Assembly (NCBI RefSeq): GCF_002188635.1
Contig: NZ_NINX01000015.1
Span: 1 to 64,000, forward strand
DNA length: 64,000 nt
Direction: 5' to 3'
Source: Pigmentiphaga sp. NML030171
Lineage (GTDB): Bacteria; Pseudomonadota; Gammaproteobacteria; Burkholderiales; Burkholderiaceae_B
Under the pieces are notes generated by a model. The model made no database searches, was not told the DNA's origin, and saw nothing but the letters and a program-made list of their open reading frames with translations. A program made the translations under genes and the position numbers. This document shows, one piece after another, positions 1 to 64,000 of the stretch (positions are counted from its first letter, which is position 1; the number at the start of each line of letters is the position of its first letter).

Positions 1-127
1 TATTCGTCCCGATGCTCCTGAACCAGCCGTACCGCACGTTCACGTACTTCAGGGGAAAACTTGTTGTTCTTGCTCATGGCTCCATTTTCTCAAGAATTGG
101 AGCCTCCTCAAAAACCGGTTCGATTCA
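1..127 (-). mobile_element. End of an IS3-family insertion sequence with the start of its orfA
   Basis: Read on the minus strand, an ATG at 77-75 opens a frame beginning MSKNNKFSPEVRERAVRLVQ, the typical N-terminus of the small transposase (OrfA, helix-turn-helix) of IS3-family elements. The frame runs off the window at base 1. A GGAG ribosome site lies just before the ATG. Outside it the sequence ends in a likely terminal inverted repeat that, read on the minus strand, begins TGAATCGAACCGG; the outer TG is typical of IS3 ends. I place the boundary at about 127 because flavin-monooxygenase coding sequence starts right after it. The other end and any target duplication are outside the window. 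Confidence 0.8.
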
Positions 128-1265
128 CAGCCTCCACATCGATACCAGCCGAGACAATCTTGGCTACTCCGACTTTCCCATTCCTTCAAGCCACCCCGAC
201 TTTCTCTCTCATTTCGAGGTGATCGAATATCTCGAGTCTTACGCAGAGCACTTCAAGGTAAGAGACAGGATCCGCTTCAACACGCGAGTTGAACACGTCG
301 AGAAGAACCCCGACGGAACCTGGAGGGTCAGGCTCTCTACGGGCGAAAGCAAGAGATACCGTGCGGTGCTGGTGGCAAACGGGCACCTGTGGGATCCGAG
401 ATGGGCTCAGTTCCCGGGTACTTTCGACGGCATGAGCCTGCACGCTCATGACTACAAGGAACCAGAGCCATTCCTGGGGAAGAATGTCCTGGTGATTGGA
501 ATTGGCAACTCGGCAGTGGACATCGCGGTTGATGTCTGCAAGCTCGCAAAGAGCACTTTCATCTCCACACGCCGTAGCGCCTGGGTCATGCCCAAGTACA
601 TCATGGGACGCCCCACCGACCGCTGGTCTTCCTTTCTGGGCGGCAAGCTCGGGCTTCCGACTCGCCTGGTGCGGACGGCCATGCGTCACCTGATGTACCT
701 ATCCATCGGCGACCAACAACGATTCGGTGTGCCTCGGCCCAAGCATCCCATCTGGCGCGAGCATGCAACCCTGAGCCAGGAACTGTTGCCGTATGTCGGC
801 CACGGGTGGATCAAAGTCAAGCCAAACATCAAGTCGTTGAAAACCGATCGCGTGGCTTTCGACGATGGCTCGGAAGAACAAATCGACGTGATCATCTATG
901 CCACGGGCTACAAGACCACGTTTCCGTTCATCGACAAGCAAGTATTTCAGGTACGGGATGGCCAGGCCGATCTCTATAGGCGCATGCTTGTACTGCATCA
1001 ACCAGGGCTCTACATGATGGGCCTGGTTCAACCGATCGGCCCCACGATTCCCCTGGTGGAGATTCAGGGACAGTGGGTCGCCCGGGTGCTGGCCGGGAAA
1101 ATCCAGCTACCTGAACGCAAGGCCATGGAAGCGGAAATCGCCCGGCACCAGGCCACCATCTCAAAACGATACGTCGGTTCCGCTCGCTACACCCTTGAAG
1201 TCGACTTCAAGGAGTACGCACGCCAGATGCGAGAAGACATGCGGCGGGGAAAAGCGGGGAAGTAG
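128..1265 (+). pseudogene. Flavin-containing monooxygenase, 5' end removed by the IS
   Basis: About 378 codons of an FAD/NADPH-dependent monooxygenase of the FMO / Baeyer-Villiger type. Visible motifs are SLHIDTSR (the conserved stretch after the FAD fold), the FMO signature FxGxxxHxxxY (FDGMSLHAHDY, near base 424), the NADPH-binding GIGNSAVD near base 499, and a late ATG-Y motif (IYATGYKT). The N-terminal FAD-binding GxGxxG segment, normally 50 or more residues, is missing. An open frame does continue upstream to base 12, but its first ~38 codons are antisense to the IS transposase, so they are not native. The remnant is almost certainly inactive. It lies 43 bp upstream of pntAA in the same direction; an NADPH-supplying transhydrogenase next to an NADPH-using enzyme may once have made sense. 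Confidence 0.8.
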
Positions 1266-1308
1266 ACGTGGATACGACACATCAGTTGATGCTGAAGGCG
1301 GTACTGCC

Positions 1309-2454
1309 ATGCGCATAGGCGTTCCCAAGGAAGCGGCAACGGGCGAAACCCGAGTGGCCGCAACGCCGGAGACGGTGAAGAAATACGTGGCGCAAGGCCA
1401 TGTCGTGCGCGTGCAATCCCGTGCGGGAGTGGCCGCTGGCTTGTCCGACGAGGCATATGCCGCGGTGGGTGCCGAGATCACCGACGCGGACGGCGCACTT
1501 GGTACCGATCTGGTACTCAAGGTACGCGCTCCGAACGACGACGAATTGCGCCTCATGAAATCGGGCTCGACGCTGGTCGGCATGCTCAACCCCTTCGACA
1601 ATGGCGGCCTGCAGCGCATGGCCGCTGCGGGGCTCACCGCGTTCGCACTGGAGGCCGTGCCGCGCACCACGCGCGCGCAGAGCATGGACGTGCTGTCCTC
1701 GCAGGCCAACATCGCAGGGTACAAGGCCGTGATGCTCGCAGCACACCGCTATCAGCGCTTCTTCCCCATGCTGATGACGGCGGCGGGCGCGGTCAAGGCC
1801 GCGCGAGTGATTGTTCTTGGCGTGGGCGTGGCTGGCCTGCAGGCCATCGCGACCGCCAAGCGGCTAGGCGCGGTCATCGAGGCTTCCGACGTGCGGCCAA
1901 GCGTGAAGGAGCAGGTCGAATCGCTGGGCGCCAAGTTCATCGACGTGCCCTACGAGACCACAGAAGAGAAGGAGGCGGCCGAAGGTATCGGCGGGTACGC
2001 ACGGCCGATGCCTCCGAGCTGGCTGGAACGCCAGAAGGCAGAAGTGGCCAGGCGCGTGGCGCAAGCCGACGTGGTCATCTCCACCGCACTTATTCCGGGC
2101 CGCGCCGCCCCCGTGCTGATCACGGAGGACATGGTCAGGTCCATGAAGCCGGGCAGCGTGATCGTGGATATCGCCGCCGGCAAGGGCGCCCCCAATCCGG
2201 ACGGCACGGTCGGTGGGAACTGCCCGCTGACCGTGCCCGACCAGACGGTGGTCAAGCACGGGGTGACGCTGGTAGGCGAAACCAACCTGGCCGCGCTGGT
2301 CGGTGCCGATGCCTCGGCCTTGTACTCACGCAACGTGCTCGAATTCCTCAAGCTCGTATTGCCAAAGGACGCGGCCAGCGTCCAGGTACCGATGGACGAC
2401 GACATCGTGGCCGCTTGCCTGATGACTCGCGGCGGCGAGGTCAGGCGCAAATGA
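1309..2454 (+). CDS. pntAA: NAD(P) transhydrogenase subunit alpha part 1 (dI, NAD(H)-binding)
   Basis: 381 aa. This is the soluble NAD(H)-binding component of the proton-translocating transhydrogenase, which drives hydride transfer from NADH to NADP+ using the proton gradient. The N-terminus MRIGVPKE, the RAQSMDVLSSQANIAGYKA block, the Rossmann motif VLGVGVAGLQA and the STALIPGR block are family hallmarks. The ATG at 1309 is chosen because it starts at the conserved MRIGVPKE and has GAAGGCGG upstream; an in-frame ATG at 1195 lies inside the preceding gene. It is the first of three genes of a split (bacterial three-subunit) Pnt. Confidence 0.95.
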   Translation: MRIGVPKEAATGETRVAATPETVKKYVAQGHVVRVQSRAGVAAGLSDEAYAAVGAEITDADGALGTDLVLKVRAPNDDELRLMKSGSTLVGMLNPFDNGGLQRMAAAGLTAFALEAVPRTTRAQSMDVLSSQANIAGYKAVMLAAHRYQRFFPMLMTAAGAVKAARVIVLGVGVAGLQAIATAKRLGAVIEASDVRPSVKEQVESLGAKFIDVPYETTEEKEAAEGIGGYARPMPPSWLERQKAEVARRVAQADVVISTALIPGRAAPVLITEDMVRSMKPGSVIVDIAAGKGAPNPDGTVGGNCPLTVPDQTVVKHGVTLVGETNLAALVGADASALYSRNVLEFLKLVLPKDAASVQVPMDDDIVAACLMTRGGEVRRK

Positions 2455-2519
2455 GCCGCGCGAGGCCAAGTAAGAGCCACCGCGCCTGCGAATCAAGGAA
2501 CCCTGAAGCGGAAGTTTCC

Positions 2520-2843
2520 ATGGAAGCCGTATCCCCTCTCATCCTCTACGTCATCATCTTCGTACTGGCCATCTACGTGGGCTACCACGTGGTCTGGAAC
2601 GTCACCCCTGCCCTGCACACCCCGCTGATGGCCGTCACCAACGCCATCTCCGCCATCGTTATCGTTGGCGCCATGTTCGCAGCCGCGCTCACCGAGTCGT
2701 ACCTGGGCAAGACCTTGGGTGTGACCGCCGTGGCGTTGGCCGCGGTCAACGTCTTCGGCGGCTTCCTCGTCACGCGGCGCATGCTGGAGATGTTCAAGAA
2801 GAAGGAGCGCAAGACACCGGCGGCCAAGGGAGCCCACGAATGA
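2520..2843 (+). CDS. pntAB: NAD(P) transhydrogenase subunit alpha part 2 (membrane)
   Basis: 107 aa, almost entirely hydrophobic, with about three membrane segments (near residues 5-25, 37-57 and 60-80). It corresponds to the small membrane part (dIIa) that is fused to PntAA in E. coli but separate in many proteobacteria. The start at 2520 follows AAGGA/GAAGCGG. Its stop overlaps the pntB start (ATGA), so the two are probably translationally coupled. Confidence 0.93.
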   Translation: MEAVSPLILYVIIFVLAIYVGYHVVWNVTPALHTPLMAVTNAISAIVIVGAMFAAALTESYLGKTLGVTAVALAAVNVFGGFLVTRRMLEMFKKKERKTPAAKGAHE

Positions 2844-4264
2844 GCATGAACGCCGTCACGCTGCTATACCTCATTGCCAGCGTCTGCTTCATCCAGGCCC
2901 TCAAGGGGTTGTCTCATCCCACCACTTCCATCCGTGGCAACGTCTTCGGCATGACAGGCATGGCCATCGCCATGCTGACCACCTCCGCGCTCATCGTCGA
3001 ACTGTCCGGAGGCAAGACACAGGGCATGGGCTGGGTGCTGGGCAGCCTGATGGCCGGTGGCTCCTTCGGCGCCCTCATGGCCAAGCGGGTCGCGATGACT
3101 AGGATGCCCGAGCTGGTAGCCTTCATGCACAGCATGATCGGCCTGGCCGCGGTCTGTATCGCGGTCACCGTGGTAGCCGAGCCCTGGGCCTTCGCCATCA
3201 CCGCCAAGGGCTACCCCATCCCGGGCGGCAATCGCATTGAACTGGCGCTGGGCGCCTTCATCGGCGCGGTTACGTTCTCGGGCTCGGTCATCGCCTTCGG
3301 CAAGCTCTCGGGAAAATACAGGTTCCGCCTCTTCCAGGGCGCTCCGGTCACTTTCCCAGGCCAGCACAAGCTCAACCTGTTGCTGGGCCTGGCCACGGGC
3401 TTCTTCATATTCGGCTTCTGGCACTCGCAGAGCTGGCTCGACATCGTGCTGGTGATCGCACTCGGCTTCATCCTGGGCGTACTGATCATCATCCCGATCG
3501 GTGGAGCCGACATGCCGGTGGTGGTCTCCATGCTCAACAGCTACTCCGGCTGGGCGGCGGCCGGCATTGGCTTCAGCCTGAACAACGCGATGCTGGTCAT
3601 CGCCGGCTCGCTGGTGGGCGCCTCCGGTGCAATCTTGAGCTACATCATGTGCAAGGCGATGAATCGCTCGTTCTTCAACGTGATCCTGGGTGGCTTCGGT
3701 GGCGAAGCCTCCCACATGGCGGCGGAAGGCGGCATGCAGCGCACGGCCAAGAGCGGCAGCGCCGACGACGCGGCCTTCATCCTGGGCAATGCCGAAACCG
3801 TGGTGATCGTGCCCGGCTACGGACTGGCGGTGGCACGCGCGCAGCACGCGGTGAAGGAACTGGCACAAAAGCTGACCGGGAAGGGAATAGCAGTGAGGTA
3901 CGCCATCCACCCGGTGGCCGGCCGCATGCCCGGCCACATGAACGTGCTGCTTGCCGAGGCCGAAGTGCCGTATGACCAGGTTTTCGAAATGGAAGATATC
4001 AACGGCGAGTTCGGTCAAGCCGACGTGGCGGTCATTCTGGGCGCCAACGACGTGGTGAACCCGGCAGCGCTGCAGAAGGGCAGCGCGATCTACGGCATGC
4101 CGATCCTGGAGGCCTACAAGGCCAAGACCGTCATCGTGAATAAGCGCTCCATGGCGGCCGGCTATGCGGGGCTGGATAACGAGCTCTTCTACATGGACAA
4201 GACCATGATGGTCTTCGGCGACGCGAAGAAGGTCGTCGAGGACATGATCAAGGCTATCGAGTAG
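2840..4264 (+). CDS. pntB: NAD(P) transhydrogenase subunit beta
   Basis: 474 aa. The N-terminal ~260 residues are the polytopic membrane domain (dIIb) that forms the proton channel with PntAB. The C-terminal domain (dIII) binds NADP(H): the segment VVIVPGYGLAVARAQHAVKEL carries the GYGxAVAxAQ motif, and AIHPVAGRMPGHMNVLLAEA and ILGANDVVNPAA are conserved dIII blocks. Length matches the family. It is the last gene of pntAA-pntAB-pntB. There is a 119-bp gap before the next gene, without a clear terminator. Confidence 0.96.
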   Translation: MSMNAVTLLYLIASVCFIQALKGLSHPTTSIRGNVFGMTGMAIAMLTTSALIVELSGGKTQGMGWVLGSLMAGGSFGALMAKRVAMTRMPELVAFMHSMIGLAAVCIAVTVVAEPWAFAITAKGYPIPGGNRIELALGAFIGAVTFSGSVIAFGKLSGKYRFRLFQGAPVTFPGQHKLNLLLGLATGFFIFGFWHSQSWLDIVLVIALGFILGVLIIIPIGGADMPVVVSMLNSYSGWAAAGIGFSLNNAMLVIAGSLVGASGAILSYIMCKAMNRSFFNVILGGFGGEASHMAAEGGMQRTAKSGSADDAAFILGNAETVVIVPGYGLAVARAQHAVKELAQKLTGKGIAVRYAIHPVAGRMPGHMNVLLAEAEVPYDQVFEMEDINGEFGQADVAVILGANDVVNPAALQKGSAIYGMPILEAYKAKTVIVNKRSMAAGYAGLDNELFYMDKTMMVFGDAKKVVEDMIKAIE

Positions 4265-4383
4265 CTCCGTGTAAGAAAACCGCTTCGCCCCCGGGAGGAT
4301 GGATTCTCGAAGCTACAGCACGCCTTGAGTTTCATCGCTCCATCAACCACGCTGCACCTCAGCGCCTAACAGCAGAGACAAAG

Positions 4384-5415
4384 ATGACCTTCAAGCTCGT
4401 ACACAAATCAAAGAACCCCGCAACTTCCATCGACCGCCGCCGTTTTCTGTTGAAAGCCACCGCCACCGTGGGTGGCGCATATCTCGTGCTGAACGGCACG
4501 CAAGCTTCGTCCAGCGAAGCATGGCCGCTGAAGCCGGTACGCATCGTGGTCCCGCTTGGTCCCGGCAGTGCCAGCGATATCCATGCCCGGATGGTCGCAG
4601 AGGAGTTGCAATCGGTATACAAGCAGCCCTTCATCGTCGAAAACAAGGCGGGAGCATCCGGCATTCTGGGCGCCGAGTTCGTTGCCCGGTCCGCCCCTGA
4701 CGGCTACACCCTGCTTCAGACATCGAACACCGTCAGCTCAATCAACCCGTTCCTGTTCAACAAGCTGCCCTACCACCCCATTAAGGACTTCACCCCCATC
4801 GCCCGACTGAGCTTCATGCCGTTCGTGTTCCTGGTCCGCGCAGACCTGCCGGTCAGGAACCTCTCCGAACTGGTCGCCTATGCGAGATCCAGCAAGCAAT
4901 ATGTCAGCTACGGCTACGCCAACGCCACGGGCCAGGTGGCCGGCGCCATGTTGATCGCAAGAACAGGGCTCGACTGCGTTTCGATTCCCTACAAGGGAAC
5001 GCCGGCGGCAATGACCGACCTTCTCGCTGGCCAGATTACGTTCATGACCGGTGACTTTGCTTCCGCAAGATCCTTCATCGAATCCAACAAGGTACGCCCG
5101 ATCGCCGTGCTCACTCGACAACGGTCATCACTGGCCCCTGCGTTGCCATCGGTCGCCGAATCCATCGGCGCACAGGATTTCGACCTTCAAACCTGGCTTG
5201 GCGTCCTGGGACCGGCGAATGTTCCACCAGCCATCGTTCAATCGCTGAACACCAGGATCAACGCATTTCTCTCCCGCAAGGAAACCATTGACCGCCTTGC
5301 TTCGATAGGCGCCGAAATGGCCTCGGCAACGCCGCAGGAACTCGGATCGTACATGCAGCAGCAGCTGGACATCTCCCGCGAGAAGGTGAAAGAAGCGGGC
5401 ATCAAACCAGATTGA
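4384..5415 (+). CDS. Bug-family tripartite tricarboxylate transporter substrate-binding protein
   Basis: 343 aa periplasmic solute receptor of the TctC/Bug type. The N-terminus has twin arginines in DRRRFLLK followed by a hydrophobic stretch ending near TQASSS, so export through Tat is possible. The mature part begins WPLKPVRIVVPLGPGSASDIHAR, the standard Bug start, and contains the ligand-loop pattern APDGYTLL. It is followed at once by a CaiB-type CoA-transferase gene, suggesting the captured ligand is a carboxylic acid that becomes a CoA thioester. No TctA or TctB gene is present. The ligand cannot be predicted. Confidence 0.9.
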   Translation: MTFKLVHKSKNPATSIDRRRFLLKATATVGGAYLVLNGTQASSSEAWPLKPVRIVVPLGPGSASDIHARMVAEELQSVYKQPFIVENKAGASGILGAEFVARSAPDGYTLLQTSNTVSSINPFLFNKLPYHPIKDFTPIARLSFMPFVFLVRADLPVRNLSELVAYARSSKQYVSYGYANATGQVAGAMLIARTGLDCVSIPYKGTPAAMTDLLAGQITFMTGDFASARSFIESNKVRPIAVLTRQRSSLAPALPSVAESIGAQDFDLQTWLGVLGPANVPPAIVQSLNTRINAFLSRKETIDRLASIGAEMASATPQELGSYMQQQLDISREKVKEAGIKPD

Positions 5416-5430
5416 ATGCGAGGAAAGAAA

Positions 5431-6645
5431 ATGGAGTCAACCTATCTGCATGGCATTCGAGTACTTGACCTCACGTCGATGATCGTCGGGCCCGCCTGCA
5501 CCATGCGCCTGGTCAGCTACGGCGCCACGGTTACCAAGATCGAATCTGCGGACGGAGACCTCATCCGAACCTTGGGCGGCCCGTCACCAAGCGGCAGACA
5601 TTCCGGCACCTACTTGCACCTCAATCGAGGAAAGCGCTCCGTTTGCCTGGACCTCAAACACCCGAAGTCAAAGGCGATCATGGAACGCCTCCTCGACGCC
5701 TCCGATGTCGTGGTTACCAACATGCGCCCCGATGCCCTTGCGCGTCTCGGGCTCGACGCCGAGAGCGTACGAGCAAGGCGCCCCGATATCGTGCATTGCA
5801 CCTTGACCGGATTTGGTCCCGGAGGCCCGTATCGAGGGCGGCCGGCCTACGACAGCGTGGTGCAAGGCGCGTCGGGAATTGCCGGCCTGTTCGCAGAGCG
5901 CGACGAGGCTCCCTCCTACGTGCCGTTGATGATGGCGGACCACGTAGTGGGCGAGATCGCGGCGGGCGCGATATTGGCCGCACTGTGCCGCCGGCTTCAA
6001 TCGGGCCAGGGGTCGGCCATTGAAGTCCCCATGTTCGAAACCATGGCGGCTATGGTCCTGCAAGAGCATCTCGGCCCCGAGACCTTTGTCCCAGCGCTGG
6101 ACGAGGTGGGAGATCGAAGAATTCTGAGCGCGCACAATCGTCCGATGAGAACGGCCAATGGCTGGATCAGCGTAACGGCCAACACCGACGCACAGGCTCG
6201 GGGAATGCTCAAGGCGATCGGACGCGACGATCTGCTTGACGACCCACGTTTCGCAACGGCTTCAGCCCGATTCAGGAACATCGACGATTGGTTCTCCATT
6301 CGCACCGAGGCGCTAGCGACGGAGACCACGGAGAAGTGGCTCCAGACCCTCAATAGCTTCGATGTGCCATGCATGCCCTGCCATTCGCTGAAGTCGCTCC
6401 TGGACGATCCCCACCTAAGTGCGGTGCAACTGATAGAGCCTGTGGTGAAACACACCAGCGAAGGTTTCATTCGCAACCTTCGAAGCACCGTGCTGCAGGA
6501 CGCGCGCCCTCTACCAACGGATCATCTCGCGGAGGCGGGCGCGGTCGGTCGCGATACCGAAGCCGTCCTCCGCGAGCTTTCGTTCAGCGCCGAAGAGATA
6601 CTCGACCTGCTCGCATGCTCAGCCGCTGCCACTGAGGTCCGCTAG
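5431..6645 (+). CDS. CaiB/BaiF family (class III) CoA-transferase
   Basis: 404 aa. It transfers CoA between carboxylic acids through a covalent aspartyl intermediate. The N-terminal GIRVLDLTSMIVGPACTMRL and the block RPDIVHCTLTGFGPGGPY are typical, and the Asp in MMADHVVG is the likely catalytic residue. I take the ATG at 5431 because GCGAGGAAAG sits just before it; an in-frame ATG at 5416 directly abuts the receptor stop and lacks such a site. Co-directional with the upstream receptor (15 bp) and the downstream TIGR03084-like gene (43 bp), probably one operon. Confidence 0.9.
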   Translation: MESTYLHGIRVLDLTSMIVGPACTMRLVSYGATVTKIESADGDLIRTLGGPSPSGRHSGTYLHLNRGKRSVCLDLKHPKSKAIMERLLDASDVVVTNMRPDALARLGLDAESVRARRPDIVHCTLTGFGPGGPYRGRPAYDSVVQGASGIAGLFAERDEAPSYVPLMMADHVVGEIAAGAILAALCRRLQSGQGSAIEVPMFETMAAMVLQEHLGPETFVPALDEVGDRRILSAHNRPMRTANGWISVTANTDAQARGMLKAIGRDDLLDDPRFATASARFRNIDDWFSIRTEALATETTEKWLQTLNSFDVPCMPCHSLKSLLDDPHLSAVQLIEPVVKHTSEGFIRNLRSTVLQDARPLPTDHLAEAGAVGRDTEAVLRELSFSAEEILDLLACSAAATEVR

Positions 6646-6688
6646 CCCAAAGCCTCGAAGCAGTCCCTTCGAATTCAAAGGAATCCAA

Positions 6689-7486
6689 ATGCACGAAATC
6701 AAATTTCTCAACGAAGAGGTGGAGGAGCTGTCTCACCTCCTTGAGCGACTGTCCGCGTCCGACTGGGATCGTGTGACCGCGTTCAAACAATGGACCATCA
6801 ACGACGTGGTTCTCCATCTGTACGCAAGCGACTACATGGGTATTGCGTCGACAACGTCGGAAGATGCCTTCAAGACTCTCAGAAGCGACATGATGAGAAT
6901 CCGGAACGAAGGCCGCTCTCCCATCGAGGAATCGAGACTGAGATTTCCGGGATTGAAAGGTGCAAGCCTTTACACGAAGTGGATCGACCAGGCGCGAGAC
7001 CTGAGCAACCGCCTGGCAGCGCGCAGTCCCGACGAAAAACTGCCGTGGGCCGGACCCAGCATGACAGTGCCTTCGTTCGCCGCTGCCCGACAGATGGAAA
7101 ACTGGGCTCATGGACAAGAAATCTACGATGTGCTGAACCTCGAGCGCACCCCCACAGACAGGCTCAAGCCGATCGCGACGCTTGGCGTCAAGACTTTCAA
7201 ATGGGCATATGTGAACAGGGCAATCGCCGTCCCGGGCATTCTTCCTCAGGTGCGATTGACTGCCCCCTCTGGCGAAGTCTGGACGTGGAACACCGATACG
7301 AAATCAGACATCATCGAAGGAGCTGCTGACGAGTTCTGCCAAGTGGTGACTCAGGTGAGGAATATTCGCGACACCCACTTGAGGGTAAAGGGAGCAATTG
7401 CCACCGAATGGATGTCCATCGCGCAGTGCTTTGCGGGCGCTCCGTCAGACCCACCTCCTCCCGGCTCCCGGCGAAAGGGTGTTTAG
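6689..7486 (+). CDS. TIGR03084-like metal-binding protein (maleylpyruvate isomerase / DinB fold)
   Basis: 265 aa. The N-terminal half looks like the four-helix maleylpyruvate-isomerase/DinB fold: WDRVTAFKQWTINDVVLHLYASD, with His in VVLH, and later ARQMENWAHGQEIYDVL, with His in WAHGQ; these would be metal ligands. The C-terminal part TLGVKTFKWAYVNR fits the TIGR03084 family, whose reaction is not established. A related fold isomerises maleylpyruvate using thiols, but nothing here fixes a substrate. It follows a receptor and a CoA-transferase and may act on the same compound. ATG at 6689 follows AAAGGAATCC. Confidence 0.7.
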   Translation: MHEIKFLNEEVEELSHLLERLSASDWDRVTAFKQWTINDVVLHLYASDYMGIASTTSEDAFKTLRSDMMRIRNEGRSPIEESRLRFPGLKGASLYTKWIDQARDLSNRLAARSPDEKLPWAGPSMTVPSFAAARQMENWAHGQEIYDVLNLERTPTDRLKPIATLGVKTFKWAYVNRAIAVPGILPQVRLTAPSGEVWTWNTDTKSDIIEGAADEFCQVVTQVRNIRDTHLRVKGAIATEWMSIAQCFAGAPSDPPPPGSRRKGV

Positions 7487-7498
7487 TCAGATAGTCGA

Positions 7499-7552
7499 TG
7501 GTGCCCCGGGGCCGGAATCGAACCGGCCCGCCTTGCGGCGGAGGATTCTGAG
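7499..7552 (-). pseudogene. 3' half of a tRNA-Leu gene (probable att remnant)
   Basis: On the minus strand this stretch reads as the anticodon loop (CTCAGAA, would be CAG), variable arm, T arm with GGTTCGATTCC, acceptor 3' strand and CCA of a tRNA-Leu. It matches the intact tRNA-Leu at 11977-12061 at 40 of 43 aligned bases, counting from the T-arm stem into the anticodon region. The acceptor part has one extra base, and the 5' half is missing or degenerate, so it cannot form a tRNA. Copies of tRNA 3' ends are the usual scar of integrase-mediated island insertion. Confidence 0.75.
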
Positions 7553-7713
7553 TTGGGGATTTACCGTGTTTCTACAGGGAAATGGGGCGAATGCCAGCGT
7601 AGATTGAAACAGAAAACTATTTTCAAATCAGCAGGTTAGCGTATTTCAGCTGAATTAGTGGAAGCTGCTTGACCTGCCCCCCCTTACCGCTCCCCTTTCC
7701 CCCGCCACTCGCA

Positions 7714-8253
7714 TTACTTCAGCTCTGGAAAGTCCACCACTGTGTCATTCGCACGATTGAACACGTTCGTGAACGTGATGACGGCGATGGCCAGTGCGAT
7801 ATCCACGACAGCCTCGTCCGGAAAGCCCGCCGAGCGCAAGACCGAAAGTTGCTCGGCGTCGAGGGTGCCCCGGCCTTCTTGAAGGCGCCGTACAAATTGA
7901 ATCAGCGCATCGCGTCTTGAGTCGCCGGTCGGCTGCAGCGCCCTGATCGCGCGCACGGTGTCCACGGGCAGGCCGGAGGCCTTGCCCGCCAGGCTGTGGG
8001 CAGCGACGCAGTAGTCACAACCGGCAATCGCGCTCACCACCAGCTTGATGGTTTCGCGGTCCTGCGCGGAAAGAACGCCACGCGCAAGAACCGCGTCGGC
8101 GGACAACATCACCTTAAGCGCCGGCGTATTCAAGGCGCCAATGGCCGCATAGGCGTTGGGGACCATGCCCATCCCTTTGCGGATAGCGGCGAAAACGTCG
8201 GCGGTTTCGCCGGAGGCGCTAGCGGCGGCGGGAGTGTTGATACGGGAGACCAT
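7714..8253 (-). CDS. Carboxymuconolactone decarboxylase / AhpD-family protein
   Basis: 179 aa alpha-helical protein of the CMD/AhpD family. The motif AGCDYCVAAHSLAGK contains the CxxC-x3-H arrangement of peroxidase-type members, so a thiol-dependent peroxidase or disulfide role is more likely than lactone decarboxylation. I use the ATG at 8253 (MVSRINTP), with AAAGGACC upstream; a longer frame to 8325 would run into the MFS gene. It is the last of four leftward genes (GlxA/AraC regulator, SDR, MFS, CMD). Confidence 0.82.
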   Translation of the reverse strand: MVSRINTPAAASASGETADVFAAIRKGMGMVPNAYAAIGALNTPALKVMLSADAVLARGVLSAQDRETIKLVVSAIAGCDYCVAAHSLAGKASGLPVDTVRAIRALQPTGDSRRDALIQFVRRLQEGRGTLDAEQLSVLRSAGFPDEAVVDIALAIAVITFTNVFNRANDTVVDFPELK

Positions 8254-8321
8254 TATCTTGGGTCCTTTCAAAGGAGTTTTACTGGAATACGGGCGCGGCA
8301 GACCCGCGAATATCGAGAAAT

Positions 8322-9515
8322 TCAAGCTCTTCGCGCTACGACGGCGTTCAGGCCCAAAGCGATCAGTTCCGCCATAGCCGCCACTACGCCAATTGCCCAG
8401 ATGGCTCCAGCGCCCAACACGGTGGCCCCGAGGGCACTGCCGATTGAGAACCCGAAATACATTGTCGAGGTATTAAGCGCTAGCGCAACGGGCGCTTGCG
8501 ACGAGATGCCCGCTCCGATAAGGCGTGCCATCTGTGCCGGAAAGAACGACCACACGGTGAAGCCCCACACGGCCACGGCGACCATGACCAGGCCCAGCGA
8601 AACTCCCGGTGGTAGCGCCGTTGCCATGGCTAAAGCCAGGAAGGACAGTACTAACAGCATGAGCGACCCGCGCACCACCGTGCCAGCCCCGAAGCGATCG
8701 TTGAGGATCCCACCTGTCATAACACCCGCTGCTGCACAAAGCCCCCAGAGCGAGACAGACGCGGTGATCTCCATTGGGCCGAAGGCCAACACGGCGCTTA
8801 GGTACTCGGCGATGTAGGGATAAGCGGCAAAGGCGCCGATCGACCAGAACAGGCTAACCGCCAGCAGACGCAGCACCGAACGCTGACCGACCACCGAGAC
8901 ACGTTCGCGCAAACTGGCCACTGCGATGCCTCGCCCAGCATCACGGTCGATGCCCGTCAAAATGCCTGCAATGGCCACGAGGCTCATCGCGCCGACGAGT
9001 AGAAAGGTGGCACGCCAGCCGAAGGCATGGCCGATGAATCCGCCAAGCGGCAGGCCCAGTGCGATGGCCAATGTTTGGCCCGCGCTGACAAGGGCAAGCG
9101 CACGCCCTCGCATCGTGGGTGGGACGATGACACCGGCGAGGCCATTGGCGGCCGGTACATAAAGCCCCGCTGCGATGGCCATCACTACGCGTGCGGCGAT
9201 CAGCACGGCGAATGACGACGATAGCGCTGCCGCGACGTTGCCAATGGCGAACAAGGCCATCGCAATCAGCAGCACCCGCTTGCGCGCCATTCGGCCGGTC
9301 GCCACGGTGATCACCGGCGATGACAATGCCAGCACCAGCGTGAACACGATCACCAACAGGGCGATCGTGGGGACGGGCAGCGCAAAATCCTTCGCCATGA
9401 CCGGTAGCAACGGCGCGATCATGAAGCCTTCGGTGCCAATTGCGAACGTTCCCAAGGCCAGGAATCCCGCCGGCAACAACACGGTGCGCGAATCGTCGGC
9501 AAGCGTTGCGGTCAT
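8322..9515 (-). CDS. MFS transporter, DHA1 drug/sugar efflux type
   Basis: 397 aa with about 12 hydrophobic segments. The loop between segments 2 and 3 contains GRMARKRVLL, an MFS motif-A variant, and the N-terminus (GFLALGTFAIGTEGFMIAPLLPVMAKD) is typical of the AraJ/CmlA/YdhP branch of proton-driven efflux pumps. The substrate is unknown. It lies 57 bp downstream of the SDR gene and 68 bp upstream of the CMD gene, all leftward. Confidence 0.87.
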   Translation of the reverse strand: MTATLADDSRTVLLPAGFLALGTFAIGTEGFMIAPLLPVMAKDFALPVPTIALLVIVFTLVLALSSPVITVATGRMARKRVLLIAMALFAIGNVAAALSSSFAVLIAARVVMAIAAGLYVPAANGLAGVIVPPTMRGRALALVSAGQTLAIALGLPLGGFIGHAFGWRATFLLVGAMSLVAIAGILTGIDRDAGRGIAVASLRERVSVVGQRSVLRLLAVSLFWSIGAFAAYPYIAEYLSAVLAFGPMEITASVSLWGLCAAAGVMTGGILNDRFGAGTVVRGSLMLLVLSFLALAMATALPPGVSLGLVMVAVAVWGFTVWSFFPAQMARLIGAGISSQAPVALALNTSTMYFGFSIGSALGATVLGAGAIWAIGVVAAMAELIALGLNAVVARRA

Positions 9516-9572
9516 GAGGTAACTCTCCTGAAAATGCAGTTGCGCGGGCGCGGGGCTCCTGAATCAGGCGCC

Positions 9573-10331
9573 TTAGACTGGGATGGGATTGGCGGCGATT
9601 TCAGTGTTGAAACCGTCAATCAGCGCATGTTCGTCAATGCCGGGGTTATCGCGCAGGGCACGAATGGCCTCAACAAATACTTCCGGTGCGTCGGTGGCCA
9701 GCCCCTTCATCGTTTCGGCGATAAAGGCATCGAGCGGCATGGCGCGAGGATCACCGCTCTTTTTGATCAGATCGGTGTCGACCCACGGAGGCGCGATTTC
9801 CTGGACGGACACGCTGGTGTCTTTGAGCATGAAGCGTTGCGACAAGGCATACGAGTGCAGCGCCGCCTTCGAGGCGGAATAGACGGCATTGGTGGCAATA
9901 GGCACATAGGCCAGAACCGAGGTGTTGTGAATGATCGTCGCGCGCGGCTGCGCCTTCAGGTGTTCGACCAGCGCAGAGGTCAGCCGGATCGGGCCAAGCA
10001 GGTTCGTATCGAGGATTTGGTGCGACACGGCATCATCGATCCTGCCCGAAGGATCGTCGAACGGCATGATCCCCGCATTATTGACCAGTACGTTCAGCGT
10101 CGGGTAGTCGCGGATCAGTTGCGCGGCAACGCGGTCGATGTCGGCGGCATCCGAGATATCCAGCGCGACGCCGTCGATCCCCGGATGGGCCGCGGCCACT
10201 TCATCCAGCAGGGCCTGACGGCGTCCGGCGATGATGACCTTGTTACCCAGGGAATGAAACTGCTCGGCGAGCGCTCGACCAATACCCGAGGTACCGCCCG
10301 TGATAAAGATTGTGTTGCCCGTCATTTGCAT
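9573..10331 (-). CDS. Short-chain dehydrogenase/reductase (DltE-like)
   Basis: 252 aa classical SDR. The cofactor motif GGTSGIGRAL, the NNAG motif (LVNNAGIMPF) and the catalytic YSASK (Tyr, Lys) with upstream Ser (HNTSVLAYV) are all present, so it should be active. Overall it resembles the DltE/YdfG-like oxidoreductases with C-terminal KGLATDAPEVFVE. Start ATG at 10331 is preceded by AAGGAC. It is probably the first structural gene behind the GlxA-type regulator encoded just upstream in the same direction. Confidence 0.87.
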   Translation of the reverse strand: MQMTGNTIFITGGTSGIGRALAEQFHSLGNKVIIAGRRQALLDEVAAAHPGIDGVALDISDAADIDRVAAQLIRDYPTLNVLVNNAGIMPFDDPSGRIDDAVSHQILDTNLLGPIRLTSALVEHLKAQPRATIIHNTSVLAYVPIATNAVYSASKAALHSYALSQRFMLKDTSVSVQEIAPPWVDTDLIKKSGDPRAMPLDAFIAETMKGLATDAPEVFVEAIRALRDNPGIDEHALIDGFNTEIAANPIPV

Positions 10332-10459
10332 GATTTGTCCTTGTCTTGCGCCTGGATGGCGCCTTCGATGGACGTACTATGCGCGGTTCGGATCAAGTCT
10401 CAAATGTCATAGATCCGGCAAAAACGGACACGGACAATTAGTACGACGCCCCAAGTCAG

Positions 10460-11410
10460 TCAAGCGACGTCGTCTTGCATCGACATCAGGCCCCGCTTCA
10501 CGCTGGCCGGGGGCTGGCCAAGGTTGCGCAGGAAGGCGCGCCGCATTCGGTCACGGTCGGCAAAACCCGCGTCACGCGCCACGATCTCCAAGGGGTGACG
10601 GCCGTCTTCCAGCATGACGCGCGCGGCCTCCAATCGCAGCATTTCCACGGCCTTGGCCGGAGACCGCCCGGTTTCCTCGCGGAATACCCGGCTGAACTGA
10701 CGCGCTGACAGGTTGGCAGCTTCGGCCAGCTCCTCGACAGACAAGGGATTGCGCAGGTTTTCACGAGCGTAGGCCAGCGCGCGTTTTACCCGATCAGAGC
10801 GAGGCTCTAGCGCGAGCATCGCCGAAAATTGCGATTGCCCCCCATGGCGACGATGGTAGACGACCAGTTTGCGAGCCAGTGCCCGAGAAAGCGCAGACCC
10901 ATGGTCGTCCTCGATCAGCGCAAGCGTCAGGTCGATGGCCGATGACATTCCCGCCGACGTCCAGATGTTCCCGTCACGGACGAAAATACGGTCCTCTTCG
11001 ACCCGGACCTTCGGAAAGCGCGCCTGAAGCGCTCGCGCATGCGCCCAATGCGTGGTGGCGGTGCGGCCATCAAGCAGACCGGCGTGCGCCAGCACAAAAG
11101 CGCCTGTGCATACCCCAGCTACCCGGCGGGCTTGTTCCCCCGCACGGGCGAGATACGCACGCAGCCCGGGCGAAATATCCTGAGGCGCCAATTGGCCGGC
11201 AACCATCAGCGTATCGGGTATCACACCTAGCGGCGTCGTTTCGATACCTGCGTTCATTGAGGACCTGATCGTGCCGCCCTTTTCGGATAGCACCGTCAAC
11301 CGATAGCCCATATCGCCCAGCTCAGTATTGGCGAATTCAAAGGCAGAAAGCGCCGCCAAAGCCATAAGCTGGAAGCCATCTTCCAGGATCAAACCAACGT
11401 GCCGCATCAT
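10460..11410 (-). CDS. GlxA-family transcriptional regulator (DJ-1/PfpI plus AraC HTH)
   Basis: 316 aa. Residues ~3-165 form a DJ-1/PfpI-like domain (VCTGAFVLAHAGLLDGRTATTHW is the characteristic nucleophile-elbow region, with its Cys). Residues ~210-310 are an AraC-type double helix-turn-helix (LSVEELAEAANLSARQFSRVFREETGRSP). Such proteins are usually activators of nearby genes; the obvious targets are the SDR, MFS and CMD genes downstream on the same strand. The gap to the SDR gene is 128 bp, enough for a separate promoter. Confidence 0.9.
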   Translation of the reverse strand: MMRHVGLILEDGFQLMALAALSAFEFANTELGDMGYRLTVLSEKGGTIRSSMNAGIETTPLGVIPDTLMVAGQLAPQDISPGLRAYLARAGEQARRVAGVCTGAFVLAHAGLLDGRTATTHWAHARALQARFPKVRVEEDRIFVRDGNIWTSAGMSSAIDLTLALIEDDHGSALSRALARKLVVYHRRHGGQSQFSAMLALEPRSDRVKRALAYARENLRNPLSVEELAEAANLSARQFSRVFREETGRSPAKAVEMLRLEAARVMLEDGRHPLEIVARDAGFADRDRMRRAFLRNLGQPPASVKRGLMSMQDDVA

Positions 11411-11527
11411 GCTTCCTATTCAGGCTGTGTAGGATCAGCTTAATCTGGTACGGGGACGGCATCCACGTCGTTGACAAAAATCGGCCCACTTTATTGCCAT
11501 TTTGGTGTCGGAAGCCGCCCTTCGTTA

Positions 11528-11820
11528 ATTCTGTTTCCGACAATCGCGCAACAGCGCGTACACTCCCGCCGTGCCAAAAGCCGCCATACCCAAGCCCACG
11601 CTGACGAACAGCCCGGTCTGCATGGCGGCGATCAGTCCCCCACCCAACGCCACCACCGTGCGCGCCAACGCGCCTACCAACGGTACCGCCATCTTGCCGG
11701 TGCCTTGTGTGGCGCAGTACTGGGTGAAACCAAGGCCGAAGAAACCAAAGAAGGGGCCAACATGGCGCAGGTAAACGCTTCCCGTCGCCACGCTTTGAGC
11801 GTCGTCAAAAACGCGTTGAG
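11528..11820 (-). pseudogene. C-terminal remnant of a MATE-family efflux transporter
   Basis: The translated segment VFDDAQSVATGSVYLRHVGPFFGFFGLGFTQYCATQGTGKMA followed by two hydrophobic stretches resembles the last third of MATE multidrug/Na+ antiporters (the pattern YLRIVGPxYGFFGLGxALYFASQGAG is familiar). About 90 residues remain of the usual ~450, with no upstream membrane domain. An open frame extends to 11902 but its start is not MATE-like. The remnant sits between the regulator and tRNA-Leu, where debris from insertions commonly collects. Confidence 0.65.
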
Positions 11821-11976
11821 CCATAACAGCTAGCCGATCTTGCGATCGTAGCCATGAGTACTCCGTATGAGGCGAGCGCCGCAGCACTGTACCTGACCAC
11901 AATTCTAGGAAAATCCCCCCGGTGCGGGGCTTGTATTGCGAAATCCTCTAATGGCTTGAATTAGAAGATTTGGAGA

Positions 11977-12061
11977 TGGTGCCCGAGGCCGGAATCGAAC
12001 CGGCACGCCTTGCGGCGGGGGATTTTGAGTCCCCTGCGTCTACCAATTTCACCACTCGGGC
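11977..12061 (-). tRNA. tRNA-Leu(CAA)
   Basis: 85 nt including an encoded CCA. The acceptor stem GCCCGAG pairs with CTCGGGC. The D arm is followed by an anticodon stem GGGGA/TCCCC closing the loop CTCAAAA, giving anticodon CAA. A long variable arm (GCCGCAAGGCG) marks a class II tRNA, as expected for leucine, and the T arm contains GGTTCGATTCC. The 3' end faces the accessory region to the left, the usual orientation for island integration. Confidence 0.95.
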
Positions 12062-12154
12062 AGGTTCTTCCGGCGCGAAGGGCCGAAAGGAAGGGAGCCG
12101 CAAATTATACCCGTAATTTGCGGTACTCTGCTTCCTCTTATCAAGGAGCAAATC

Positions 12155-12436
12155 ATGGCCCATGCCAGCGCCCGTCACATCCTGGTCTCCACCGAGGCCC
12201 AGTGCAACGAACTGAAAGCCGCCATCGAAGGCGGTGCCGATTTCGCGCAGGTCGCGCGCGAGCACTCCAACTGCCCGTCGCGCGCCCAGGGCGGCGATCT
12301 GGGCACCTTCGGCCCCGGCCAGATGGTGCCGGAGTTCGACCGGGTGGTGTTCAGCGCCCCCGTCAACGTCGTCCAGGGCCCGGTCAAGACCCAGTTCGGC
12401 TATCACCTGGTGGAAGTGACCAGCCGCCAGGACTGA
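12155..12436 (+). CDS. ppiC: Parvulin-type peptidyl-prolyl cis-trans isomerase
   Basis: 93 aa, a single-domain cytoplasmic rotamase like E. coli PpiC (93 aa). It isomerises Xaa-Pro bonds. Family motifs seen are ARHILVSTE, the GGADFAQVAREHSNCPSRAQGGDLG block and FGPGQMVPEFD, ending in FGYHLVEVTSR. AAGGAG lies 7 bases before the ATG. It is convergent with the FAH-family gene and just right of tRNA-Leu, probably the conserved chromosome edge. Confidence 0.93.
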   Translation: MAHASARHILVSTEAQCNELKAAIEGGADFAQVAREHSNCPSRAQGGDLGTFGPGQMVPEFDRVVFSAPVNVVQGPVKTQFGYHLVEVTSRQD

Positions 12437-12472
12437 CCCGCACCGCCCGCGGCCACGCCGGGGGTTCACCCC

Positions 12473-13321
12473 TCAGCCCGCCGCGACGACCCGTTGTGTC
12501 TGGGACCCCAGCACGCCGCCGCCCAGCGTGACCACGTCACCCGCTTCCAGGTAGCGCGGCGGGCGGGCTCCCATCCCCACCCCGGCCGGGGTGCCGGTGA
12601 TGATGACGTCGCCAGGTTCGAGCGTCATCACGCGGCTGCACTCGCTGACTAGGCGGGCGCAGGAAAAGATCATGTCGCCGGTATGTCCTGTCTGCCGGCG
12701 TTCGCCATTGAGTTCCAGCCACAGTTCCAGGTCCTGCGGGTCGGGCACTTCGTCCGCCGTGACCAGGTAGGGCCCCAGCGGGCCGAAGCTGTCGAAGCCC
12801 TTGCCCTTGCCCCACTGGCCGCCGCCGCGGTCGATCTGGTATTGGCGTTCGGACACGTCGTTGGCCAGGCAGTAGCCGGCCACGTGGCGCAAGGCGCCGG
12901 CCTCGTCGACGGCCCGCGCGCGGCTGCCGATGACGATGCCCAGTTCCACTTCCCAGTCGACCCGGGTGCAGCCGGTCGGAATGACGATGTCGTCGTCCGG
13001 GCCCGAGATGCAGCTGGTCCATTTGCAGAACAGCGTGGGTTCGGCCGGAATGGCCATGCCGGCCTCGGCCGCATGGCGCCCGTAGTTCAGCCCGACCGCG
13101 ACGAATTTGCCGATGCCGCGCCAGGGCGTACCCAGGCGCGGCGCGCCGTCCACCACGGGCAGGCGCTGCGGGTCGAGCGCGGCCAGCGCTTGCAGGGCGG
13201 CCGGCGACAGGGTGTCGGGCCCGAGGTCGGCCAGCAGGCCGGACAGGTCGCGGATCACGCCGCCGGCGTCGAGCAGGCCGGGCCGCTCCAGGCCCGGCGG
13301 GCCGTATCTCAACAGCTTCAA
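12473..13321 (-). CDS. Fumarylacetoacetate hydrolase-family protein
   Basis: 282 aa. FAH-fold metal-dependent hydrolase/decarboxylase/isomerase of ring-cleavage products. Visible motifs are FVAVGLNYGRHAAE, WEVELGIVIG (the ExE metal ligands) and the C-terminal LEPGDVIITGTPAGVG. It is the last gene of the leftward Rieske oxygenase operon, 23 bp after the receptor gene, so a dicarboxylic acyl intermediate from that pathway is a likely substrate; the exact reaction is open. Confidence 0.88.
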   Translation of the reverse strand: MKLLRYGPPGLERPGLLDAGGVIRDLSGLLADLGPDTLSPAALQALAALDPQRLPVVDGAPRLGTPWRGIGKFVAVGLNYGRHAAEAGMAIPAEPTLFCKWTSCISGPDDDIVIPTGCTRVDWEVELGIVIGSRARAVDEAGALRHVAGYCLANDVSERQYQIDRGGGQWGKGKGFDSFGPLGPYLVTADEVPDPQDLELWLELNGERRQTGHTGDMIFSCARLVSECSRVMTLEPGDVIITGTPAGVGMGARPPRYLEAGDVVTLGGGVLGSQTQRVVAAG

Positions 13322-13344
13322 GGAAACTCTCCGTATGGACGCGT

Positions 13345-14322
13345 TCAGTTGGGGGTGATGTCGGCCAGCTTGACCGCTTTGCCGAACTTGTCGAGGTTGT
13401 TGCGGATGTTGGCGGCATAGCCGTCAGGGCTGCTGCCGATGGCGGTGGCGCCCATGGCCTTCAGGCGGACGACGGTATCGGGCTGCTTGAGCGCCCGTGC
13501 CACGGCGGCCGAAAGCCGCTGTACCACGGTCTGCGGCGTGCCGGCCGGCACCACGATGCCCATCTCGGAACTGAAGTCGTAGCCGGGCACGGTCTCGGAC
13601 ACGGCCGGGATGTCGGGCGTCATGGCCGGACGGTCGAGCGTGGTGACGGCGATGAATCGCGCCTTGCCGGTCCTGACGTATTGCTCCAGCGCCGGATAGG
13701 CGGCGATCACCAGGGAGGTCTCGCCGCCCATGAAGGCGGGCACCGACTGGCCCGACCCCTTGTACGGCACGTGCACGACGTTGATGCCAAGGCCGTGCAG
13801 CATCGATTCCATGGCGATGTGGTGGATGCTGCCTATGCCCGACGAGCCGTAGGTCAACGCCCCCGGCCTGGCCTTGGCCAGGGCGACGAGCTCGGCCAGG
13901 TTGTGCACGTTCAGCGACGACTGCACGGCGATATAGAGCGGAATGGTCGCGGCCAGGGTCACGGGCGTGAAGTCCTTGTCGGCGGCATAGGGCAGCTTCG
14001 CGAACAGGTAGGGGTTGATCGCAAGCTGTTGGATGTCGGAGAAGAACAGCACGTGGCCGTCCGGGGCGGCGCGGACCACGCTTTCGGCCGCGCCGATGCC
14101 GCCCGCGCCGGGCCGGTTCTCGATCACGAACTGTTGCTTGAAGAACTCCGACAAGCCCGGCGCCAGCGAGCGCGCCAGCACGTCCGGCGCGCCGCCGGGG
14201 GCGTACGGCACGATCATCCGCACGGGGCGGGTCGGATAGTCATCGGCCTGGACGGCCGGGGCCGCGGACGCCAGGATCGACATACAGGCCAGCACGCGGC
14301 CGATGCGCAACAGGGATTTCAT
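13345..14322 (-). CDS. Bug-family periplasmic substrate-binding protein
   Basis: 325 aa with a cleavable-looking Sec signal (MKSLLRIGRVLACMSILASAAPAVQA) and mature start YPTRPVRMIVPYAPGGAPDVLAR, a standard TctC/Bug pattern. ENRPGAGG, APDGHVLFF and VPYKGSGQS are other family blocks. It lies within the Rieske oxygenase operon, 37 bp after the beta subunit gene, and presumably binds the aromatic or amide-type acid degraded there. No membrane partners are encoded nearby. Confidence 0.92.
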   Translation of the reverse strand: MKSLLRIGRVLACMSILASAAPAVQADDYPTRPVRMIVPYAPGGAPDVLARSLAPGLSEFFKQQFVIENRPGAGGIGAAESVVRAAPDGHVLFFSDIQQLAINPYLFAKLPYAADKDFTPVTLAATIPLYIAVQSSLNVHNLAELVALAKARPGALTYGSSGIGSIHHIAMESMLHGLGINVVHVPYKGSGQSVPAFMGGETSLVIAAYPALEQYVRTGKARFIAVTTLDRPAMTPDIPAVSETVPGYDFSSEMGIVVPAGTPQTVVQRLSAAVARALKQPDTVVRLKAMGATAIGSSPDGYAANIRNNLDKFGKAVKLADITPN

Positions 14323-14359
14323 CGTGAACCTCCAGGGGCAAGAGCGCCGATGCGCATCC

Positions 14360-14872
14360 TCAGAACGGCTGGGTCAGTTGCGGGAAGCTCTGGTCGCAGT
14401 TGGTGAGCCGCACGCACTTCTGGACGATTTTCAAATGCGTGCCGTCGAACCGCAGCGTGTGCAGATAACGTCCGCCGTACACGCGGCGGTCGGCGCCTGG
14501 CCGGTCCTCCAGCATGATGAACTTGCTGCGGACGCGGAAACGGTCACCGTCAGCGGCTTCCAGACCGAAGTTCGACAGCACGCGCACCGTCGTCGAAGGC
14601 GGGTCCTGGCAATGGATCATCGGGTGCTTGAGCCGCGCCACACGCGTCTTCATGGTGTGTTTCTCGTCATAGTAGAGCGACACGTGACTGATCCAGTCGG
14701 CCTGGTCCTGCGCGGCCGGCGCCCAGTACACGGCATCGTCGCTGTACAGGTCCAGCCACTCGTCGAAGCGGCGGTTGTCCAGCAGATCGGCCTCGTGTTC
14801 GACAAAGTCGCGCAGGGTGTCCAGGGACGGCGCGGCATGGCCCGCGGGGGTGAGTCTTGCAAGCGTGTTCAT
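14360..14872 (-). CDS. Aromatic-ring-hydroxylating dioxygenase beta subunit
   Basis: 170 aa, the usual size of the small structural subunit (SnoaL/NTF2-like cone fold) of Rieske oxygenases. The N-terminal DFVEHEADLLDNRRFDEWLDLYSDDAVYW is characteristic of the family. It has no cofactor of its own and supports the alpha subunit in an alpha3beta3 assembly. It follows the alpha gene by 18 bp. Confidence 0.9.
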   Translation of the reverse strand: MNTLARLTPAGHAAPSLDTLRDFVEHEADLLDNRRFDEWLDLYSDDAVYWAPAAQDQADWISHVSLYYDEKHTMKTRVARLKHPMIHCQDPPSTTVRVLSNFGLEAADGDRFRVRSKFIMLEDRPGADRRVYGGRYLHTLRFDGTHLKIVQKCVRLTNCDQSFPQLTQPF

Positions 14873-14890
14873 GGTGGCTCTCTGGTGGAA

Positions 14891-16171
14891 TCAGGCGCTC
14901 ATCAGGTCGCGCCAGGCATAGTGTTTGGCGCGCTGGCCGACTTCGCTCGAACGCGCGCCGAACAGCACGCCGTCGCCTTCGTCGACCTCGGCGCCCATGC
15001 CGCGCGCGACCAGCACCCAGTCGCTGCCCTGCGCCTTCAGTCCTTCCTGGCAGCGCTCGAAGGCTTCGAGATCGTCGGTCTGGATGAACGACGACGCGGA
15101 GTGAGTCATGTTGACGTACTTGACCAGATCGTCCGAGATCACGGCCGGCGCGCCCGCCAGCCGGACCGGCCAGATCTCGACCTCGGTCAGGTCCACCGCG
15201 ATCGGCTTGACCACGCGCACCGAGGTCTGGGCGATCAGGATGTCCAGTGTCGGAAACAGCGTCAGGCTGTGCCGGCGGTTCTTCAGGATGTCGGCGGTGC
15301 GTTCCTCGCCGTAGCGCGCGACCATCAGGGCACGGTAGTCGTCCCAGACGCCGCCGGCCTGCTCCTTGTCGAACAGCGACTGTTCCGAACTATGGCCATG
15401 CGGGAAGCCGCGCACGCCCAGCTGCGACACCACCGCCTCGCCGTTGGGCGCGAAGAACAGCGCCGCTCCGCCCTGGTCACCCGCACGCCGCTGGAACTGG
15501 CGACCGTCCGGACCGACGGTCGAGCCGTGGGCGGCCGCGGGGTGGTAGGTGTCGGCCATGTTGTCCATCTGCAGCTTCCAGTTGCCGCGGAAGTGGTAGC
15601 GATGGCAGCCGGCCGCGAACTCGACCCGCCCTTCGGGCGAGCGGTCGACCAGTTCGTCGATGCCCTTGCGCGCCTCGCCCAGGAAATCGAGCAGCGGCAT
15701 CACGCCGGGATCGAGCGAAGCGAATACGAAGCCGCGATAGCTGTCGACACGCGGCAGCGGCTCCATGCCCGCGCGCGGCTCGCGCAGCGCTTCCTCGGGA
15801 AAGTCGGCGCGCATGGGCACGCCCGCCAGCTCGCCGTTGGGGCGGAACGCCCAGCCGTGGTACATGCAGGAAAATACGCGCGCGTTGCCGCGCGTGCGGG
15901 ACAGCACCTTGGCGCCGCGATGGCCGCAGCGGTTGTACAGCACGTGTACCGAACCGCTCTCGTGGCGGCTCAGCACCACCGGCTGTCCGGCCAGCGTCGT
16001 GCAGTAATAGTCGCCCGGATTGGGCACCAGGCTGTCGTGGCCCACATAGACCCAGACCTTGCCGAACACTTTGGCCATCTCGGCCTCGAACACGGCCGGA
16101 TCGGTGTAGTAGGCCCGGTGCACGCGATCCGCCTGGACCAGGCCGGCGAGTTGCTCTTTGCTGTACGTCAT
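14891..16171 (-). CDS. Rieske aromatic-ring-hydroxylating oxygenase alpha subunit
   Basis: 426 aa catalytic subunit. The Rieske [2Fe-2S] ligands are Cys82-x-His84 and Cys102-x2-His105. The mononuclear iron site is visible as Asp207, His210 and His215 in MADTYHPAAAH, with the third ligand further downstream. It would use O2 and two electrons to hydroxylate an aromatic ring. The operon has no reductase or ferredoxin gene, so electrons must come from proteins encoded elsewhere. The substrate is not evident; the gene is preceded by an amidohydrolase and a RidA-type deaminase, which might point to a nitrogen-containing aromatic. Confidence 0.93.
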   Translation of the reverse strand: MTYSKEQLAGLVQADRVHRAYYTDPAVFEAEMAKVFGKVWVYVGHDSLVPNPGDYYCTTLAGQPVVLSRHESGSVHVLYNRCGHRGAKVLSRTRGNARVFSCMYHGWAFRPNGELAGVPMRADFPEEALREPRAGMEPLPRVDSYRGFVFASLDPGVMPLLDFLGEARKGIDELVDRSPEGRVEFAAGCHRYHFRGNWKLQMDNMADTYHPAAAHGSTVGPDGRQFQRRAGDQGGAALFFAPNGEAVVSQLGVRGFPHGHSSEQSLFDKEQAGGVWDDYRALMVARYGEERTADILKNRRHSLTLFPTLDILIAQTSVRVVKPIAVDLTEVEIWPVRLAGAPAVISDDLVKYVNMTHSASSFIQTDDLEAFERCQEGLKAQGSDWVLVARGMGAEVDEGDGVLFGARSSEVGQRAKHYAWRDLMSA

Positions 16172-16200
16172 CGAGTTTCCTGCTGGAGAATGAAGAAGGG

Positions 16201-17553
16201 TCAGCGCCGCAGGACGCCGTGGCCGGCTTCCTGGTCGTAGTGGAAAATGCCATTCAGGAACATCTTGTGCCGTTCGTAGTGCATGGGCCTGCGCGGCGCG
16301 GGCGGCGTGCGGTCCACCGGGTGCCCGGCCTTCAGGATGAGGTCGAAGCGCGACGGTTTCTGCAGCAGCCCGATGTCGGCCAGCGGATCGCCGTCGACCA
16401 CGATCAAGTCGGCATAGCGTCCGGCCTCAAGCTTGCCGACCCGGTCGCCGAAGCGGCGGAACAAACGCGTGGCGCCCAGCGTGCCCGCATGCAGAGCCTG
16501 CCCGGGCGACAGGCCCAGGTCGTCCACGAATATCTGCATCTCGCGGGCGTGCCACTGGCCGTAGGGCACCGGCGACCAGCCGCTTTCCGACCCAGGCACC
16601 AGCGGAACACCGGCACGGCTGGCGCGGGCCAGGTTGGTCAGCGCCGCGTCGACCTCGCGCTGGAACCCGGCATTGGCCGGATTGGCCGACCCGCCCGTGG
16701 CCTCGATCGCGTTGACCAGCAAGGGCAGCGTCGGCACGATCACGCAGCCGTTGCGCAGGCACAGATCGATGCCTTCGTCGTCGATGAACGACGCATGGAA
16801 GATCACGTCGAAACCGGCGCGCGCGGCATCGGCCACGGCATCGCGGGAACGCGCGTGCACCGTGCACATGCGGCCGAGCCGGTGGGCCTCGTCGGCCACC
16901 ATCCGGTATTCGTCATAGGTGAAGGCCGAGCCGTCGAGCGAATCAGGGGTGATGAAGGAATCGTTCGATCCCGACACCTTGATGGCATCGACGCCGTCCT
17001 TGACCTGGTAGCGGATCTGCTCGACCAGTTCGTCGCGGCTGCGGATCAGCACGCCCGCCTGCCCCGGCGGGAATTCCATCCAGTTGGGGAAGGAATCCTC
17101 CAGCCCTTGGTGGGAAGTCAGTTGCCGGCCCGACACCGCAAGGCGCGGCCCCTCGAACATGCCGCTGTCGATCGCGTCGCGCACCGACTGCGCGATGTTG
17201 AACGTGGTCGCGGCATCGAAGGCGCTGGTCACACCCGCCTGCAGCACCTTCTTGGCGTTCCACACCGCCTTCAGCGTGCGGAACTCCACCGGCGTGTACA
17301 GCGCCAGTTCCTCTTCCGAGCGCGCCTCGCCGAACGAGATGTGGATGTGTCCGTCGACCAGGCCGGGCAAGATGCTGCGGCCGGGCAGGTCGACCACCTG
17401 GGCGCCGGACTGCGCGTAGCGCGGCGGCAATGCCGCCGCCTCGCCCACCCATGCGATCTCCTCGCCCTGCGTCACGACCGCACCGCGCGCGATGGGTGCA
17501 TCGAGCGTGCCGTCGATCACCTTGCCCTTCAGAATGTAGGCCGGCTCACCCAT
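16201..17553 (-). CDS. Amidohydrolase-family protein (imidazolonepropionase/prolidase-like)
   Basis: 450 aa metal-dependent hydrolase. Likely metal ligands are His69-x-His71 (DGHIHIS), Lys192 (AIKVSGS, possibly carboxylated), His233 (TVHARS) and His253 (FHASF). The position normally held by the catalytic Asp (TDxG) reads GSESG with Glu323, an unusual change. C-terminal LEAGRYADLIVVDGDPL is the standard amidohydrolase tail. Its start overlaps the end of the alpha/beta hydrolase gene by 8 bp, and the Rieske alpha gene follows after 29 bp. It may hydrolyse an amide or ester before or after ring attack. Confidence 0.87.
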   Translation of the reverse strand: MGEPAYILKGKVIDGTLDAPIARGAVVTQGEEIAWVGEAAALPPRYAQSGAQVVDLPGRSILPGLVDGHIHISFGEARSEEELALYTPVEFRTLKAVWNAKKVLQAGVTSAFDAATTFNIAQSVRDAIDSGMFEGPRLAVSGRQLTSHQGLEDSFPNWMEFPPGQAGVLIRSRDELVEQIRYQVKDGVDAIKVSGSNDSFITPDSLDGSAFTYDEYRMVADEAHRLGRMCTVHARSRDAVADAARAGFDVIFHASFIDDEGIDLCLRNGCVIVPTLPLLVNAIEATGGSANPANAGFQREVDAALTNLARASRAGVPLVPGSESGWSPVPYGQWHAREMQIFVDDLGLSPGQALHAGTLGATRLFRRFGDRVGKLEAGRYADLIVVDGDPLADIGLLQKPSRFDLILKAGHPVDRTPPAPRRPMHYERHKMFLNGIFHYDQEAGHGVLRR

Positions 17554-18379
17554 GCGCCACCCCGGTGAAGAACGGGACGGCCAGCGCCAGGAACTTCTCC
17601 GGCCACTCGAAGGCGACCGAATGGCCGCAGCGGCTCAGCAGGTGCACGTCGGCCCGGGCGATGAATCGCGACATCGGGAGCGTAAGAACATCGGCGGGGA
17701 AGCCGCGATCGTCGCGGCCGTGCAGCATCAGTACCTCGCAGCCGATGGCGCCCAGCTCGTCCGCCGTCAGCGCGACGGCATCGATGAAGCGCTGCTTGTC
17801 GCCCGCGAACATCTGTTCGAAACGCCGGCCGTGATCGCCCTCGCGCAGGATGCGCTCGCGACCGTCCAGATAGGCCTCGTCGATCAGCGCCGGATCGTGC
17901 ACCAGCAGGCGCGAGGCCCGCTTCAGCGCCTCGCGGTCGCCGGGAAAGCTCCAGGCGGTTTCCGTGGCGGGATTGGCGGCGAACGACGCGCCCATGGTCG
18001 CCGTCGTCATCACGCGCGCCACACGCGGTTCGCAGGCCGCCAGACGCAGGGCCAGGGTGCCGGACAGGGAATGCCCGATCACGCCTATCCGCTCTCCCGG
18101 CATGCGCGCGATCATTTCGCGGCACTGGCGCAGCCACAGGGCATAGTCGAAATGCGGCCCGGCGGACTTGGCGCCCGACCGGCCGAAACCGATCAGGTCC
18201 ATCGCATGCACGTGGTGCAGCTCGGCCAGCCGCGGCAGTACGCGCTGCCAGTTGCCGTGGCTGGACGCGCCGGCACCCGAGCCATGCAGCAATAGCAGCG
18301 GCAGGCCCGCGCCGCCTTCGGCGTAGTGGACGGGGATGCCGTCCAGCTCGAACCTGCCCTCGCGCAGACGCGAACTCAT
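17546..18379 (-). CDS. Alpha/beta hydrolase
   Basis: 277 aa. The nucleophile elbow GHSLSG, the acid MLHGRDDRGFP and the histidine SRCGHSVAFEWPE form a complete catalytic triad; LLLLHGSGAGASSHGNW gives the oxyanion loop. The pattern resembles meta-cleavage-product (C-C bond) hydrolases such as MhpC/BphD, but no ring-cleavage dioxygenase is visible here. The ATG at 18379 overlaps the RidA stop (ATGA). Confidence 0.88.
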   Translation of the reverse strand: MSSRLREGRFELDGIPVHYAEGGAGLPLLLLHGSGAGASSHGNWQRVLPRLAELHHVHAMDLIGFGRSGAKSAGPHFDYALWLRQCREMIARMPGERIGVIGHSLSGTLALRLAACEPRVARVMTTATMGASFAANPATETAWSFPGDREALKRASRLLVHDPALIDEAYLDGRERILREGDHGRRFEQMFAGDKQRFIDAVALTADELGAIGCEVLMLHGRDDRGFPADVLTLPMSRFIARADVHLLSRCGHSVAFEWPEKFLALAVPFFTGVAHG

Positions 18380-18783
18380 AGCGCCGCGACCGCCTGCACT
18401 TCGATCAGCAGATCCTCGCGCACCAGGCGATCGATCATCAGCAAGGTGTTGGTCGGATAGGCGCGGGTGCCGAACATGCCCGGAAAGGCACGCTCGCGGT
18501 AGGCGCCCAGCCTGGGAATGTCCTGCGAGTGCACCAGGTAGGTCGTGAACTGCAGCACGTTCTGCCAGGTGGCGCCCACTTCCTTCAACGCGATGTCGAT
18601 GTTGCGGAAGACCTGCACGCACTGGGCATCGAAGTCGCCCGCGCCGACGGTGTTCCCGTGCTGATCGGTCGCGACCTGCCCCGCGATGAAGACGAATTCC
18701 GAGGCCTTGACACGGGCCACCTGGGAATACTGGGCAAGCGGGGTACCAAGGCCAACGGGATTGAGGATCTGGATATCGGGCAT
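18376..18783 (-). CDS. RidA/YjgF-family protein (reactive imine deaminase-like)
   Basis: 135 aa, of RidA length and fold. Seen are FVFIAGQVATDQHGN, the FRNIDIALKEVGATWQNVLQFTTYL block and a C-terminal LLIEVQAVAAL. The Arg used by imine-hydrolysing RidAs normally lies in a motif like RxAVG; here the equivalent TRAYPTNTLLMIDRL carries Arg but a different context, so deaminase activity is uncertain. Members of this family act as 2-aminomuconate deaminases in aminoaromatic pathways. It is the first gene of the leftward operon, facing a LysR gene. Confidence 0.85.
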   Translation of the reverse strand: MPDIQILNPVGLGTPLAQYSQVARVKASEFVFIAGQVATDQHGNTVGAGDFDAQCVQVFRNIDIALKEVGATWQNVLQFTTYLVHSQDIPRLGAYRERAFPGMFGTRAYPTNTLLMIDRLVREDLLIEVQAVAAL

Positions 18784-18808
18784 GGCGTGTCCACGGGTGG
18801 TTTTTCAG

Positions 18809-18823
18809 ATTAGACGCACTAAC
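18809..18823. promoter_or_regulatory. Candidate LysR (GcvA-type) box 1, TTAG-N5-CTAA
   Basis: The palindromic ATTAG-N5-CTAAC lies about 26 bp before the RidA start. It contains the CTAAT/ATTAG pentamer reported as the GcvA recognition core in E. coli, and the divergent regulator here is GcvA-like. The same spacing recurs at 18931-18945. Confidence 0.55.
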
Positions 18824-18930
18824 TTGATGCATCCGGAAGATGGCTTGGGCGCGGAATATGGCGCTCTTGTTTGCAGGTCACTATAGGCATGCCCTTCAGG
18901 CCTGTCACACGAATTCTCTTCCCATATGAA

Positions 18931-18945
18931 GTTAGAAAAACTAAT
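18931..18945. promoter_or_regulatory. Candidate LysR (GcvA-type) box 2, TTAG-N5-CTAA
   Basis: GTTAG-N5-CTAAT ends 8 bp before the LysR ATG at 18954. With box 1 it forms a mirror-symmetric pair (AGATTAG near one end, CTAATCT near the other) about 122 bp apart centre to centre. The position next to the gene's own start suggests autorepression. Confidence 0.55.
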
Positions 18946-18953
18946 CTAAAAAC

Positions 18954-19901
18954 ATGAGTCATCCACTGCCTCCCCTGACCGCGCTGAGAGCCTTCGAGTC
19001 GGCCGCCCGCCACCGCAGCCTGAAGAAGGCCGCCGAGGAACTGAACGTCACGCCAGCCGCCGTCAGCCACCAGATCCAGACCCTGGAGGACATGCTGGGC
19101 GTGCGTCTTTTCCGCCGCGTCCACCGCGGCATCGAACTGACCGCCAGCGCCGAGATCTTCTTTCCCAAGCTGGAAGAAGGCTTCGACTGCCTGCGCCAGG
19201 CGGTGGGACGGCTGCGCGACCACCGCGGCGCCGACGTGCTCGAGGTCGGCGCGCCCCCGTCCTTCATCTCCAACTGGCTGATGCCGCGCCTGCATCGCTT
19301 CGTGACCGCCTTCCCCGACATCGACGTGCGCGTCTCCACCCGGGTGCGGCAGTTCCCGCGCCTGCCGCGCGGACCGCGCGGGGACGTCGCCAGCGTGATG
19401 GGCTGGGTGGACGAGGTCGACGTGCTGGTCGTGTTCGGCAACGGCGGCTACCCGGGCATGCGGGTCGACCAGTTGATGCCGCTGACCCTCACCCCGCTGT
19501 GCAGCCCCGCCCTGCTCGAAGGCGACAACCCCCTGCGCGAGCCCGACGACCTGCGCCGCCACGTGCTGCTCCACGACGATCGCGGCGTGCTGTATGAAGG
19601 CCCGTCGTTCTGGGACATGTGGCTGGAGAAAGCCGGCGTGGAGGGCATCGACACCTCGCGGGGGCCTCACTTCTGGCACTCCATCCCCGCGATGGAAGCC
19701 GCCGTCGCCTGCAAGGGCGTGGTCGCGACCACCAAGGAACTGGCCCGCCTGGACCTGGCGACCGGCCGACTGGTGGCACCCTTCCCGCTGGAAATCCGGC
19801 TAGCGTCCAGCTACCACATCGTCAGCAACGAACCGGCCTCGAAACGCGAGGTCGTCAAGCAGTTCCGGGAGTGGCTCAAGAAAGAAGCGCGGACAGCGTG
19901 A
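18954..19901 (+). CDS. LysR-family regulator, GcvA-like
   Basis: 315 aa. The N-terminal winged HTH (SLKKAAEELNVTPAAVSHQIQTLEDMLGVRLFRR) is the GcvA/AmpR type, with the PPLTALRAFE start common to that branch. The effector-binding domain follows. It diverges from the RidA-to-FAH operon and most likely controls it, sensing a pathway acid. The gene is convergent with the FadH-like gene that ends 27 bp away. Confidence 0.92.
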   Translation: MSHPLPPLTALRAFESAARHRSLKKAAEELNVTPAAVSHQIQTLEDMLGVRLFRRVHRGIELTASAEIFFPKLEEGFDCLRQAVGRLRDHRGADVLEVGAPPSFISNWLMPRLHRFVTAFPDIDVRVSTRVRQFPRLPRGPRGDVASVMGWVDEVDVLVVFGNGGYPGMRVDQLMPLTLTPLCSPALLEGDNPLREPDDLRRHVLLHDDRGVLYEGPSFWDMWLEKAGVEGIDTSRGPHFWHSIPAMEAAVACKGVVATTKELARLDLATGRLVAPFPLEIRLASSYHIVSNEPASKREVVKQFREWLKKEARTA

Positions 19902-19928
19902 CCCGGTGCGGCGCATTGGCATTGAAAA

Positions 19929-21974
19929 CTAGAACGACATGGCCAGGCGCATGCCGGAGCTGATCGCACGCAGCGCGTCGATCTCTGCCGCCGTATGGGC
20001 ACCGCCGATCAGATGTGCCGGAAAACCTCGCGCAATGAGTGCGTGGTAAAGGTCGTTGACCGGCTCCTGTCCCGCGCAGATCACGACGGTATCGACTTCA
20101 AGGCAGCGCAGGTTTCCTTCGACCCGGACATGCAAGCCGGCATCGTCCATGCGCTCGTAGGTACAGCCCGCGACAAACTCGACGCCGGCCCGTTGCAGAT
20201 TTCCTTTCAAGACCCATCCGGTTGTCAGACCCAGCGTCCGGCCCGGTTTTTCGAGACGCCTCTGCAGCATGATGACCTGCCGTGCCGGGGCGGCGGATAG
20301 CGGTGTGGCCAATCCCCCTTTGGCGCGCAAGCTGGGGTCTACGCCCCAGTAGGCTTGAAACTGGCGTATTGCCTGGTCTCCTTCGGCAGGCCACTGCTGA
20401 CCAAGAAGGAACTCCGCTACGTCAAAACCGATGCCGCCCGAGCCTATGACCGCCACACGGCGGCCAGCCTGCGCTTTACCATCGAGCAGGTCGGCATAGG
20501 TGATGACCTTCGGATGCGACACGCCGGGAAAGTCGGGAATACGAGGGCGAACGCCTGTCGCGACAACGATCTGGTCGTAGTCTTGCGCGGCCAGTTCCTC
20601 ATCCGTTGGCGACGCCTGCAATCTCAGGTCGACGCCCAGCACGTCGAACCGCCGGGCGAAGTATCGCAACAGCTCCCTGAACTCCTGCTTTCCAGGCACC
20701 GCCTTCGCGTAATTGAGCTGCCCCCCCAGGCGCTTCGATGCCTCATAAAGCGTGACGTCATGACCCCGCTCCGCCGCCGTGACCGCGCAGGACATCCCAG
20801 CGCCGCCGCCCCCCACAATGGCAATGCGCTGCCGCCGGCGCGAGGCATGCCATTCGGCATAGTCAAGCTCCCTGCCAGCCCGTGGATTGACCAGGCAGGT
20901 CACCGGCTTCCCTTTGAAGATATAGTCGAGGCAGGCCTGGTTGCAGGCAATACAGGTATTGATCTCGTCCGCGCGGCCCGCCGCGGCCTTACTGACGAAA
21001 GCCGGATCCGCCAGAAGAGGACGGGCCATGGAAATCATGTCGGCCACGCCCTCGGCCAGGATCTGCTCCGCGACTTCGGGCGTATTGATGCGGTTCGAGG
21101 CAACGACCGGAATCCCGACGACGCCTTTGATCGCGGCGACGGCGAATCTCCAGGCTCCCCGGGGAACGGCATACATGATGGTCGGAATGAGCGACTCGTG
21201 CCAGCCGATCCCGGTGTTCAGAATGTCGGCACCGACACTTTCCACCGCCTGCGCCAATTGAACGGTTTCCGTCCGGGAAGCGCCGTCTTCAACCAGATCG
21301 ACCGCCGAGATCCGGTACATGACCAGGAAATCCGGCCCCAGCGCCGCGCGGATCCGGCGGACGATCTCGACCGGCAGCCGATGCCTGTTTTCCATGCTGC
21401 CGCCGAATACATCGCTGCGAGGGTTCGTGCGCTCACTCGTAAACTGATTCAGAAGATAGCCTTCCGAACCCATGATTTCGACGCCATCGAAGCCGGCCGC
21501 CCTCGCCAGTTCGGCGCAGCGGACGAAACCCTCGACCGTCCCCCAGACCTCCCGGGTATCGAGTGCGCGCAGGGGACGCCTGTTGATGCGTGACGGACGC
21601 TCCGAGGCTCCCACAGGCCGGGCGATGCGGGCATACCGCCCCGCATGAAGGATTTGCAGGAGTATCTTTCCGCCTTCCCGGTGGACCGCGGCGGTGATGG
21701 GCTTGAGCTTCTCTGCGTCGATCGGACTGGCCAGAACGGGCGCGGACTCGTCCATGCGCCCATCGGGGTGGGGAGCAAAGCCGCCGGTGACCATCAGGGA
21801 CACCCCCTCTCGCGCCCGGGCGGCGTAGAACAACGCCAGACGCTCCGTGTGACGGTCGAGAAGCTCCAGCTGCATATGCATCGCTCCCATCAGGACACGG
21901 TTCCCCAGCAGATGGGTGCCGGCCCGTAGCGGCGACAGCAGTATCGGGTAGCGGGTCGGCGTGCAGAGAGTCAT
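19929..21974 (-). CDS. FadH-like NADH:flavin oxidoreductase / 2,4-dienoyl-CoA reductase
   Basis: 681 aa, the size of FadH (about 672). The N-terminal ~370 residues form an OYE-type FMN barrel (HAGRYARIARPVG, SEGYLLNQFTSERTNPRSDVFGGS). A 4Fe-4S cluster follows in CIACNQACLDYIFKGKPVTC (Cys-x2-Cys-x3-Cys-x11-Cys). A disulfide-reductase-like FAD/NAD(P) domain (VGGGGAGMSCA, VIGSGGIGFDVAEFL) completes it. It would reduce conjugated enoyl-CoA double bonds or related enones. It is the last gene of the ten-gene operon starting at 32592, suggesting an unsaturated intermediate in that pathway. Confidence 0.9.
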   Translation of the reverse strand: MTLCTPTRYPILLSPLRAGTHLLGNRVLMGAMHMQLELLDRHTERLALFYAARAREGVSLMVTGGFAPHPDGRMDESAPVLASPIDAEKLKPITAAVHREGGKILLQILHAGRYARIARPVGASERPSRINRRPLRALDTREVWGTVEGFVRCAELARAAGFDGVEIMGSEGYLLNQFTSERTNPRSDVFGGSMENRHRLPVEIVRRIRAALGPDFLVMYRISAVDLVEDGASRTETVQLAQAVESVGADILNTGIGWHESLIPTIMYAVPRGAWRFAVAAIKGVVGIPVVASNRINTPEVAEQILAEGVADMISMARPLLADPAFVSKAAAGRADEINTCIACNQACLDYIFKGKPVTCLVNPRAGRELDYAEWHASRRRQRIAIVGGGGAGMSCAVTAAERGHDVTLYEASKRLGGQLNYAKAVPGKQEFRELLRYFARRFDVLGVDLRLQASPTDEELAAQDYDQIVVATGVRPRIPDFPGVSHPKVITYADLLDGKAQAGRRVAVIGSGGIGFDVAEFLLGQQWPAEGDQAIRQFQAYWGVDPSLRAKGGLATPLSAAPARQVIMLQRRLEKPGRTLGLTTGWVLKGNLQRAGVEFVAGCTYERMDDAGLHVRVEGNLRCLEVDTVVICAGQEPVNDLYHALIARGFPAHLIGGAHTAAEIDALRAISSGMRLAMSF

Positions 21975-22022
21975 AGCCTTCTCGAAAAACGGGGAATCGA
22001 CGGCGGCTCCGGGCCGAGTTCT

Positions 22023-23678
22023 TCACATTTCGGGGTAGTTCGGACCGCCGCCGCCCTCGGGCGCAACCCACACGATGTTTTGCGTCGGATCCTTGATGTC
22101 GCAGGTTTTGCAATGCACGCAGTTCTGAGCGTTGATCTGCAGGCGTTCGCCATTGCTTCCCGGTTGCGTATCGTTTTTCACGAACTCATAGACCCCTGCC
22201 GGACAATAACGCGATTCCGGGCCGGCATACCTGGCCAGGTTGATGTCGACAGGAACCGACGGGTCCTTGAGCGTCAGGTGCACCGGCTGGTTCTCTTCAT
22301 GAGCCGTGTTCGAGATGAACACCGAAGAAAGGCGATCGAAGCTGATCTTGCCATCCGGCCTGGGATAAGTGATCGGCCTGAAATCCGAGGCGGGCTTCAG
22401 GCACTCGTGGTCGGCGTGCCTGCGGTGCAAGGTCCAGGGCACCTTGCCGCCGAAGAGCTTCTGCTCGATACCCACCATCATGGCCCCCGCGTACAAACCC
22501 TTGCTCATCCACTGCTTGAAGTTTCGCGCGCGATTCAGTTCCGAATAGAGCCAGCTGCGCTTGAACGCTTCCGGATAAGCCAGGAGTTCGTCCCGCGCGC
22601 GGCCGGCGCCGATGGCATCGAAAGCAGCCTGGGCCGCCAGCATGCCGGTCTTGATCGCGGCGTGGCTACCCTTGATGCGCGAAGCGTTCAGGAACCCCGC
22701 ATCGTCGCCCACCAGCACGCCGCCCGGAAAGATCAACCTGGGCAACGAGAGCAGGCCGCCGGCGGTCAATGCGCGCGCGCCATAGGCGAGCCGCTTGCCA
22801 TCCTCGAAGAAGGGCTTGATCATCGGATGCAGCTTGTAGCGCTGGAACTCGTCATACGGACTGAGGTAAGGATTCTGATAGGCCAGGCCGACAACGAAAC
22901 CCGCGGCCACCAGATTGTTTTCCAAATGGTAGAGAAAAGAGCCGCCATAGGTATCGCTTTTCAGAGGCCAGCCGGCGGTATGGATTACCAGGCCCGGCCT
23001 ATGTCTGGCCGGATCGATCTCCCACAATTCCTTCAGGCCTATGCCGTAGGCCTGCGGATCCGCCCCTTTGTTCAGATCGTACTTGGCCATCAGCCTTTTG
23101 CCGAGGTGACCGCGGCACCCTTCGGCGAACACGGTGTACTTGGCAACCAGCTCCATGCCCTCCTGGAAGCCGGCAGTTCGCTCACCATCTCGACCCACGC
23201 CCATATTGCCGGTGGCCACGCCGCGTACGGCGCCTCCCTCGTCATAAAGAATCTCGGTGCCGGCGAAGCCGGCATAGATCTCCACGCCGAGTTCCTCGGC
23301 CTTGGAGGCAAGCCAACGGCACACGTTTCCCAGGGAGACGACGTAGTTGCCATGGTTCTGGAAGTTTCCGGGCAAGGCGAAGCCGGGTACTTTGAAACCG
23401 CCGGACTCGGACAGGAACAGGAACCGATCCTCCGTAACCGGCTGGTTCAGCGGCGCACCGTCTTGCTTCCAGGCCGGCCATAGCTCGTCAATGGCTATCG
23501 GATCCATCACCGCGCCGGAAAGGATATGGGCACCGATCGTCGAACCTTTTTCGATCAGGCAGACGCTGATCTCGCCGCCGCTCTCCAAGGCAAGTTGCTT
23601 GAGCTTGATCGCCGCGGCCAGTCCCGCCGGACCGCCGCCAACGATCAGCACGTCATACTCCATTACTTCCATGGTCAT
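22023..23678 (-). CDS. Electron transfer flavoprotein:ubiquinone oxidoreductase
   Basis: 551 aa. It passes electrons from reduced ETF to ubiquinone in the membrane. The N-terminal FAD motif is VLIVGGGPAGLAAAIKLK. The C-terminal 4Fe-4S domain has CPAGVYEFV and NCVHCKTCDIKDPTQNIVW. Start is uncertain among ATGs at 23678, 23672 and 23663; the last has GGAAG close upstream and starts nearest the FAD fold. A dedicated copy inside a catabolic operon with two acyl-CoA dehydrogenases and a third nearby implies a heavy flux of dehydrogenation electrons. The ETF subunits themselves are not in the window. Confidence 0.95.
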   Translation of the reverse strand: MTMEVMEYDVLIVGGGPAGLAAAIKLKQLALESGGEISVCLIEKGSTIGAHILSGAVMDPIAIDELWPAWKQDGAPLNQPVTEDRFLFLSESGGFKVPGFALPGNFQNHGNYVVSLGNVCRWLASKAEELGVEIYAGFAGTEILYDEGGAVRGVATGNMGVGRDGERTAGFQEGMELVAKYTVFAEGCRGHLGKRLMAKYDLNKGADPQAYGIGLKELWEIDPARHRPGLVIHTAGWPLKSDTYGGSFLYHLENNLVAAGFVVGLAYQNPYLSPYDEFQRYKLHPMIKPFFEDGKRLAYGARALTAGGLLSLPRLIFPGGVLVGDDAGFLNASRIKGSHAAIKTGMLAAQAAFDAIGAGRARDELLAYPEAFKRSWLYSELNRARNFKQWMSKGLYAGAMMVGIEQKLFGGKVPWTLHRRHADHECLKPASDFRPITYPRPDGKISFDRLSSVFISNTAHEENQPVHLTLKDPSVPVDINLARYAGPESRYCPAGVYEFVKNDTQPGSNGERLQINAQNCVHCKTCDIKDPTQNIVWVAPEGGGGPNYPEM

Positions 23679-23697
23679 GCTTTCCAGTCGTTTCCAG

Positions 23698-25104
23698 TCA
23701 ATAGATGGTCGATTCGAGGTGGCGCCACGTTCCCACCGTCTCTCGAAAACTCGGGGCATGTTCCAGGGCGCCGATCGCGCGGCAGAAACCGGCAACCCGG
23801 CTCGCTTCGCAACGCCCTGCGGTCAACTTCCCGAACTTGGTCCGCAGATCGCCGAAATCCATCGGATTGTCCGCATGGCCCTTGGCCGAATCGATCCGGA
23901 CATCGAAACGGTCACCGCTGGCAAGACGCACCGATAGTCTGCAAGGCGCGGATTGCGGATACCCGTCGGATAGTGCCGGGTCGACGGTAACCCGGGTTTT
24001 TCTCATCAAGCCCGCCAGTACCGCATCGTCGAGGCGCGCATCATTGAATGAATCCCTATCCACGTCGCCGTAGACGAGCATGGTCGCGACGACAAAGGGC
24101 AGGCTGTGATCGGCGGTTTCCGCGGTTCTCGGCGCCCACTTCAATGATTCACTCGCCATTTCATTGAACGATTGCTGATACGTCGCCACGTCGATACTTT
24201 CGATCTGATCCGGCCGGACCACACCGAACAGCCGTTGCGCCGCCCAGGCGGCAGCTTGTCCGTGGTAGCACAATGGGAAACTCTTGAAGTTGACCCGCGC
24301 GATGCGGTTCGACTCGCTGGCGATCGACGGCAAGTCCCAATCGAAGGCTCCGGTTATTTCGAACAAACCATGCGGTCCCTCAAACACCTCTTCGGGACCG
24401 GTATACCCCTCCCTTGCCAACAGGACGGCGAACACACCATTGCGGGCGGCGTTCGCTCCCGCACAGTTCTTCCAGCTCGAAAGACTCCCACGCCGGGTTT
24501 GCAGCAATGCAAGATTGGGGGCCAAGGCAAGGGACAGCGCCTGCCCCATTTGTTCCCTGTCCAGACCGAACAACATGCCCGCCCCCATCGCCGATGCGAC
24601 CACGCCGTAGACGGGCTGGTCCCATCCAAGGGCGTTCAAATCGACGGCATCGCAGCAGGCGCAGTAGATCTCGTACGCCGCAATAGTCGCCGCGATGACT
24701 TCCGCGCCGCTCGAGTTACAGGCATCCGCCGCGGCGGCGATGGCGGCAACGACGTCGCTGGGATGTCCGCCGCATTTTTTCCTGTAGGCGTCGCTCAGAT
24801 CGAGCAGGCGTAGCATCACGCCGTTGGCATAAGCCGCCATCTCCACGCTGGCGGTCCAGTCGCAGCCCCAGACCTGGGCGGCCGGCTGCCCCCCCTTGTA
24901 GCGGCCGGCGGTATGGCGGGCTTTGTGCGCCAGGGGCGTATCAAAAGCCCCCAGCGCGCATGCGAAGGTATCCACCAGACTGCGTTTGCACGCATCCACC
25001 GCGGAGGCGGAAAATGAAGCGTCTCTGGCGGAGATCGCGAAATCGACGATTCTGGACGAGGTCTTATCCATTCCCTGCCCGGCCGCTTGCGCGGATCGGG
25101 TCAT
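23698..25104 (-). CDS. MmgE/PrpD-family protein
   Basis: 468 aa. The family includes 2-methylcitrate dehydratase, cis-aconitate decarboxylase and related enzymes acting on branched tricarboxylates. Conserved features seen are SLVDTFACALGAFDTP near the start, KKCGGHPSDVVAAIAAAADA, and NFKSFPLCYHGQAA with a central His. Its role among CoA-ester enzymes is unclear; it could hydrate or dehydrate an acid intermediate. Start ATG at 25104; an in-frame ATG at 25071 is an alternative. It is 19 bp upstream of the ETF-QO gene. Confidence 0.88.
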   Translation of the reverse strand: MTRSAQAAGQGMDKTSSRIVDFAISARDASFSASAVDACKRSLVDTFACALGAFDTPLAHKARHTAGRYKGGQPAAQVWGCDWTASVEMAAYANGVMLRLLDLSDAYRKKCGGHPSDVVAAIAAAADACNSSGAEVIAATIAAYEIYCACCDAVDLNALGWDQPVYGVVASAMGAGMLFGLDREQMGQALSLALAPNLALLQTRRGSLSSWKNCAGANAARNGVFAVLLAREGYTGPEEVFEGPHGLFEITGAFDWDLPSIASESNRIARVNFKSFPLCYHGQAAAWAAQRLFGVVRPDQIESIDVATYQQSFNEMASESLKWAPRTAETADHSLPFVVATMLVYGDVDRDSFNDARLDDAVLAGLMRKTRVTVDPALSDGYPQSAPCRLSVRLASGDRFDVRIDSAKGHADNPMDFGDLRTKFGKLTAGRCEASRVAGFCRAIGALEHAPSFRETVGTWRHLESTIY

Positions 25105-25119
25105 CGATGATTGCAGGCC

Positions 25120-26106
25120 CTAGACCTGGATGCCGCTCGCCTTGATGATGGGAACGAATCGGGCGACCTGCTCTCGAACGAACCTGGCAGTGGACTCCGG
25201 CGTCGAATCCGTGACCGGGTCGATCGCAAGGCCTTGCAGGTCCTTCTGGAACGCCACGTCGCTCATGATCTTGTGAGACTGATCGCCAAGATAGCCCACG
25301 ATGGCCGCCGGCATGGCGGGAGGCCCGAAAAGCGCGTTGAACGTGTAGGACAGCAGGTCGGGCATCCCGCTCTCGACCGCCGTCGGCACTTCGGGGGCAA
25401 TCGGCGAACGCTTGTCCATCGTTATGGCCAGAATGCGGACTCGCCCCATGCGCTGCGCGGCCTCGACCGACGAGAAGGTCGCCATCAGGACCGGAATCTG
25501 TCCGCCGATCAGGTCTTGCACGCTGGTCCCGCTTCCCTTGTAGGGAACATGGGGGAGTTCCAGCCCCCCGGCCTGGGTCTTGAACATTTCGCCGGTCAAG
25601 TGGTTGATGCTGCCGACACCTGCGGAACCATAGGCATACTTGCTCGGATTGGCCTTGATCAACGCGATCAACTCTTGAAGATTCCTGGCTGGAACACTCG
25701 GGTGCACCGCGATCACCATGGGAATGATGCCGAGCAGGGCAATGGGCGTGAAATCCTTCACCGGATCATACGGCGGCTTGCTCATGATGAACGGACTGAT
25801 CGCGTGGGTCGACGACGTCCCGATTTCCAGCGTATATCCGTCCGGCGCCGCGCGAACGACCTCCAGGCTGCCGATCGTGCCCCCTGCCCCGCCTTTGTTT
25901 TCCGGCACGATCGACTGGCCTGCGGCGGACTCCAGTTTCTGTGCAAAACGGCGGCCCAGGATGTCGGTCTGGCCTCCCGGCGCAAAGGGGATGATCAAGC
26001 GTACGGGACGATTCGGATAGGTGCCTTGTGCCAGCGCAAGCCTTGGTGCGACAAGAGATTGCCCGGCAGCCATACCTGCCGTGGCGAGAAAGACGCGGCG
26101 ATCCAT
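25120..26106 (-). CDS. Bug-family periplasmic substrate-binding protein
   Basis: 328 aa. N-terminus MDRRVFLATAGMAAGQSLVAPRL... shows an Arg-Arg pair before a hydrophobic stretch, so Tat or Sec export is possible. The mature part begins YPNRPVRLIIPFAPGGQTDILGRRFAQ, with ENKGGAGGTIG, APDGYTLEIG and VPYKGSGTSVQDL. It is embedded in the ten-gene operon, between the OYE and MmgE genes, and probably scavenges the acid this operon degrades. Confidence 0.92.
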   Translation of the reverse strand: MDRRVFLATAGMAAGQSLVAPRLALAQGTYPNRPVRLIIPFAPGGQTDILGRRFAQKLESAAGQSIVPENKGGAGGTIGSLEVVRAAPDGYTLEIGTSSTHAISPFIMSKPPYDPVKDFTPIALLGIIPMVIAVHPSVPARNLQELIALIKANPSKYAYGSAGVGSINHLTGEMFKTQAGGLELPHVPYKGSGTSVQDLIGGQIPVLMATFSSVEAAQRMGRVRILAITMDKRSPIAPEVPTAVESGMPDLLSYTFNALFGPPAMPAAIVGYLGDQSHKIMSDVAFQKDLQGLAIDPVTDSTPESTARFVREQVARFVPIIKASGIQV

Positions 26107-26153
26107 GAGTGTCTCCTAGGTTGTATGACGCTTGCTCAGGGCACAGAGATGGC

Positions 26154-27290
26154 TCATTTGGCGTCTTTTGTGAAACCGGATTTGGTTCGGCGATTCAACC
26201 ACCACCCATACTGCTTGGGCATCAACGAAAACTCGGCGTCGTAGCCCAGGGCATGGGCTGCGTGGGCGGCCCAGAACGGGTCATAGAGCATTTCGCGGCC
26301 GATTGCGATCAGATCGGCCTGCTGCCGTCGAAGAATCTCGTCCGCCTGCGGCCCATCGATGATCAGGCCCACCGCGGCAGTAGCGATGCCCGCGTCCCGT
26401 CGTATCGCTTCGGCATACGGCACTTGAAATCCGCGATTGGCGACATTGCGCGAAGCAGTCGGAGAGCGGATCGCAATGCCGCTCGCCGAGCAGTCGACGA
26501 GATCCACGCCGCACTTCTTCAGTTCCCTGGCCAGTACGATGGAGTCCTCGATCGTCCAGCCGCCCTCGTCGACCGAAGAAACACGGAAGAACAGCGGTTT
26601 GCCTTCCGGCCAGGCCTTGCGCACCGCCCGCGAAATTTCCAGGGCGAATCGCATCCGGTTTTCCAGACTGCCGCCGTATTCATCCGTTCGATGGTTGGAG
26701 GCCGGGGACAGGAATTGATGGATCAGGTAGCCATGCGCGCCATGAACCTCGAGAATGTCGAATCCGGCCTTCTCGGCACGCTGCGCCGTGGCGACCCATG
26801 CATCGACCACATCGGCTATGTCGCTCTTGGACATGGGACGGGGGATGGGCCATCCTTCCAGGTAGCTTGTCGCACTGGGGCCGATCACCTCCCAGTGCTC
26901 CTCGCCTTCAACTGGCATCGAACGATCGAGCGGACCGAATCCGTCCCACGGCTTGAGCGTCCCCGCCTTGCGCCCCGCATGATTGACCTGGATCGCGGGA
27001 ACCGACCCCTGCGCACGGATGAACTGCGTGAGGCGCTTGAGCGGCGCTATCTGCTCGTCCTTCCACAAGCCCATGTCACCGACGGTGCCCAGGCCCCGAC
27101 GCTCGACTTTGGTCGCCTCCACGAAGACCAGCCCCGCACCGCCCATGGCGAACTTGGCGAAATGGGCGAAATGCCAGTCCGTGATGAAGCCGTCCACCGC
27201 GCTGTACTGGGCCATGGGGGACACCATCACGCGATTCGGAATCGTGACGTCACGAAGGGTCAACGGGGTAAACAGCAGAGGGATTTTCAT
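26154..27290 (-). CDS. Old Yellow Enzyme-family NADH:flavin oxidoreductase (YqjM-like)
   Basis: 378 aa single-domain FMN barrel. VSPMAQYSAVDGFITDWHFAHFAKFAMGG is the thermophilic-like (YqjM class) start, with HAGRKAG (His/Asn pair replaced by typical HAGRK), and VHGAHGYLIHQFLSPASNHRTDEYGGSLENR is diagnostic. It reduces activated C=C bonds in enones or related acids. Start at 27290 (MKIPLLFTPL) overlaps the upstream quinone oxidoreductase stop by 4 bp (ATGA). A second C=C reductase (FadH-like) lies in the same operon. Confidence 0.92.
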   Translation of the reverse strand: MKIPLLFTPLTLRDVTIPNRVMVSPMAQYSAVDGFITDWHFAHFAKFAMGGAGLVFVEATKVERRGLGTVGDMGLWKDEQIAPLKRLTQFIRAQGSVPAIQVNHAGRKAGTLKPWDGFGPLDRSMPVEGEEHWEVIGPSATSYLEGWPIPRPMSKSDIADVVDAWVATAQRAEKAGFDILEVHGAHGYLIHQFLSPASNHRTDEYGGSLENRMRFALEISRAVRKAWPEGKPLFFRVSSVDEGGWTIEDSIVLARELKKCGVDLVDCSASGIAIRSPTASRNVANRGFQVPYAEAIRRDAGIATAAVGLIIDGPQADEILRRQQADLIAIGREMLYDPFWAAHAAHALGYDAEFSLMPKQYGWWLNRRTKSGFTKDAK

Positions 27291-28321
27291 TGGGGCAAGA
27301 GTTTCATATCCGATCGACAAATGACCAGCGCCTTTCCTATCACTCGGCGCTCGCGAACATCTTCCAAGGCCTCTTTCGCCTTCTCCAGCGGATACTCGGA
27401 AGCAATGGCGGGAAGCAGCTTTCCGCCGGCGATGGCTTCGGCCAGTTCCCGGATGTTCCGGGCCCCGCCTTCCGGGAATTTCCTGGAATACGTGTCCCAT
27501 GACACGCCGATCACGGAAGCGCCTTTCAGCAGGGGAAGATTCAGTGGCAGGCGCGGAATCTCCCCGGCCGTGAAACCCACCACCAGATGCCTTCCGTTCC
27601 AGCCCAGACTCCTGAAGGCTGCCTCCGTATACCTGCCCCCGACCGGGTCGAGCACGACATCGACACCACGTTCGCCAACAATCGCCTTGATCGCGCTACG
27701 CAGGTCGTCTTTCTCGTAGTTGATGGTGTAGTCGGCGCCGCACTCGGTGCACCGTTTCAGCTTGTCGTCCGATGACGCGCAGGCAATGACCGTGGCCCCC
27801 AGCATCTTTCCAAGTTGGACGCCGGCGATGCCCACGCCGCCGGCGGCGCCAAGAACGAGCAGAATGTCCCCTCGGGCAAGCTGCGCACGGTCTTTGAGCG
27901 CGTGGTAGCTGGTGCCATAGGCCAACGGGAATGCAGCGGCATGCCGCATGTCCATGCCCGCGGGAAGCTTCCAGAATCGATCGGCGGCAACCACGGCCGA
28001 CTCGGCAAAGCCCCCCGAGCGCGTAATGGCGACACCGGCATCGCCGGGTTCGATACCCGTCACGCCGGGCCCGATCTTTTCGACCACGCCGGAAAATTCA
28101 TAGCCTGGAATGAACGGCAGGGCGGGACGATGCTGGTACAGATTGTCCAGCATCAAGAGATCCGGAAAATTGGCGGACGCGGCGTGCACCTGGACAAGCA
28201 CCTCGCCCGCCTGCGGCACGGGTGTCTCGACATCACTCACCGCCAGGGACGCAGGCGAATAAGACCCGCGTTCGCCGGAGCCATGCTCTCCAAAGGCCGT
28301 ACAGACAAGGGCACGCATCAT
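27287..28321 (-). CDS. Zinc-independent quinone oxidoreductase (MDR family)
   Basis: 344 aa NADPH:quinone-reductase / enoyl-reductase type medium-chain dehydrogenase. The nucleotide-binding motif is LGAAGGVGIAGVQLGK (AAxGGVG). The usual zinc-ligand cysteines of alcohol dehydrogenases are absent in the N-terminal domain (SANFPDLLMLDNLYQHRPALPFIPGYEFSG). It begins at ATG 28321, sharing one base with the preceding stop (TGATG); MMRALVC may instead start at 28318. It may saturate an enoyl or enone intermediate. Confidence 0.9.
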   Translation of the reverse strand: MMRALVCTAFGEHGSGERGSYSPASLAVSDVETPVPQAGEVLVQVHAASANFPDLLMLDNLYQHRPALPFIPGYEFSGVVEKIGPGVTGIEPGDAGVAITRSGGFAESAVVAADRFWKLPAGMDMRHAAAFPLAYGTSYHALKDRAQLARGDILLVLGAAGGVGIAGVQLGKMLGATVIACASSDDKLKRCTECGADYTINYEKDDLRSAIKAIVGERGVDVVLDPVGGRYTEAAFRSLGWNGRHLVVGFTAGEIPRLPLNLPLLKGASVIGVSWDTYSRKFPEGGARNIRELAEAIAGGKLLPAIASEYPLEKAKEALEDVRERRVIGKALVICRSDMKLLPQ

Positions 28322-29106
28322 CAGGCCTTCTTCTTGCGGTCCAGAAATGCCGCCACACGCTCGCGGTGGTCGGGCGTCTCGCGCAGGATGGAGGTATGGG
28401 ACGACACCATGTCCAGATGCGATGCGAGCGTCATCGTCATGCCCTGGTAGATGGAGCGTTTGTAGGCACGCACCGCCTCGAAGGGCTGCGCCGCGATGGT
28501 CCGCGCAAGTTCTTTGGCGGCGTTCAATGCCTCGCCTTCCGGGACGACGCGATTGACCAGGCCGATGCGCTCGGCCTCGGCCGCATCGATGACACGGCCG
28601 GTCCAGCACAACTCCAGCGCCCGGGCGGTTCCGATCAGGCGCGGCAAGTACCAGGTGCCCCCGTCCCCCGCGATCAGCCCGACGTTGATGTAGCTCTCGG
28701 CCATGGTTGCCGTCTGCGCCATGATGCGCAGATCGCACATCAGCGCCATATCCATGCCTGCACCGCGCGCGGTGCCATTGACCGCGGCAATAACAGGCTT
28801 GTCCATTCGTTCAAGCGCGAAGGCAATCTTGTGCACGTGGCGAAAAAGAAAATCCTTGCGTTCGAGCGCATCGTTGTTCGCGCGCTCTTTCTGGGCATTG
28901 ACGTCGCCGCCGGTGCAAAACGCCTTCCCGGCGCCGGTCAGGATGATCGCCTTCACCGCCGGGTCTTCGGCCGCCTCTTCGAGGATCGCGTTCCACCGGA
29001 TGATCATTGCCTTGGTGAAGGCGTTGTACTTTTCTGGACGATTCAGGGTCAGCACGGCAATGCCGTCCGTATCGACCTCGAACAAGATCAGGTTGTCTTC
29101 GCTCAT
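28321..29106 (-). CDS. Crotonase-family protein lacking both hydratase glutamates
   Basis: 261 aa enoyl-CoA hydratase/isomerase fold with KAFCTGGDVNAQ (oxyanion loop) and GTARGAGMDMALMCD. Compared with canonical hydratases, the first catalytic Glu position is Asp119 and the second (PExxxG) is Tyr139 (SYINVG), while an Asp148 appears in AGDGG. That pattern is seen in crotonases that do other chemistry (isomerase, hydrolase, C-C cleavage). Start at 29106 has the CaiB stop overlapping by 4 bp. It should not be called a hydratase without testing. Confidence 0.85.
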   Translation of the reverse strand: MSEDNLILFEVDTDGIAVLTLNRPEKYNAFTKAMIIRWNAILEEAAEDPAVKAIILTGAGKAFCTGGDVNAQKERANNDALERKDFLFRHVHKIAFALERMDKPVIAAVNGTARGAGMDMALMCDLRIMAQTATMAESYINVGLIAGDGGTWYLPRLIGTARALELCWTGRVIDAAEAERIGLVNRVVPEGEALNAAKELARTIAAQPFEAVRAYKRSIYQGMTMTLASHLDMVSSHTSILRETPDHRERVAAFLDRKKKA

Positions 29107-30317
29107 GACTCGGTCTCTTCCGCAGTAGGTCGGGTACTTGCGCGTGCCGCGCATTGTTTGATTTGCGCGGGCGCATATCCCAGCAGTCCGCCCAGGATTT
29201 CCTGGCCGTGCTCGCCCAGCTGCGGGATGTGCGGCTTCGGCGCCGCATCCGTACCGGGCATGGCGAACGGGGCATTGGGGATCAGGTAGCTGCCCGCCGG
29301 ATCCACCACTTTCGTCATGGAACCCCGGTAGACGACCTGGGGATCGGCGATCGCCTCCGCGACGGTCATATAGCGGCTGCACGGCACGCCGTCGGCCAGA
29401 AGGTGGTCCTCGCATTCAAGGCCGGTGCGGACCTTCGTCCATTCTCCGATCAGATCCATCAGTTCGCCCCAGTGCGCCTCCCTGGCGCGCGTACGGGAGA
29501 ACCGCGGATCTTCGATCCACTCCGGATGGCCCACGGACCGGGCCAGGAGCTCGAAGTTCTTTTGGCTGGTGGGAGCCAGCACGATATGGCCGTCGATGGT
29601 CTTGAGAGGTTGGTAGACACGCACCTTCTCGTTGGTGGGCGCTTGCGCTTCCTGAACTTCATAGACCAGGATGTTCAGCATACCGTCGAATAGCGAAACG
29701 TCCAGGTATTGGCCCCTGCCCGTGCGCAGACGCTGGATGTACGCAGCCTGGACGGCGCTGAAGGCGGATATCCCGCCGAACAAATCGCCGGTAAAGGTGG
29801 CGGTGTTGGCCGGCTGATCCGCCTTCTGGTAACCCATTTGCGCATGATCGAAGCCGGAGGCCGCATGCACCATGGGAGCATAGGCCGGGCGCAATGATTT
29901 GGGGCCGGTCTGGCCAAAACCCGAAATGGAACAATAGATCAGATCGGATCGCCCCTCGGAAAGCGCCTTGTAGCCGACGCCAAGACGGTCGGCAACACCC
30001 GGCCGCCAATTCTCCACCACGATGTCGCACTTCTGCGCCAGGGCTTTGGCGGCGGCAACGCCCGCAGCGCTCTTGAGATTGAGCACGACGCATTTCTTGC
30101 CGGCGTTCAACTGCCCGAAGAAGCTGCTGTAGCCATTGCGGACAGGACGCCTCGAGCGATTGTGATCGCCTTCCGGTGGCTCGACCTTGATGACTTCTGC
30201 ACCCAGGTCCGCAAGCAGACGGGTGCAATACGGCCCCGACATCATGTTTGTGAAATCAAGAACTCTCACCCCCGCAAAGGGACCGGGATGAAGAGTGGGT
30301 TGCGTAGCTGCTGACAT
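29103..30317 (-). CDS. CaiB/BaiF family (class III) CoA-transferase
   Basis: 404 aa. GVRVLDFTNMMSGPYCTRLLADLGAEVIKVEPPEGD is the standard start, with DLIYCSISGFGQTGP, and the Asp in TGDLFGGISAF is the probable nucleophile. Start ATG 30317 (MSAATQPTL). Together with the transferase at 33781 it is a candidate for activating the imported acid, since no CoA ligase is in the module. Confidence 0.9.
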   Translation of the reverse strand: MSAATQPTLHPGPFAGVRVLDFTNMMSGPYCTRLLADLGAEVIKVEPPEGDHNRSRRPVRNGYSSFFGQLNAGKKCVVLNLKSAAGVAAAKALAQKCDIVVENWRPGVADRLGVGYKALSEGRSDLIYCSISGFGQTGPKSLRPAYAPMVHAASGFDHAQMGYQKADQPANTATFTGDLFGGISAFSAVQAAYIQRLRTGRGQYLDVSLFDGMLNILVYEVQEAQAPTNEKVRVYQPLKTIDGHIVLAPTSQKNFELLARSVGHPEWIEDPRFSRTRAREAHWGELMDLIGEWTKVRTGLECEDHLLADGVPCSRYMTVAEAIADPQVVYRGSMTKVVDPAGSYLIPNAPFAMPGTDAAPKPHIPQLGEHGQEILGGLLGYAPAQIKQCAARASTRPTAEETES

Positions 30318-30340
30318 GAGGACTTCGGCTCCGAAAATTC

Positions 30341-31417
30341 CTATTTGGAAAACGGCGCGGGAATGGGGGCGATCACGCTCCAAAGCGCCTCGCCGCCCAG
30401 CGTCGCGACATGCCGTCCAATCCACTCGGCCCATTCGCGCTCGTCTCCGAATTCCTCGCGCCAGGACCAGACGCGCCGGGTCGACAGGTGCAGCGCGTGC
30501 TCCTTGGTGAATCCCATGGCCCCGTGAATTTCGTGGGCGATGGCGCTGACGATGCCGGCGGCTTCGGAAGCCCGGACCTTGGCGACCGCAATGGCGAACG
30601 GAGAGGCCTGTTCGGTCAGGCCCTCGACGGCGGCTTGCACAGCCGCAGAGGCGGCTGCCACTTCACCTGCAAGAACGGCCGCCTGCTGTTGGATAGCCTG
30701 GAATTTCGCAATGGGTTTGCCAAACTGGATCCGCTCTTGGGCATAAGTAACCGAACTATCAAGAATGGTCTCAAGAGCGCCGGAAATGGCACATGCCCGC
30801 GCCAGCGCGCCAAACGCGTGGACTTCGCCGGGCGACATCCCGCGCTCGATCGCCACATCGCCTTCGTCAACGATGGCATCGCCGAAATCCACGGTATCGC
30901 GCGGCTCGTTGGCAAAATTCTCCGCCTGGTGCCGGACGGCCGGCTTTCTGACCACGACGGTCGCCGGCTTTTGCTCATGCATCGCGGTAAGGACGACAGA
31001 AGAGGCATGCCGCGCCCAGGGAACGCGGTGCGCCACCCCGCTGAGTCGCCACTGCCGATTCACCCTGTGCAATTGCACCTGTGCTCCCGCTGGCGTGGAC
31101 GCAATCGTGGCCGGCCCCTCCACGGGCGGCAGGCCAGCCGCCGACAGCAGCATCTCGGCCAGCAGCGTTTCAGCCAAGGGGGCATGCAGGGAATAGGCGC
31201 CGGCGACTTTCAACAAGGAGAATGCATCGGCCAGGTCGCACCCCGGTCCGCCGCGCGCTTCCGCCGTGGCCGCAAGAGTCAGTCCGGAATCTTCGAGAGC
31301 CGTCCAGACAGCTTCTGGCCACCCTCCTCGTTCTGCCGTTTCGATGGCCTGGCGGGTGCAGTAATCCCCGAAAAGACGTCTTGCGGGGTCCAATAACAGT
31401 TCGCGTTCGGTAGTCAT
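30341..31417 (-). CDS. Acyl-CoA dehydrogenase, short subunit
   Basis: 358 aa. The ACAD C-terminal helix bundle is recognisable in SVTYAQERIQFGKPIAKFQAIQQQAA, with IAHEIHGAMGFTKEHALHLSTRRVWSWREEFG. The N-terminal half is compact (GPGCDLADAFSLLK). It ends without the EGT-type segment of single-chain ACADs. Lying 11 bp behind a 387-aa ACAD gene, it resembles one half of the heteromeric alpha2beta2 ACADs known from steroid side-chain degradation (FadE26-FadE27 type). Confidence 0.88.
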   Translation of the reverse strand: MTTERELLLDPARRLFGDYCTRQAIETAERGGWPEAVWTALEDSGLTLAATAEARGGPGCDLADAFSLLKVAGAYSLHAPLAETLLAEMLLSAAGLPPVEGPATIASTPAGAQVQLHRVNRQWRLSGVAHRVPWARHASSVVLTAMHEQKPATVVVRKPAVRHQAENFANEPRDTVDFGDAIVDEGDVAIERGMSPGEVHAFGALARACAISGALETILDSSVTYAQERIQFGKPIAKFQAIQQQAAVLAGEVAAASAAVQAAVEGLTEQASPFAIAVAKVRASEAAGIVSAIAHEIHGAMGFTKEHALHLSTRRVWSWREEFGDEREWAEWIGRHVATLGGEALWSVIAPIPAPFSK

Positions 31418-31428
31418 CGGGTGCCGTC

Positions 31429-32592
31429 TCAGCGAAGTCCAAGCCCACGTGCGATGATCCCGCGGAGAATTTCCGCAGTACCCCCGCGTATCGTGTGCGA
31501 CGGGGCATAGAGGATGGCCCTGGCGAGCATGTCGTGGAAACCGTCGGCCGGATCCAGGCTGGCCCTCGCCCACTCGGGGACGACGCGGCGCGCCACGGCG
31601 GGAATCTCCTGGTCCAGATGAGTGCCCAGGTCCTTGACCAGGGCCGCTTCCACCATGGGCGATTCGCCCCGCTCCAGGAGCCCCGCGATGGAAAAAGACA
31701 TCTGGTGCAGTGTGGAGAGGTGGGCAACGAGACGTCCCACTTGCTCGGCATCGTATTCGGTCGCACCCTTCCCGATGTGATCCACCAATGCAACGAGAAG
31801 ACCGTAGGCGTTCATCCATCGCTCGGAGCCGCTGCGCTCATGGGCAAGTTCGCCGGTGACCTGGCTCCATGCGCCGTCTACTTTGCCGATCACGGCATCC
31901 TCCGGCAGGAAGACCCGGTCAAAGATGACTTCGTTGAAATCGTGGTCATCCGCGAGGTTGTAGATCGGGCGAATAGTGATGCCTTCGGTCTTCAAGTCCA
32001 CCATGAACTGTGTGACACCCGCGTGCCGATCCGCCTCGGTTCGCGCGCTCGTTCGTGCAAACAGATTCATCTTGTGTGCCATATGCGCATAACTGGTCCA
32101 GACCTTGGTGCCTTCGACCAGCCACCCGCCATCGACCTTGGTCGCTTTGGTCCGGATGGAAGACAGGTCGGAACCCGAATCCGGCTCGCTCAATCCGACA
32201 CAGATGTAGCACTCTCCCTTGGCGATCAGGGGCAGGATTTCGCTTTTCTGCTTCTCGGTCCCCACGGCAAGTAGCAGCGGTCCTATCTGGCGATCGGCCA
32301 GCCAATGCGCGCGCACCGGCGCACCGGCGGCGAGCAACTCCTCGGCCACCACATAGCGTTCCAGGTAGGAGGACTCCTGGCCACCATATTGCCTTGGCCA
32401 CGTCATCCCGATCCAGCCTTTGGCGGCGACTTTGCGGCTGAACGCGGGATCGTAGCGATCCCATCCGGCAGCTGTACGGGTATAGCCGCCCGATGCATGC
32501 TCGTCCGCGAGAAAGTCGCGGGCCTGTCGGCGCAGGGCGGCCAGCTTCGGCGCCAGCTCTGCGATTGGCGGAATGAAGTTAGTGAGTTTCAC
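31429..32592 (-). CDS. Acyl-CoA dehydrogenase, long subunit
   Basis: 387 aa from a GTG start at 32592. Seen are GMTWPRQYGGQESSYLERYVVAEELL, CVGLSEPDSGSDLSSIRTKA (FAD/substrate block) and RGGTAEILRGIIARGLGLR at the C-terminus, a FadE26-like pattern. I prefer GTG 32592 because the protein pattern begins KLTNFIPPIAELAPKLAALR; an in-frame ATG at 32679 falls inside the operator and would place codons across the promoter. No strong ribosome site is visible. It is the first gene of the ten-gene leftward operon, behind a TTGACA/AATAAT promoter. Confidence 0.88.
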   Translation of the reverse strand: MKLTNFIPPIAELAPKLAALRRQARDFLADEHASGGYTRTAAGWDRYDPAFSRKVAAKGWIGMTWPRQYGGQESSYLERYVVAEELLAAGAPVRAHWLADRQIGPLLLAVGTEKQKSEILPLIAKGECYICVGLSEPDSGSDLSSIRTKATKVDGGWLVEGTKVWTSYAHMAHKMNLFARTSARTEADRHAGVTQFMVDLKTEGITIRPIYNLADDHDFNEVIFDRVFLPEDAVIGKVDGAWSQVTGELAHERSGSERWMNAYGLLVALVDHIGKGATEYDAEQVGRLVAHLSTLHQMSFSIAGLLERGESPMVEAALVKDLGTHLDQEIPAVARRVVPEWARASLDPADGFHDMLARAILYAPSHTIRGGTAEILRGIIARGLGLR

Positions 32593-32677
32593 GTGTTTCG
32601 TACATCGGCGTTGCCGGGGGTACGGCTCCGCCGAAATGTCTCCGAAAAAATTCTTCTGGAAAGCTTGCCAGGCGTTC

Positions 32678-32706
32678 ATTCGTTCATATTTATGAACGTT
32701 GTTCAT
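32678..32706 (-). promoter_or_regulatory. 29-bp operator copy A of the alicyclic-acid module
   Basis: Read toward the acyl-CoA dehydrogenase operon, it has the layout ATGAAC-N3-GTTCAT-N4-ATGAACGAAT: a dyad with a third half-site. It matches copy B at 33680-33708 at 25 of 29 bases with identical spacing. It starts directly after the -10 element, so a bound repressor would cover the transcription start. Confidence 0.75.
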
Positions 32707-32735
32707 ATTATTAAATCTAACGAGCACCCTGTCAA
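32707..32735 (-). promoter_or_regulatory. Sigma-70 promoter of the leftward acyl-CoA dehydrogenase operon
   Basis: On the minus strand, a perfect TTGACA (32735-32730) is followed by a 17-bp spacer and AATAAT (32712-32707). It would start transcription near 32700, within operator copy A and about 108 bases before the GTG start codon. Confidence 0.75.
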
Positions 32736-32811
32736 CAGAAACCAGGCCACCGGCGGAGATTCCTGGATGAGAGGACGGAGGCGACGGCATGCCCGCCCGA
32801 CAAGGCGGAAC

Positions 32812-33606
32812 TTATTCCTTGCCTTCGTAATATTTCCGGAACTCGGGTTTCCTCTTTTCCAGGAACGCCCGCACACCCTCATGCGACTCTTCCGTACCGT
32901 AATAAAGGCTGAGCGCCTGCATGCCGAGTCCCCCGATACCGCGAATCGAATCGGAGTCAGCATTGAACGAGCGCTTCGCGATGGAAATCGCCGTCGGGCT
33001 CAAGGCCAGGATCTCGTCACACCAACGCTTCACCTCGGCATCCAGTTGATCCGCCGGCACGACCGCGTTCACCAACCCCATTTCCAAAGCCTGCGCCGCC
33101 TGGTAGCGACGGCATAGAAACCAGATCTCGCGCGCACGCTTCTCGCCGACGACTCGGCCAAGGAGCGCAGTGCCGAACCCTGGATCCACCGAGCCGACCT
33201 TGGGGCCGACCTGGCCGAAGATTGCGGTCTCTGACGCAATGGCCAGATCACAACACGTGACCAGCACGTTGCCGCCGCCGATCGCATAACCGTTGACTCT
33301 TGCGATCACGGGCTTGGGCACTTCGCGGATCAACCCCTGCAGTTCCTCGACAGGAAGCCCGATCATGCCTCGGCCGTCATATCCGCCATCGTGCGCCGAC
33401 TGGTCGCCGCCAGTGCAAAACGCCTTGTCTCCCGTCCCCGTCAGGACGATCACGCCGACCGACCTGTCCCACCCGGCGCGGTTGAAAGCGTCGATCATCT
33501 CGTCGCAGGTCTTGCCTCGAAAGGCGTTGTATTTCCCGGGACGGTTGATCGTGATCGTCGCAACGCCGTCGTCCTGACGGTAAATGATGTCGCTGTACTC
33601 GCCCAT
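32812..33606 (-). CDS. badI: BadI-like 2-ketocyclohexanecarboxyl-CoA hydrolase
   Basis: 264 aa crotonase-fold enzyme of the MenB/BadI branch. BadI opens the ring of 2-ketocyclohexanecarboxyl-CoA to pimeloyl-CoA. The match to Rhodopseudomonas palustris BadI, as I recall its sequence, is very strong throughout: NAFRGKTCDEMIDA, FCTGGDQSAHDGGYDGRG, IARVNGYAIGGGNVL and FGQVGPKVGSVDPGFG with Asp141 in SVDPG. ATG at 33606 (MGEYSDIIYR) is 74 bp from operator copy B; a longer frame to 33642 is less likely. It is a single gene between the two operons and divergent from the CoA-transferase at 33781. Confidence 0.87.
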   Translation of the reverse strand: MGEYSDIIYRQDDGVATITINRPGKYNAFRGKTCDEMIDAFNRAGWDRSVGVIVLTGTGDKAFCTGGDQSAHDGGYDGRGMIGLPVEELQGLIREVPKPVIARVNGYAIGGGNVLVTCCDLAIASETAIFGQVGPKVGSVDPGFGTALLGRVVGEKRAREIWFLCRRYQAAQALEMGLVNAVVPADQLDAEVKRWCDEILALSPTAISIAKRSFNADSDSIRGIGGLGMQALSLYYGTEESHEGVRAFLEKRKPEFRKYYEGKE

Positions 33607-33672
33607 GTCTGCTCCTCGGTTGTCGTGGCAAAAAATATTCAACGAATCATGGCATAGAACCTTTCGTCAGTG

Positions 33673-33678
33673 TATATT
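33673..33678 (+). promoter_or_regulatory. Candidate -10 element of the rightward operon
   Basis: TATATT lies one base before operator copy B, the same arrangement as the -10 element and copy A. The -35 region (around 33650) is poor, which would fit an activated or weak promoter. Confidence 0.45.
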
Positions 33679-33679
33679 T

Positions 33680-33708
33680 ACGAACATCGTTCATATATAA
33701 GAACGAAT
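33680..33708 (+). promoter_or_regulatory. 29-bp operator copy B of the alicyclic-acid module
   Basis: ACGAAC-N3-GTTCAT-N4-AAGAACGAAT, 25/29 identical to copy A and in the same orientation relative to its downstream operon (73 bp before the CoA-transferase ATG at 33781). It lies between divergent badI and the rightward operon, so it can serve both. Confidence 0.75.
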
Positions 33709-33780
33709 CAGGAATAGTCCCCCGCCCCGGACAGTGCGGCCGCCCCTCGGAACAAAGCCCTACTCACATCGCAGATAGAC

Positions 33781-35007
33781 ATGGCTGGACCTCTCTCACA
33801 TCTCCGCATCCTCGACCTGACGCGCGTCCTGGCCGGCCCCTGGTGCACCCAGATGCTTGCCGATCTGGGTGCCGACGTCATCAAGGTGGAACGCCCCGTT
33901 GCAGGCGACGACACGCGTCATTGGGGCCCGCCGTGGACCAAAGACGGCCAGGGCGACAATACGGAGGACTCTGCGTACTTCACGTCCACCAACCGAAACA
34001 AACGTTCGATTGCGGTCGATCTCAGCACGAAAGAAGGCCAGGCGCTGGTTCGCACCCTGGCGGCGAAGTCGGACATCCTGGTGGAGAACTACAAGGTCGG
34101 AGACCTCAAGCGCTACGGCCTGTCGTATGAAGACCTGCGCGAGGTCAATCCCAGGCTGATCTACTGTTCGGTCACGGGCTATGGACAGACCGGCCCCTAC
34201 GCGTCGCGTCCTGGCTACGACTTCGTCTTCCAGGGCGAAGGGGGACTCATGAGCATCACCGGCGAAGCCGATGACAAGCCCGGAGGCGGCCCGATGAAAA
34301 CCTCGATCGCGGTGGCGGACGTGCTCACGGGATTGAACGCCGCGATCGGCATTCTTTCCGCGATAGAGAGTCGCCACGAAACAGGTCGTGGACAGCATAT
34401 AGACATCGCGCTTCTCGACACGATCGTGCATTTCGGCTCGAACCAGATCGTCAGCTACTTCACCAGCGGCAAGATTCCCCGACGCTGGGGGAACGCCCAC
34501 CCCAACCTCACGCCTTACCAGATCTTCAAGACTGCCGACGGCCACCTGATCGTGGCTTGCGGCAACGATGCCCAATACCAGGCGATCTGCTCGATCCTGG
34601 GACGCGACGACCTGGCGCGGGATCCTCGATTCCAGATCATGTCGGGCCGCAATGAAAACCGGGCGGCGCTGGTCCAGCAGCTTGAAAAGACTTTTTCAGA
34701 ACATACCACCGAGGAATGGCTCAAGCGTCTCGAAAACTGCGATGTCCCGACCGGTGCGATCAACACTTACGACAAGGTATTCCAACATCCCCAGGTGGTC
34801 CATCGCCAGATGAGAGTGGACATGCCGCACGTAGCGGGAGGCATGGTGAGCACCGTGCGCAACCCGATCCGGCTTTCGGGAACGCAGATCGAATACCGGT
34901 ATGCGCCGCCACAGCGCGGCCAGCACACCGACGAAATTCTTGGCGAGATCCTGGACCTCGCCGCCAGCGACCTGGAAGCACTGCGCAAGAAGGGCACGAT
35001 TGAATGA
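33781..35007 (+). CDS. CaiB/BaiF family (class III) CoA-transferase
   Basis: 408 aa. HLRILDLTRVLAGPWCTQMLADLGADVIKVERP, RLIYCSVTGYGQTGPYASRPGYD and the probable nucleophile Asp in VADVLTG are classical. Of the four family members in the window, this one is closest to the general succinyl-CoA/formyl-CoA-type transferases and is first in the rightward operon, so it is the best candidate for loading CoA onto the imported acid. Confidence 0.92.
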   Translation: MAGPLSHLRILDLTRVLAGPWCTQMLADLGADVIKVERPVAGDDTRHWGPPWTKDGQGDNTEDSAYFTSTNRNKRSIAVDLSTKEGQALVRTLAAKSDILVENYKVGDLKRYGLSYEDLREVNPRLIYCSVTGYGQTGPYASRPGYDFVFQGEGGLMSITGEADDKPGGGPMKTSIAVADVLTGLNAAIGILSAIESRHETGRGQHIDIALLDTIVHFGSNQIVSYFTSGKIPRRWGNAHPNLTPYQIFKTADGHLIVACGNDAQYQAICSILGRDDLARDPRFQIMSGRNENRAALVQQLEKTFSEHTTEEWLKRLENCDVPTGAINTYDKVFQHPQVVHRQMRVDMPHVAGGMVSTVRNPIRLSGTQIEYRYAPPQRGQHTDEILGEILDLAASDLEALRKKGTIE

Positions 35008-35041
35008 AGCGGGGCGCAAAGCGCCCAAGGAACCCGCACAA

Positions 35042-36187
35042 ATGACCTACGAACTTCAAGAGGATCAACGCCAGGTCCAGGATCTCATCCGCCGCGTCGC
35101 CAGGGAGCGCGTCGCTCCACGCGCGCAGGAAATCGACCGGACTGCCGAATACCCTCACGACATGTTTGCCCTGCTCAAGGATCTGGGACTGTTCACCTTG
35201 CCTTTTCCCGAGGTCTATGGCGGCGCCAACAGCATGCTGTCCGCATGCGTTGCCATCGAGGAACTGGGACGTGTCTGCTACAACACCGCCTACCTCCTTC
35301 TCGTCCAGTGGGTGCCTTTTGGAGCAATCCTCGCTGGCGGCACCGAGGCCCAGAAACAGCGCTTGCTGCCCGGCCTGGCTGCCGGAGAGATCCGCGGCGC
35401 GTTTTCCACCACCGAGGCGCAGAGCGGGTCCGATGTCGGCAGCATCCGCTGCCGCGCCGTAAAGGTGGAGGGCGGCTACAGGATCAATGGCGCCAAGATC
35501 TGGTGCACGAACTCCGACATCGCGGATTTCGTCCTGGTGGCGGCCAAGTACAACGATGGCGACAAGGACGGAATCAGCCTGTTCATCATCGAGAAAAACG
35601 CCGAGGGATTCACGGTCGGAAAGAAAGAAGACAAGATCGGCGCACGCGGCGTTCCCTCCTGCCCGCTCTTCCTCGACAACGTATTCGTCCCCGACGAAAA
35701 CCTGCTCGGAGGCGGCTTCCGCGCCGTCATGGAAGCCTTCAATGCCAGCCGTCCGCTGATCGGCGCTCGCGGTGTCGGACTGGCCCAGGGCGCCATCGAC
35801 CACGCCATCGAGTTCATCACCAACCGCAATGCCTTCGGCCAGTCCATTTCGGAATTCCAAGGCATCCGATGGATGCTGGCGGACATGGCGATCCAGACCG
35901 AGGCCGCGCGCAACCTGGTCTACCGCGCCGCATCGATGGTGGATGCCTGCGAACCCGCTGCCGCGCTGGCGCCGGTCGCCGCCATGGCCAAGTGCTTTGC
36001 CACGGACACCGCGATGCGTGTGGCAACCGACGCGGTGCAGATGTTCGGCGCCGCCGGCGTCTCGTCGGAGTACCCGATCAACCGATACTTCCGGGACGCG
36101 AAAGTTCTTCAGATCATCGAAGGCACCAATCAAATCCAACGCAACATCGTCGCCAACGGGTTGCTTGGCCGTCCTTCCCGCCGATAG
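35042..36187 (+). CDS. Acyl-CoA dehydrogenase (candidate cyclohexanecarboxyl-CoA dehydrogenase)
   Basis: 381 aa single-chain ACAD. FSTTEAQSGSDVGSIRCRA is the FAD/substrate block, NRNAFGQSISEFQGIRWMLADM the dimer helix, and IIEGTNQIQRNIV the C-terminal motif with the catalytic-type Glu. Placed before MaoC and badH in one operon, it may perform the ring dehydrogenation done by AliB in cyclohexanecarboxylate degradation; sequence alone cannot separate it from other short-chain ACADs. ATG at 35042 follows AAGGAACCC. Electrons would leave through ETF and the ETF-QO at 22023. Confidence 0.92.
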   Translation: MTYELQEDQRQVQDLIRRVARERVAPRAQEIDRTAEYPHDMFALLKDLGLFTLPFPEVYGGANSMLSACVAIEELGRVCYNTAYLLLVQWVPFGAILAGGTEAQKQRLLPGLAAGEIRGAFSTTEAQSGSDVGSIRCRAVKVEGGYRINGAKIWCTNSDIADFVLVAAKYNDGDKDGISLFIIEKNAEGFTVGKKEDKIGARGVPSCPLFLDNVFVPDENLLGGGFRAVMEAFNASRPLIGARGVGLAQGAIDHAIEFITNRNAFGQSISEFQGIRWMLADMAIQTEAARNLVYRAASMVDACEPAAALAPVAAMAKCFATDTAMRVATDAVQMFGAAGVSSEYPINRYFRDAKVLQIIEGTNQIQRNIVANGLLGRPSRR

Positions 36188-36224
36188 ACGGACGCCAGGC
36201 ACCGCCAACAGTAAAGGTAAAACC

Positions 36225-36707
36225 ATGAGTGAAGAAGACATCCCCACCGTCGGTCTTGGCCTGTACTTCGAGGATCTACCGCTCGGGAGGAAATTCAAGA
36301 CGCTCGGCCGCACCGTCCAGGACGCCGATATCTGCGCATTCATCAACGTCATTCACATGACGGAGGTGCTGTTCACCGATATGGAGTTCGTCAGGAACGA
36401 GTCGGACATCAAGGGCCGTATTGCCCCGGGGGCGTTCATCTACGGCATGGCCGAAGGCCTGCTCGCCCAATCGACGATGCAGAAGACGGGCTACGCGTTC
36501 ATCAACATGGAGCTTACCGTCCATTCGCCAGTGTTTGCCGGCGACACCTTGCATGTGGAGTGCGAGGTCATCGAATCCCGCCGTTCGAATAGCCGGCCGG
36601 GCCGTGCACTGGTCCGTACCCGCAACAAGGTCGTCAAGCAGGACGGCACGGTCGCCTTGACCTACACCCCGCTGCGGATGCTGAAGTGCCGAGACGCAGC
36701 GAGATAG
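36225..36707 (+). CDS. MaoC-like hot-dog-fold dehydratase
   Basis: 160 aa. GLYFEDLPLGRKFKTLGRTVQDADICAFINVIHMTEVLF is the start typical of MaoC-like acyl dehydratases, with Asp and His in place near residues 33-43, followed by IKGRIAPGAFIYGMAEGL. It would hydrate an enoyl-CoA or dehydrate a hydroxyacyl-CoA. It offers an alternative to the crotonase at 41135 for the ring-hydration step. ATG follows AAAGGTAAAACC. Confidence 0.85.
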   Translation: MSEEDIPTVGLGLYFEDLPLGRKFKTLGRTVQDADICAFINVIHMTEVLFTDMEFVRNESDIKGRIAPGAFIYGMAEGLLAQSTMQKTGYAFINMELTVHSPVFAGDTLHVECEVIESRRSNSRPGRALVRTRNKVVKQDGTVALTYTPLRMLKCRDAAR

Positions 36708-36732
36708 CAACTTTTTTGCAATGGAGAAAGCC

Positions 36733-37500
36733 ATGCGAGGACTCAAGGACAAAGTCGTCATCATTACCGGCGGAGCCGGCGGCATCGGCGCGGCGCTTTC
36801 TGCAAGATTCGCCGCCGAAGGCAGCAAAGTCGCCATCTTCGATCTCAACGCGGCCAGTGCCGACGAAGTCGTGGAAGGGATCAAGACGAACGGAGGAACA
36901 GCCATCGGCTGCGCGGTCGATATCACCGATCACGATGCCGTCAATGAAGCGGTCGCCAGGATCGAGGCCACGCTCGGCCCCGTCGACGTGCTCGTGAACA
37001 ACGCCGGCTGGGATCACGCGGACCGCTTCGTCAACACCACGCCGGCCCTTTGGCAGAAGCTGATCTCCATCAATCTCGTCGGCCCGCTGAATCTCCATCA
37101 TGCGGTGCTCAAAGGTATGCTCGAACGCGGTCATGGACGCATCGTGAACATTGCCTCCGATGCCGGCCGGGTCGGCTCCTCGGGAGAATCCGTCTACTCG
37201 GCATGCAAGGGCGGCATCATCGCCTTCACCAAGACCATCGCCCGCGAGACCGCGCGCAAGAAGATCAACGTCAACGTTGTCTGCCCGGGGCCGACCGACA
37301 CCGCACTGTTCAAGGATTTTGCCGGGGAAGGCGAAAGCGGAGACAAGCTGCGCGGTGCGCTGGAAAAAGCGATTCCGTTTGGCCGCCTGGGCCAGCCGGA
37401 AGATGTAGTCGGTGCCGTCTGCTTCCTGGCCTCGGACGATGCGTCCTTCATTACGGGTCAGGTGATTTCGGTCTCGGGTGGGCTGACGATGGCGGGCTAG
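36733..37500 (+). CDS. badH: BadH-like 2-hydroxycyclohexanecarboxyl-CoA dehydrogenase
   Basis: 255 aa SDR. It has the NAD motif GGAGGIG (13-19), NNAGW (89-93), and the catalytic Ser142, Tyr155 and Lys159 (SVYSACKGG). It closely resembles R. palustris BadH as I remember it, sharing NNAGWD, HHAVLKGMxERxHGRIVNIASDAxRVGSSGE, VVCPGPTDTAL and the ending ITGQVxSVSGGLTM. BadH makes 2-ketocyclohexanecarboxyl-CoA, the substrate of BadI. ATG 36733 is chosen because GGAG lies just upstream and it aligns with the BadH start; ATG 36721 lacks a ribosome site. Confidence 0.87.
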   Translation: MRGLKDKVVIITGGAGGIGAALSARFAAEGSKVAIFDLNAASADEVVEGIKTNGGTAIGCAVDITDHDAVNEAVARIEATLGPVDVLVNNAGWDHADRFVNTTPALWQKLISINLVGPLNLHHAVLKGMLERGHGRIVNIASDAGRVGSSGESVYSACKGGIIAFTKTIARETARKKINVNVVCPGPTDTALFKDFAGEGESGDKLRGALEKAIPFGRLGQPEDVVGAVCFLASDDASFITGQVISVSGGLTMAG

Positions 37501-37559
37501 CGCCGTCCGCCCCCTTTCACCTGGCAGCACCGGTTCCCAATGAATGCGAGACAAACGGC

Positions 37560-38522
37560 ATGAAGACGATTCTCAAGACGGTTCCCCTTCTCCTCCTCAT
37601 GGCGTCCAACGCCGCCCACGCCGAAGAAACCTATCCGTCGCGCCCGATCCGCCTGGTCCTTGGATTTGCCGCCGGCGGAGGGACCGATGTCATTGCCCGC
37701 GGCATTGCCCAGAAAATGGGCGATGCCATGGGAGGACAGGTCTTCGTCGACAACGTGACCGGCGCCAACGGCAATATCGGCAGCGACCAGGTCGCGAAAT
37801 CCAGGGCTGACGGCTACACGCTCCTCTACAACACGTCCGCCCTGATCCTGAGTCCTTCGCTGTACACGAAGCTTCCGTACAGCTACAAGGATTTTCAGCC
37901 CGTTGCTCTCACGGCCAGCCTCCCGATCATCCTGGTGGCATCACCGAAGAGCCCGTACAAAAGCGCGTCGGACCTCATCGCCGCCATCAAGGCGAATCCG
38001 GGAAGGTTGAACTACGCGTCCGCCGGGAACGGCAACATCACCCACCTCTCCGCACTGCTCCTGCTACAAGCGATCGGGGGGTCCGCAACTCACGTTCCCT
38101 ACAAGGGCGAAGCCCCCGCCGTCACCGACGTCGCAAGCGGACAGGTGGATTTCTATGCGGGCACCTCCGCGGGAGTGATCCCATTCATCAAAGACAAGCG
38201 CCTGATCGCCCTGGCAGTGGGCACGGAAAAGCGCATGAGCGGGCTGCCGGATGTCCCCACCCTCTCCGAGGTTGTCGGCAAGCCGTTGGAACTTGGCGCC
38301 TGGTCAGGCATCGTGGCCCCGGCGGGCACCAAACCCGAAATCGTCGCCAAGCTCAACGCGGCCATTCAAACGGCCCTGAACGACAAGGATCTACTGGTTC
38401 GCCTTGCAGAACAGGGAGCCGAACCGAAGCACGGCACGCCAGTCCAATATGGCAGGTTCATCGCTGACGAACATGAGCGATGGGACAGGATCATCAAATC
38501 CAACAACGCACGCATCGACTAG
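37560..38522 (+). CDS. Bug-family periplasmic substrate-binding protein
   Basis: 320 aa with a Sec signal peptide MKTILKTVPLLLLMASNAAHA and mature start YPSRPIRLVLGFAAGGGTDVIARGIA. DNVTGANGNIGSDQVAKSRADGYTLLYN and VPYKGEAPAVTDV are standard Bug blocks. It lies in the rightward operon 59 bp after badH, so both operons of the module carry their own receptor. Confidence 0.93.
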   Translation: MKTILKTVPLLLLMASNAAHAEETYPSRPIRLVLGFAAGGGTDVIARGIAQKMGDAMGGQVFVDNVTGANGNIGSDQVAKSRADGYTLLYNTSALILSPSLYTKLPYSYKDFQPVALTASLPIILVASPKSPYKSASDLIAAIKANPGRLNYASAGNGNITHLSALLLLQAIGGSATHVPYKGEAPAVTDVASGQVDFYAGTSAGVIPFIKDKRLIALAVGTEKRMSGLPDVPTLSEVVGKPLELGAWSGIVAPAGTKPEIVAKLNAAIQTALNDKDLLVRLAEQGAEPKHGTPVQYGRFIADEHERWDRIIKSNNARID

Positions 38523-38550
38523 CCCTGCAAGATCGAAGAGGAAGCATGCA

Positions 38551-39000
38551 ATGGCTATCGACACCCTGGAACAAATGCAGGCGATCGTGGACCGGTCACC
38601 CTTCAATCGATGGATCGGCGTCAAAGTTGCCCATCTGGGCCCCGATGGGCTCATGCTGGAGGTTCCCTGGCGTCTCGACCTCGTATCCAGTCCGGAACGC
38701 AACTCGATACACGGCGGTGTCCTGGCATCGCTCATCGATACGGCCGGCGACTACGCCATTGCAGCACGCCTTGGCTATCCGGTCCCGACCATCGACCTTA
38801 GCGTGGACTATCACCGGGCCGCCAGCTCCGGGGTCTTGCGCGCCAGTGCGCAGGTCGTTCACATGGGGAAGCAATTGATCACTGCGGAAACGCGCATTGC
38901 CGATGACCAAGGCCGCCCGATCGCCAGCGGTCGAGGACTCTATTTCGACAGCGGCCCCCCTCGGGCGGTAGCCAAGACGACCGGCGCCGGACAGCAATGA
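38551..39000 (+). CDS. PaaI-family acyl-CoA thioesterase
   Basis: 149 aa hot-dog thioesterase. NSIHGGVLASLIDTAGDYAIA is the HGG-type motif with the Asp, and PTIDLSVDYHRAA follows. It could release CoA from dead-end esters. ATG 38551 has GAAGAGGAAG upstream. Its stop overlaps the racemase start (ATGA). Confidence 0.9.
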   Translation: MAIDTLEQMQAIVDRSPFNRWIGVKVAHLGPDGLMLEVPWRLDLVSSPERNSIHGGVLASLIDTAGDYAIAARLGYPVPTIDLSVDYHRAASSGVLRASAQVVHMGKQLITAETRIADDQGRPIASGRGLYFDSGPPRAVAKTTGAGQQ

Positions 39001-40157
39001 CAACGACGACCGGTATTGCCAGCGGCCCCTTGAAGGGAATCAGGATTGTCGAATTTGCGGGCATAGGCCCGTCGCCGATGGCAGCCATGACCCTCGCCGA
39101 CATGGGCTCGACGGTACTGAGGATAGATCGGCCGGTCCCGCCTGGCCTGGGCATCGAGCGACCGCTCGAATACAACCTGCTCTTGCGCAATCGCCAAAGC
39201 ATCGCACTCGACTTGAAGGATCCGGCGAGCAAGGAGCTGGTGCTGGAACTGCTTGAAACAGCGGATGCCCTGATCGAAGGCTTTCGTCCCGGCACGATGG
39301 AGCGGCTGGGATTGGGGCCGGAGATCTGTCTTGCCCGCAATCCACGCCTCGTATACGGCCGGATGACGGGCTGGGGGCAAGACGGTCCCCTGGCTCGAGC
39401 AGCCGGACATGATCTGAACTACATCGCTCTGACCGGCGTATTGAGCTGGATCGGGCGCGAAAAGCAACCGCCCACGCCGCCGCTCAATCTGGTGGGAGAC
39501 TATGCGGGCGGCGGACTCTATCTGGCGTTGGGAATTCTTGCTGCCATCCTCGAGGCACGCAATTCCGGACAAGGACAAATCGTCGATGCCGCGATTGTCG
39601 ATGGCACGGCCGCCCTGGCAACCTCCGTTTTCGGCATGCATGAAGCGGGCATGCTCGGTCCCCGGGGAGAGAACATCCTCGATTCCGGCGCCCCCTACTA
39701 CGACGTGTATGAATGTGCCGACGGATGCTGGGTGTCGGTCGCGCCGATCGAAGACAAGTTCTATCAAGATCTTCTCGAGCGTCTGGAGATCGATGCAACG
39801 ACGCTCGGCCGCCGGGAGGCTCCCGATTATCGTCGACGGGCGGCGGCCGCCTTGAAGGCCAGATTCAAAAGCCAGGATCGCGACTATTGGTGCAGGCTGC
39901 TGGAAGGTACGGACGCTTGCTTCGCGCCGGTCCTGAGCGCCAGCGAGGCGCCGGAGCACCCCCACCTCAAGGCTCGCCGGACCTTCGTGACGGTGGACGG
40001 AATCACCCAGCCGGCGGCGGCGCCGCGATTCTCTCGTACCGGCAACGGGCTTCCCGTTCCGCCGGCGAAACCGACCAAAGAGACAGGCAGGGCAGTTCTT
40101 GCAGAGTGGCTGGGCGCCGAAAAGGCGCGATCAAGAGAGGAATTGCTGAAAGGATGA
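38997..40157 (+). CDS. Alpha-methylacyl-CoA racemase-like protein
   Basis: 386 aa CaiB/BaiF fold, but of the AMACR branch: GPLKGIRIVEFAGIGPSPMAAMTLADMG is the racemase start, and the catalytic set seen in mycobacterial MCR is conserved as His138 (AGHDLNY), Asp168 (NLVGDYAGGG) and Glu239 (YYDVYEC). It would invert an alpha-branched acyl-CoA centre so that a stereospecific dehydrogenase can act. That suggests the module's substrates are chiral alpha-substituted acids. Last gene of the rightward operon. Confidence 0.85.
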   Translation: MTTTTGIASGPLKGIRIVEFAGIGPSPMAAMTLADMGSTVLRIDRPVPPGLGIERPLEYNLLLRNRQSIALDLKDPASKELVLELLETADALIEGFRPGTMERLGLGPEICLARNPRLVYGRMTGWGQDGPLARAAGHDLNYIALTGVLSWIGREKQPPTPPLNLVGDYAGGGLYLALGILAAILEARNSGQGQIVDAAIVDGTAALATSVFGMHEAGMLGPRGENILDSGAPYYDVYECADGCWVSVAPIEDKFYQDLLERLEIDATTLGRREAPDYRRRAAAALKARFKSQDRDYWCRLLEGTDACFAPVLSASEAPEHPHLKARRTFVTVDGITQPAAAPRFSRTGNGLPVPPAKPTKETGRAVLAEWLGAEKARSREELLKG

Positions 40158-40177
40158 TCGACGCCGGGCCTGCTGCC

Positions 40178-41002
40178 TCAATTGCGAACGTCGCGCAGTA
40201 CGTCGGAGGCTCGCGGTGCGACCTCCAGCATCAGCCTCTTCAAATCAGGAAGAGCCTTCTGGAAACGCTCGGTAGGGCCGGCAATCATCAACGCATGCGT
40301 CGCCGTGCCATCGTTGGAAACAATGGGCGCGGCAATACCGGAAGCGCCAGAAACCGCTTCCCCGAGACTGATGGCGATACCTGTGCTTTGGATCCGCTCG
40401 AGCTCGTCCCTGAGCCAGGCCTTGTCGATAGCGGCCTTGGTCACCGGACCGACCATCTTGGTCGACTTGATGTACCGGTCACGCCATTCCGGCGGCTGGA
40501 AAGCCAGCAGGGCGCGGCCGGCGGCAGACACGAACAGGGGCCGGGAGGTACCCGCGGGGACGGCATAGCGAACGGCTTCCTGGCTCTCGATCATTTCCAC
40601 GTAGTTGCACAGACCGACCGTGCGGTCGATGGTGGCGAGGTAGACACTTTCGCCGCTCCTCTCGGCAAGCTCCAGCAGAAACGTGCGTATCAGTTTGGAG
40701 AAGGTACGGACAGAAAGTATGTCGAGCGAAAGCTGGAACGCCTTCGGCCCCAGGCTGTAACGGCCCGTGGCTTGCGTCAAGAAGCCACTTTGCACCAATG
40801 GCCTCAGGAGAGAAAGCAGGCTGCTCTTGGGAGAGACCAACGCGGCGCTCAACTCGGCAAGCGACATGCTATCGCCGGATTTGGCCAGGGAGTGGAATAT
40901 GTTCAACAGACGCATCAGGGACCGGGGCCCCGACGATCCTGCCTCGCCAGGCATCACATCTTCACGCTTTGGATTTTTTCCAGTATTCGTCAACTGCGTC
41001 AT
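40178..41002 (-). CDS. IclR-family transcriptional regulator
   Basis: 274 aa. The N-terminal winged HTH is SGPRSLMRLLNIFHSLAKSGDSMSLAELSAALVSPKSSLLSLLRPLVQSGFL, and the C-terminal IclR effector domain ends with GIAAPIVSNDGTATHALMIAGPTERF. ATG 41002 is chosen; a longer frame to 41134 overlaps the divergent crotonase start. It is a natural candidate regulator for the module, but its own promoter region shows no copy of the 29-bp operator. Confidence 0.9.
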   Translation of the reverse strand: MTQLTNTGKNPKREDVMPGEAGSSGPRSLMRLLNIFHSLAKSGDSMSLAELSAALVSPKSSLLSLLRPLVQSGFLTQATGRYSLGPKAFQLSLDILSVRTFSKLIRTFLLELAERSGESVYLATIDRTVGLCNYVEMIESQEAVRYAVPAGTSRPLFVSAAGRALLAFQPPEWRDRYIKSTKMVGPVTKAAIDKAWLRDELERIQSTGIAISLGEAVSGASGIAAPIVSNDGTATHALMIAGPTERFQKALPDLKRLMLEVAPRASDVLRDVRN

Positions 41003-41134
41003 GTCCCGTGTCGAATCCAGAGAAGATGCGGATATGCAGAGCGATCTCAGTTTAACGCGTTTAAGTCGCCCACACCCCCTTCTTCCGCCTTGCCGTGAAC
41101 ATTGAAAGTCCCTTTTTTCGCTTTGGAGACGCAC

Positions 41135-41905
41135 ATGCTGGTTACCCTTGAGTATCGTGGAGCGATTGCGATCGCAACGTTGAACCGCCCGGAGGCCCTC
41201 AACGCGTTAAGCCTTGAACTGCTGTCCGATTTGAGGGATGTCATCGGGCAGATCCGGCAATCCGCGGCGCGCGGATTGCTCATCACCGGCTCCGGCGGCA
41301 AGGCTTTCTGCGCTGGCGCCGACATCAAGGAAATGATGGAACGCTCTGCTTCTGCAAGCAGGAAGGCCATTGCGGAAGCGCAAGCCATCATCAGCAGCGT
41401 CGGCACGCTCCCCATCCCCTCTGTCGCCGTGATCAACGGCTTTGCCTTCGGGGGCGGACTCGAGATCGCCCTGGCGTGCACGTTCCGGGTCGCGATGAAG
41501 CAAGCACGGATGGGCTTGCCGGAGATCAAACTCGGCCTCATACCCGGATACGGCGGCACGCAGCGACTCCCGCGCCTCGTCGGCGAATCGCGCGCGCTCG
41601 ATCTGATTCTTTCCGGACGGACGGTCGATGCCGACGAAGCCTATCGCATGGGGTTGGTTGACCGGCTGTCGGAAGGCAGCGACCCGATCGAAGCGGGCGT
41701 GGATTTCCTGGCTTCGTTCACGGGCTTCAGCCTTGCCGCCTCCGCCCTCGCCCGGGAAGCGGTCGCGAGAGGGGCGGAGCGCGGCCTGGACGATGCGCTC
41801 AGGATCGAAGGCGATTTGCTGACGCTCGCGCTTCAAACCGGCGATGCCAAGGAAGGCATGCTGGCGTTCATCGAAAAGCGCAAGGCTTGCTTCAAGGATG
41901 AATGA
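41135..41905 (+). CDS. Enoyl-CoA hydratase with canonical catalytic glutamates (BadK candidate)
   Basis: 256 aa. Both catalytic Glu residues are present: Glu110 in FGGGLEIAL and Glu130 in LPEIKLGLIPGYGGTQRL; KAFCAGADIKEM forms the oxyanion loop. It could hydrate cyclohex-1-enecarboxyl-CoA, the step done by BadK. ATG 41135 has TTTGGAGAC upstream. Divergent from the IclR gene and probably a separate transcription unit. Confidence 0.9.
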   Translation: MLVTLEYRGAIAIATLNRPEALNALSLELLSDLRDVIGQIRQSAARGLLITGSGGKAFCAGADIKEMMERSASASRKAIAEAQAIISSVGTLPIPSVAVINGFAFGGGLEIALACTFRVAMKQARMGLPEIKLGLIPGYGGTQRLPRLVGESRALDLILSGRTVDADEAYRMGLVDRLSEGSDPIEAGVDFLASFTGFSLAASALAREAVARGAERGLDDALRIEGDLLTLALQTGDAKEGMLAFIEKRKACFKDE

Positions 41906-42017
41906 GTTGGCGGGGAAGGGCCGGGGGCAAGCGTCGCCTATCGCCGGTTCCCCACTGCCCGCCGGCCTGGCGGCCGTCCGGACAGGCGCCGATTCCAGGC
42001 TATGATGGTGGGTTGCC

Positions 42018-44200
<2,183 letters not shown>

Positions 44201-44366
44201 AATTCCACCTCCCGGCCCCGTCGTGGCCAACCAGGAGCTCGCGGCCACTGGTCAGCACGGCGGATCCGGCCGGGGTTATCCCTAGAAGAGGCCGGGTTCC
44301 GCCCTGGGCGGGCTGGGCTACAATTTTGAGTTATTTTCGACGCAAGTCATTGATTCTGGAGAAGAA

Positions 44367-44714
44367 ATGCTGACATCCAACGCGCTCGCCAATGTCCTGG
44401 CGCAAGCTCCTGCGGCCGGAGGCGAAGGCGCCCTGATGGGGATGCTGCCCATCGTCCTGATGTTCGTGATCCTCTATTTCCTGATGATCCGGCCTCAGAT
44501 GAAGCGCCAGAAGGAGCACAAGAACATGGTTGCCGCCCTGGCCAAGGGCGACGAAGTCGTCACCGCCGGCGGCATCCTGGGCAAGGTCGTCCAGGTCAAC
44601 GACACCTACGTCTCGCTGGAAGTCTCGCGCGAAGGCGACAAGGCGGTGGAAGTCCTGGTCCAGAAGACCGCGGTCCAGACCGTCCTGCCCAAGGGCACCA
44701 TCAAGGCTCTGTAA
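44367..44714 (+). CDS. yajC: Sec translocon accessory protein YajC
   Basis: 115 aa with one N-terminal membrane helix (MLPIVLMFVILYFLMIRPQMKRQKEHKNM) and a cytoplasmic tail, DEVVTAGGILGKVV. It binds SecDF to the SecYEG channel. GGAGAAG precedes the ATG. The 166 bp upstream contain a possible -10 TACAAT at 44319, with a weak -35. SecD follows after 146 bp. Confidence 0.95.
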   Translation: MLTSNALANVLAQAPAAGGEGALMGMLPIVLMFVILYFLMIRPQMKRQKEHKNMVAALAKGDEVVTAGGILGKVVQVNDTYVSLEVSREGDKAVEVLVQKTAVQTVLPKGTIKAL

Positions 44715-44860
44715 GCCGGGCGCTCGCGTCCATGCCGCTCGCGCGGCATCGATGCACTGCCGGGGGCTGGCGCCGGGCGCCGCCCCTTTTTCGCGTTCTG
44801 CGGCCTGGCCCGCTGCGGGCACCGGCGCCGATGCGCCAGCCTTCCGAGGTTTGATTACCG

Positions 44861-46732
44861 ATGAATCGCTATCCTCTCTGGAAGTACATCATGATCGCCG
44901 TGGTGGTCGTGATCGGCTTCATCTACACCCTGCCGAACTTCTTCGGCGAGTCCCCCGCCGTCCAGGTCTCCAGCGCCAAGGCGACCGTCAAGGTCGACAA
45001 CTCCATGATGGAGCGCGTGGACCAGACCCTGCAGGCCGCGGGCATCTCCAACACCGGCCTGTACTTCGAGCAGAACGGCCCCGTGGGCACGGTGCGGGTG
45101 CGCCTGAACACGCCGGACCAGCAGCTGCGCGCGCGCGACCTGCTCGAGAAGTCGCTGAATCCCGATTCGTCCGACCCCAGCTACGTGGTCGCGCTGAACC
45201 TGCTGTCGGCCTCGCCCGCCTGGCTGCGCGCACTGCACGCGCTGCCCATGTACCTGGGCCTGGACCTGCGCGGCGGCGTGCACTTCCTGCTGCAGGTGGA
45301 CATGAAGGGCGCGCTGACCAAGCGCTACGACGCCATGACCGGCGACGTGCGCTCGCTGCTGCGTGACAAGAACATCCGCCACAACGGCATCGACCGCGTC
45401 GGCCAGAGCATCGAAATCAAGTTCCGCGACGCCGCCACCCGCGACGCCGCGCGCGACGTGCTGCGCAACGGCCTGCCCGACCTGCAGCTGACCGACCAGG
45501 ACGCCGGCGGCGACTTCAAGCTGATCGGCGCCCTGACGCCGCAGGCCATCAAGACCGCGCAGGACAACGCGCTGCGCCAGAACATCACGACGCTGCACAA
45601 CCGTATCAACGAACTGGGCGTGGCCGAGCCGGTCATCCAGCAGCAAGGCGCCGACCGCATCGTGGTCCAGTTGCCGGGCGTGCAGGACGTGGCCAAGGCC
45701 AAGGACATCCTGGGCCGCACCGCCACGCTGGAAGTGCGCATGGTGGACGACTCGCCGGAAGCCACCAGCGCGCTGGCCAGCGGCACCGTGCCCTTCGGGC
45801 TGGAACGCTACACCGACCGCGACGGCCGGCCGGTGCTGGTGCGCCGCCAGGTCGTGCTGACCGGCGAGAACCTGCAGGATGCCCAGGCCGGCTTCGACGG
45901 CCAGACCCAGCAGCCCGCCGTGCACCTGACGCTGGACGCCAAGGGCGCCCGCATCTTCCGCGACGTGACCCGCGACAACGTGGGCAAGCGCATGGCCATC
46001 TTGCTGTTCGAGAAGGGCAAGGGCGAGGTCGTGACCGCGCCCGTGATCCGCACCGAGATCAGCGGCGGCCGCGTGCAGATCTCCGGCAGCATGACCACGG
46101 TCGAGGCCAACGACACGGCCCTGCTGCTGCGCGCCGGTTCGCTGGCCGCGCCCATGGACATCATCGAGGAACGCACCATCGGCCCCAGCCTGGGCGCCGA
46201 CAACATCCAGAAGGGCTTCCACTCGGTGGTCTACGGCTTCGCCGCGATCGCCATCTTCATCATCCTGTACTACGGGCTCTTCGGCGTGTTCTCGGTGATC
46301 GCGCTGGCGGTCAACCTGCTGCTGCTGATCGCGCTGCTGTCCATGCTGCAGGCCACGCTGACCCTGCCGGGCATCGCGGCCATCGCGCTCACGCTGGGCA
46401 TGGCGATCGACGCCAACGTGCTCATCAACGAACGGATACGCGAGGAACTGCGTAACGGCGCCGCGCCCCAGCAGGCCATCCACCTCGGCTTCGAGCGGGC
46501 CTGGGGCACCATCCTGGACTCCAACGTCACCACGCTGATCGCGGCGGTGGCGCTGCTGGCCTTCGGTTCGGGCCCGGTACGGGGCTTCGCCATCGTCCAT
46601 ACCATCGGGATCCTGACCTCGATGTTCTCCGCCGTGGTCGGCGCCCGCGCGCTCGCCAACCTCTGGTACGGCCGCCGCAAGAAACTCGCCAAGCTGTCGA
46701 TTGGCCAGGTCTGGAAACCCAAAGAGGTCTGA
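44861..46732 (+). CDS. secD: Protein translocase subunit SecD
   Basis: 623 aa. One N-terminal membrane helix (residues ~5-25), a large periplasmic region (LGLDLRGGVHFLLQVDM; KGARIFRDVTRDNVGKRMAILLF) and five C-terminal helices. GMAIDANVLINERIREEL carries the Asp used in proton-driven protein export. SecF starts 5 bp after the stop. Confidence 0.97.
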   Translation: MNRYPLWKYIMIAVVVVIGFIYTLPNFFGESPAVQVSSAKATVKVDNSMMERVDQTLQAAGISNTGLYFEQNGPVGTVRVRLNTPDQQLRARDLLEKSLNPDSSDPSYVVALNLLSASPAWLRALHALPMYLGLDLRGGVHFLLQVDMKGALTKRYDAMTGDVRSLLRDKNIRHNGIDRVGQSIEIKFRDAATRDAARDVLRNGLPDLQLTDQDAGGDFKLIGALTPQAIKTAQDNALRQNITTLHNRINELGVAEPVIQQQGADRIVVQLPGVQDVAKAKDILGRTATLEVRMVDDSPEATSALASGTVPFGLERYTDRDGRPVLVRRQVVLTGENLQDAQAGFDGQTQQPAVHLTLDAKGARIFRDVTRDNVGKRMAILLFEKGKGEVVTAPVIRTEISGGRVQISGSMTTVEANDTALLLRAGSLAAPMDIIEERTIGPSLGADNIQKGFHSVVYGFAAIAIFIILYYGLFGVFSVIALAVNLLLLIALLSMLQATLTLPGIAAIALTLGMAIDANVLINERIREELRNGAAPQQAIHLGFERAWGTILDSNVTTLIAAVALLAFGSGPVRGFAIVHTIGILTSMFSAVVGARALANLWYGRRKKLAKLSIGQVWKPKEV

Positions 46733-46737
46733 GCAAC

Positions 46738-47670
46738 ATGGAATTCTTCCGCATCCACAAGACCATCCCGTTCATGCGCCATGCGCTGGTGCTGAACCTC
46801 ATCAGTCTGGTCACGTTCCTGGCGGCGGTGTTCTTCATCGCCACCAAGGGCTTCCACCTGTCCATCGAGTTCACCGGCGGCACGGTCATGGAAGTGGCCT
46901 ACCCGCAGGCGGTGGAACTGGACAAGGTACGCGGCACCATCTCGCAGAAGGGCTACAACGACTTCCAGGTGCAGAACTTCGGCACCTCGCGCGACGTGAT
47001 GATCCGGCTGCCCAACATCGAGGGCAAGACCTCGACCCAGCAGAGCAACGAGGTCATCGAGGCCCTGAAGGCCACCGACCCCGGCGTCGAGCTGCGCCGC
47101 GTGGAATACGTGGGCCCGCAGATCGGCAAGGAACTGGCCCACGACGGCCTGCTGGCGCTGCTGTTCGTGGTGGTCGGCATCATGATCTACCTGGCGTTCC
47201 GCTTCGAGTGGAAATTCGCCGTGGCGGGCGTGGTGGCCAACCTGCACGACGTGGTCATCATCCTGGGCTTCTTCGCCTTCTTCCAGTGGGAGTTCTCGCT
47301 GCCGGTGCTGGCGGCGGTGCTGGCGGTGCTGGGCTACTCGGTGAACGAGTCCGTGGTCATCATGGACCGGATCCGGGAGAACTTCCGCAAGCAGCGCAAG
47401 GCCTCGGTGCGGGACGTGATCGACAGCGCCATCACGGCCACCATCTCGCGTACCATCATCACTCACGGATCGACGCAGATGATGGTGATCGCGATGCTGA
47501 TCTTCGGCGGCCCGTCGCTGCATTATTTCGCGCTGGCGCTGACCATCGGCATCTGGTTCGGCATCTACTCGTCCGTGTTCGTGGCGGCCGCCATCGCCAT
47601 GTGGCTGGGCGTCAAGCGCGAGGACCTGGTCAAGCCGGCCAAGAAGGATACCGGCGAAGTCGTGGGCTGA
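46738..47670 (+). CDS. secF: Protein translocase subunit SecF
   Basis: 310 aa with six membrane helices; FTGGTVMEVAY follows helix 1, and GYSVNESVVIMDRIRENFRK is the conserved helix-4 region. It acts with SecD to pull preproteins through SecYEG. A terminator hairpin follows at 47702. Confidence 0.97.
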   Translation: MEFFRIHKTIPFMRHALVLNLISLVTFLAAVFFIATKGFHLSIEFTGGTVMEVAYPQAVELDKVRGTISQKGYNDFQVQNFGTSRDVMIRLPNIEGKTSTQQSNEVIEALKATDPGVELRRVEYVGPQIGKELAHDGLLALLFVVVGIMIYLAFRFEWKFAVAGVVANLHDVVIILGFFAFFQWEFSLPVLAAVLAVLGYSVNESVVIMDRIRENFRKQRKASVRDVIDSAITATISRTIITHGSTQMMVIAMLIFGGPSLHYFALALTIGIWFGIYSSVFVAAAIAMWLGVKREDLVKPAKKDTGEVVG

Positions 47671-47701
47671 CGCCCGCGCCGTCCCAGACGACGTCCCGAA
47701 G

Positions 47702-47725
47702 CGCCCGGCTCCGCCGGGCGTTTTT
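47702..47725 (+). terminator. Rho-independent terminator after secF
   Basis: A perfect 8-bp GC stem (CGCCCGGC/GCCGGGCG) with loop TCC is followed by TTTTT, 31 bp after the secF stop. Confidence 0.9.
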
Positions 47726-47763
47726 GTTTGTCATCGGGCCATCCGACCCGACGGAGCACTTCC

Positions 47764-48657
47764 ATGAATCCGCGATTCGATCTGCTGACCCTGCAACTGC
47801 TGCGCAAGGTCGATGAAACCGGCAGCGTGGCGCGCGCGGCCGAGACCATCCACCTGACGGCCTCGGCCGCCAGCAAGCGCATCCTGGAGCTGGAATCCCA
47901 ATTGGGCATCGCCCTTTTGACCCGGCGGCCGGAGGGCGCGCGCCTGACCGCCGCCGGCCAGGCGGTGGCGCGGCGCACCGAACGGGTGCTGGAGCAATTG
48001 CAGGGCTTGCAGCAGGACCTGGCGGGGTTCGCCGACGGCACCTCGGGCACCGTCAGGATCGCCTCCAACACCTCGGGCATGTGCGCGGGGCTGGCCGACC
48101 TGATGGCCCGGTTCTCGGCGCAATACCCCGGCATCCGCATCTCGGTTCGGGAAGCCACGAGCGCGGCGGTGCTGGAGGCGGTGGCCAACGGGTCGGTCGA
48201 TCTCGGCATCGCCCACGCCGGCGCCCAGGCGGAGCATCTGCAAAGCCTGCCCTATACGCGCACGCCGCTGGTCCTGGCGGTGCCCGCCGGCCATGAGCTG
48301 GCCGGGCGGGACGCCGTGTTCTACGAAGAAACGCTGCGGTTCCCGCACATCGCACGCTCGGCCGGCAGCGCGCTGGCGCAGTTCTCGGGCCAGGACGGCC
48401 CGGGCACGCCGCACCCGGCCGCCGTATCCACCCAGGTGACCAGCTTCCCCGCGGTGTTCTCGCTGGTCAGCGCGGGGCTGGGCGTGGCCGTGGTGCCCGC
48501 CGCGCCCGCCGACTGGCACGTGCCGGCCAACATCCGGCAGGTGCCGCTGGCCGACGACTGGGCCAGCTTCGAACTGCGCCTGGTGGTGGATCCCGGCGTG
48601 GTCCCCACGCCCGCGGTGTCGCGCCTGCTGGAAGCGCTGTTGTCGCAGGCCGCCTAG
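47764..48657 (+). CDS. LysR-family transcriptional regulator
   Basis: 297 aa. The HTH is GSVARAAETIHLTASAASKRILELESQLGIALLTRR. The effector domain follows from about residue 90. ATG 47764 has CGGAGC upstream; a longer frame from 47728 starts inside the terminator region. Its stop overlaps that of the convergent Bug gene by 4 bp. It probably regulates the PrpF/Bug genes or the amidase. Confidence 0.9.
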   Translation: MNPRFDLLTLQLLRKVDETGSVARAAETIHLTASAASKRILELESQLGIALLTRRPEGARLTAAGQAVARRTERVLEQLQGLQQDLAGFADGTSGTVRIASNTSGMCAGLADLMARFSAQYPGIRISVREATSAAVLEAVANGSVDLGIAHAGAQAEHLQSLPYTRTPLVLAVPAGHELAGRDAVFYEETLRFPHIARSAGSALAQFSGQDGPGTPHPAAVSTQVTSFPAVFSLVSAGLGVAVVPAAPADWHVPANIRQVPLADDWASFELRLVVDPGVVPTPAVSRLLEALLSQAA

Positions 48658-49625
48658 TCGATGCTGACCGAGGCGTCGCGCACCACCTTGCCCCACTTGA
48701 CCTTGTCCGAGGCGATCAGGGCCGAGAAAGCATCCACCGTGTCGGACGCGGGCTCGTAGCCGTTCTCGATCAGCTTCTGTCGCACGGCCGGCCTGGCCAC
48801 GTAGGCCCGCATCGCCGTGTTCCACTTGCGCACCACGTCGGCCGGCGTGGCCCGGGGCGCCGCGACGCCCCACCACTCGTCGGCCACGTAGCCGGGCAGC
48901 CCGGCCTCGGTCACCGTGGGCACATCGGGAAAGCTTGCGGCGCGCGCGGCGCCTGTGGTGGCCAGCAGCTTGACCCGGCCCGACTTGATGTAGGGCGTGG
49001 CCGGCCCCAGGATGGCGAACATCATGGAGATCTGGCCGCCCAGCAGGTCGTTCAGCGCCGGGCTGGTACCACGGTAGGGAACGTGGCGGATGTCGATCCC
49101 TGCCATGGACTTGAACAGCTCCCCAGGCAGGTGGCCCGCCGCGCCGTTGCCCGCCGACCCGAAGGTCAGCATGCCCGGCTTGCTCCTGGCCAGCGCGATC
49201 AGCTCGCCGATGGAGTTCACCCCCAGCGAAGGATGCACCAGCACGCCGAACACGGTCGAGGCCACGCGGCTGACCGGCGTGAACTGCTTCTCGGGATCGT
49301 AGGGCAGGGATTTGTACAGGCTGGGGTTGATGGCCGACACGCCCGCCGTCGTCATCAGCATGGTGTAGCCGTCGGGCTTGGCCGTGGCCACAGCGGCGGC
49401 ACCGATGGCGCCGCCCGCGCCGGGGCGGTTCTCGACGACGACCGGCTGGTGCCATTGCTGATCCAGCTCGCGCGCGAGTTCGCGCGCCAGGATGTCGGTG
49501 CCGCCGCCAGCGGGGAAAGGCACCACCAGCCGGATGGGCCCGGCCGGGTAGGCATCGGCCGCCTGCGCGGCGTGTGGCCCGGCGAACGCGAGGCAGGCGG
49601 TCAGGAGAACACGGAACGGTTTCAT
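48654..49625 (-). CDS. Bug-family periplasmic substrate-binding protein
   Basis: 323 aa with a Sec signal MKPFRVLLTACLAFAGPHAAQA and mature YPAGPIRLVVPFPAGGGTDILARELAREL. ENRPGAGGAIGAAAVATAKPDGYTMLM and VPYRGTSPALNDLLGGQ are typical. Its start overlaps the PrpF stop by 4 bp (ATGA), so receptor and isomerase are co-translated; the ligand is likely a carboxylate used by PrpF. Confidence 0.93.
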   Translation of the reverse strand: MKPFRVLLTACLAFAGPHAAQAADAYPAGPIRLVVPFPAGGGTDILARELARELDQQWHQPVVVENRPGAGGAIGAAAVATAKPDGYTMLMTTAGVSAINPSLYKSLPYDPEKQFTPVSRVASTVFGVLVHPSLGVNSIGELIALARSKPGMLTFGSAGNGAAGHLPGELFKSMAGIDIRHVPYRGTSPALNDLLGGQISMMFAILGPATPYIKSGRVKLLATTGAARAASFPDVPTVTEAGLPGYVADEWWGVAAPRATPADVVRKWNTAMRAYVARPAVRQKLIENGYEPASDTVDAFSALIASDKVKWGKVVRDASVSID

Positions 49626-50752
49626 GCGAGCACTTCCCTTGCAGACTCGGCGGCGGACGCTTCCAGCGTCGCCTCCGGAAAATAGACGGTGCCGGCGTAC
49701 AGGCGCCGGGCGGTGCGAAGCAGGCTGGCCGATCGGATCTCGATGCCGGCGGCGCCCTGGCTCGCGTCGATCCCCACGCGCAGCGTACCCGCGGGGTGCT
49801 CGATGGCGACCTCGGCCGCCTCGGCCCGATCGGCGATCCGCGCGGCGACGGACCCCGGCACCTGCACGGCCGCCGCCAGGCACACCGCGCCGGTCACGGC
49901 GAACGAGGTATGGCAGGTGTAGGGCATGAAGTACCGGGCATTGATCGTACCGCCCCCCACGGGCCGCGCCACGGTCACCAGCTTGGGCATCTCCAGCCGC
50001 GACACGTCGCCCAGCCCCATGGCTCGGCCGGCCGCGCAACGCACGCGCTCGACACGAGCCAGCAGATCGTCGCGGGCATTGATCTCGTCGGCAGTCTCGT
50101 AGCCCGTCATCCCCAGCTCGGCGGCCTCGACGATGGCCATGGGCACGGCCGCGTCCACGCAGCTGACGCGCACGCCTTCCATGGTCTCGACGGCCTGGCC
50201 GGTGGGCAGCAGCTTGCCGGTCTTGGCGCCGGCCACGTCGCAGAAGCGCAGCCACACCGGCGCGGCGGTGCCAGCCACGCCGTCGATGGCCGCCTCGCCC
50301 GCATAGACGGCGCGGCCGGCCCGGGTTCGCACGGTGGCGATGATGCGCTTGCCCGTGTTGACATTGAAGATGGCCACGTCGGTGGAGGCCCCCGCGGCGG
50401 CCTTCACCAGGCCTTCGTCGATGGCGAACGGGCCGACCGCGGCCAGCATGTTGCCGCAGTTCACCGAATAATCGATGGTGTTCTTGTGGACGCAGATCTG
50501 GGCGAACAGATAGTCCACGTCCACGCCCGGCCGGGCGCTGCGCGAGATGATCGCGACCTTGTTGGTAAGCGAATCGATGCCGCCTATGCCGTCTATCCGC
50601 CTCGGCTCCAGGGCCCCCATCAGCCTGAGCAGCGCGGCGTCGCGCCGCGCGCCGGCCGGCGGCAGGTCCTCCGCCAGGAAAAACGGCCCTTTGGACGTAC
50701 CGCCGCGCATCAGTACGCAGCGCAGCCCCAGTTGATCGGAAAATGTCTGCAT
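49622..50752 (-). CDS. PrpF-family tautomerase/isomerase
   Basis: 376 aa, diaminopimelate-epimerase-like fold. CVLMRGGTSKGPFFLAEDLP (GGTSKG) and IDYSVNCGNMLAAVGPFAID (the NCGN motif with active-site Cys) define PrpF proteins, which isomerise methylaconitate or 4-oxalomesaconate. The 4-oxalomesaconate tautomerase role (GalD, gallate pathway) is possible, but no partner enzymes are nearby. ATG 50752; divergent from the amidase gene. Confidence 0.9.
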   Translation of the reverse strand: MQTFSDQLGLRCVLMRGGTSKGPFFLAEDLPPAGARRDAALLRLMGALEPRRIDGIGGIDSLTNKVAIISRSARPGVDVDYLFAQICVHKNTIDYSVNCGNMLAAVGPFAIDEGLVKAAAGASTDVAIFNVNTGKRIIATVRTRAGRAVYAGEAAIDGVAGTAAPVWLRFCDVAGAKTGKLLPTGQAVETMEGVRVSCVDAAVPMAIVEAAELGMTGYETADEINARDDLLARVERVRCAAGRAMGLGDVSRLEMPKLVTVARPVGGGTINARYFMPYTCHTSFAVTGAVCLAAAVQVPGSVAARIADRAEAAEVAIEHPAGTLRVGIDASQGAAGIEIRSASLLRTARRLYAGTVYFPEATLEASAAESAREVLA

Positions 50753-50876
50753 GGCTTTCCTCCTTGCGGGGCAAGTCTGGGCCGCCCGGCCCGAGCGGGC
50801 AAACGACGAATCGGCGCGGGGGGCGCGAAAAAAATTCAGGTCTCTGCGGACACCGTCCCGCCGCATACTGGCGGCC

Positions 50877-52202
50877 ATGCGACACCTGGACTATTCCCGA
50901 CTATCGGCGGGCGAGATCGCCGCCCGCCTGCGTGACAACCTCCTGCTGCCGGCCGACGTCGCCCGCGGCGTGATCGAGCAGCACGCGCGGCTGGAACCGG
51001 CCCTGGAGGCCTGGAGCTGGTTCCAGCCGCGCGAGGTCGAGCGCGCCTACCGCGACGGCCCGGCGTCCACCGATCCGCGCCCGAGCCTGCTGGGCGTCCC
51101 CGTGGGCGTGAAGGACATCATCGACGTGGCGGGCATGCCGACCGGGCTCGGTCTGCCCGGCGCGGCCGCCCCCGCGTCCCGCCATGCGGCCTGCGTCGAG
51201 CTGCTGCGCGCGGCGGGCGCGGTACCGGTCGGCAAGACCGTCACCGCCGAGTTGGCCTTCTCGCATCCGGGTCCGACGCGCAATCCTCATGCGCCCGGCC
51301 ACACGCCCGGCGGGTCGTCCAGCGGCTCGGCGGCCGCGGTCGCCGCTGGCATGGTGCCCCTGGCGCTGGGCACGCAGACGGGCGGCTCGGTCATACGACC
51401 GGCCGCCTACTGCGGCGTGGTTGGCATCAAGACCTCGCTGAACGCGGTCCCCACGGCCGGCGTCGCTCCGGTGGCCGGCAGCCTGGATTGCCTGGGCTGG
51501 TTCACACGTTCCGTGGCGGACGCCATCCTGGCCGCGAGCGTCCTGCTTCCCTGGCGGGACCTCGCACCCCTTGCTCCCGGGCACCGGCTGCGCATCTGGA
51601 TGCTGGACGCCACGGAACTGGGGCCGCTGGCTCCTGAAGCGCGGCAGGCGCTGGACGATGCGTCCGCCGCGATGCGCGAGGCGGGCTGCGCCGTCGTCGA
51701 GGCGCCCCTGCCCGGCCTCCTGCCCGCGCTGGCCGAATGCCACCGCCGCATCATGCTGCACGAGCTGGCCCGCTCGCTGCTGCCCATCCTCAACGCGCGT
51801 CGCCACGAGTTGAGCGCCGTCATGCTGGCGGCGATCGAGGCGGGACAGGCCATCACGGCCAGTCACTACCAGGAGGCCCGGGACCGGGTGCGGAACGCGC
51901 GCGCCACGCTTGCCGCCCACATGCGGGACGTGGACCTCATCCTGACTCCCAGCGCGGCGGGCGCTGCACCGGCGGGCCTGCACCATACCGGCGAATCGAC
52001 CTTCAACCGGATCTGGTCGGTGCTGGGCTGGCCCGCTGTCCACCTGCCGACGGCCTGGTCCCCGCGCGGCCTGCCGGTGGGCGTGCAACTGGTGGGCGGG
52101 CCGGGCGAAGACGAGACGCTGCTGCGACACGCCCAGGCCATCCACCCCCTGATCGACCGGCGCGGACCGGCACCGCGCGGCCAGGCACCGATGGCACAAT
52201 AA
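50877..52202 (+). CDS. Amidase (amidase signature family)
   Basis: 441 aa. The Ser-cisSer-Lys triad is visible: Lys79 (GVKDII), the GGSSSGSAAAVAAG loop (around 146-159) and nucleophile Ser171 (TQTGGSV). Substrate unknown. ATG 50877 (MRHLDYSRL) is chosen over the longer frame from 50751, which overlaps the PrpF start. Divergent from PrpF by 124 bp. Confidence 0.92.
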   Translation: MRHLDYSRLSAGEIAARLRDNLLLPADVARGVIEQHARLEPALEAWSWFQPREVERAYRDGPASTDPRPSLLGVPVGVKDIIDVAGMPTGLGLPGAAAPASRHAACVELLRAAGAVPVGKTVTAELAFSHPGPTRNPHAPGHTPGGSSSGSAAAVAAGMVPLALGTQTGGSVIRPAAYCGVVGIKTSLNAVPTAGVAPVAGSLDCLGWFTRSVADAILAASVLLPWRDLAPLAPGHRLRIWMLDATELGPLAPEARQALDDASAAMREAGCAVVEAPLPGLLPALAECHRRIMLHELARSLLPILNARRHELSAVMLAAIEAGQAITASHYQEARDRVRNARATLAAHMRDVDLILTPSAAGAAPAGLHHTGESTFNRIWSVLGWPAVHLPTAWSPRGLPVGVQLVGGPGEDETLLRHAQAIHPLIDRRGPAPRGQAPMAQ

Positions 52203-52232
52203 CCATTCTCCCGCTTCCTCGGTGGCTGCCCC

Positions 52233-52916
52233 ATGCCCAACCCAAGCAAGATCCGCGTCTGGGACCTTCCCACCCGCCTCTTCCACTGGCTGCTCGTCAT
52301 CTGTGTGGCCGGGGCCTTCGCCACCATCAAGGCCGGCGGCCTGTGGACGGAATACCACCTGCTGTTCGGCTACGCGGTGCTGGGGCTGATCCTGTTCCGC
52401 ATCGTCTGGGGATTCGTGGGCAGCAGCCATGCCCGCTTCGCGCGCTTCGTGCGCGGGCCGCGCGCCATCGCCGCCTACCTGGGGGGCACCATGCCGCGCA
52501 CGCCCGGCCACAATCCGCTGGGCGCGCTGTCGGTGGTGGCCATGATCCTGCTGCTGGGCTACCAGGCCGTCACGGGGCTGTTCGCCAACGACGACATCTT
52601 CACGGAAGGGCCGCTGGCGGGCCTGGTCGGCAAGGACTGGTCGGACCGGCTGACCGGGCTGCACAAGCTCGATGAGCTGCCCATCCTGATCCTGGTCGGG
52701 CTGCACCTCCTGGCGATCATCTGGTATCGGGTCGCGAAGAAGCAGAAGCTGACCCGCGCCATGGTGACCGGCGATGCTCCGGCCGAGGAATTCACCGCTG
52801 GCGCCGACTCCGCGCGGGATACGGCGGGCACCCGCCTGCTGGCGCTGGTCATCGCGGCCGTGGTCGCCGCGGTGGTCTACGGCATCGTGTCGCTGCGGCC
52901 CGCCGCCATGTTCTGA
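52233..52916 (+). CDS. Cytochrome b561-type membrane protein
   Basis: 227 aa with about four to five membrane helices. Heme-ligand-type histidines lie in RLFHWLLVICVAG, YHLLFGYAVLG and LHKLDELPILILVGLHLLAIIWY. The C-terminus has an extra helix (LLALVIAAVVAAVVYGIVSL). It probably passes electrons between quinol and a periplasmic cytochrome; the cytochrome c' gene at 54605 is the usual partner. Confidence 0.9.
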   Translation: MPNPSKIRVWDLPTRLFHWLLVICVAGAFATIKAGGLWTEYHLLFGYAVLGLILFRIVWGFVGSSHARFARFVRGPRAIAAYLGGTMPRTPGHNPLGALSVVAMILLLGYQAVTGLFANDDIFTEGPLAGLVGKDWSDRLTGLHKLDELPILILVGLHLLAIIWYRVAKKQKLTRAMVTGDAPAEEFTAGADSARDTAGTRLLALVIAAVVAAVVYGIVSLRPAAMF

Positions 52917-52935
52917 TCCGTCTCGGGCGTGCCGG

Positions 52936-54480
52936 TCAGCGGCCGCCGTGATGACCGCCGCCTCCGCCGCCGGCCATGCCCACGCTGCCGCCCCCACGGC
53001 CTTCCCCGCCACGGCCTTCACCGCCATGGAAGCCGCCGCCCCCGCGGCCGAACTCGCGTCCACCGCCGAACTCGCGGCCGCCCTGCGGACCGCTCCAGCC
53101 CCGGCCCGCTCCGGGGCCAGCCTGAACTCCGCCGCCTTCGCCACGGCCACCGGCCCATTCCCGGCCGCCGGACGGACGCGAGGGCATGCCCGCGGCGCCG
53201 CGCGGGCCGTCCTGGCCCGGACGCGACGCCTGGGGCCGCTGCCCGCGCCCACCCTCGGCTCCCGGCATCCCCGCACCGCCACCGGGCATGCGGCCCGGCA
53301 TCGCGCCCGGGTTACCCGTCTCGCGGCCGCGGCCGCCATCGGCCCTGGGGCCGCTTCCCTGTCCATCGAAACGGCTGCCGGGCGTGCCGCGGTCGCCCGC
53401 CGCTCCCGGCCGCCCGCCATCGAAGCGGCTACCGTGGCCACCGTCGAACCGGCTGCCGTGGCCTCCGTCGAAGCGGCTGCCGTGGCCTCCGTCGAAGCGG
53501 CTGCCGAAATCCCTGCCGGGATCGCGCAGCGATGCGCGGTCGATATTGGGCAGGTCGCGCCGCCAGGCATCGGCCCGGGCGCGGTACGCCTCGCGCGCGG
53601 CGAAATGTCTGGCCGGATCGCCGCCGTAGAACTGGCGGCCGCGCCCGGGATCACCGTAGCCGACGTTGCGGCGGTGGTAGGGATCGTGCTGCCAGTCGAC
53701 GTGGCTGAAGCGTGTGCGGTTGAAGTTGTTGTAGTTGTAGATGTTGACGACGTTGACCCGGTGCGCGTGCCAGTCGTAGCCGCCCCACAGCGCATGCCCG
53801 ATGAACAGGCCCACGCCGAACGAGAACACCGCGCCGGCGGCCACGTAGCCCGGCGGGTACCAGTAGAACGGCGTGTAGGCCGGATACAGCCACGGCCCGT
53901 AGACGACCGTGGGGTTGTAGACCGGCACGTAGACCACGTCCGGCCGCGCGGGCTCGATGCGGATGACGGTGGTGCCGCCCGAGGACGGCACGGTGGTGAC
54001 CGTCTGCTCCGGCCCGGAGGTCAGGTTGCCGGCCGCCTGGGCCCGCGACCGCAGCACCTGGACCTGGTCCATCAGCGCATCCTGTTGCGACAGGAAGACG
54101 TCGCCCAGGCGCGTGGTCCAGCTCAGGCGTTCGTTCATCATGTCCAGCACGTTGGGGAAGGCGACCAGCGACTTGACGCTGGGATCCCAGTCCTGGTTCT
54201 GCATCGCGCCTTCCAGGTCCGCGCCCGTCACGTTGGGATGGTCCTTCTGCCAGCGGGCAGCCTCGACCACTTCCAGCGGATAGGTGGAGGCCATCAGGAT
54301 CTGCGACAGCAGCGCGTCGGGATACAGCGCGATGGGCGCGACCAGTTGCTCCAGCTCCGCGGGTTGCGCGACGCCGTTGCGGGTCGATGCCGTGGTCTGG
54401 GCCGCGACGGGAACCGGCAGGCCGGCCACGGTGGAAAAGGCGGCGGCCATGCACAAGACGATTTTCGATACGGAAGCCAT
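52936..54480 (-). CDS. DUF3300 family secreted protein with Gly-rich repeat tail
   Basis: 514 aa. A Sec signal (MASVSKIVLCMAAAFSTVAGLPVPVAAQ) is followed by the DUF3300 domain (residues ~40-180: LVAPIALYPDALLSQILMASTYPLEVVEAARW). A Tyr/Trp/Pro-rich hydrophobic zone follows, and from ~330 a Gly/Arg-rich, low-complexity tail with four GSRFDGGH/R units. The function of the family is unknown. It separates the cytochrome b561 and c' genes, with which it is convergent and co-directional respectively. Confidence 0.88.
   Translation of the reverse strand: MASVSKIVLCMAAAFSTVAGLPVPVAAQTTASTRNGVAQPAELEQLVAPIALYPDALLSQILMASTYPLEVVEAARWQKDHPNVTGADLEGAMQNQDWDPSVKSLVAFPNVLDMMNERLSWTTRLGDVFLSQQDALMDQVQVLRSRAQAAGNLTSGPEQTVTTVPSSGGTTVIRIEPARPDVVYVPVYNPTVVYGPWLYPAYTPFYWYPPGYVAAGAVFSFGVGLFIGHALWGGYDWHAHRVNVVNIYNYNNFNRTRFSHVDWQHDPYHRRNVGYGDPGRGRQFYGGDPARHFAAREAYRARADAWRRDLPNIDRASLRDPGRDFGSRFDGGHGSRFDGGHGSRFDGGHGSRFDGGRPGAAGDRGTPGSRFDGQGSGPRADGGRGRETGNPGAMPGRMPGGGAGMPGAEGGRGQRPQASRPGQDGPRGAAGMPSRPSGGREWAGGRGEGGGVQAGPGAGRGWSGPQGGREFGGGREFGRGGGGFHGGEGRGGEGRGGGSVGMAGGGGGGHHGGR
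53410..53505 (-). repeat. Four tandem 24-bp units inside the DUF3300 gene
   Basis: Four in-frame copies encode GSRFDGGH (x3) and GSRFDGGR. Copies differ by only a few bases. Such a coding minisatellite can change number by slippage without a frameshift. Confidence 0.85.
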
Positions 54481-54532
54481 GACGGGCCCCCCATTTGGCG
54501 GAAATACACAGGTATTCGACCGCCGGAAAACG

Positions 54533-54563
54533 AAAAAAGCCAGGGTGGACCTGGCTTTTTTTT
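54533..54563. terminator. Bidirectional terminator between cytochrome c' and DUF3300
   Basis: GCCAGG / CCTGGC stem with a 5-base loop, flanked by A6 and T8, so it can act on either strand. It ends the leftward cytochrome c' transcript, and lies within the 5' region of the DUF3300 gene. Confidence 0.88.
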
Positions 54564-54604
54564 GAAACAACGGGCTTACAAGCCCTGAAACCTATTTCGA
54601 TCGA

Positions 54605-55063
54605 TTACCGGTTCCGGAAATTGTCGTGACAGGCCTTGCAACTGGCGGCGGCCGCGCCGTACGCGGTCCGCACCTGGGCCAGATCGCCGGTGTCGGCCGC
54701 CGCCACCAGCTTGTCGATATCGCCGTGCAGACGCTCCTGGCCCTGCTTGAACCTGGCGTTGTCGGACCAGACCGCGGGCTTGGCGCCGCCGCCTTCGGTT
54801 CCCGGGCCGAATGCGCTCCACGGCAGTTTGGACATCATGGCCACGATGGCCACGTCGGCCTTCACCTGGGCCGGGTCGTAGGGCTGCTGGCCGCGCACGA
54901 CCGGCGCGATGCGGCCGAAGTGGTTGGACATCACGGTAAGCGCCGACTGGCGATACTTGACGGCGTCCTCGGGCTTGGCGAACTGGGCGGCGGCGGTGGC
55001 GGGCAGCAGCATGGGGGCGGCGGCGATACAGGCGACGGACAGTACGCGCAAAAGTCTCTTCAT
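54605..55063 (-). CDS. Class II cytochrome c (cytochrome c')
   Basis: 152 aa. Signal peptide MKRLLRVLSVACIAAAPMLLPATAAA, then a four-helix bundle, with the single heme motif CKACH ten residues from the C-terminus, as in cytochromes c'. KYRQSALTVMSNHFGRIAPVVRG is the usual N-terminal helix. It is periplasmic and may bind NO or carry electrons from the b561 protein. Confidence 0.93.
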   Translation of the reverse strand: MKRLLRVLSVACIAAAPMLLPATAAAQFAKPEDAVKYRQSALTVMSNHFGRIAPVVRGQQPYDPAQVKADVAIVAMMSKLPWSAFGPGTEGGGAKPAVWSDNARFKQGQERLHGDIDKLVAAADTGDLAQVRTAYGAAAASCKACHDNFRNR

Positions 55064-55164
55064 CAGGGGCTCCTGGGTAGGACGGACGGGGGAGGGTCTA
55101 CCGGACGATAGACCGGTCGGACAACGATTCCAACGTGTTCGATGCGCGCGGCGCGCCAGGGTTC

Positions 55165-55196
55165 CCGGGATGTGGGCGCCGGCGCCCACATCCCGG
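55165..55196. repeat. Perfect 32-bp palindrome downstream of purB
   Basis: Two 16-base arms (CCGGGATGTGGGCGCC and its complement) meet without a spacer, 5 bp beyond the purB stop. There is no T-run, so it is not a standard intrinsic terminator; it could stop RNA decay, form a cruciform, or bind a protein. Confidence 0.7.
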
Positions 55197-55200
55197 CGGG

Positions 55201-56706
<1,506 letters not shown>

Positions 56707-56708
56707 CT

Positions 56709-57323
56709 ATGAAACTTATCGGCTCGTTGGCCAGCCCCTTCGTCCGCAAAGTCCGCATCGTCCTGGCAGACAAGAAACTCGACTACCAGTTCGAGCAGGA
56801 AAACGTGTGGGCGGCGGACACCCGCATCCAGGACTCCAACCCGCTGGGCAAGGTCCCCTGCCTGATCATGGAGGACGGCGGCGCGGTCTTCGATTCCCGC
56901 GTCATCGTCGAGTACCTGGATACGATCACGCCCGTCTGCCGGCTGCTGCCCCCCTCGGGCCGCGAGCGCTCCGAGGTCAAGTGCTGGGAAGCCCTGGCCG
57001 ACGGCCTGCTGGACGCCGCCGTGCTGATCCGCGCCGAATATACCCAGCGCCCCGAGGCGCTGCGCAGCGAGAGCTGGATCGCGCGCCAGCAGGGCAAGAT
57101 CGACGCCGCCTTGGATGCCATGGAAACCGGCCTGGGCGAAAAGCCCTTCTGTGCCGGCAACAGCTACACGCTGGCCGACGTCGCGGTGGGCTGCGCGCTG
57201 GGCTACCTGGACTTCCGCTACCCCGAGCGCGACTGGCGCGACGGCCATCCGAACCTGGCCCGCCTGGCCGAAAAACTGGCGCAGCGCCCTTCCTTCGCCG
57301 ACACCGATCCGCGCCGGGGCTGA
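56709..57323 (+). CDS. Glutathione S-transferase
   Basis: 204 aa. N-terminal thioredoxin-like domain MKLIGSLASPFVRKVRIVLADKKLDYQFE with NPLGKVPCLIMEDGGAVFDSRVIVEYLD (the glutathione-site cis-Pro and ESx-like DSR), then an all-helical domain with YTLADVAVGCALGYLDFRYP. It is divergent from purB; a TATACT -10-like element lies at about 56642. Confidence 0.93.
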   Translation: MKLIGSLASPFVRKVRIVLADKKLDYQFEQENVWAADTRIQDSNPLGKVPCLIMEDGGAVFDSRVIVEYLDTITPVCRLLPPSGRERSEVKCWEALADGLLDAAVLIRAEYTQRPEALRSESWIARQQGKIDAALDAMETGLGEKPFCAGNSYTLADVAVGCALGYLDFRYPERDWRDGHPNLARLAEKLAQRPSFADTDPRRG

Positions 57324-57384
57324 TCCCGGCCCGTCCGCTCCGCGCTGCTATGCTTGACTCCGTTGCAGCCCCAAGGAGTCTCGC

Positions 57385-59010
57385 ATGTCCTGGTTTACCC
57401 CCCGATACACCACGTTATGGCTGGCCGTCCTGGGCACCGCGGGCTTCGGCCTGCTGGCCGCGGACGACGCGGACTGGGGCATCCCGGCGCTGATATTCGC
57501 GGCGCTGCTGGCGCTGGGTATCGTCGATCTCCTGCAGCGCAAGCACGCCATCCGCCGCAACTATCCCATCCTGGGCAACCTGCGTTTCCTGTTCGAATTC
57601 ATCCGTCCCGAACTGCGCCAGTACTTTTTCGAGGACGACACCAAGGCCGCGCCGTTCTCGCGCAACCAGCGCTCCATCGTCTACCAGCGCGCCAAGCAGG
57701 ACATCGACAAGCGCCCGTTCGGCACCCAGGAAGACGTGTACGAACGCCGCTACGAATGGATCAACCACTCGATGGCCCCGGTGCACATCGAGAACTTCGA
57801 TTTCCGCGTGGCGGTGGGCGGACCGGACTGTACCCAGCCCTACAGCGCCTCGATCTTCAACATCTCGGCCATGAGCTTCGGCGCGCTGTCCGCCAACGCG
57901 GTGACGGCGCTCAACACCGGCGCCCGCAAGGGCAATTTCGCGCACGACACCGGCGAAGGCGGCATCAGCCGCTACCACCGCGCGCCGGGCGGCGACCTGG
58001 TCTGGAACATCGGCTCCGGCTACTTCGGCTGCCGCGACGCGGACGGCAGCTTCAGCGAGGAAGCCTTCGTGGCCAACGCCACCTCGCCGCAGGTGCGCAT
58101 GATAGAAATCAAGCTGTCACAAGGCGCCAAGCCGGGCCATGGCGGCATCCTGCCGGGCGCCAAGGTCACGCCCGAGATCGCCGAGGCGCGGGGCGTGCTG
58201 GTGGGCGTGGACTGTAATTCTCCCTCGCGCCACGGCGCCTTCTCCACGCCCATCGGCCTGATGCAATTCGTGGCGCGCCTGCGCCGGCTCTCGGGCGGCA
58301 AGCCCGTGGGCTTCAAGCTGTGCGTGGGCCATCCCTGGGAATGGTTCGCCATCGTCAAGGCCATGCTGCAAACCGGCATCACGCCCGACTTCATCGTGGT
58401 GGACGGCGCCGAAGGCGGAACCGGCGCGGCGCCCGTGGAATTCACCGACCACGTCGGCGTGCCGCTGCAGGACGGCCTCCTGCTGGTCCACAACACCCTG
58501 GTCGGCGTGAACCTGCGCGACCGGATACGCATAGGCGCCTCGGGCAAGATCATCACCGCCTTCGACATCGCTCGCACGCTGGCGCTGGGCGCCGACTGGT
58601 GCAACAGCGCGCGGGGCTTCATGTTCTCGCTGGGTTGCATCCAGGCCCAGGCCTGCCATACCGACCGGTGCCCCACGGGCGTCACCACGCAGGATCGGCT
58701 GCGACAACAGGCGCTGGTGGTGCCGGACAAGGCCGAGCGGGTCTACAACTTCCACCGCAACACCCTGCGCGCCCTGAGCGAACTGGTGTCGGCCGCGGGC
58801 CTGGACCATCCATCCAAGCTGAGCGCCGAGCACATCGTGCGCCGGATATCGGGCAACGAAGTCAAGCTGCTGGCCAGCCTCTTTCCCTTCCTGAAGCGCG
58901 GCGAGCTGCTGGCCGGCACGCCGCCCTACGAGGTCTACCGGAAATACTGGCCCATGGCCCAGGCCGAGTCCTTCGAGGCCATGCTGTCCCAGACCCAGGC
59001 CGCTTCCTGA
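57385..59010 (+). CDS. FMN-binding glutamate synthase-family membrane-associated protein
   Basis: 541 aa. Two N-terminal hydrophobic helices (residues ~10-25 and ~34-52) anchor it. The rest resembles the FMN barrel of GltB (ISAMSFGALSANAVTALNTGARKGNFAHDTGEGGIS; VDGAEGGTGAAP), and the 3Fe-4S ligands are seen as CIQAQACHTDRC (Cys-x5-Cys-x4-Cys). The glutaminase domain is absent, so it is not a complete glutamate synthase; it may be another ammonia- or electron-linked oxidoreductase. A terminator follows. Confidence 0.9.
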   Translation: MSWFTPRYTTLWLAVLGTAGFGLLAADDADWGIPALIFAALLALGIVDLLQRKHAIRRNYPILGNLRFLFEFIRPELRQYFFEDDTKAAPFSRNQRSIVYQRAKQDIDKRPFGTQEDVYERRYEWINHSMAPVHIENFDFRVAVGGPDCTQPYSASIFNISAMSFGALSANAVTALNTGARKGNFAHDTGEGGISRYHRAPGGDLVWNIGSGYFGCRDADGSFSEEAFVANATSPQVRMIEIKLSQGAKPGHGGILPGAKVTPEIAEARGVLVGVDCNSPSRHGAFSTPIGLMQFVARLRRLSGGKPVGFKLCVGHPWEWFAIVKAMLQTGITPDFIVVDGAEGGTGAAPVEFTDHVGVPLQDGLLLVHNTLVGVNLRDRIRIGASGKIITAFDIARTLALGADWCNSARGFMFSLGCIQAQACHTDRCPTGVTTQDRLRQQALVVPDKAERVYNFHRNTLRALSELVSAAGLDHPSKLSAEHIVRRISGNEVKLLASLFPFLKRGELLAGTPPYEVYRKYWPMAQAESFEAMLSQTQAAS

Positions 59011-59082
59011 CCGCGGCCGCCTACCCCTCGCTCCCCTTCCGGCCGCCCGGCAGGAAGGCAGCGACGGTCTCTGATGAAAATG

Positions 59083-59110
59083 AAAAAGCCACCTGAACGG
59101 TGGCTTTTTT
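59083..59110. terminator. Bidirectional terminator between convergent genes
   Basis: AAAAAGCCACC pairs with GGTGGCTTTTT around the loop TGAAC, giving A- and T-runs on both sides. It lies between the glutamate-synthase-like gene and the FAH-family gene and can end both. Confidence 0.92.
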
Positions 59111-59132
59111 CATGGCGTCGCAGCTACGGATA

Positions 59133-59993
59133 TCAGGCTTCGGCCGTGACCGGGTTGCGCAGCAGGCCGACCTTCTCGATCTCGATCTCCACCACGTCGC
59201 CCGGCTTCATCCAGACCTGCGGATTGCGTGCCTGGCCCACGCCGGCGGGCGTGCCCATGACGATCACGTCGCCCGGTTCCAGGGTCAGCACTTCGGTCAG
59301 CAGCTCGATGGTCTCGGGGATGTCGAAGATCATGTCGCTGGTGTTGGCATCCTGCATGACCTGGCCGTTCAGGCGGCACTTGATCGACAAGCCCTTGGCG
59401 GCGGCAGGCAGCTCATCGGCGGTGACCAGGTGCGGGCCGAAGGCGCCCGTGGCGTCGAAGTTCTTGCCGATGGTCCACTGCGGCGTGCGCTTCTGGTAGT
59501 CGCGCACCGAGATGTCGTTGAAGCAGGCATAGCCGAACACGAGGTCCATGGCCTGGTCGCGCTTGACGTGGCGGCCGGCCTTGCCGATCACCACGGCCAG
59601 CTCGGCCTCGTAGTCGAACTTGTCGGACACGCGCGGACGCACCGTGGGTTCGCCATGGGCCAGCAGCGAGGTGGCGCCGCGGAAGAAGAACCAGGGGTAT
59701 TCGGGCTTGTCGCGGCCGCCTTCCTTGGCGTGGTCGAAGTAGTTCAGGCCCAGGCAGATGATCTTGCCGGGGCGGGGCACCACGGGCGCGTAGGCGATCG
59801 AGTCGGCCGGCAGGCGCGGAGCCGACGACGCGATGGCGGCCTTGGCAGCGGCCTGGAGGTCGACGCCGGCCTGCAGCGCGGCACCCAGGTCCGCCGGGAC
59901 CTGCGGCTGGGCCTGGTTCAGGTCGATGATGCCGTCATCGGCCAGGACGCCCAGGCGCACGGCGCCATCTTTGCGGAAACTCACGAATTTCAT
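59133..59993 (-). CDS. Fumarylacetoacetate hydrolase-family protein
   Basis: 286 aa. IICLGLNYFDHAKE, FDYEAELAVVIG (ExE metal ligands), NFDATGAFGPHLVTADEL and LEPGDVIVMGTPAGVG are FAH-family blocks. Similar proteins are oxaloacetate tautomerases, ureidoglycolate lyases or pathway hydrolases; the substrate is not fixed here. It is divergent from a GntR gene across a repeat-rich 225-bp gap and is probably its target. Confidence 0.92.
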   Translation of the reverse strand: MKFVSFRKDGAVRLGVLADDGIIDLNQAQPQVPADLGAALQAGVDLQAAAKAAIASSAPRLPADSIAYAPVVPRPGKIICLGLNYFDHAKEGGRDKPEYPWFFFRGATSLLAHGEPTVRPRVSDKFDYEAELAVVIGKAGRHVKRDQAMDLVFGYACFNDISVRDYQKRTPQWTIGKNFDATGAFGPHLVTADELPAAAKGLSIKCRLNGQVMQDANTSDMIFDIPETIELLTEVLTLEPGDVIVMGTPAGVGQARNPQVWMKPGDVVEIEIEKVGLLRNPVTAEA

Positions 59994-60081
59994 CTCTAAC
60001 TCCGATAGTGGGGTGAAAACGCGCGTGCCTGCACGCGCAAAGACGCCTGCCCCGCGGGGCGGTCATTCCTTCGGCTTCGCC

Positions 60082-60162
60082 ATTTTATATACATTTTCTC
60101 GGAACGCAATTTTTTATACATATTTTCTTCCAAGACGGTGTTTTATACACTTTCATATAAAA
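60082..60162. promoter_or_regulatory. Three operator-like AT-rich repeats before the GntR gene
   Basis: Three copies of a TTTTATA(TA)CA-(A/T-rich)-TTTC pattern lie at about 60082-60100, 60109-60130 and 60140-60162 in otherwise GC-rich DNA. The last one is partly dyad (TTTTATAC...ATATAAAA). They sit between the divergent FAH and GntR genes, the usual place for FCD-type GntR operators with a TATACA-like core. Confidence 0.6.
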
Positions 60163-60218
60163 TCCACCGGCCGGCACCCACGCACGGCCGCCCCCGCAAC
60201 GGGCTTCATGGAGTTCTC

Positions 60219-60923
60219 GTGGCTAAGACCCCCGCCCCACCGGCCGATCCCGGCGCCCCCGCCACCCTGGCCACCTCGCTGTACGACCGCATGCGCGCCG
60301 ATCTGCTGGCGGGCCGGTTGCTGCCGCCCGGGCGCAAGCTGCAGATCGAATTCCTGAGCCATCACTACGGCGCCGGCCAGACCCCCGTGCGCGAGGCGCT
60401 GAACCGGCTGACCGCCGACGGCCTGGTGGAGCAGCGCGACCAGCGCGGCTTCGCCGTGGCGGCGGTCAGCCCCGCCGACCTGGTGGAGATCACCAATACC
60501 CGCTGCTGGCTGGAAGAGATCGCCCTGCGCAAGTCCATGGCATCCGGCTCCGCGCAATGGGAAGAGGACCTGGTCCTGGCCTTCCATCGCCTGTCCAAGA
60601 CGCCACGCTCGCTGCGGGACGACCGCTTCGAGGCCAACCCGGAATGGGAACAGCGCCACCGAGCCTTCCACCGGGCGCTGATAGGCGGGTGCGGGTCGCG
60701 CTGGCTGATCGGCTTCTGCGAACAGCTGGCGGACCAGTTGTACCGCTATCGCCAGTTGTCGGTGCAGAAGATCTTCCCGGACCGTCCGATCCAGGCCGAA
60801 CACGAGGCATTGATGGAAGCCATCACGGCGGGCGACGCCGATCGGGCCGTCGAACTGCTGACCGAGCACTACCAGAAGACCGCGCGGATCGTGCTGGATG
60901 ACCCCGAGGCCTTCGAGGGATAG
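60219..60923 (+). CDS. GntR-family regulator (FCD subfamily)
   Basis: 234 aa from GTG 60219, which has GGAG at good spacing; a longer frame to 60138 reads through the operator-like repeats. The winged HTH is SLYDRMRADLLAGRLLPPGRKLQIEFLSHHYGAGQTPVREALNRLTADGLVEQ. The FCD ligand domain carries the usual metal-type ligands (RHRAFHRALI; EHEALMEAI). Likely repressor of the divergent FAH-family gene. Confidence 0.9.
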   Translation: MAKTPAPPADPGAPATLATSLYDRMRADLLAGRLLPPGRKLQIEFLSHHYGAGQTPVREALNRLTADGLVEQRDQRGFAVAAVSPADLVEITNTRCWLEEIALRKSMASGSAQWEEDLVLAFHRLSKTPRSLRDDRFEANPEWEQRHRAFHRALIGGCGSRWLIGFCEQLADQLYRYRQLSVQKIFPDRPIQAEHEALMEAITAGDADRAVELLTEHYQKTARIVLDDPEAFEG

Positions 60924-60983
60924 CCGGCCGCGCCGGCGCCCCCCTTTGATAAAATCCCCCATGGATCCGAACGAGTACCCTCC

Positions 60984-61478
60984 ATGGTCTGGACGCCCCG
61001 AGTCACCGTCGCCGCCGTGATCGAGCGCGACGGCAAGTTTCTGGTCATCGAGGAAGACACCGGCGACGGCGTCAGGCTGAACCAGCCGGCCGGCCACCTC
61101 GAAGCCGGCGAGTCGCTCGAGTGCGCCGTCAGGCGCGAAACCCTGGAAGAGACCGCGCATCCCTTCGTACCGTCGGGATGGTTGGGCACGTACCTGTGGC
61201 GCCCCGAAGCCGCCGATGCGCCGACTTTCCTGCGCTTCGCTTTCGTGGGCGAGGCAGGCCAGCCGATTCCCGGCCGCGCCCTGGACGAAGGCATACGCCG
61301 CGCGTTCTGGATCTCCGCCGACGAACTGCGCGCCCGGCAGGCCGAGCACCGCAGTCCGCTGGTCATGCGCTGCGTGGACGACTATCTGCGCGCGCGGGCG
61401 TCGGGCCGGCCGTGGCTGGCGCTGGACGCGCTCTACACACATACGGCAATCGTGGATACGCATCATGGCAAGCAGTAA
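60984..61478 (+). CDS. nudJ: NUDIX hydrolase, NudJ-like
   Basis: 164 aa. The Nudix box [22 protein letters not shown] fits Gx5Ex7REUxEExG except for Ala at the final Gly position. Overall it resembles the phosphatase NudJ (HMP-PP/nucleoside di- and triphosphates), which is usually next to mnmA. It overlaps the mnmA start by 14 bp, suggesting coupled translation. Confidence 0.88.
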
Positions 61479-62601
61479 GGGACGCATCGTAGTGGGCATG
61501 TCCGGCGGCGTGGATTCGTCGGTCAGCGCCTGGCTGCTGAAACAGCAGGGCTACGAGGTGGTCGGCCTCTTCATGAAGAACTGGGAGGACGACGACGATT
61601 CCGAGTACTGCTCGACCCGCCAGGACTGGCTGGACGCCGCCAGCGTGGCCGACGTGATCGGCATCGACATCGAGGCGGTGAACTTCGCCGCCGAATACAA
61701 GGACCGCGTGTTCGCGGAATTCCTGCGCGAATATTCGGCCGGCCGCACGCCCAACCCCGACGTGCTGTGCAACGCCGAGATCAAGTTCAAGGCCTTCCTG
61801 GACCATGCCATGCGCATGGGCGCCGAACACATCGCCACCGGCCACTACGCGCGCGTGCGCCGCGTCGAGTCGGGACCGCAGGCGGGCCGCCATCAATTGC
61901 TCAAGGCCCTGGACGGCACCAAGGACCAGAGCTATTTCCTGCACCGGCTGAACCAGGAACAACTGTCGCGCACGGTGTTCCCGCTGGGCGAGATCCGCAA
62001 GACCGAGGTGCGGCGCATCGCTCATGAGCTTGGCCTGTCCAATGCCGCCAAGAAGGACTCCACCGGCATCTGCTTCATTGGCGAACGCCCGTTCCGCGAG
62101 TTCCTGAACCGCTACCTGCCCACCCAGCCCGGCCCCATCCTGACGTCCGAAGGCCAGCGCGTGGGCCGGCACGTCGGGCTGTCGTTCTACACGCTGGGCC
62201 AGCGCAAGGGCCTGGGCATAGGCGGCGTGAAGGGCCGCCAGCAGGAGGACGGCACCGCGGACGCCTGGTACGTGGCGAAGAAGGACCTGGCGTCCAACAC
62301 GCTATACGTGGTGCAGGGCCACGACCATCCCTGGCTGCTGAGCCACGCCTTGCAAGCCCAGCAAGCCTCCTGGATCGCCGGCGAGCCCCCCGCCCCCGGC
62401 ACCTACGGCGCCAAGACCCGTTACCGCCAACCCGACGCCGCCTGCACGCTGCAGCACGCCCAGGGCGAAGCCTTCGAGCTGGGCTTCCCCGAAGCGCAGT
62501 GGGCCGTCACCCCGGGCCAGTCCGCCGTCCTCTACGATGGCGAAGTCTGCCTGGGCGGCGGAATCATTGCCCTCCCCTCTTGCCCTTCGGGCGCCCGCTG
62601 A
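61465..62601 (+). CDS. mnmA: tRNA 2-thiouridylase MnmA
   Basis: 378 aa. It makes 2-thiouridine at U34 of Lys, Glu and Gln tRNAs. The PP-loop [10 protein letters not shown], the catalytic Cys in [12 protein letters not shown] and the second Cys in [16 protein letters not shown] are present. The C-terminus is slightly extended ([10 protein letters not shown]). Starts inside nudJ. Confidence 0.97.
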
Positions 62602-62619
62602 AGGGGGCGGCGCAAGGGG

Positions 62620-63543
62620 CTACCTCAACCCCGGCATGTCGAAGCCCAGTTCCTCCAGCTTGCCGATCAGCTCCGCCTCTTGCTCCCCCGGCAGCTCGGT
62701 CAACGGCGGCCGCACGGCGCGCCAGGCCTGGTCTTGCGCGAAATAAGAGATGATCGCCTTCAGCGCCGGGATCATCGAATACTTCTGCACCAGTTCGCGA
62801 GTCTGGGTGACCTTCTGCTGCAGCGCTTCGGCGTCGGGACCCTGCCAGTTGGCGTAGAGCTGGCTGATGGGACCCGGGTTGATGTTGCCGGTGGCCGTGA
62901 TGCAGCCCTTGCCGCCCGCGCGCAGGCCGCGCAGCAGCAGTGTTTCGCTGGCGGGGAAGACGTCGAAGCCGGTCGAGGCGAAGGCGTCGATGACGGACTT
63001 GGAGTAGTTCCAGTCGCCGGACGAGTCCTTCAGGCCCACGACGGTGTCGGGATAGGCCTTGATCAGGCGCTCGATCAGCGGCAGCGAGATCGGCACCTGC
63101 GACACGGGCGGGATGTGATACAGGTAGACGCGCAGCGCCGAGTCGCCGACGTTCTCGATGACCTGGCTGTAGTAGCGGAACAGGCCCTCGTCGGGCACGC
63201 TCTTGTAGAAGAACGGCGGCAGCATCAACACGCCGGCCGCGCCGTGCTTGACGGCGGCGGCGGTCAGTTGCGAGGCCTCGGGCACCGAGCAGGCGCCGGT
63301 GCCCGGCATCAGCTTGGCGCCGGGGATGCCGTCGGCGACGAGCCTGCCCATCAATTCGATCTTCTCGGTGGCCGACAGCGAGTTGGCCTCGCTGTTGGTG
63401 CCGAAGATGGCCAGGCCGGCGCAGCCGCTGTCGAGCAGCCACTGGCAATGGCGGGCGAAGCGGTCGGCATCGGGCAGCATGTCGGGCTGGAACGGCGTGA
63501 CGACCGGGGCAAGCAGGCCTTGCAGGCGGGGAGGTGCGGACAT
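62620..63543 (-). CDS. Dihydrodipicolinate synthase-family aldolase/lyase
   Basis: 307 aa class I lyase. Schiff-base Lys in VVGLKDSSGDW and Tyr in YLYHIPP are in place; GTNSEANSLSATEKIEL replaces the GTTGE-type loop of true DapA. Therefore a sugar-acid, keto-acid or sialic-acid-type aldolase/dehydratase is more likely than lysine synthesis. ATG 63543 with AAGGAAGAG upstream. The GntR gene ending at 63706 lies upstream in the same direction and may regulate it. Confidence 0.9.
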   Translation of the reverse strand: MSAPPRLQGLLAPVVTPFQPDMLPDADRFARHCQWLLDSGCAGLAIFGTNSEANSLSATEKIELMGRLVADGIPGAKLMPGTGACSVPEASQLTAAAVKHGAAGVLMLPPFFYKSVPDEGLFRYYSQVIENVGDSALRVYLYHIPPVSQVPISLPLIERLIKAYPDTVVGLKDSSGDWNYSKSVIDAFASTGFDVFPASETLLLRGLRAGGKGCITATGNINPGPISQLYANWQGPDAEALQQKVTQTRELVQKYSMIPALKAIISYFAQDQAWRAVRPPLTELPGEQEAELIGKLEELGFDMPGLR

Positions 63544-63705
63544 GTCTCTCTTCCTTCTTACGGGGGGTTGATCATTCATGGGGCTGGGCGCCACGTTGGT
63601 CGATGAAACGGCAACCCCTCCAGGGCACAGCGGATCCGGCTCCGCCGGGCCGCCAGTGCCGCCCCTCGAGGGGCGCGCGCAAGCGCGTAGGGGTGGGCTC
63701 CATCC

Positions 63706-64000
63706 TCAGTGGGCTTGGATGCGTTGCAGGCGGGCCATCGCGTTGCTCATGTGGGCATGGGCGGCCTGCCGGGCGGCTGCGGGGTCGTGCGCGGCGATGG
63801 CCTCGTAGATGGCTTCGTGTTCCATCGTGATGTCGGTCAGCCAGCCGGCCAGCTCGCAATTGCGGCGGCTGATGGAAAGCTGGTTGCGGGTATGGCGTTC
63901 CAGGAACTCGAAGAAATCGTCGTAGACCGGGTTGTTGGCGGCGCGCGCGATGGCCCGGTGGAACAGGATGTCTTCCTCGACCCCGTCGCCGCCGCGCAGG
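63706..64000 (-). CDS. GntR-family regulator (FCD), 3' end only
   Basis: 98 codons plus part of one more, running off the right edge of the window. The translation DILFHRAIARAANNPVYDDFF and EHEAIYEAIAAHDPAAARQAAHAHM is the FCD ligand-binding domain of FadR-type GntR regulators, with its conserved His residues. The stop is TGA at 63708-63706. The HTH is outside the window. It precedes the DapA-family gene by 162 bp. Confidence 0.87.
   Translation of the reverse strand, partial: LRGGDGVEEDILFHRAIARAANNPVYDDFFEFLERHTRNQLSISRRNCELAGWLTDITMEHEAIYEAIAAHDPAAARQAAHAHMSNAMARLQRIQAH

What the first reader, a model, noticed from the sequence alone, without database searches (positions are those of the whole stretch)
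19929..41905. A 22-kb CoA-dependent alicyclic-acid ring-opening module
BadH and BadI homologues carry out the last two steps of cyclohexanecarboxyl-type ring cleavage (2-hydroxy to 2-keto to pimeloyl-CoA). Here they sit with three acyl-CoA dehydrogenases, MaoC, a canonical hydratase, two Bug receptors, ETF-QO, two C=C reductases (OYE and FadH types), a racemase and a thioesterase. This is richer than the ali/bad genes I know. It suggests a substituted, partly unsaturated or chiral ring acid, for example a naphthenic acid or monoterpene-derived acid. The substrate is my inference; the badH/badI assignment rests on remembered sequences.
Basis: partly seen in the sequence, partly recalled or inferred. 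Interest (0 to 1): 0.75.

Follow-up and report, generated by a model that had tools for sequence, protein, structure and literature searches.

The report
Mobile ring-acid degradation gene island
A 22-kb block of genes inserted into a bacterial genome looks able to activate a saturated ring-shaped acid, adjust its handedness, and cut the ring open, using mostly different enzymes from the textbook pathway although the last two steps are the same.

Summary
BadI (467.1 bits, cut-off 467.6) and BadH (397.7, cut-off 431.2) miss the curated cut-offs but are best hits by a wide margin and score like enzymes of AliA/AliB clusters. The rest is not bad-ali: no CoA ligase found, an ACAD scoring 181 bits on the AliB model (control 612), IclR instead of MarR. 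Instead there are class III CoA-transferases, an alpha-methylacyl-CoA racemase with intact active-site residues, FadH/OYE reductases and an ACAD pair. Eleven of the 21 genes recur, reshuffled, in each of two genomes of another family. A 24-bp IclR-type operator occurs exactly twice in 5.86 Mb, before both main operons, suggesting one regulon; some relatives lack it. The racemase suggests a C1-stereogenic, substituted or unsaturated ring acid; the substrate is unproven and perillate not favoured. The MaoC protein lacks the canonical dyad. Verdict: new variant of a known kind.

The parts
19907..41962 (.). whole inserted island, about 22.06 kb, GC 0.619 against 0.675 (left) and 0.684 (right)
   Evidence: empty LysR-queA site in G002, G005, G007; present in G003; GC
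19929..21974 (-). FadH-type 2,4-dienoyl-CoA reductase (OYE + pyridine nucleotide domain, motif CIACNQACL..C)
22023..23672 (-). ETF:quinone oxidoreductase
   Evidence: Fer4_ETF_QO 170 bits
23698..25104 (-). MmgE/PrpD family protein
25120..26106 (-). TctC/Bug periplasmic receptor 1
26154..27290 (-). OYE, NamA-like
27287..28318 (-). zinc-type (MDR) quinone/enoyl reductase
28321..29106 (-). crotonase ECH2 (atypical: GAGMD)
29103..30317 (-). class III CoA-transferase CoAT1 (Asp178 kept)
30341..31417 (-). acyl-CoA dehydrogenase ACD2 (weakly IpdE2/PimD-like)
   Evidence: 84 bits at best
31429..32592 (-). acyl-CoA dehydrogenase ACD1 (weakly PimC-like)
   Evidence: 147 bits at best
32681..32704 (-). 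operator 2, GAACANCGTTC-N8-GAACG exact, upstream of ACD1
32707..32735 (-). promoter-like TTGACA-17-AATAAT before ACD1 (consensus match only)
   Evidence: 11 of 12
32812..33606 (-). BadI, 2-ketocyclohexanecarboxyl-CoA hydrolase
33649..33678 (+). promoter-like ATGGCA-18-TATATT before CoAT2 (consensus match only)
   Evidence: 9 of 12
33682..33705 (+). operator 1, exact, midway between BadI and CoAT2
33781..35007 (+). class III CoA-transferase CoAT2 (SUGCT-like, Asp180 kept)
35042..36187 (+). acyl-CoA dehydrogenase ACD3 (Glu360 kept)
36225..36707 (+). MaoC-like hotdog-family protein without the canonical Asp/His
36733..37500 (+). BadH, 2-hydroxycyclohexanecarboxyl-CoA dehydrogenase (Tyr155, Lys159)
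37560..38522 (+). TctC/Bug periplasmic receptor 2
38551..39000 (+). hotdog-fold thioesterase
38997..40157 (+). alpha-methylacyl-CoA racemase (His138, Asp168, Glu239)
40178..41002 (-). IclR-family regulator, proposed to bind both operators
   Evidence: relatives at 44-55%
41135..41905 (+). enoyl-CoA hydratase ECH3 with both catalytic Glu (110, 130); BadK candidate; no operator found before it

Best explanation
The island is a horizontally acquired catabolic regulon for a C1-stereogenic (ring-substituted or ring-unsaturated) alicyclic carboxylic acid. Proposed order: Bug receptors capture the acid; CoA-transferase CoAT2 makes the CoA thioester; the racemase epimerises C1 so that both stereoisomers fit ACD3; ACD3 forms the 1-ene-carboxyl-CoA and passes electrons to ETF and the island's ETF-QO; FadH and perhaps OYE/MDR remove an existing ring double bond (a 3-ene acid would become a 2,4-dienoyl-CoA after ACD3, the FadH substrate type); ECH3 and/or the MaoC protein add water; BadH oxidises to the 2-keto compound; BadI hydrolyses the ring to a substituted pimelyl-CoA. 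The ACD1/ACD2 pair, ECH2, CoAT1 and the thioesterase then start to shorten the branched dicarboxyl-CoA; no thiolase or 3HCDH-type dehydrogenase was found among the island ORFs scanned, so host enzymes must finish. The IclR protein probably represses both main operons from two three-box operators just downstream of -10-like boxes. Shown: gene families, insertion, recurrence of the gene set, operator sequences. Inferred: reaction order, racemase role, repression, substrate class.
For: BadI 467.1 and BadH 397.7 bits, next families 353 and 230; AliA/AliB-linked enzymes score 470.6 and 462.0 (BadI) and 361.4 (BadH). BadI keeps the MenB-type Asp and Tyr. Racemase about 365 bits to solved AMACRs with residues kept; at 45% identity or more in 3 of 80 BadI loci, all among the 4 ACD3-type loci (one of them, L008, a near-copy of the window), 0 of the other 76; in 7 of 16 ACD3 stretches examined. 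ACD3 at E<=1e-100 in 7 of 399 order genomes, all 7 with BadI at E<=1e-105 (19 of 399). ACD1 at 60% or more in 4 of 399, all among those 7. Rearranged sets in L148 and L157. Operator exactly twice in the genome, 0 in the reversed-pattern control; it also lies upstream of ACD1 in L148 with 1 mismatch and beside ACD3, CoAT2 or IclR in L010, L011, L012, L152. Clean insertion.
Against: No experiment. BadH and BadI fall below NCBIfam's curated cut-offs (by 33.5 and 0.5 bits). Of 16 ACD3 stretches, nine have no BadI in what is held (L091, L092, L094, L149, L152-L156) and nine no racemase (L011, L094, L148, L149, L152-L156). No operator with up to 2 mismatches in L150 and L151, which do have ACD3, BadI and racemase, nor in L092, L094, L149, L154-L156. 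No operator before ECH3. The CoA-transferase in L148/L157 is only 31% like CoAT2. MaoC lacks the canonical dyad. OYE, PrpD and ETF-QO were not found in L148 or L157.
Confidence: 0.68

Rival explanations
1. An ordinary cyclohexanecarboxylate pathway with swapped enzymes; the racemase and reductases serve only later branched-chain or unsaturated steps, or are passengers.
For: BadI of different cluster types is intermixed in the tree, so BadI does not tell substrates apart. L011 has CoAT2-ACD3-MaoC-BadH and BadI with no racemase in the 20.8 kb held; nine of 16 ACD3 stretches show no racemase.
Against: Cyclohexanecarboxyl-CoA has no C1 stereocentre, so it needs no racemase; racemase in 3 of 4 ACD3-type loci and 0 of 76 other BadI loci, many of them short; racemase divergent from ACD3 in L150 and L151.
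Confidence: 0.17
2. A monoterpene-acid (perillate, mrc-like) ring-cleavage island as in Castellaniella defragrans.
For: mrc also combines BadH/BadI homologues, a 2,4-dienoyl reductase, MaoC proteins and ACAD on a genomic island (PMC4109377 passages).
Against: BadI 64.6% to the pAZKH enzyme that by gene order is mrc-type, against up to 86% to others; no CoA ligase among the ORFs scanned; perillate is already a 1-ene acid, so it needs neither ACD3 nor a C1 racemase.
Confidence: 0.08
3. Two unrelated catabolic operons joined by chance: a ring module (+ strand and badI) and a separate branched-acid module (ACD1 to FadH).
For: L010, L011, L012 and L091 carry the + strand core without ACD1/ACD2 in the stretch held.
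Against: Same operator before both operons, found exactly nowhere else in the genome; both modules together in L148, and largely in L157, with the operator before ACD1 in L148.
Confidence: 0.07

Closest known systems
bad-ali cyclohexanecarboxylate pathway (Rhodopseudomonas palustris, Aromatoleum sp. CIB; PMC9795900, abstract and sections 17 and 21 read)
   Same: BadH and BadI; beta-oxidation-like ring opening of CoA thioesters; two divergent operons as in strain CIB
   Different: No AliA ligase found, no AliB orthologue, IclR instead of MarR BadR, no CAAN4TTG in the two spacers checked, plus racemase, CoA-transferases, FadH/OYE and ACD1/ACD2
mrc monoterpene ring cleavage of Castellaniella defragrans 65Phen (PMC4109377, passages read)
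   Same: BadH/BadI homologues with dienoyl reductase, MaoC proteins and ACAD on an island in an Alcaligenaceae
   Different: perillate activated by a ligase; BadI type about 65% identical to this one (via pAZKH); no racemase or CoA-transferase among the mrcA-H genes in the table passages seen
FadH-BadH-BadI-ECH clusters of Cupriavidus, Paraburkholderia, Caballeronia, Acinetobacter (L009, L013, L014, L025, L088-L090)
   Same: FadH (51-55% in the four measured), BadH (58-66%), BadI (78-86%), ECH3-like hydratase behind badI (54% in L009, 51% in L088)
   Different: AMP-binding ligase annotated beside them in L088 and L089 (at a distance in L090), MarR in L089 and L090; no ACD3, MaoC, racemase or ACD1/ACD2 at 45% or more in L009, L013, L014, L025

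Membership tests
bad-ali pathway | BadI: nearest family, placed among AliA/AliB-linked BadI | tested here: met
   TIGR03210 467.1 bits against 353 for the next model; AliB-linked rows lie on both sides of its group in the tree (one MenB row as outgroup)
bad-ali pathway | BadI over the curated cut-off | tested here: not met
   467.1 against 467.6; AliA/AliB-linked controls 470.6 and 462.0
bad-ali pathway | BadH over the curated cut-off | tested here: not met
   397.7 against 431.2; an AliA/AliB-linked BadH scores 361.4, so the cut-off also excludes it
bad-ali pathway | AliB cyclohexanecarboxyl-CoA dehydrogenase | tested here: not met
   ACD3 180.8 bits on TIGR03207, cut-off 575.4; control 612.4
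bad-ali pathway | AliA AMP-forming ligase | tested here: not met
   no AMP-binding hit among the island ORFs scanned
bad-ali pathway | BadK hydratase | tested here: inconclusive
   ECH3 keeps both Glu and resembles the hydratase behind badI in L009/L088; no BadK model or sequence compared
bad-ali pathway | MarR-type BadR and CAAN4TTG operator | tested here: not met
   regulator is IclR; no CAAN4TTG in the BadI-CoAT2 or IclR-ECH3 spacer
bad-ali pathway | growth on cyclohexanecarboxylate | not testable with these tools
   -
mrc monoterpene ring cleavage | mrc-type BadI (MrcE) | tested here: inconclusive
   64.6% to a pAZKH protein that stands for it by gene order; the record has 2 such places, and C. 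defragrans itself was not compared
alpha-methylacyl-CoA racemase | family match and active-site His, Asp, Glu | tested here: met
   366 bits to 8rmw; AGHD, LVGDY, YYDVYEC kept; residue roles recalled
MaoC (R)-specific hydratase | GDxNPxH-type Asp and His | tested here: not met
   Met and Phe at these columns in a weak (42-bit) alignment; Met/Leu/Ile and Phe in the 28 rows aligned; motif recalled
IclR three-box operator | boxes of alternating direction in the target promoters | tested here: met
   GAAC/GTTC/GAAC at two spacers; description in PMC8222616 passages; binding not testable

The most novel reading that the evidence does not exclude
A distinct, mobile ring-opening pathway in which CoA-transferase activation and a dedicated C1 racemase let one stereospecific dehydrogenase process both cis/trans or R/S isomers of substituted (naphthenic-type) or 3-unsaturated cyclohexanecarboxylates before BadH/BadI cleavage, with one IclR regulator controlling both ring opening and the first branched-chain steps.
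Probability: 0.38. Interest if true: 0.62.

Novelty: new variant of a known kind. Interest (0 to 1): 0.52.

Why it matters
Naphthenic acids are largely substituted rings present as stereoisomer mixtures, and why some isomers persist is an open practical question (general knowledge). A compact mobile regulon with a racemase ahead of the ring dehydrogenase would make that question genetically testable and would give a marker set (ACD3, racemase, operator) for finding such degraders.

Tried and rejected
Simple bad-ali membership was rejected on AliA, AliB and the regulator. An mrc/perillate assignment was disfavoured. A MaoC hydratase as the sole ring hydratase was set aside after the dyad check. 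BadI phylogeny was tried as a predictor of substrate and failed: cluster types intermix. No shared repeat of 9 bases or more was found at the two ends and no integrase among the ORFs scanned, so the mode of insertion is unknown. Literature searches for a published cluster of this make-up gave nothing in the listings and passages seen: (open-licence papers only). The naphthalene thn route was considered from passages of a review and not pursued. A structure prediction of the MaoC protein was not finished, so no fold search was made.
Full report
OBSERVATION. The window is G000:C54:1-64000 of a 5.86-Mb, 57-contig genome. I called ORFs by length and codon-position GC and scanned 40 ORFs of 12.4-46.7 kb, some of them opposite-strand rivals, against Pfam and 20 against NCBIfam. 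Start sites were trimmed by hand to family boundaries, so starts are approximate.

AN INSERTION WITH DEFINED ENDS. In the genus (11 genomes), queA is found in 10 and a close LysR orthologue (87% identity or more) in 6. In G002, G005 and G007 the two matches are neighbours, 48-72 bases apart. In the window and in G003 they are separated by 22 kb. Alignment with the empty sites puts the left end of homology at about 19906 and its return at about 41963, an insertion of about 22,056 bases. G003 carries the island at about 96% DNA identity, and its contig length equals that of MKUP01000025.1, 'Burkholderiales bacterium 67-32'. In G008 the LysR lies on another contig than queA; the other five congeners have no close LysR, so they say nothing. 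The island's MaoC protein at 100% identity was found in 2 of the 11. Island GC is 0.619 against 0.675 and 0.684 in the flanks; no repeat of 9 bases or more joins the ends.

BADI AND BADH. BadI scores 467.1 bits on TIGR03210 (cut-off 467.6), with a MenB model next at 353. BadH scores 397.7 on TIGR03206 (cut-off 431.2), next family 230. Both miss the curated cut-offs. So the cut-offs also exclude enzymes of complete ali clusters. BadI aligns with solved MenB over its length (321 bits) and keeps VGSVD and LYYGTEE; the role of these residues is recalled. In the BadI tree (53 rows, one MenB row as outgroup) AliB-linked rows lie on both sides of the window's group, which is mostly Burkholderiales; cluster types are intermixed. 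In the BadH tree (36 rows, unrooted) the AliA/AliB-linked rows form one side of a branch (SH-aLRT 98) and the window lies on the other side with ACD3-type and FadH-type rows; long branches make details unsure.

WHAT IS NOT BAD-ALI. ACD3 scores 180.8 bits on the AliB model against 612.4 for the control. No AMP-forming ligase was found among the ORFs scanned. Class III CoA-transferase CoAT2 is nearest to the succinate-glutarate/HMG group (476 bits, cut-off 750; 333 bits to 9br6) and keeps the aspartate. The regulator is IclR, and the two spacers checked hold no CAAN4TTG, the BadR site described in PMC9795900 (abstract and sections 17 and 21 read).

THE RACEMASE. The third CoA-transferase-family protein matches solved alpha-methylacyl-CoA racemases at 321-366 bits, against about 129 or less for transferases, and keeps AGHD, LVGDY and YYDVYEC. 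Among 80 BadI loci of the genome collection, a racemase of at least 45% identity was seen in 3 (L008, L010, L012), all among the 4 loci that carry ACD3, and in 0 of the other 76. L008 is a near-copy of the window, and loci are at most about 20 kb and often shorter, so absence is a lower bound. In 16 ACD3 stretches, 7 show it (L010, L012, L091-L093, L150, L151) and 9 do not. Cyclohexanecarboxyl-CoA has no stereocentre at C1; a 3- or 4-substituted or 3-unsaturated ring acid has one (or cis/trans forms). This is the main argument for a substituted or unsaturated substrate. It is an inference: the racemase could also act after ring opening.

FADH AND THE REDUCTASES. FadH keeps CIACNQACL..C. A ring with a C3-C4 double bond would, after ACD3, be a 2,4-dienoyl-CoA, which is the chemistry of FadH (recalled). 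FadH also occurs beside BadH/BadI in a second kind of cluster (7 of 94 loci classed; annotated examples).

THE HYDRATASE. The MaoC protein matches solved MaoC proteins weakly (42 bits); in that alignment the Asp and His of the canonical motif (recalled) are Met and Phe, and the 28 rows aligned have Met/Leu/Ile and Phe there. ECH3 keeps both catalytic glutamates (GGGLE, PEI) and is 54% and 51% identical to the hydratase behind badI in L009 and L088. I prefer ECH3 as the BadK substitute, although no operator was found before it. The function of the MaoC protein is open; a structure job did not finish.

RECURRENCE. CoAT2-ACD3-MaoC-BadH beside BadI recurs in L011 and L012 and, with genes in pieces, L010; ACD3-MaoC-other CoAT-BadH-BadI in L093; without BadI nearby in L091, plasmid pA82. 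L148 (G173) holds BadI, BadH, FadH, MDR, MaoC, ACD3, IclR, ACD1, ACD2, CoAT1 and ECH2 (11); L157 (G040, same genus) holds the same except BadH and ACD3, plus the racemase and a Bug receptor (11). Against a strict link: L091, L092, L094, L149 and L152-L156 have ACD3 without BadI in the stretch held. In 399 order genomes ACD3 passes E<=1e-100 in 7, BadI passes 1e-105 in 19, and all 7 are among the 19. By genus it is 4 within 13 of 159; four of the 7 genomes are one genus. The chance figures, 1.7e-10 and 2.8e-5, ignore relatedness. ACD1 passes 1e-90 in 50 of 399 but reaches 60% identity in 4, all among the 7.

THE OPERATOR. The BadI-CoAT2 spacers share GAACANCGTTC-N8-GAAC. In the own genome it occurs exactly twice and the reversed control 0 times (about 0.04 expected at even base composition): at 33682-33705, 75 bases from each start codon, and at 32681-32704, 88 bases before ACD1. 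With three mismatches allowed the window shows no excess (2 found, 1.70 expected), but both hits are exact. Two or three bases separate each site from a -10-like box; the scan found 3 promoter-like sites against 0.5 expected in shuffles, one of them overlapping operator 2 on the other strand, and operator 2 itself scores as terminator-like. Of 33 other loci scanned, 9 have a hit with up to two mismatches: exact in L010, L012 and L152; one mismatch in L011 and, just before ACD1, L148; two in L091, L093, L153 and L157. About 0.13 two-mismatch hits are expected per 20 kb, so these last are weak alone. None in L009, L088-L090, L199, L200, L046, L018, L005-L007 and L158; but also none in L150 and L151, which hold ACD3, BadI and the racemase, nor in L092, L094, L149 and L154-L156. 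[quoted passage not shown] The link to this IclR protein is inference.

KNOWN SYSTEMS. PMC4109377 (passages) describes mrcA-H; PMC4547698 (passages) proposes AliA/AliB/BadH/BadI steps for 4-methylcyclohexanecarboxylate in C. gilardii CR3; PMC2842291 (passages) states that JMP134 degrades cyclohexanecarboxylate; PMC12507874 (passages) and PMC12016498 (passages) were looked at for other uses of BadI-like chemistry. None of the passages seen describes this gene set; my searches cover open-licence papers only. The mrc comparison rests on pAZKH, taken as mrc-type because its gene order and the paper's table agree; accessions were not matched.

VERDICT. It works like the bad-ali ring opening and is not a member of it. 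It is a real, mobile, probably single-regulon variant whose substrate is not known.

Noticed in passing
G000:C16:16399-17187 (L005): A second BadI homologue (443 bits, 66.5% to the window's), with a CoA-transferase III, Bug receptors, crotonases, a reductase and an IclR-like ORF within about 20 kb: possibly a second ring-cleavage cluster in the same genome.
   Followed up: partly
window 12-11902: Lower-GC stretch (0.606) next to tRNA-Leu with an FMO-like (possibly Baeyer-Villiger) monooxygenase, PntAB-like genes, Bug, CoA-transferase III, MFS, SDR and an AraC regulator: perhaps another catabolic island.
   Followed up: no
L009, L013, L014, L025, L088, L089, L090: Another BadI cluster type, FadH-BadH-BadI with an ECH behind badI where looked at, in Cupriavidus, Paraburkholderia, Caballeronia and Acinetobacter; may serve dienoyl ring acids.
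   Followed up: partly
L098-L114 and G000:C45:51366-51815: A wide MaoC-like clade without the canonical hydratase Asp/His; beside a class III CoA-transferase in G000:C45 and in several ACD3-type clusters; function unknown.
   Followed up: partly
L091 1-8000; L010 16591-20322; L011 15394-19136: Carboxyltransferase and ATP-grasp CoA-ligase-type genes near the ring core in three relatives, with an AtuA protein on pA82: a possible beta-methyl removal module.
   Followed up: no
L202 9986-10798: A BadI homologue (71%) on a Variovorax plasmid between a class III aminotransferase and an AMP-binding gene: possibly for an amino-substituted ring acid.
   Followed up: no
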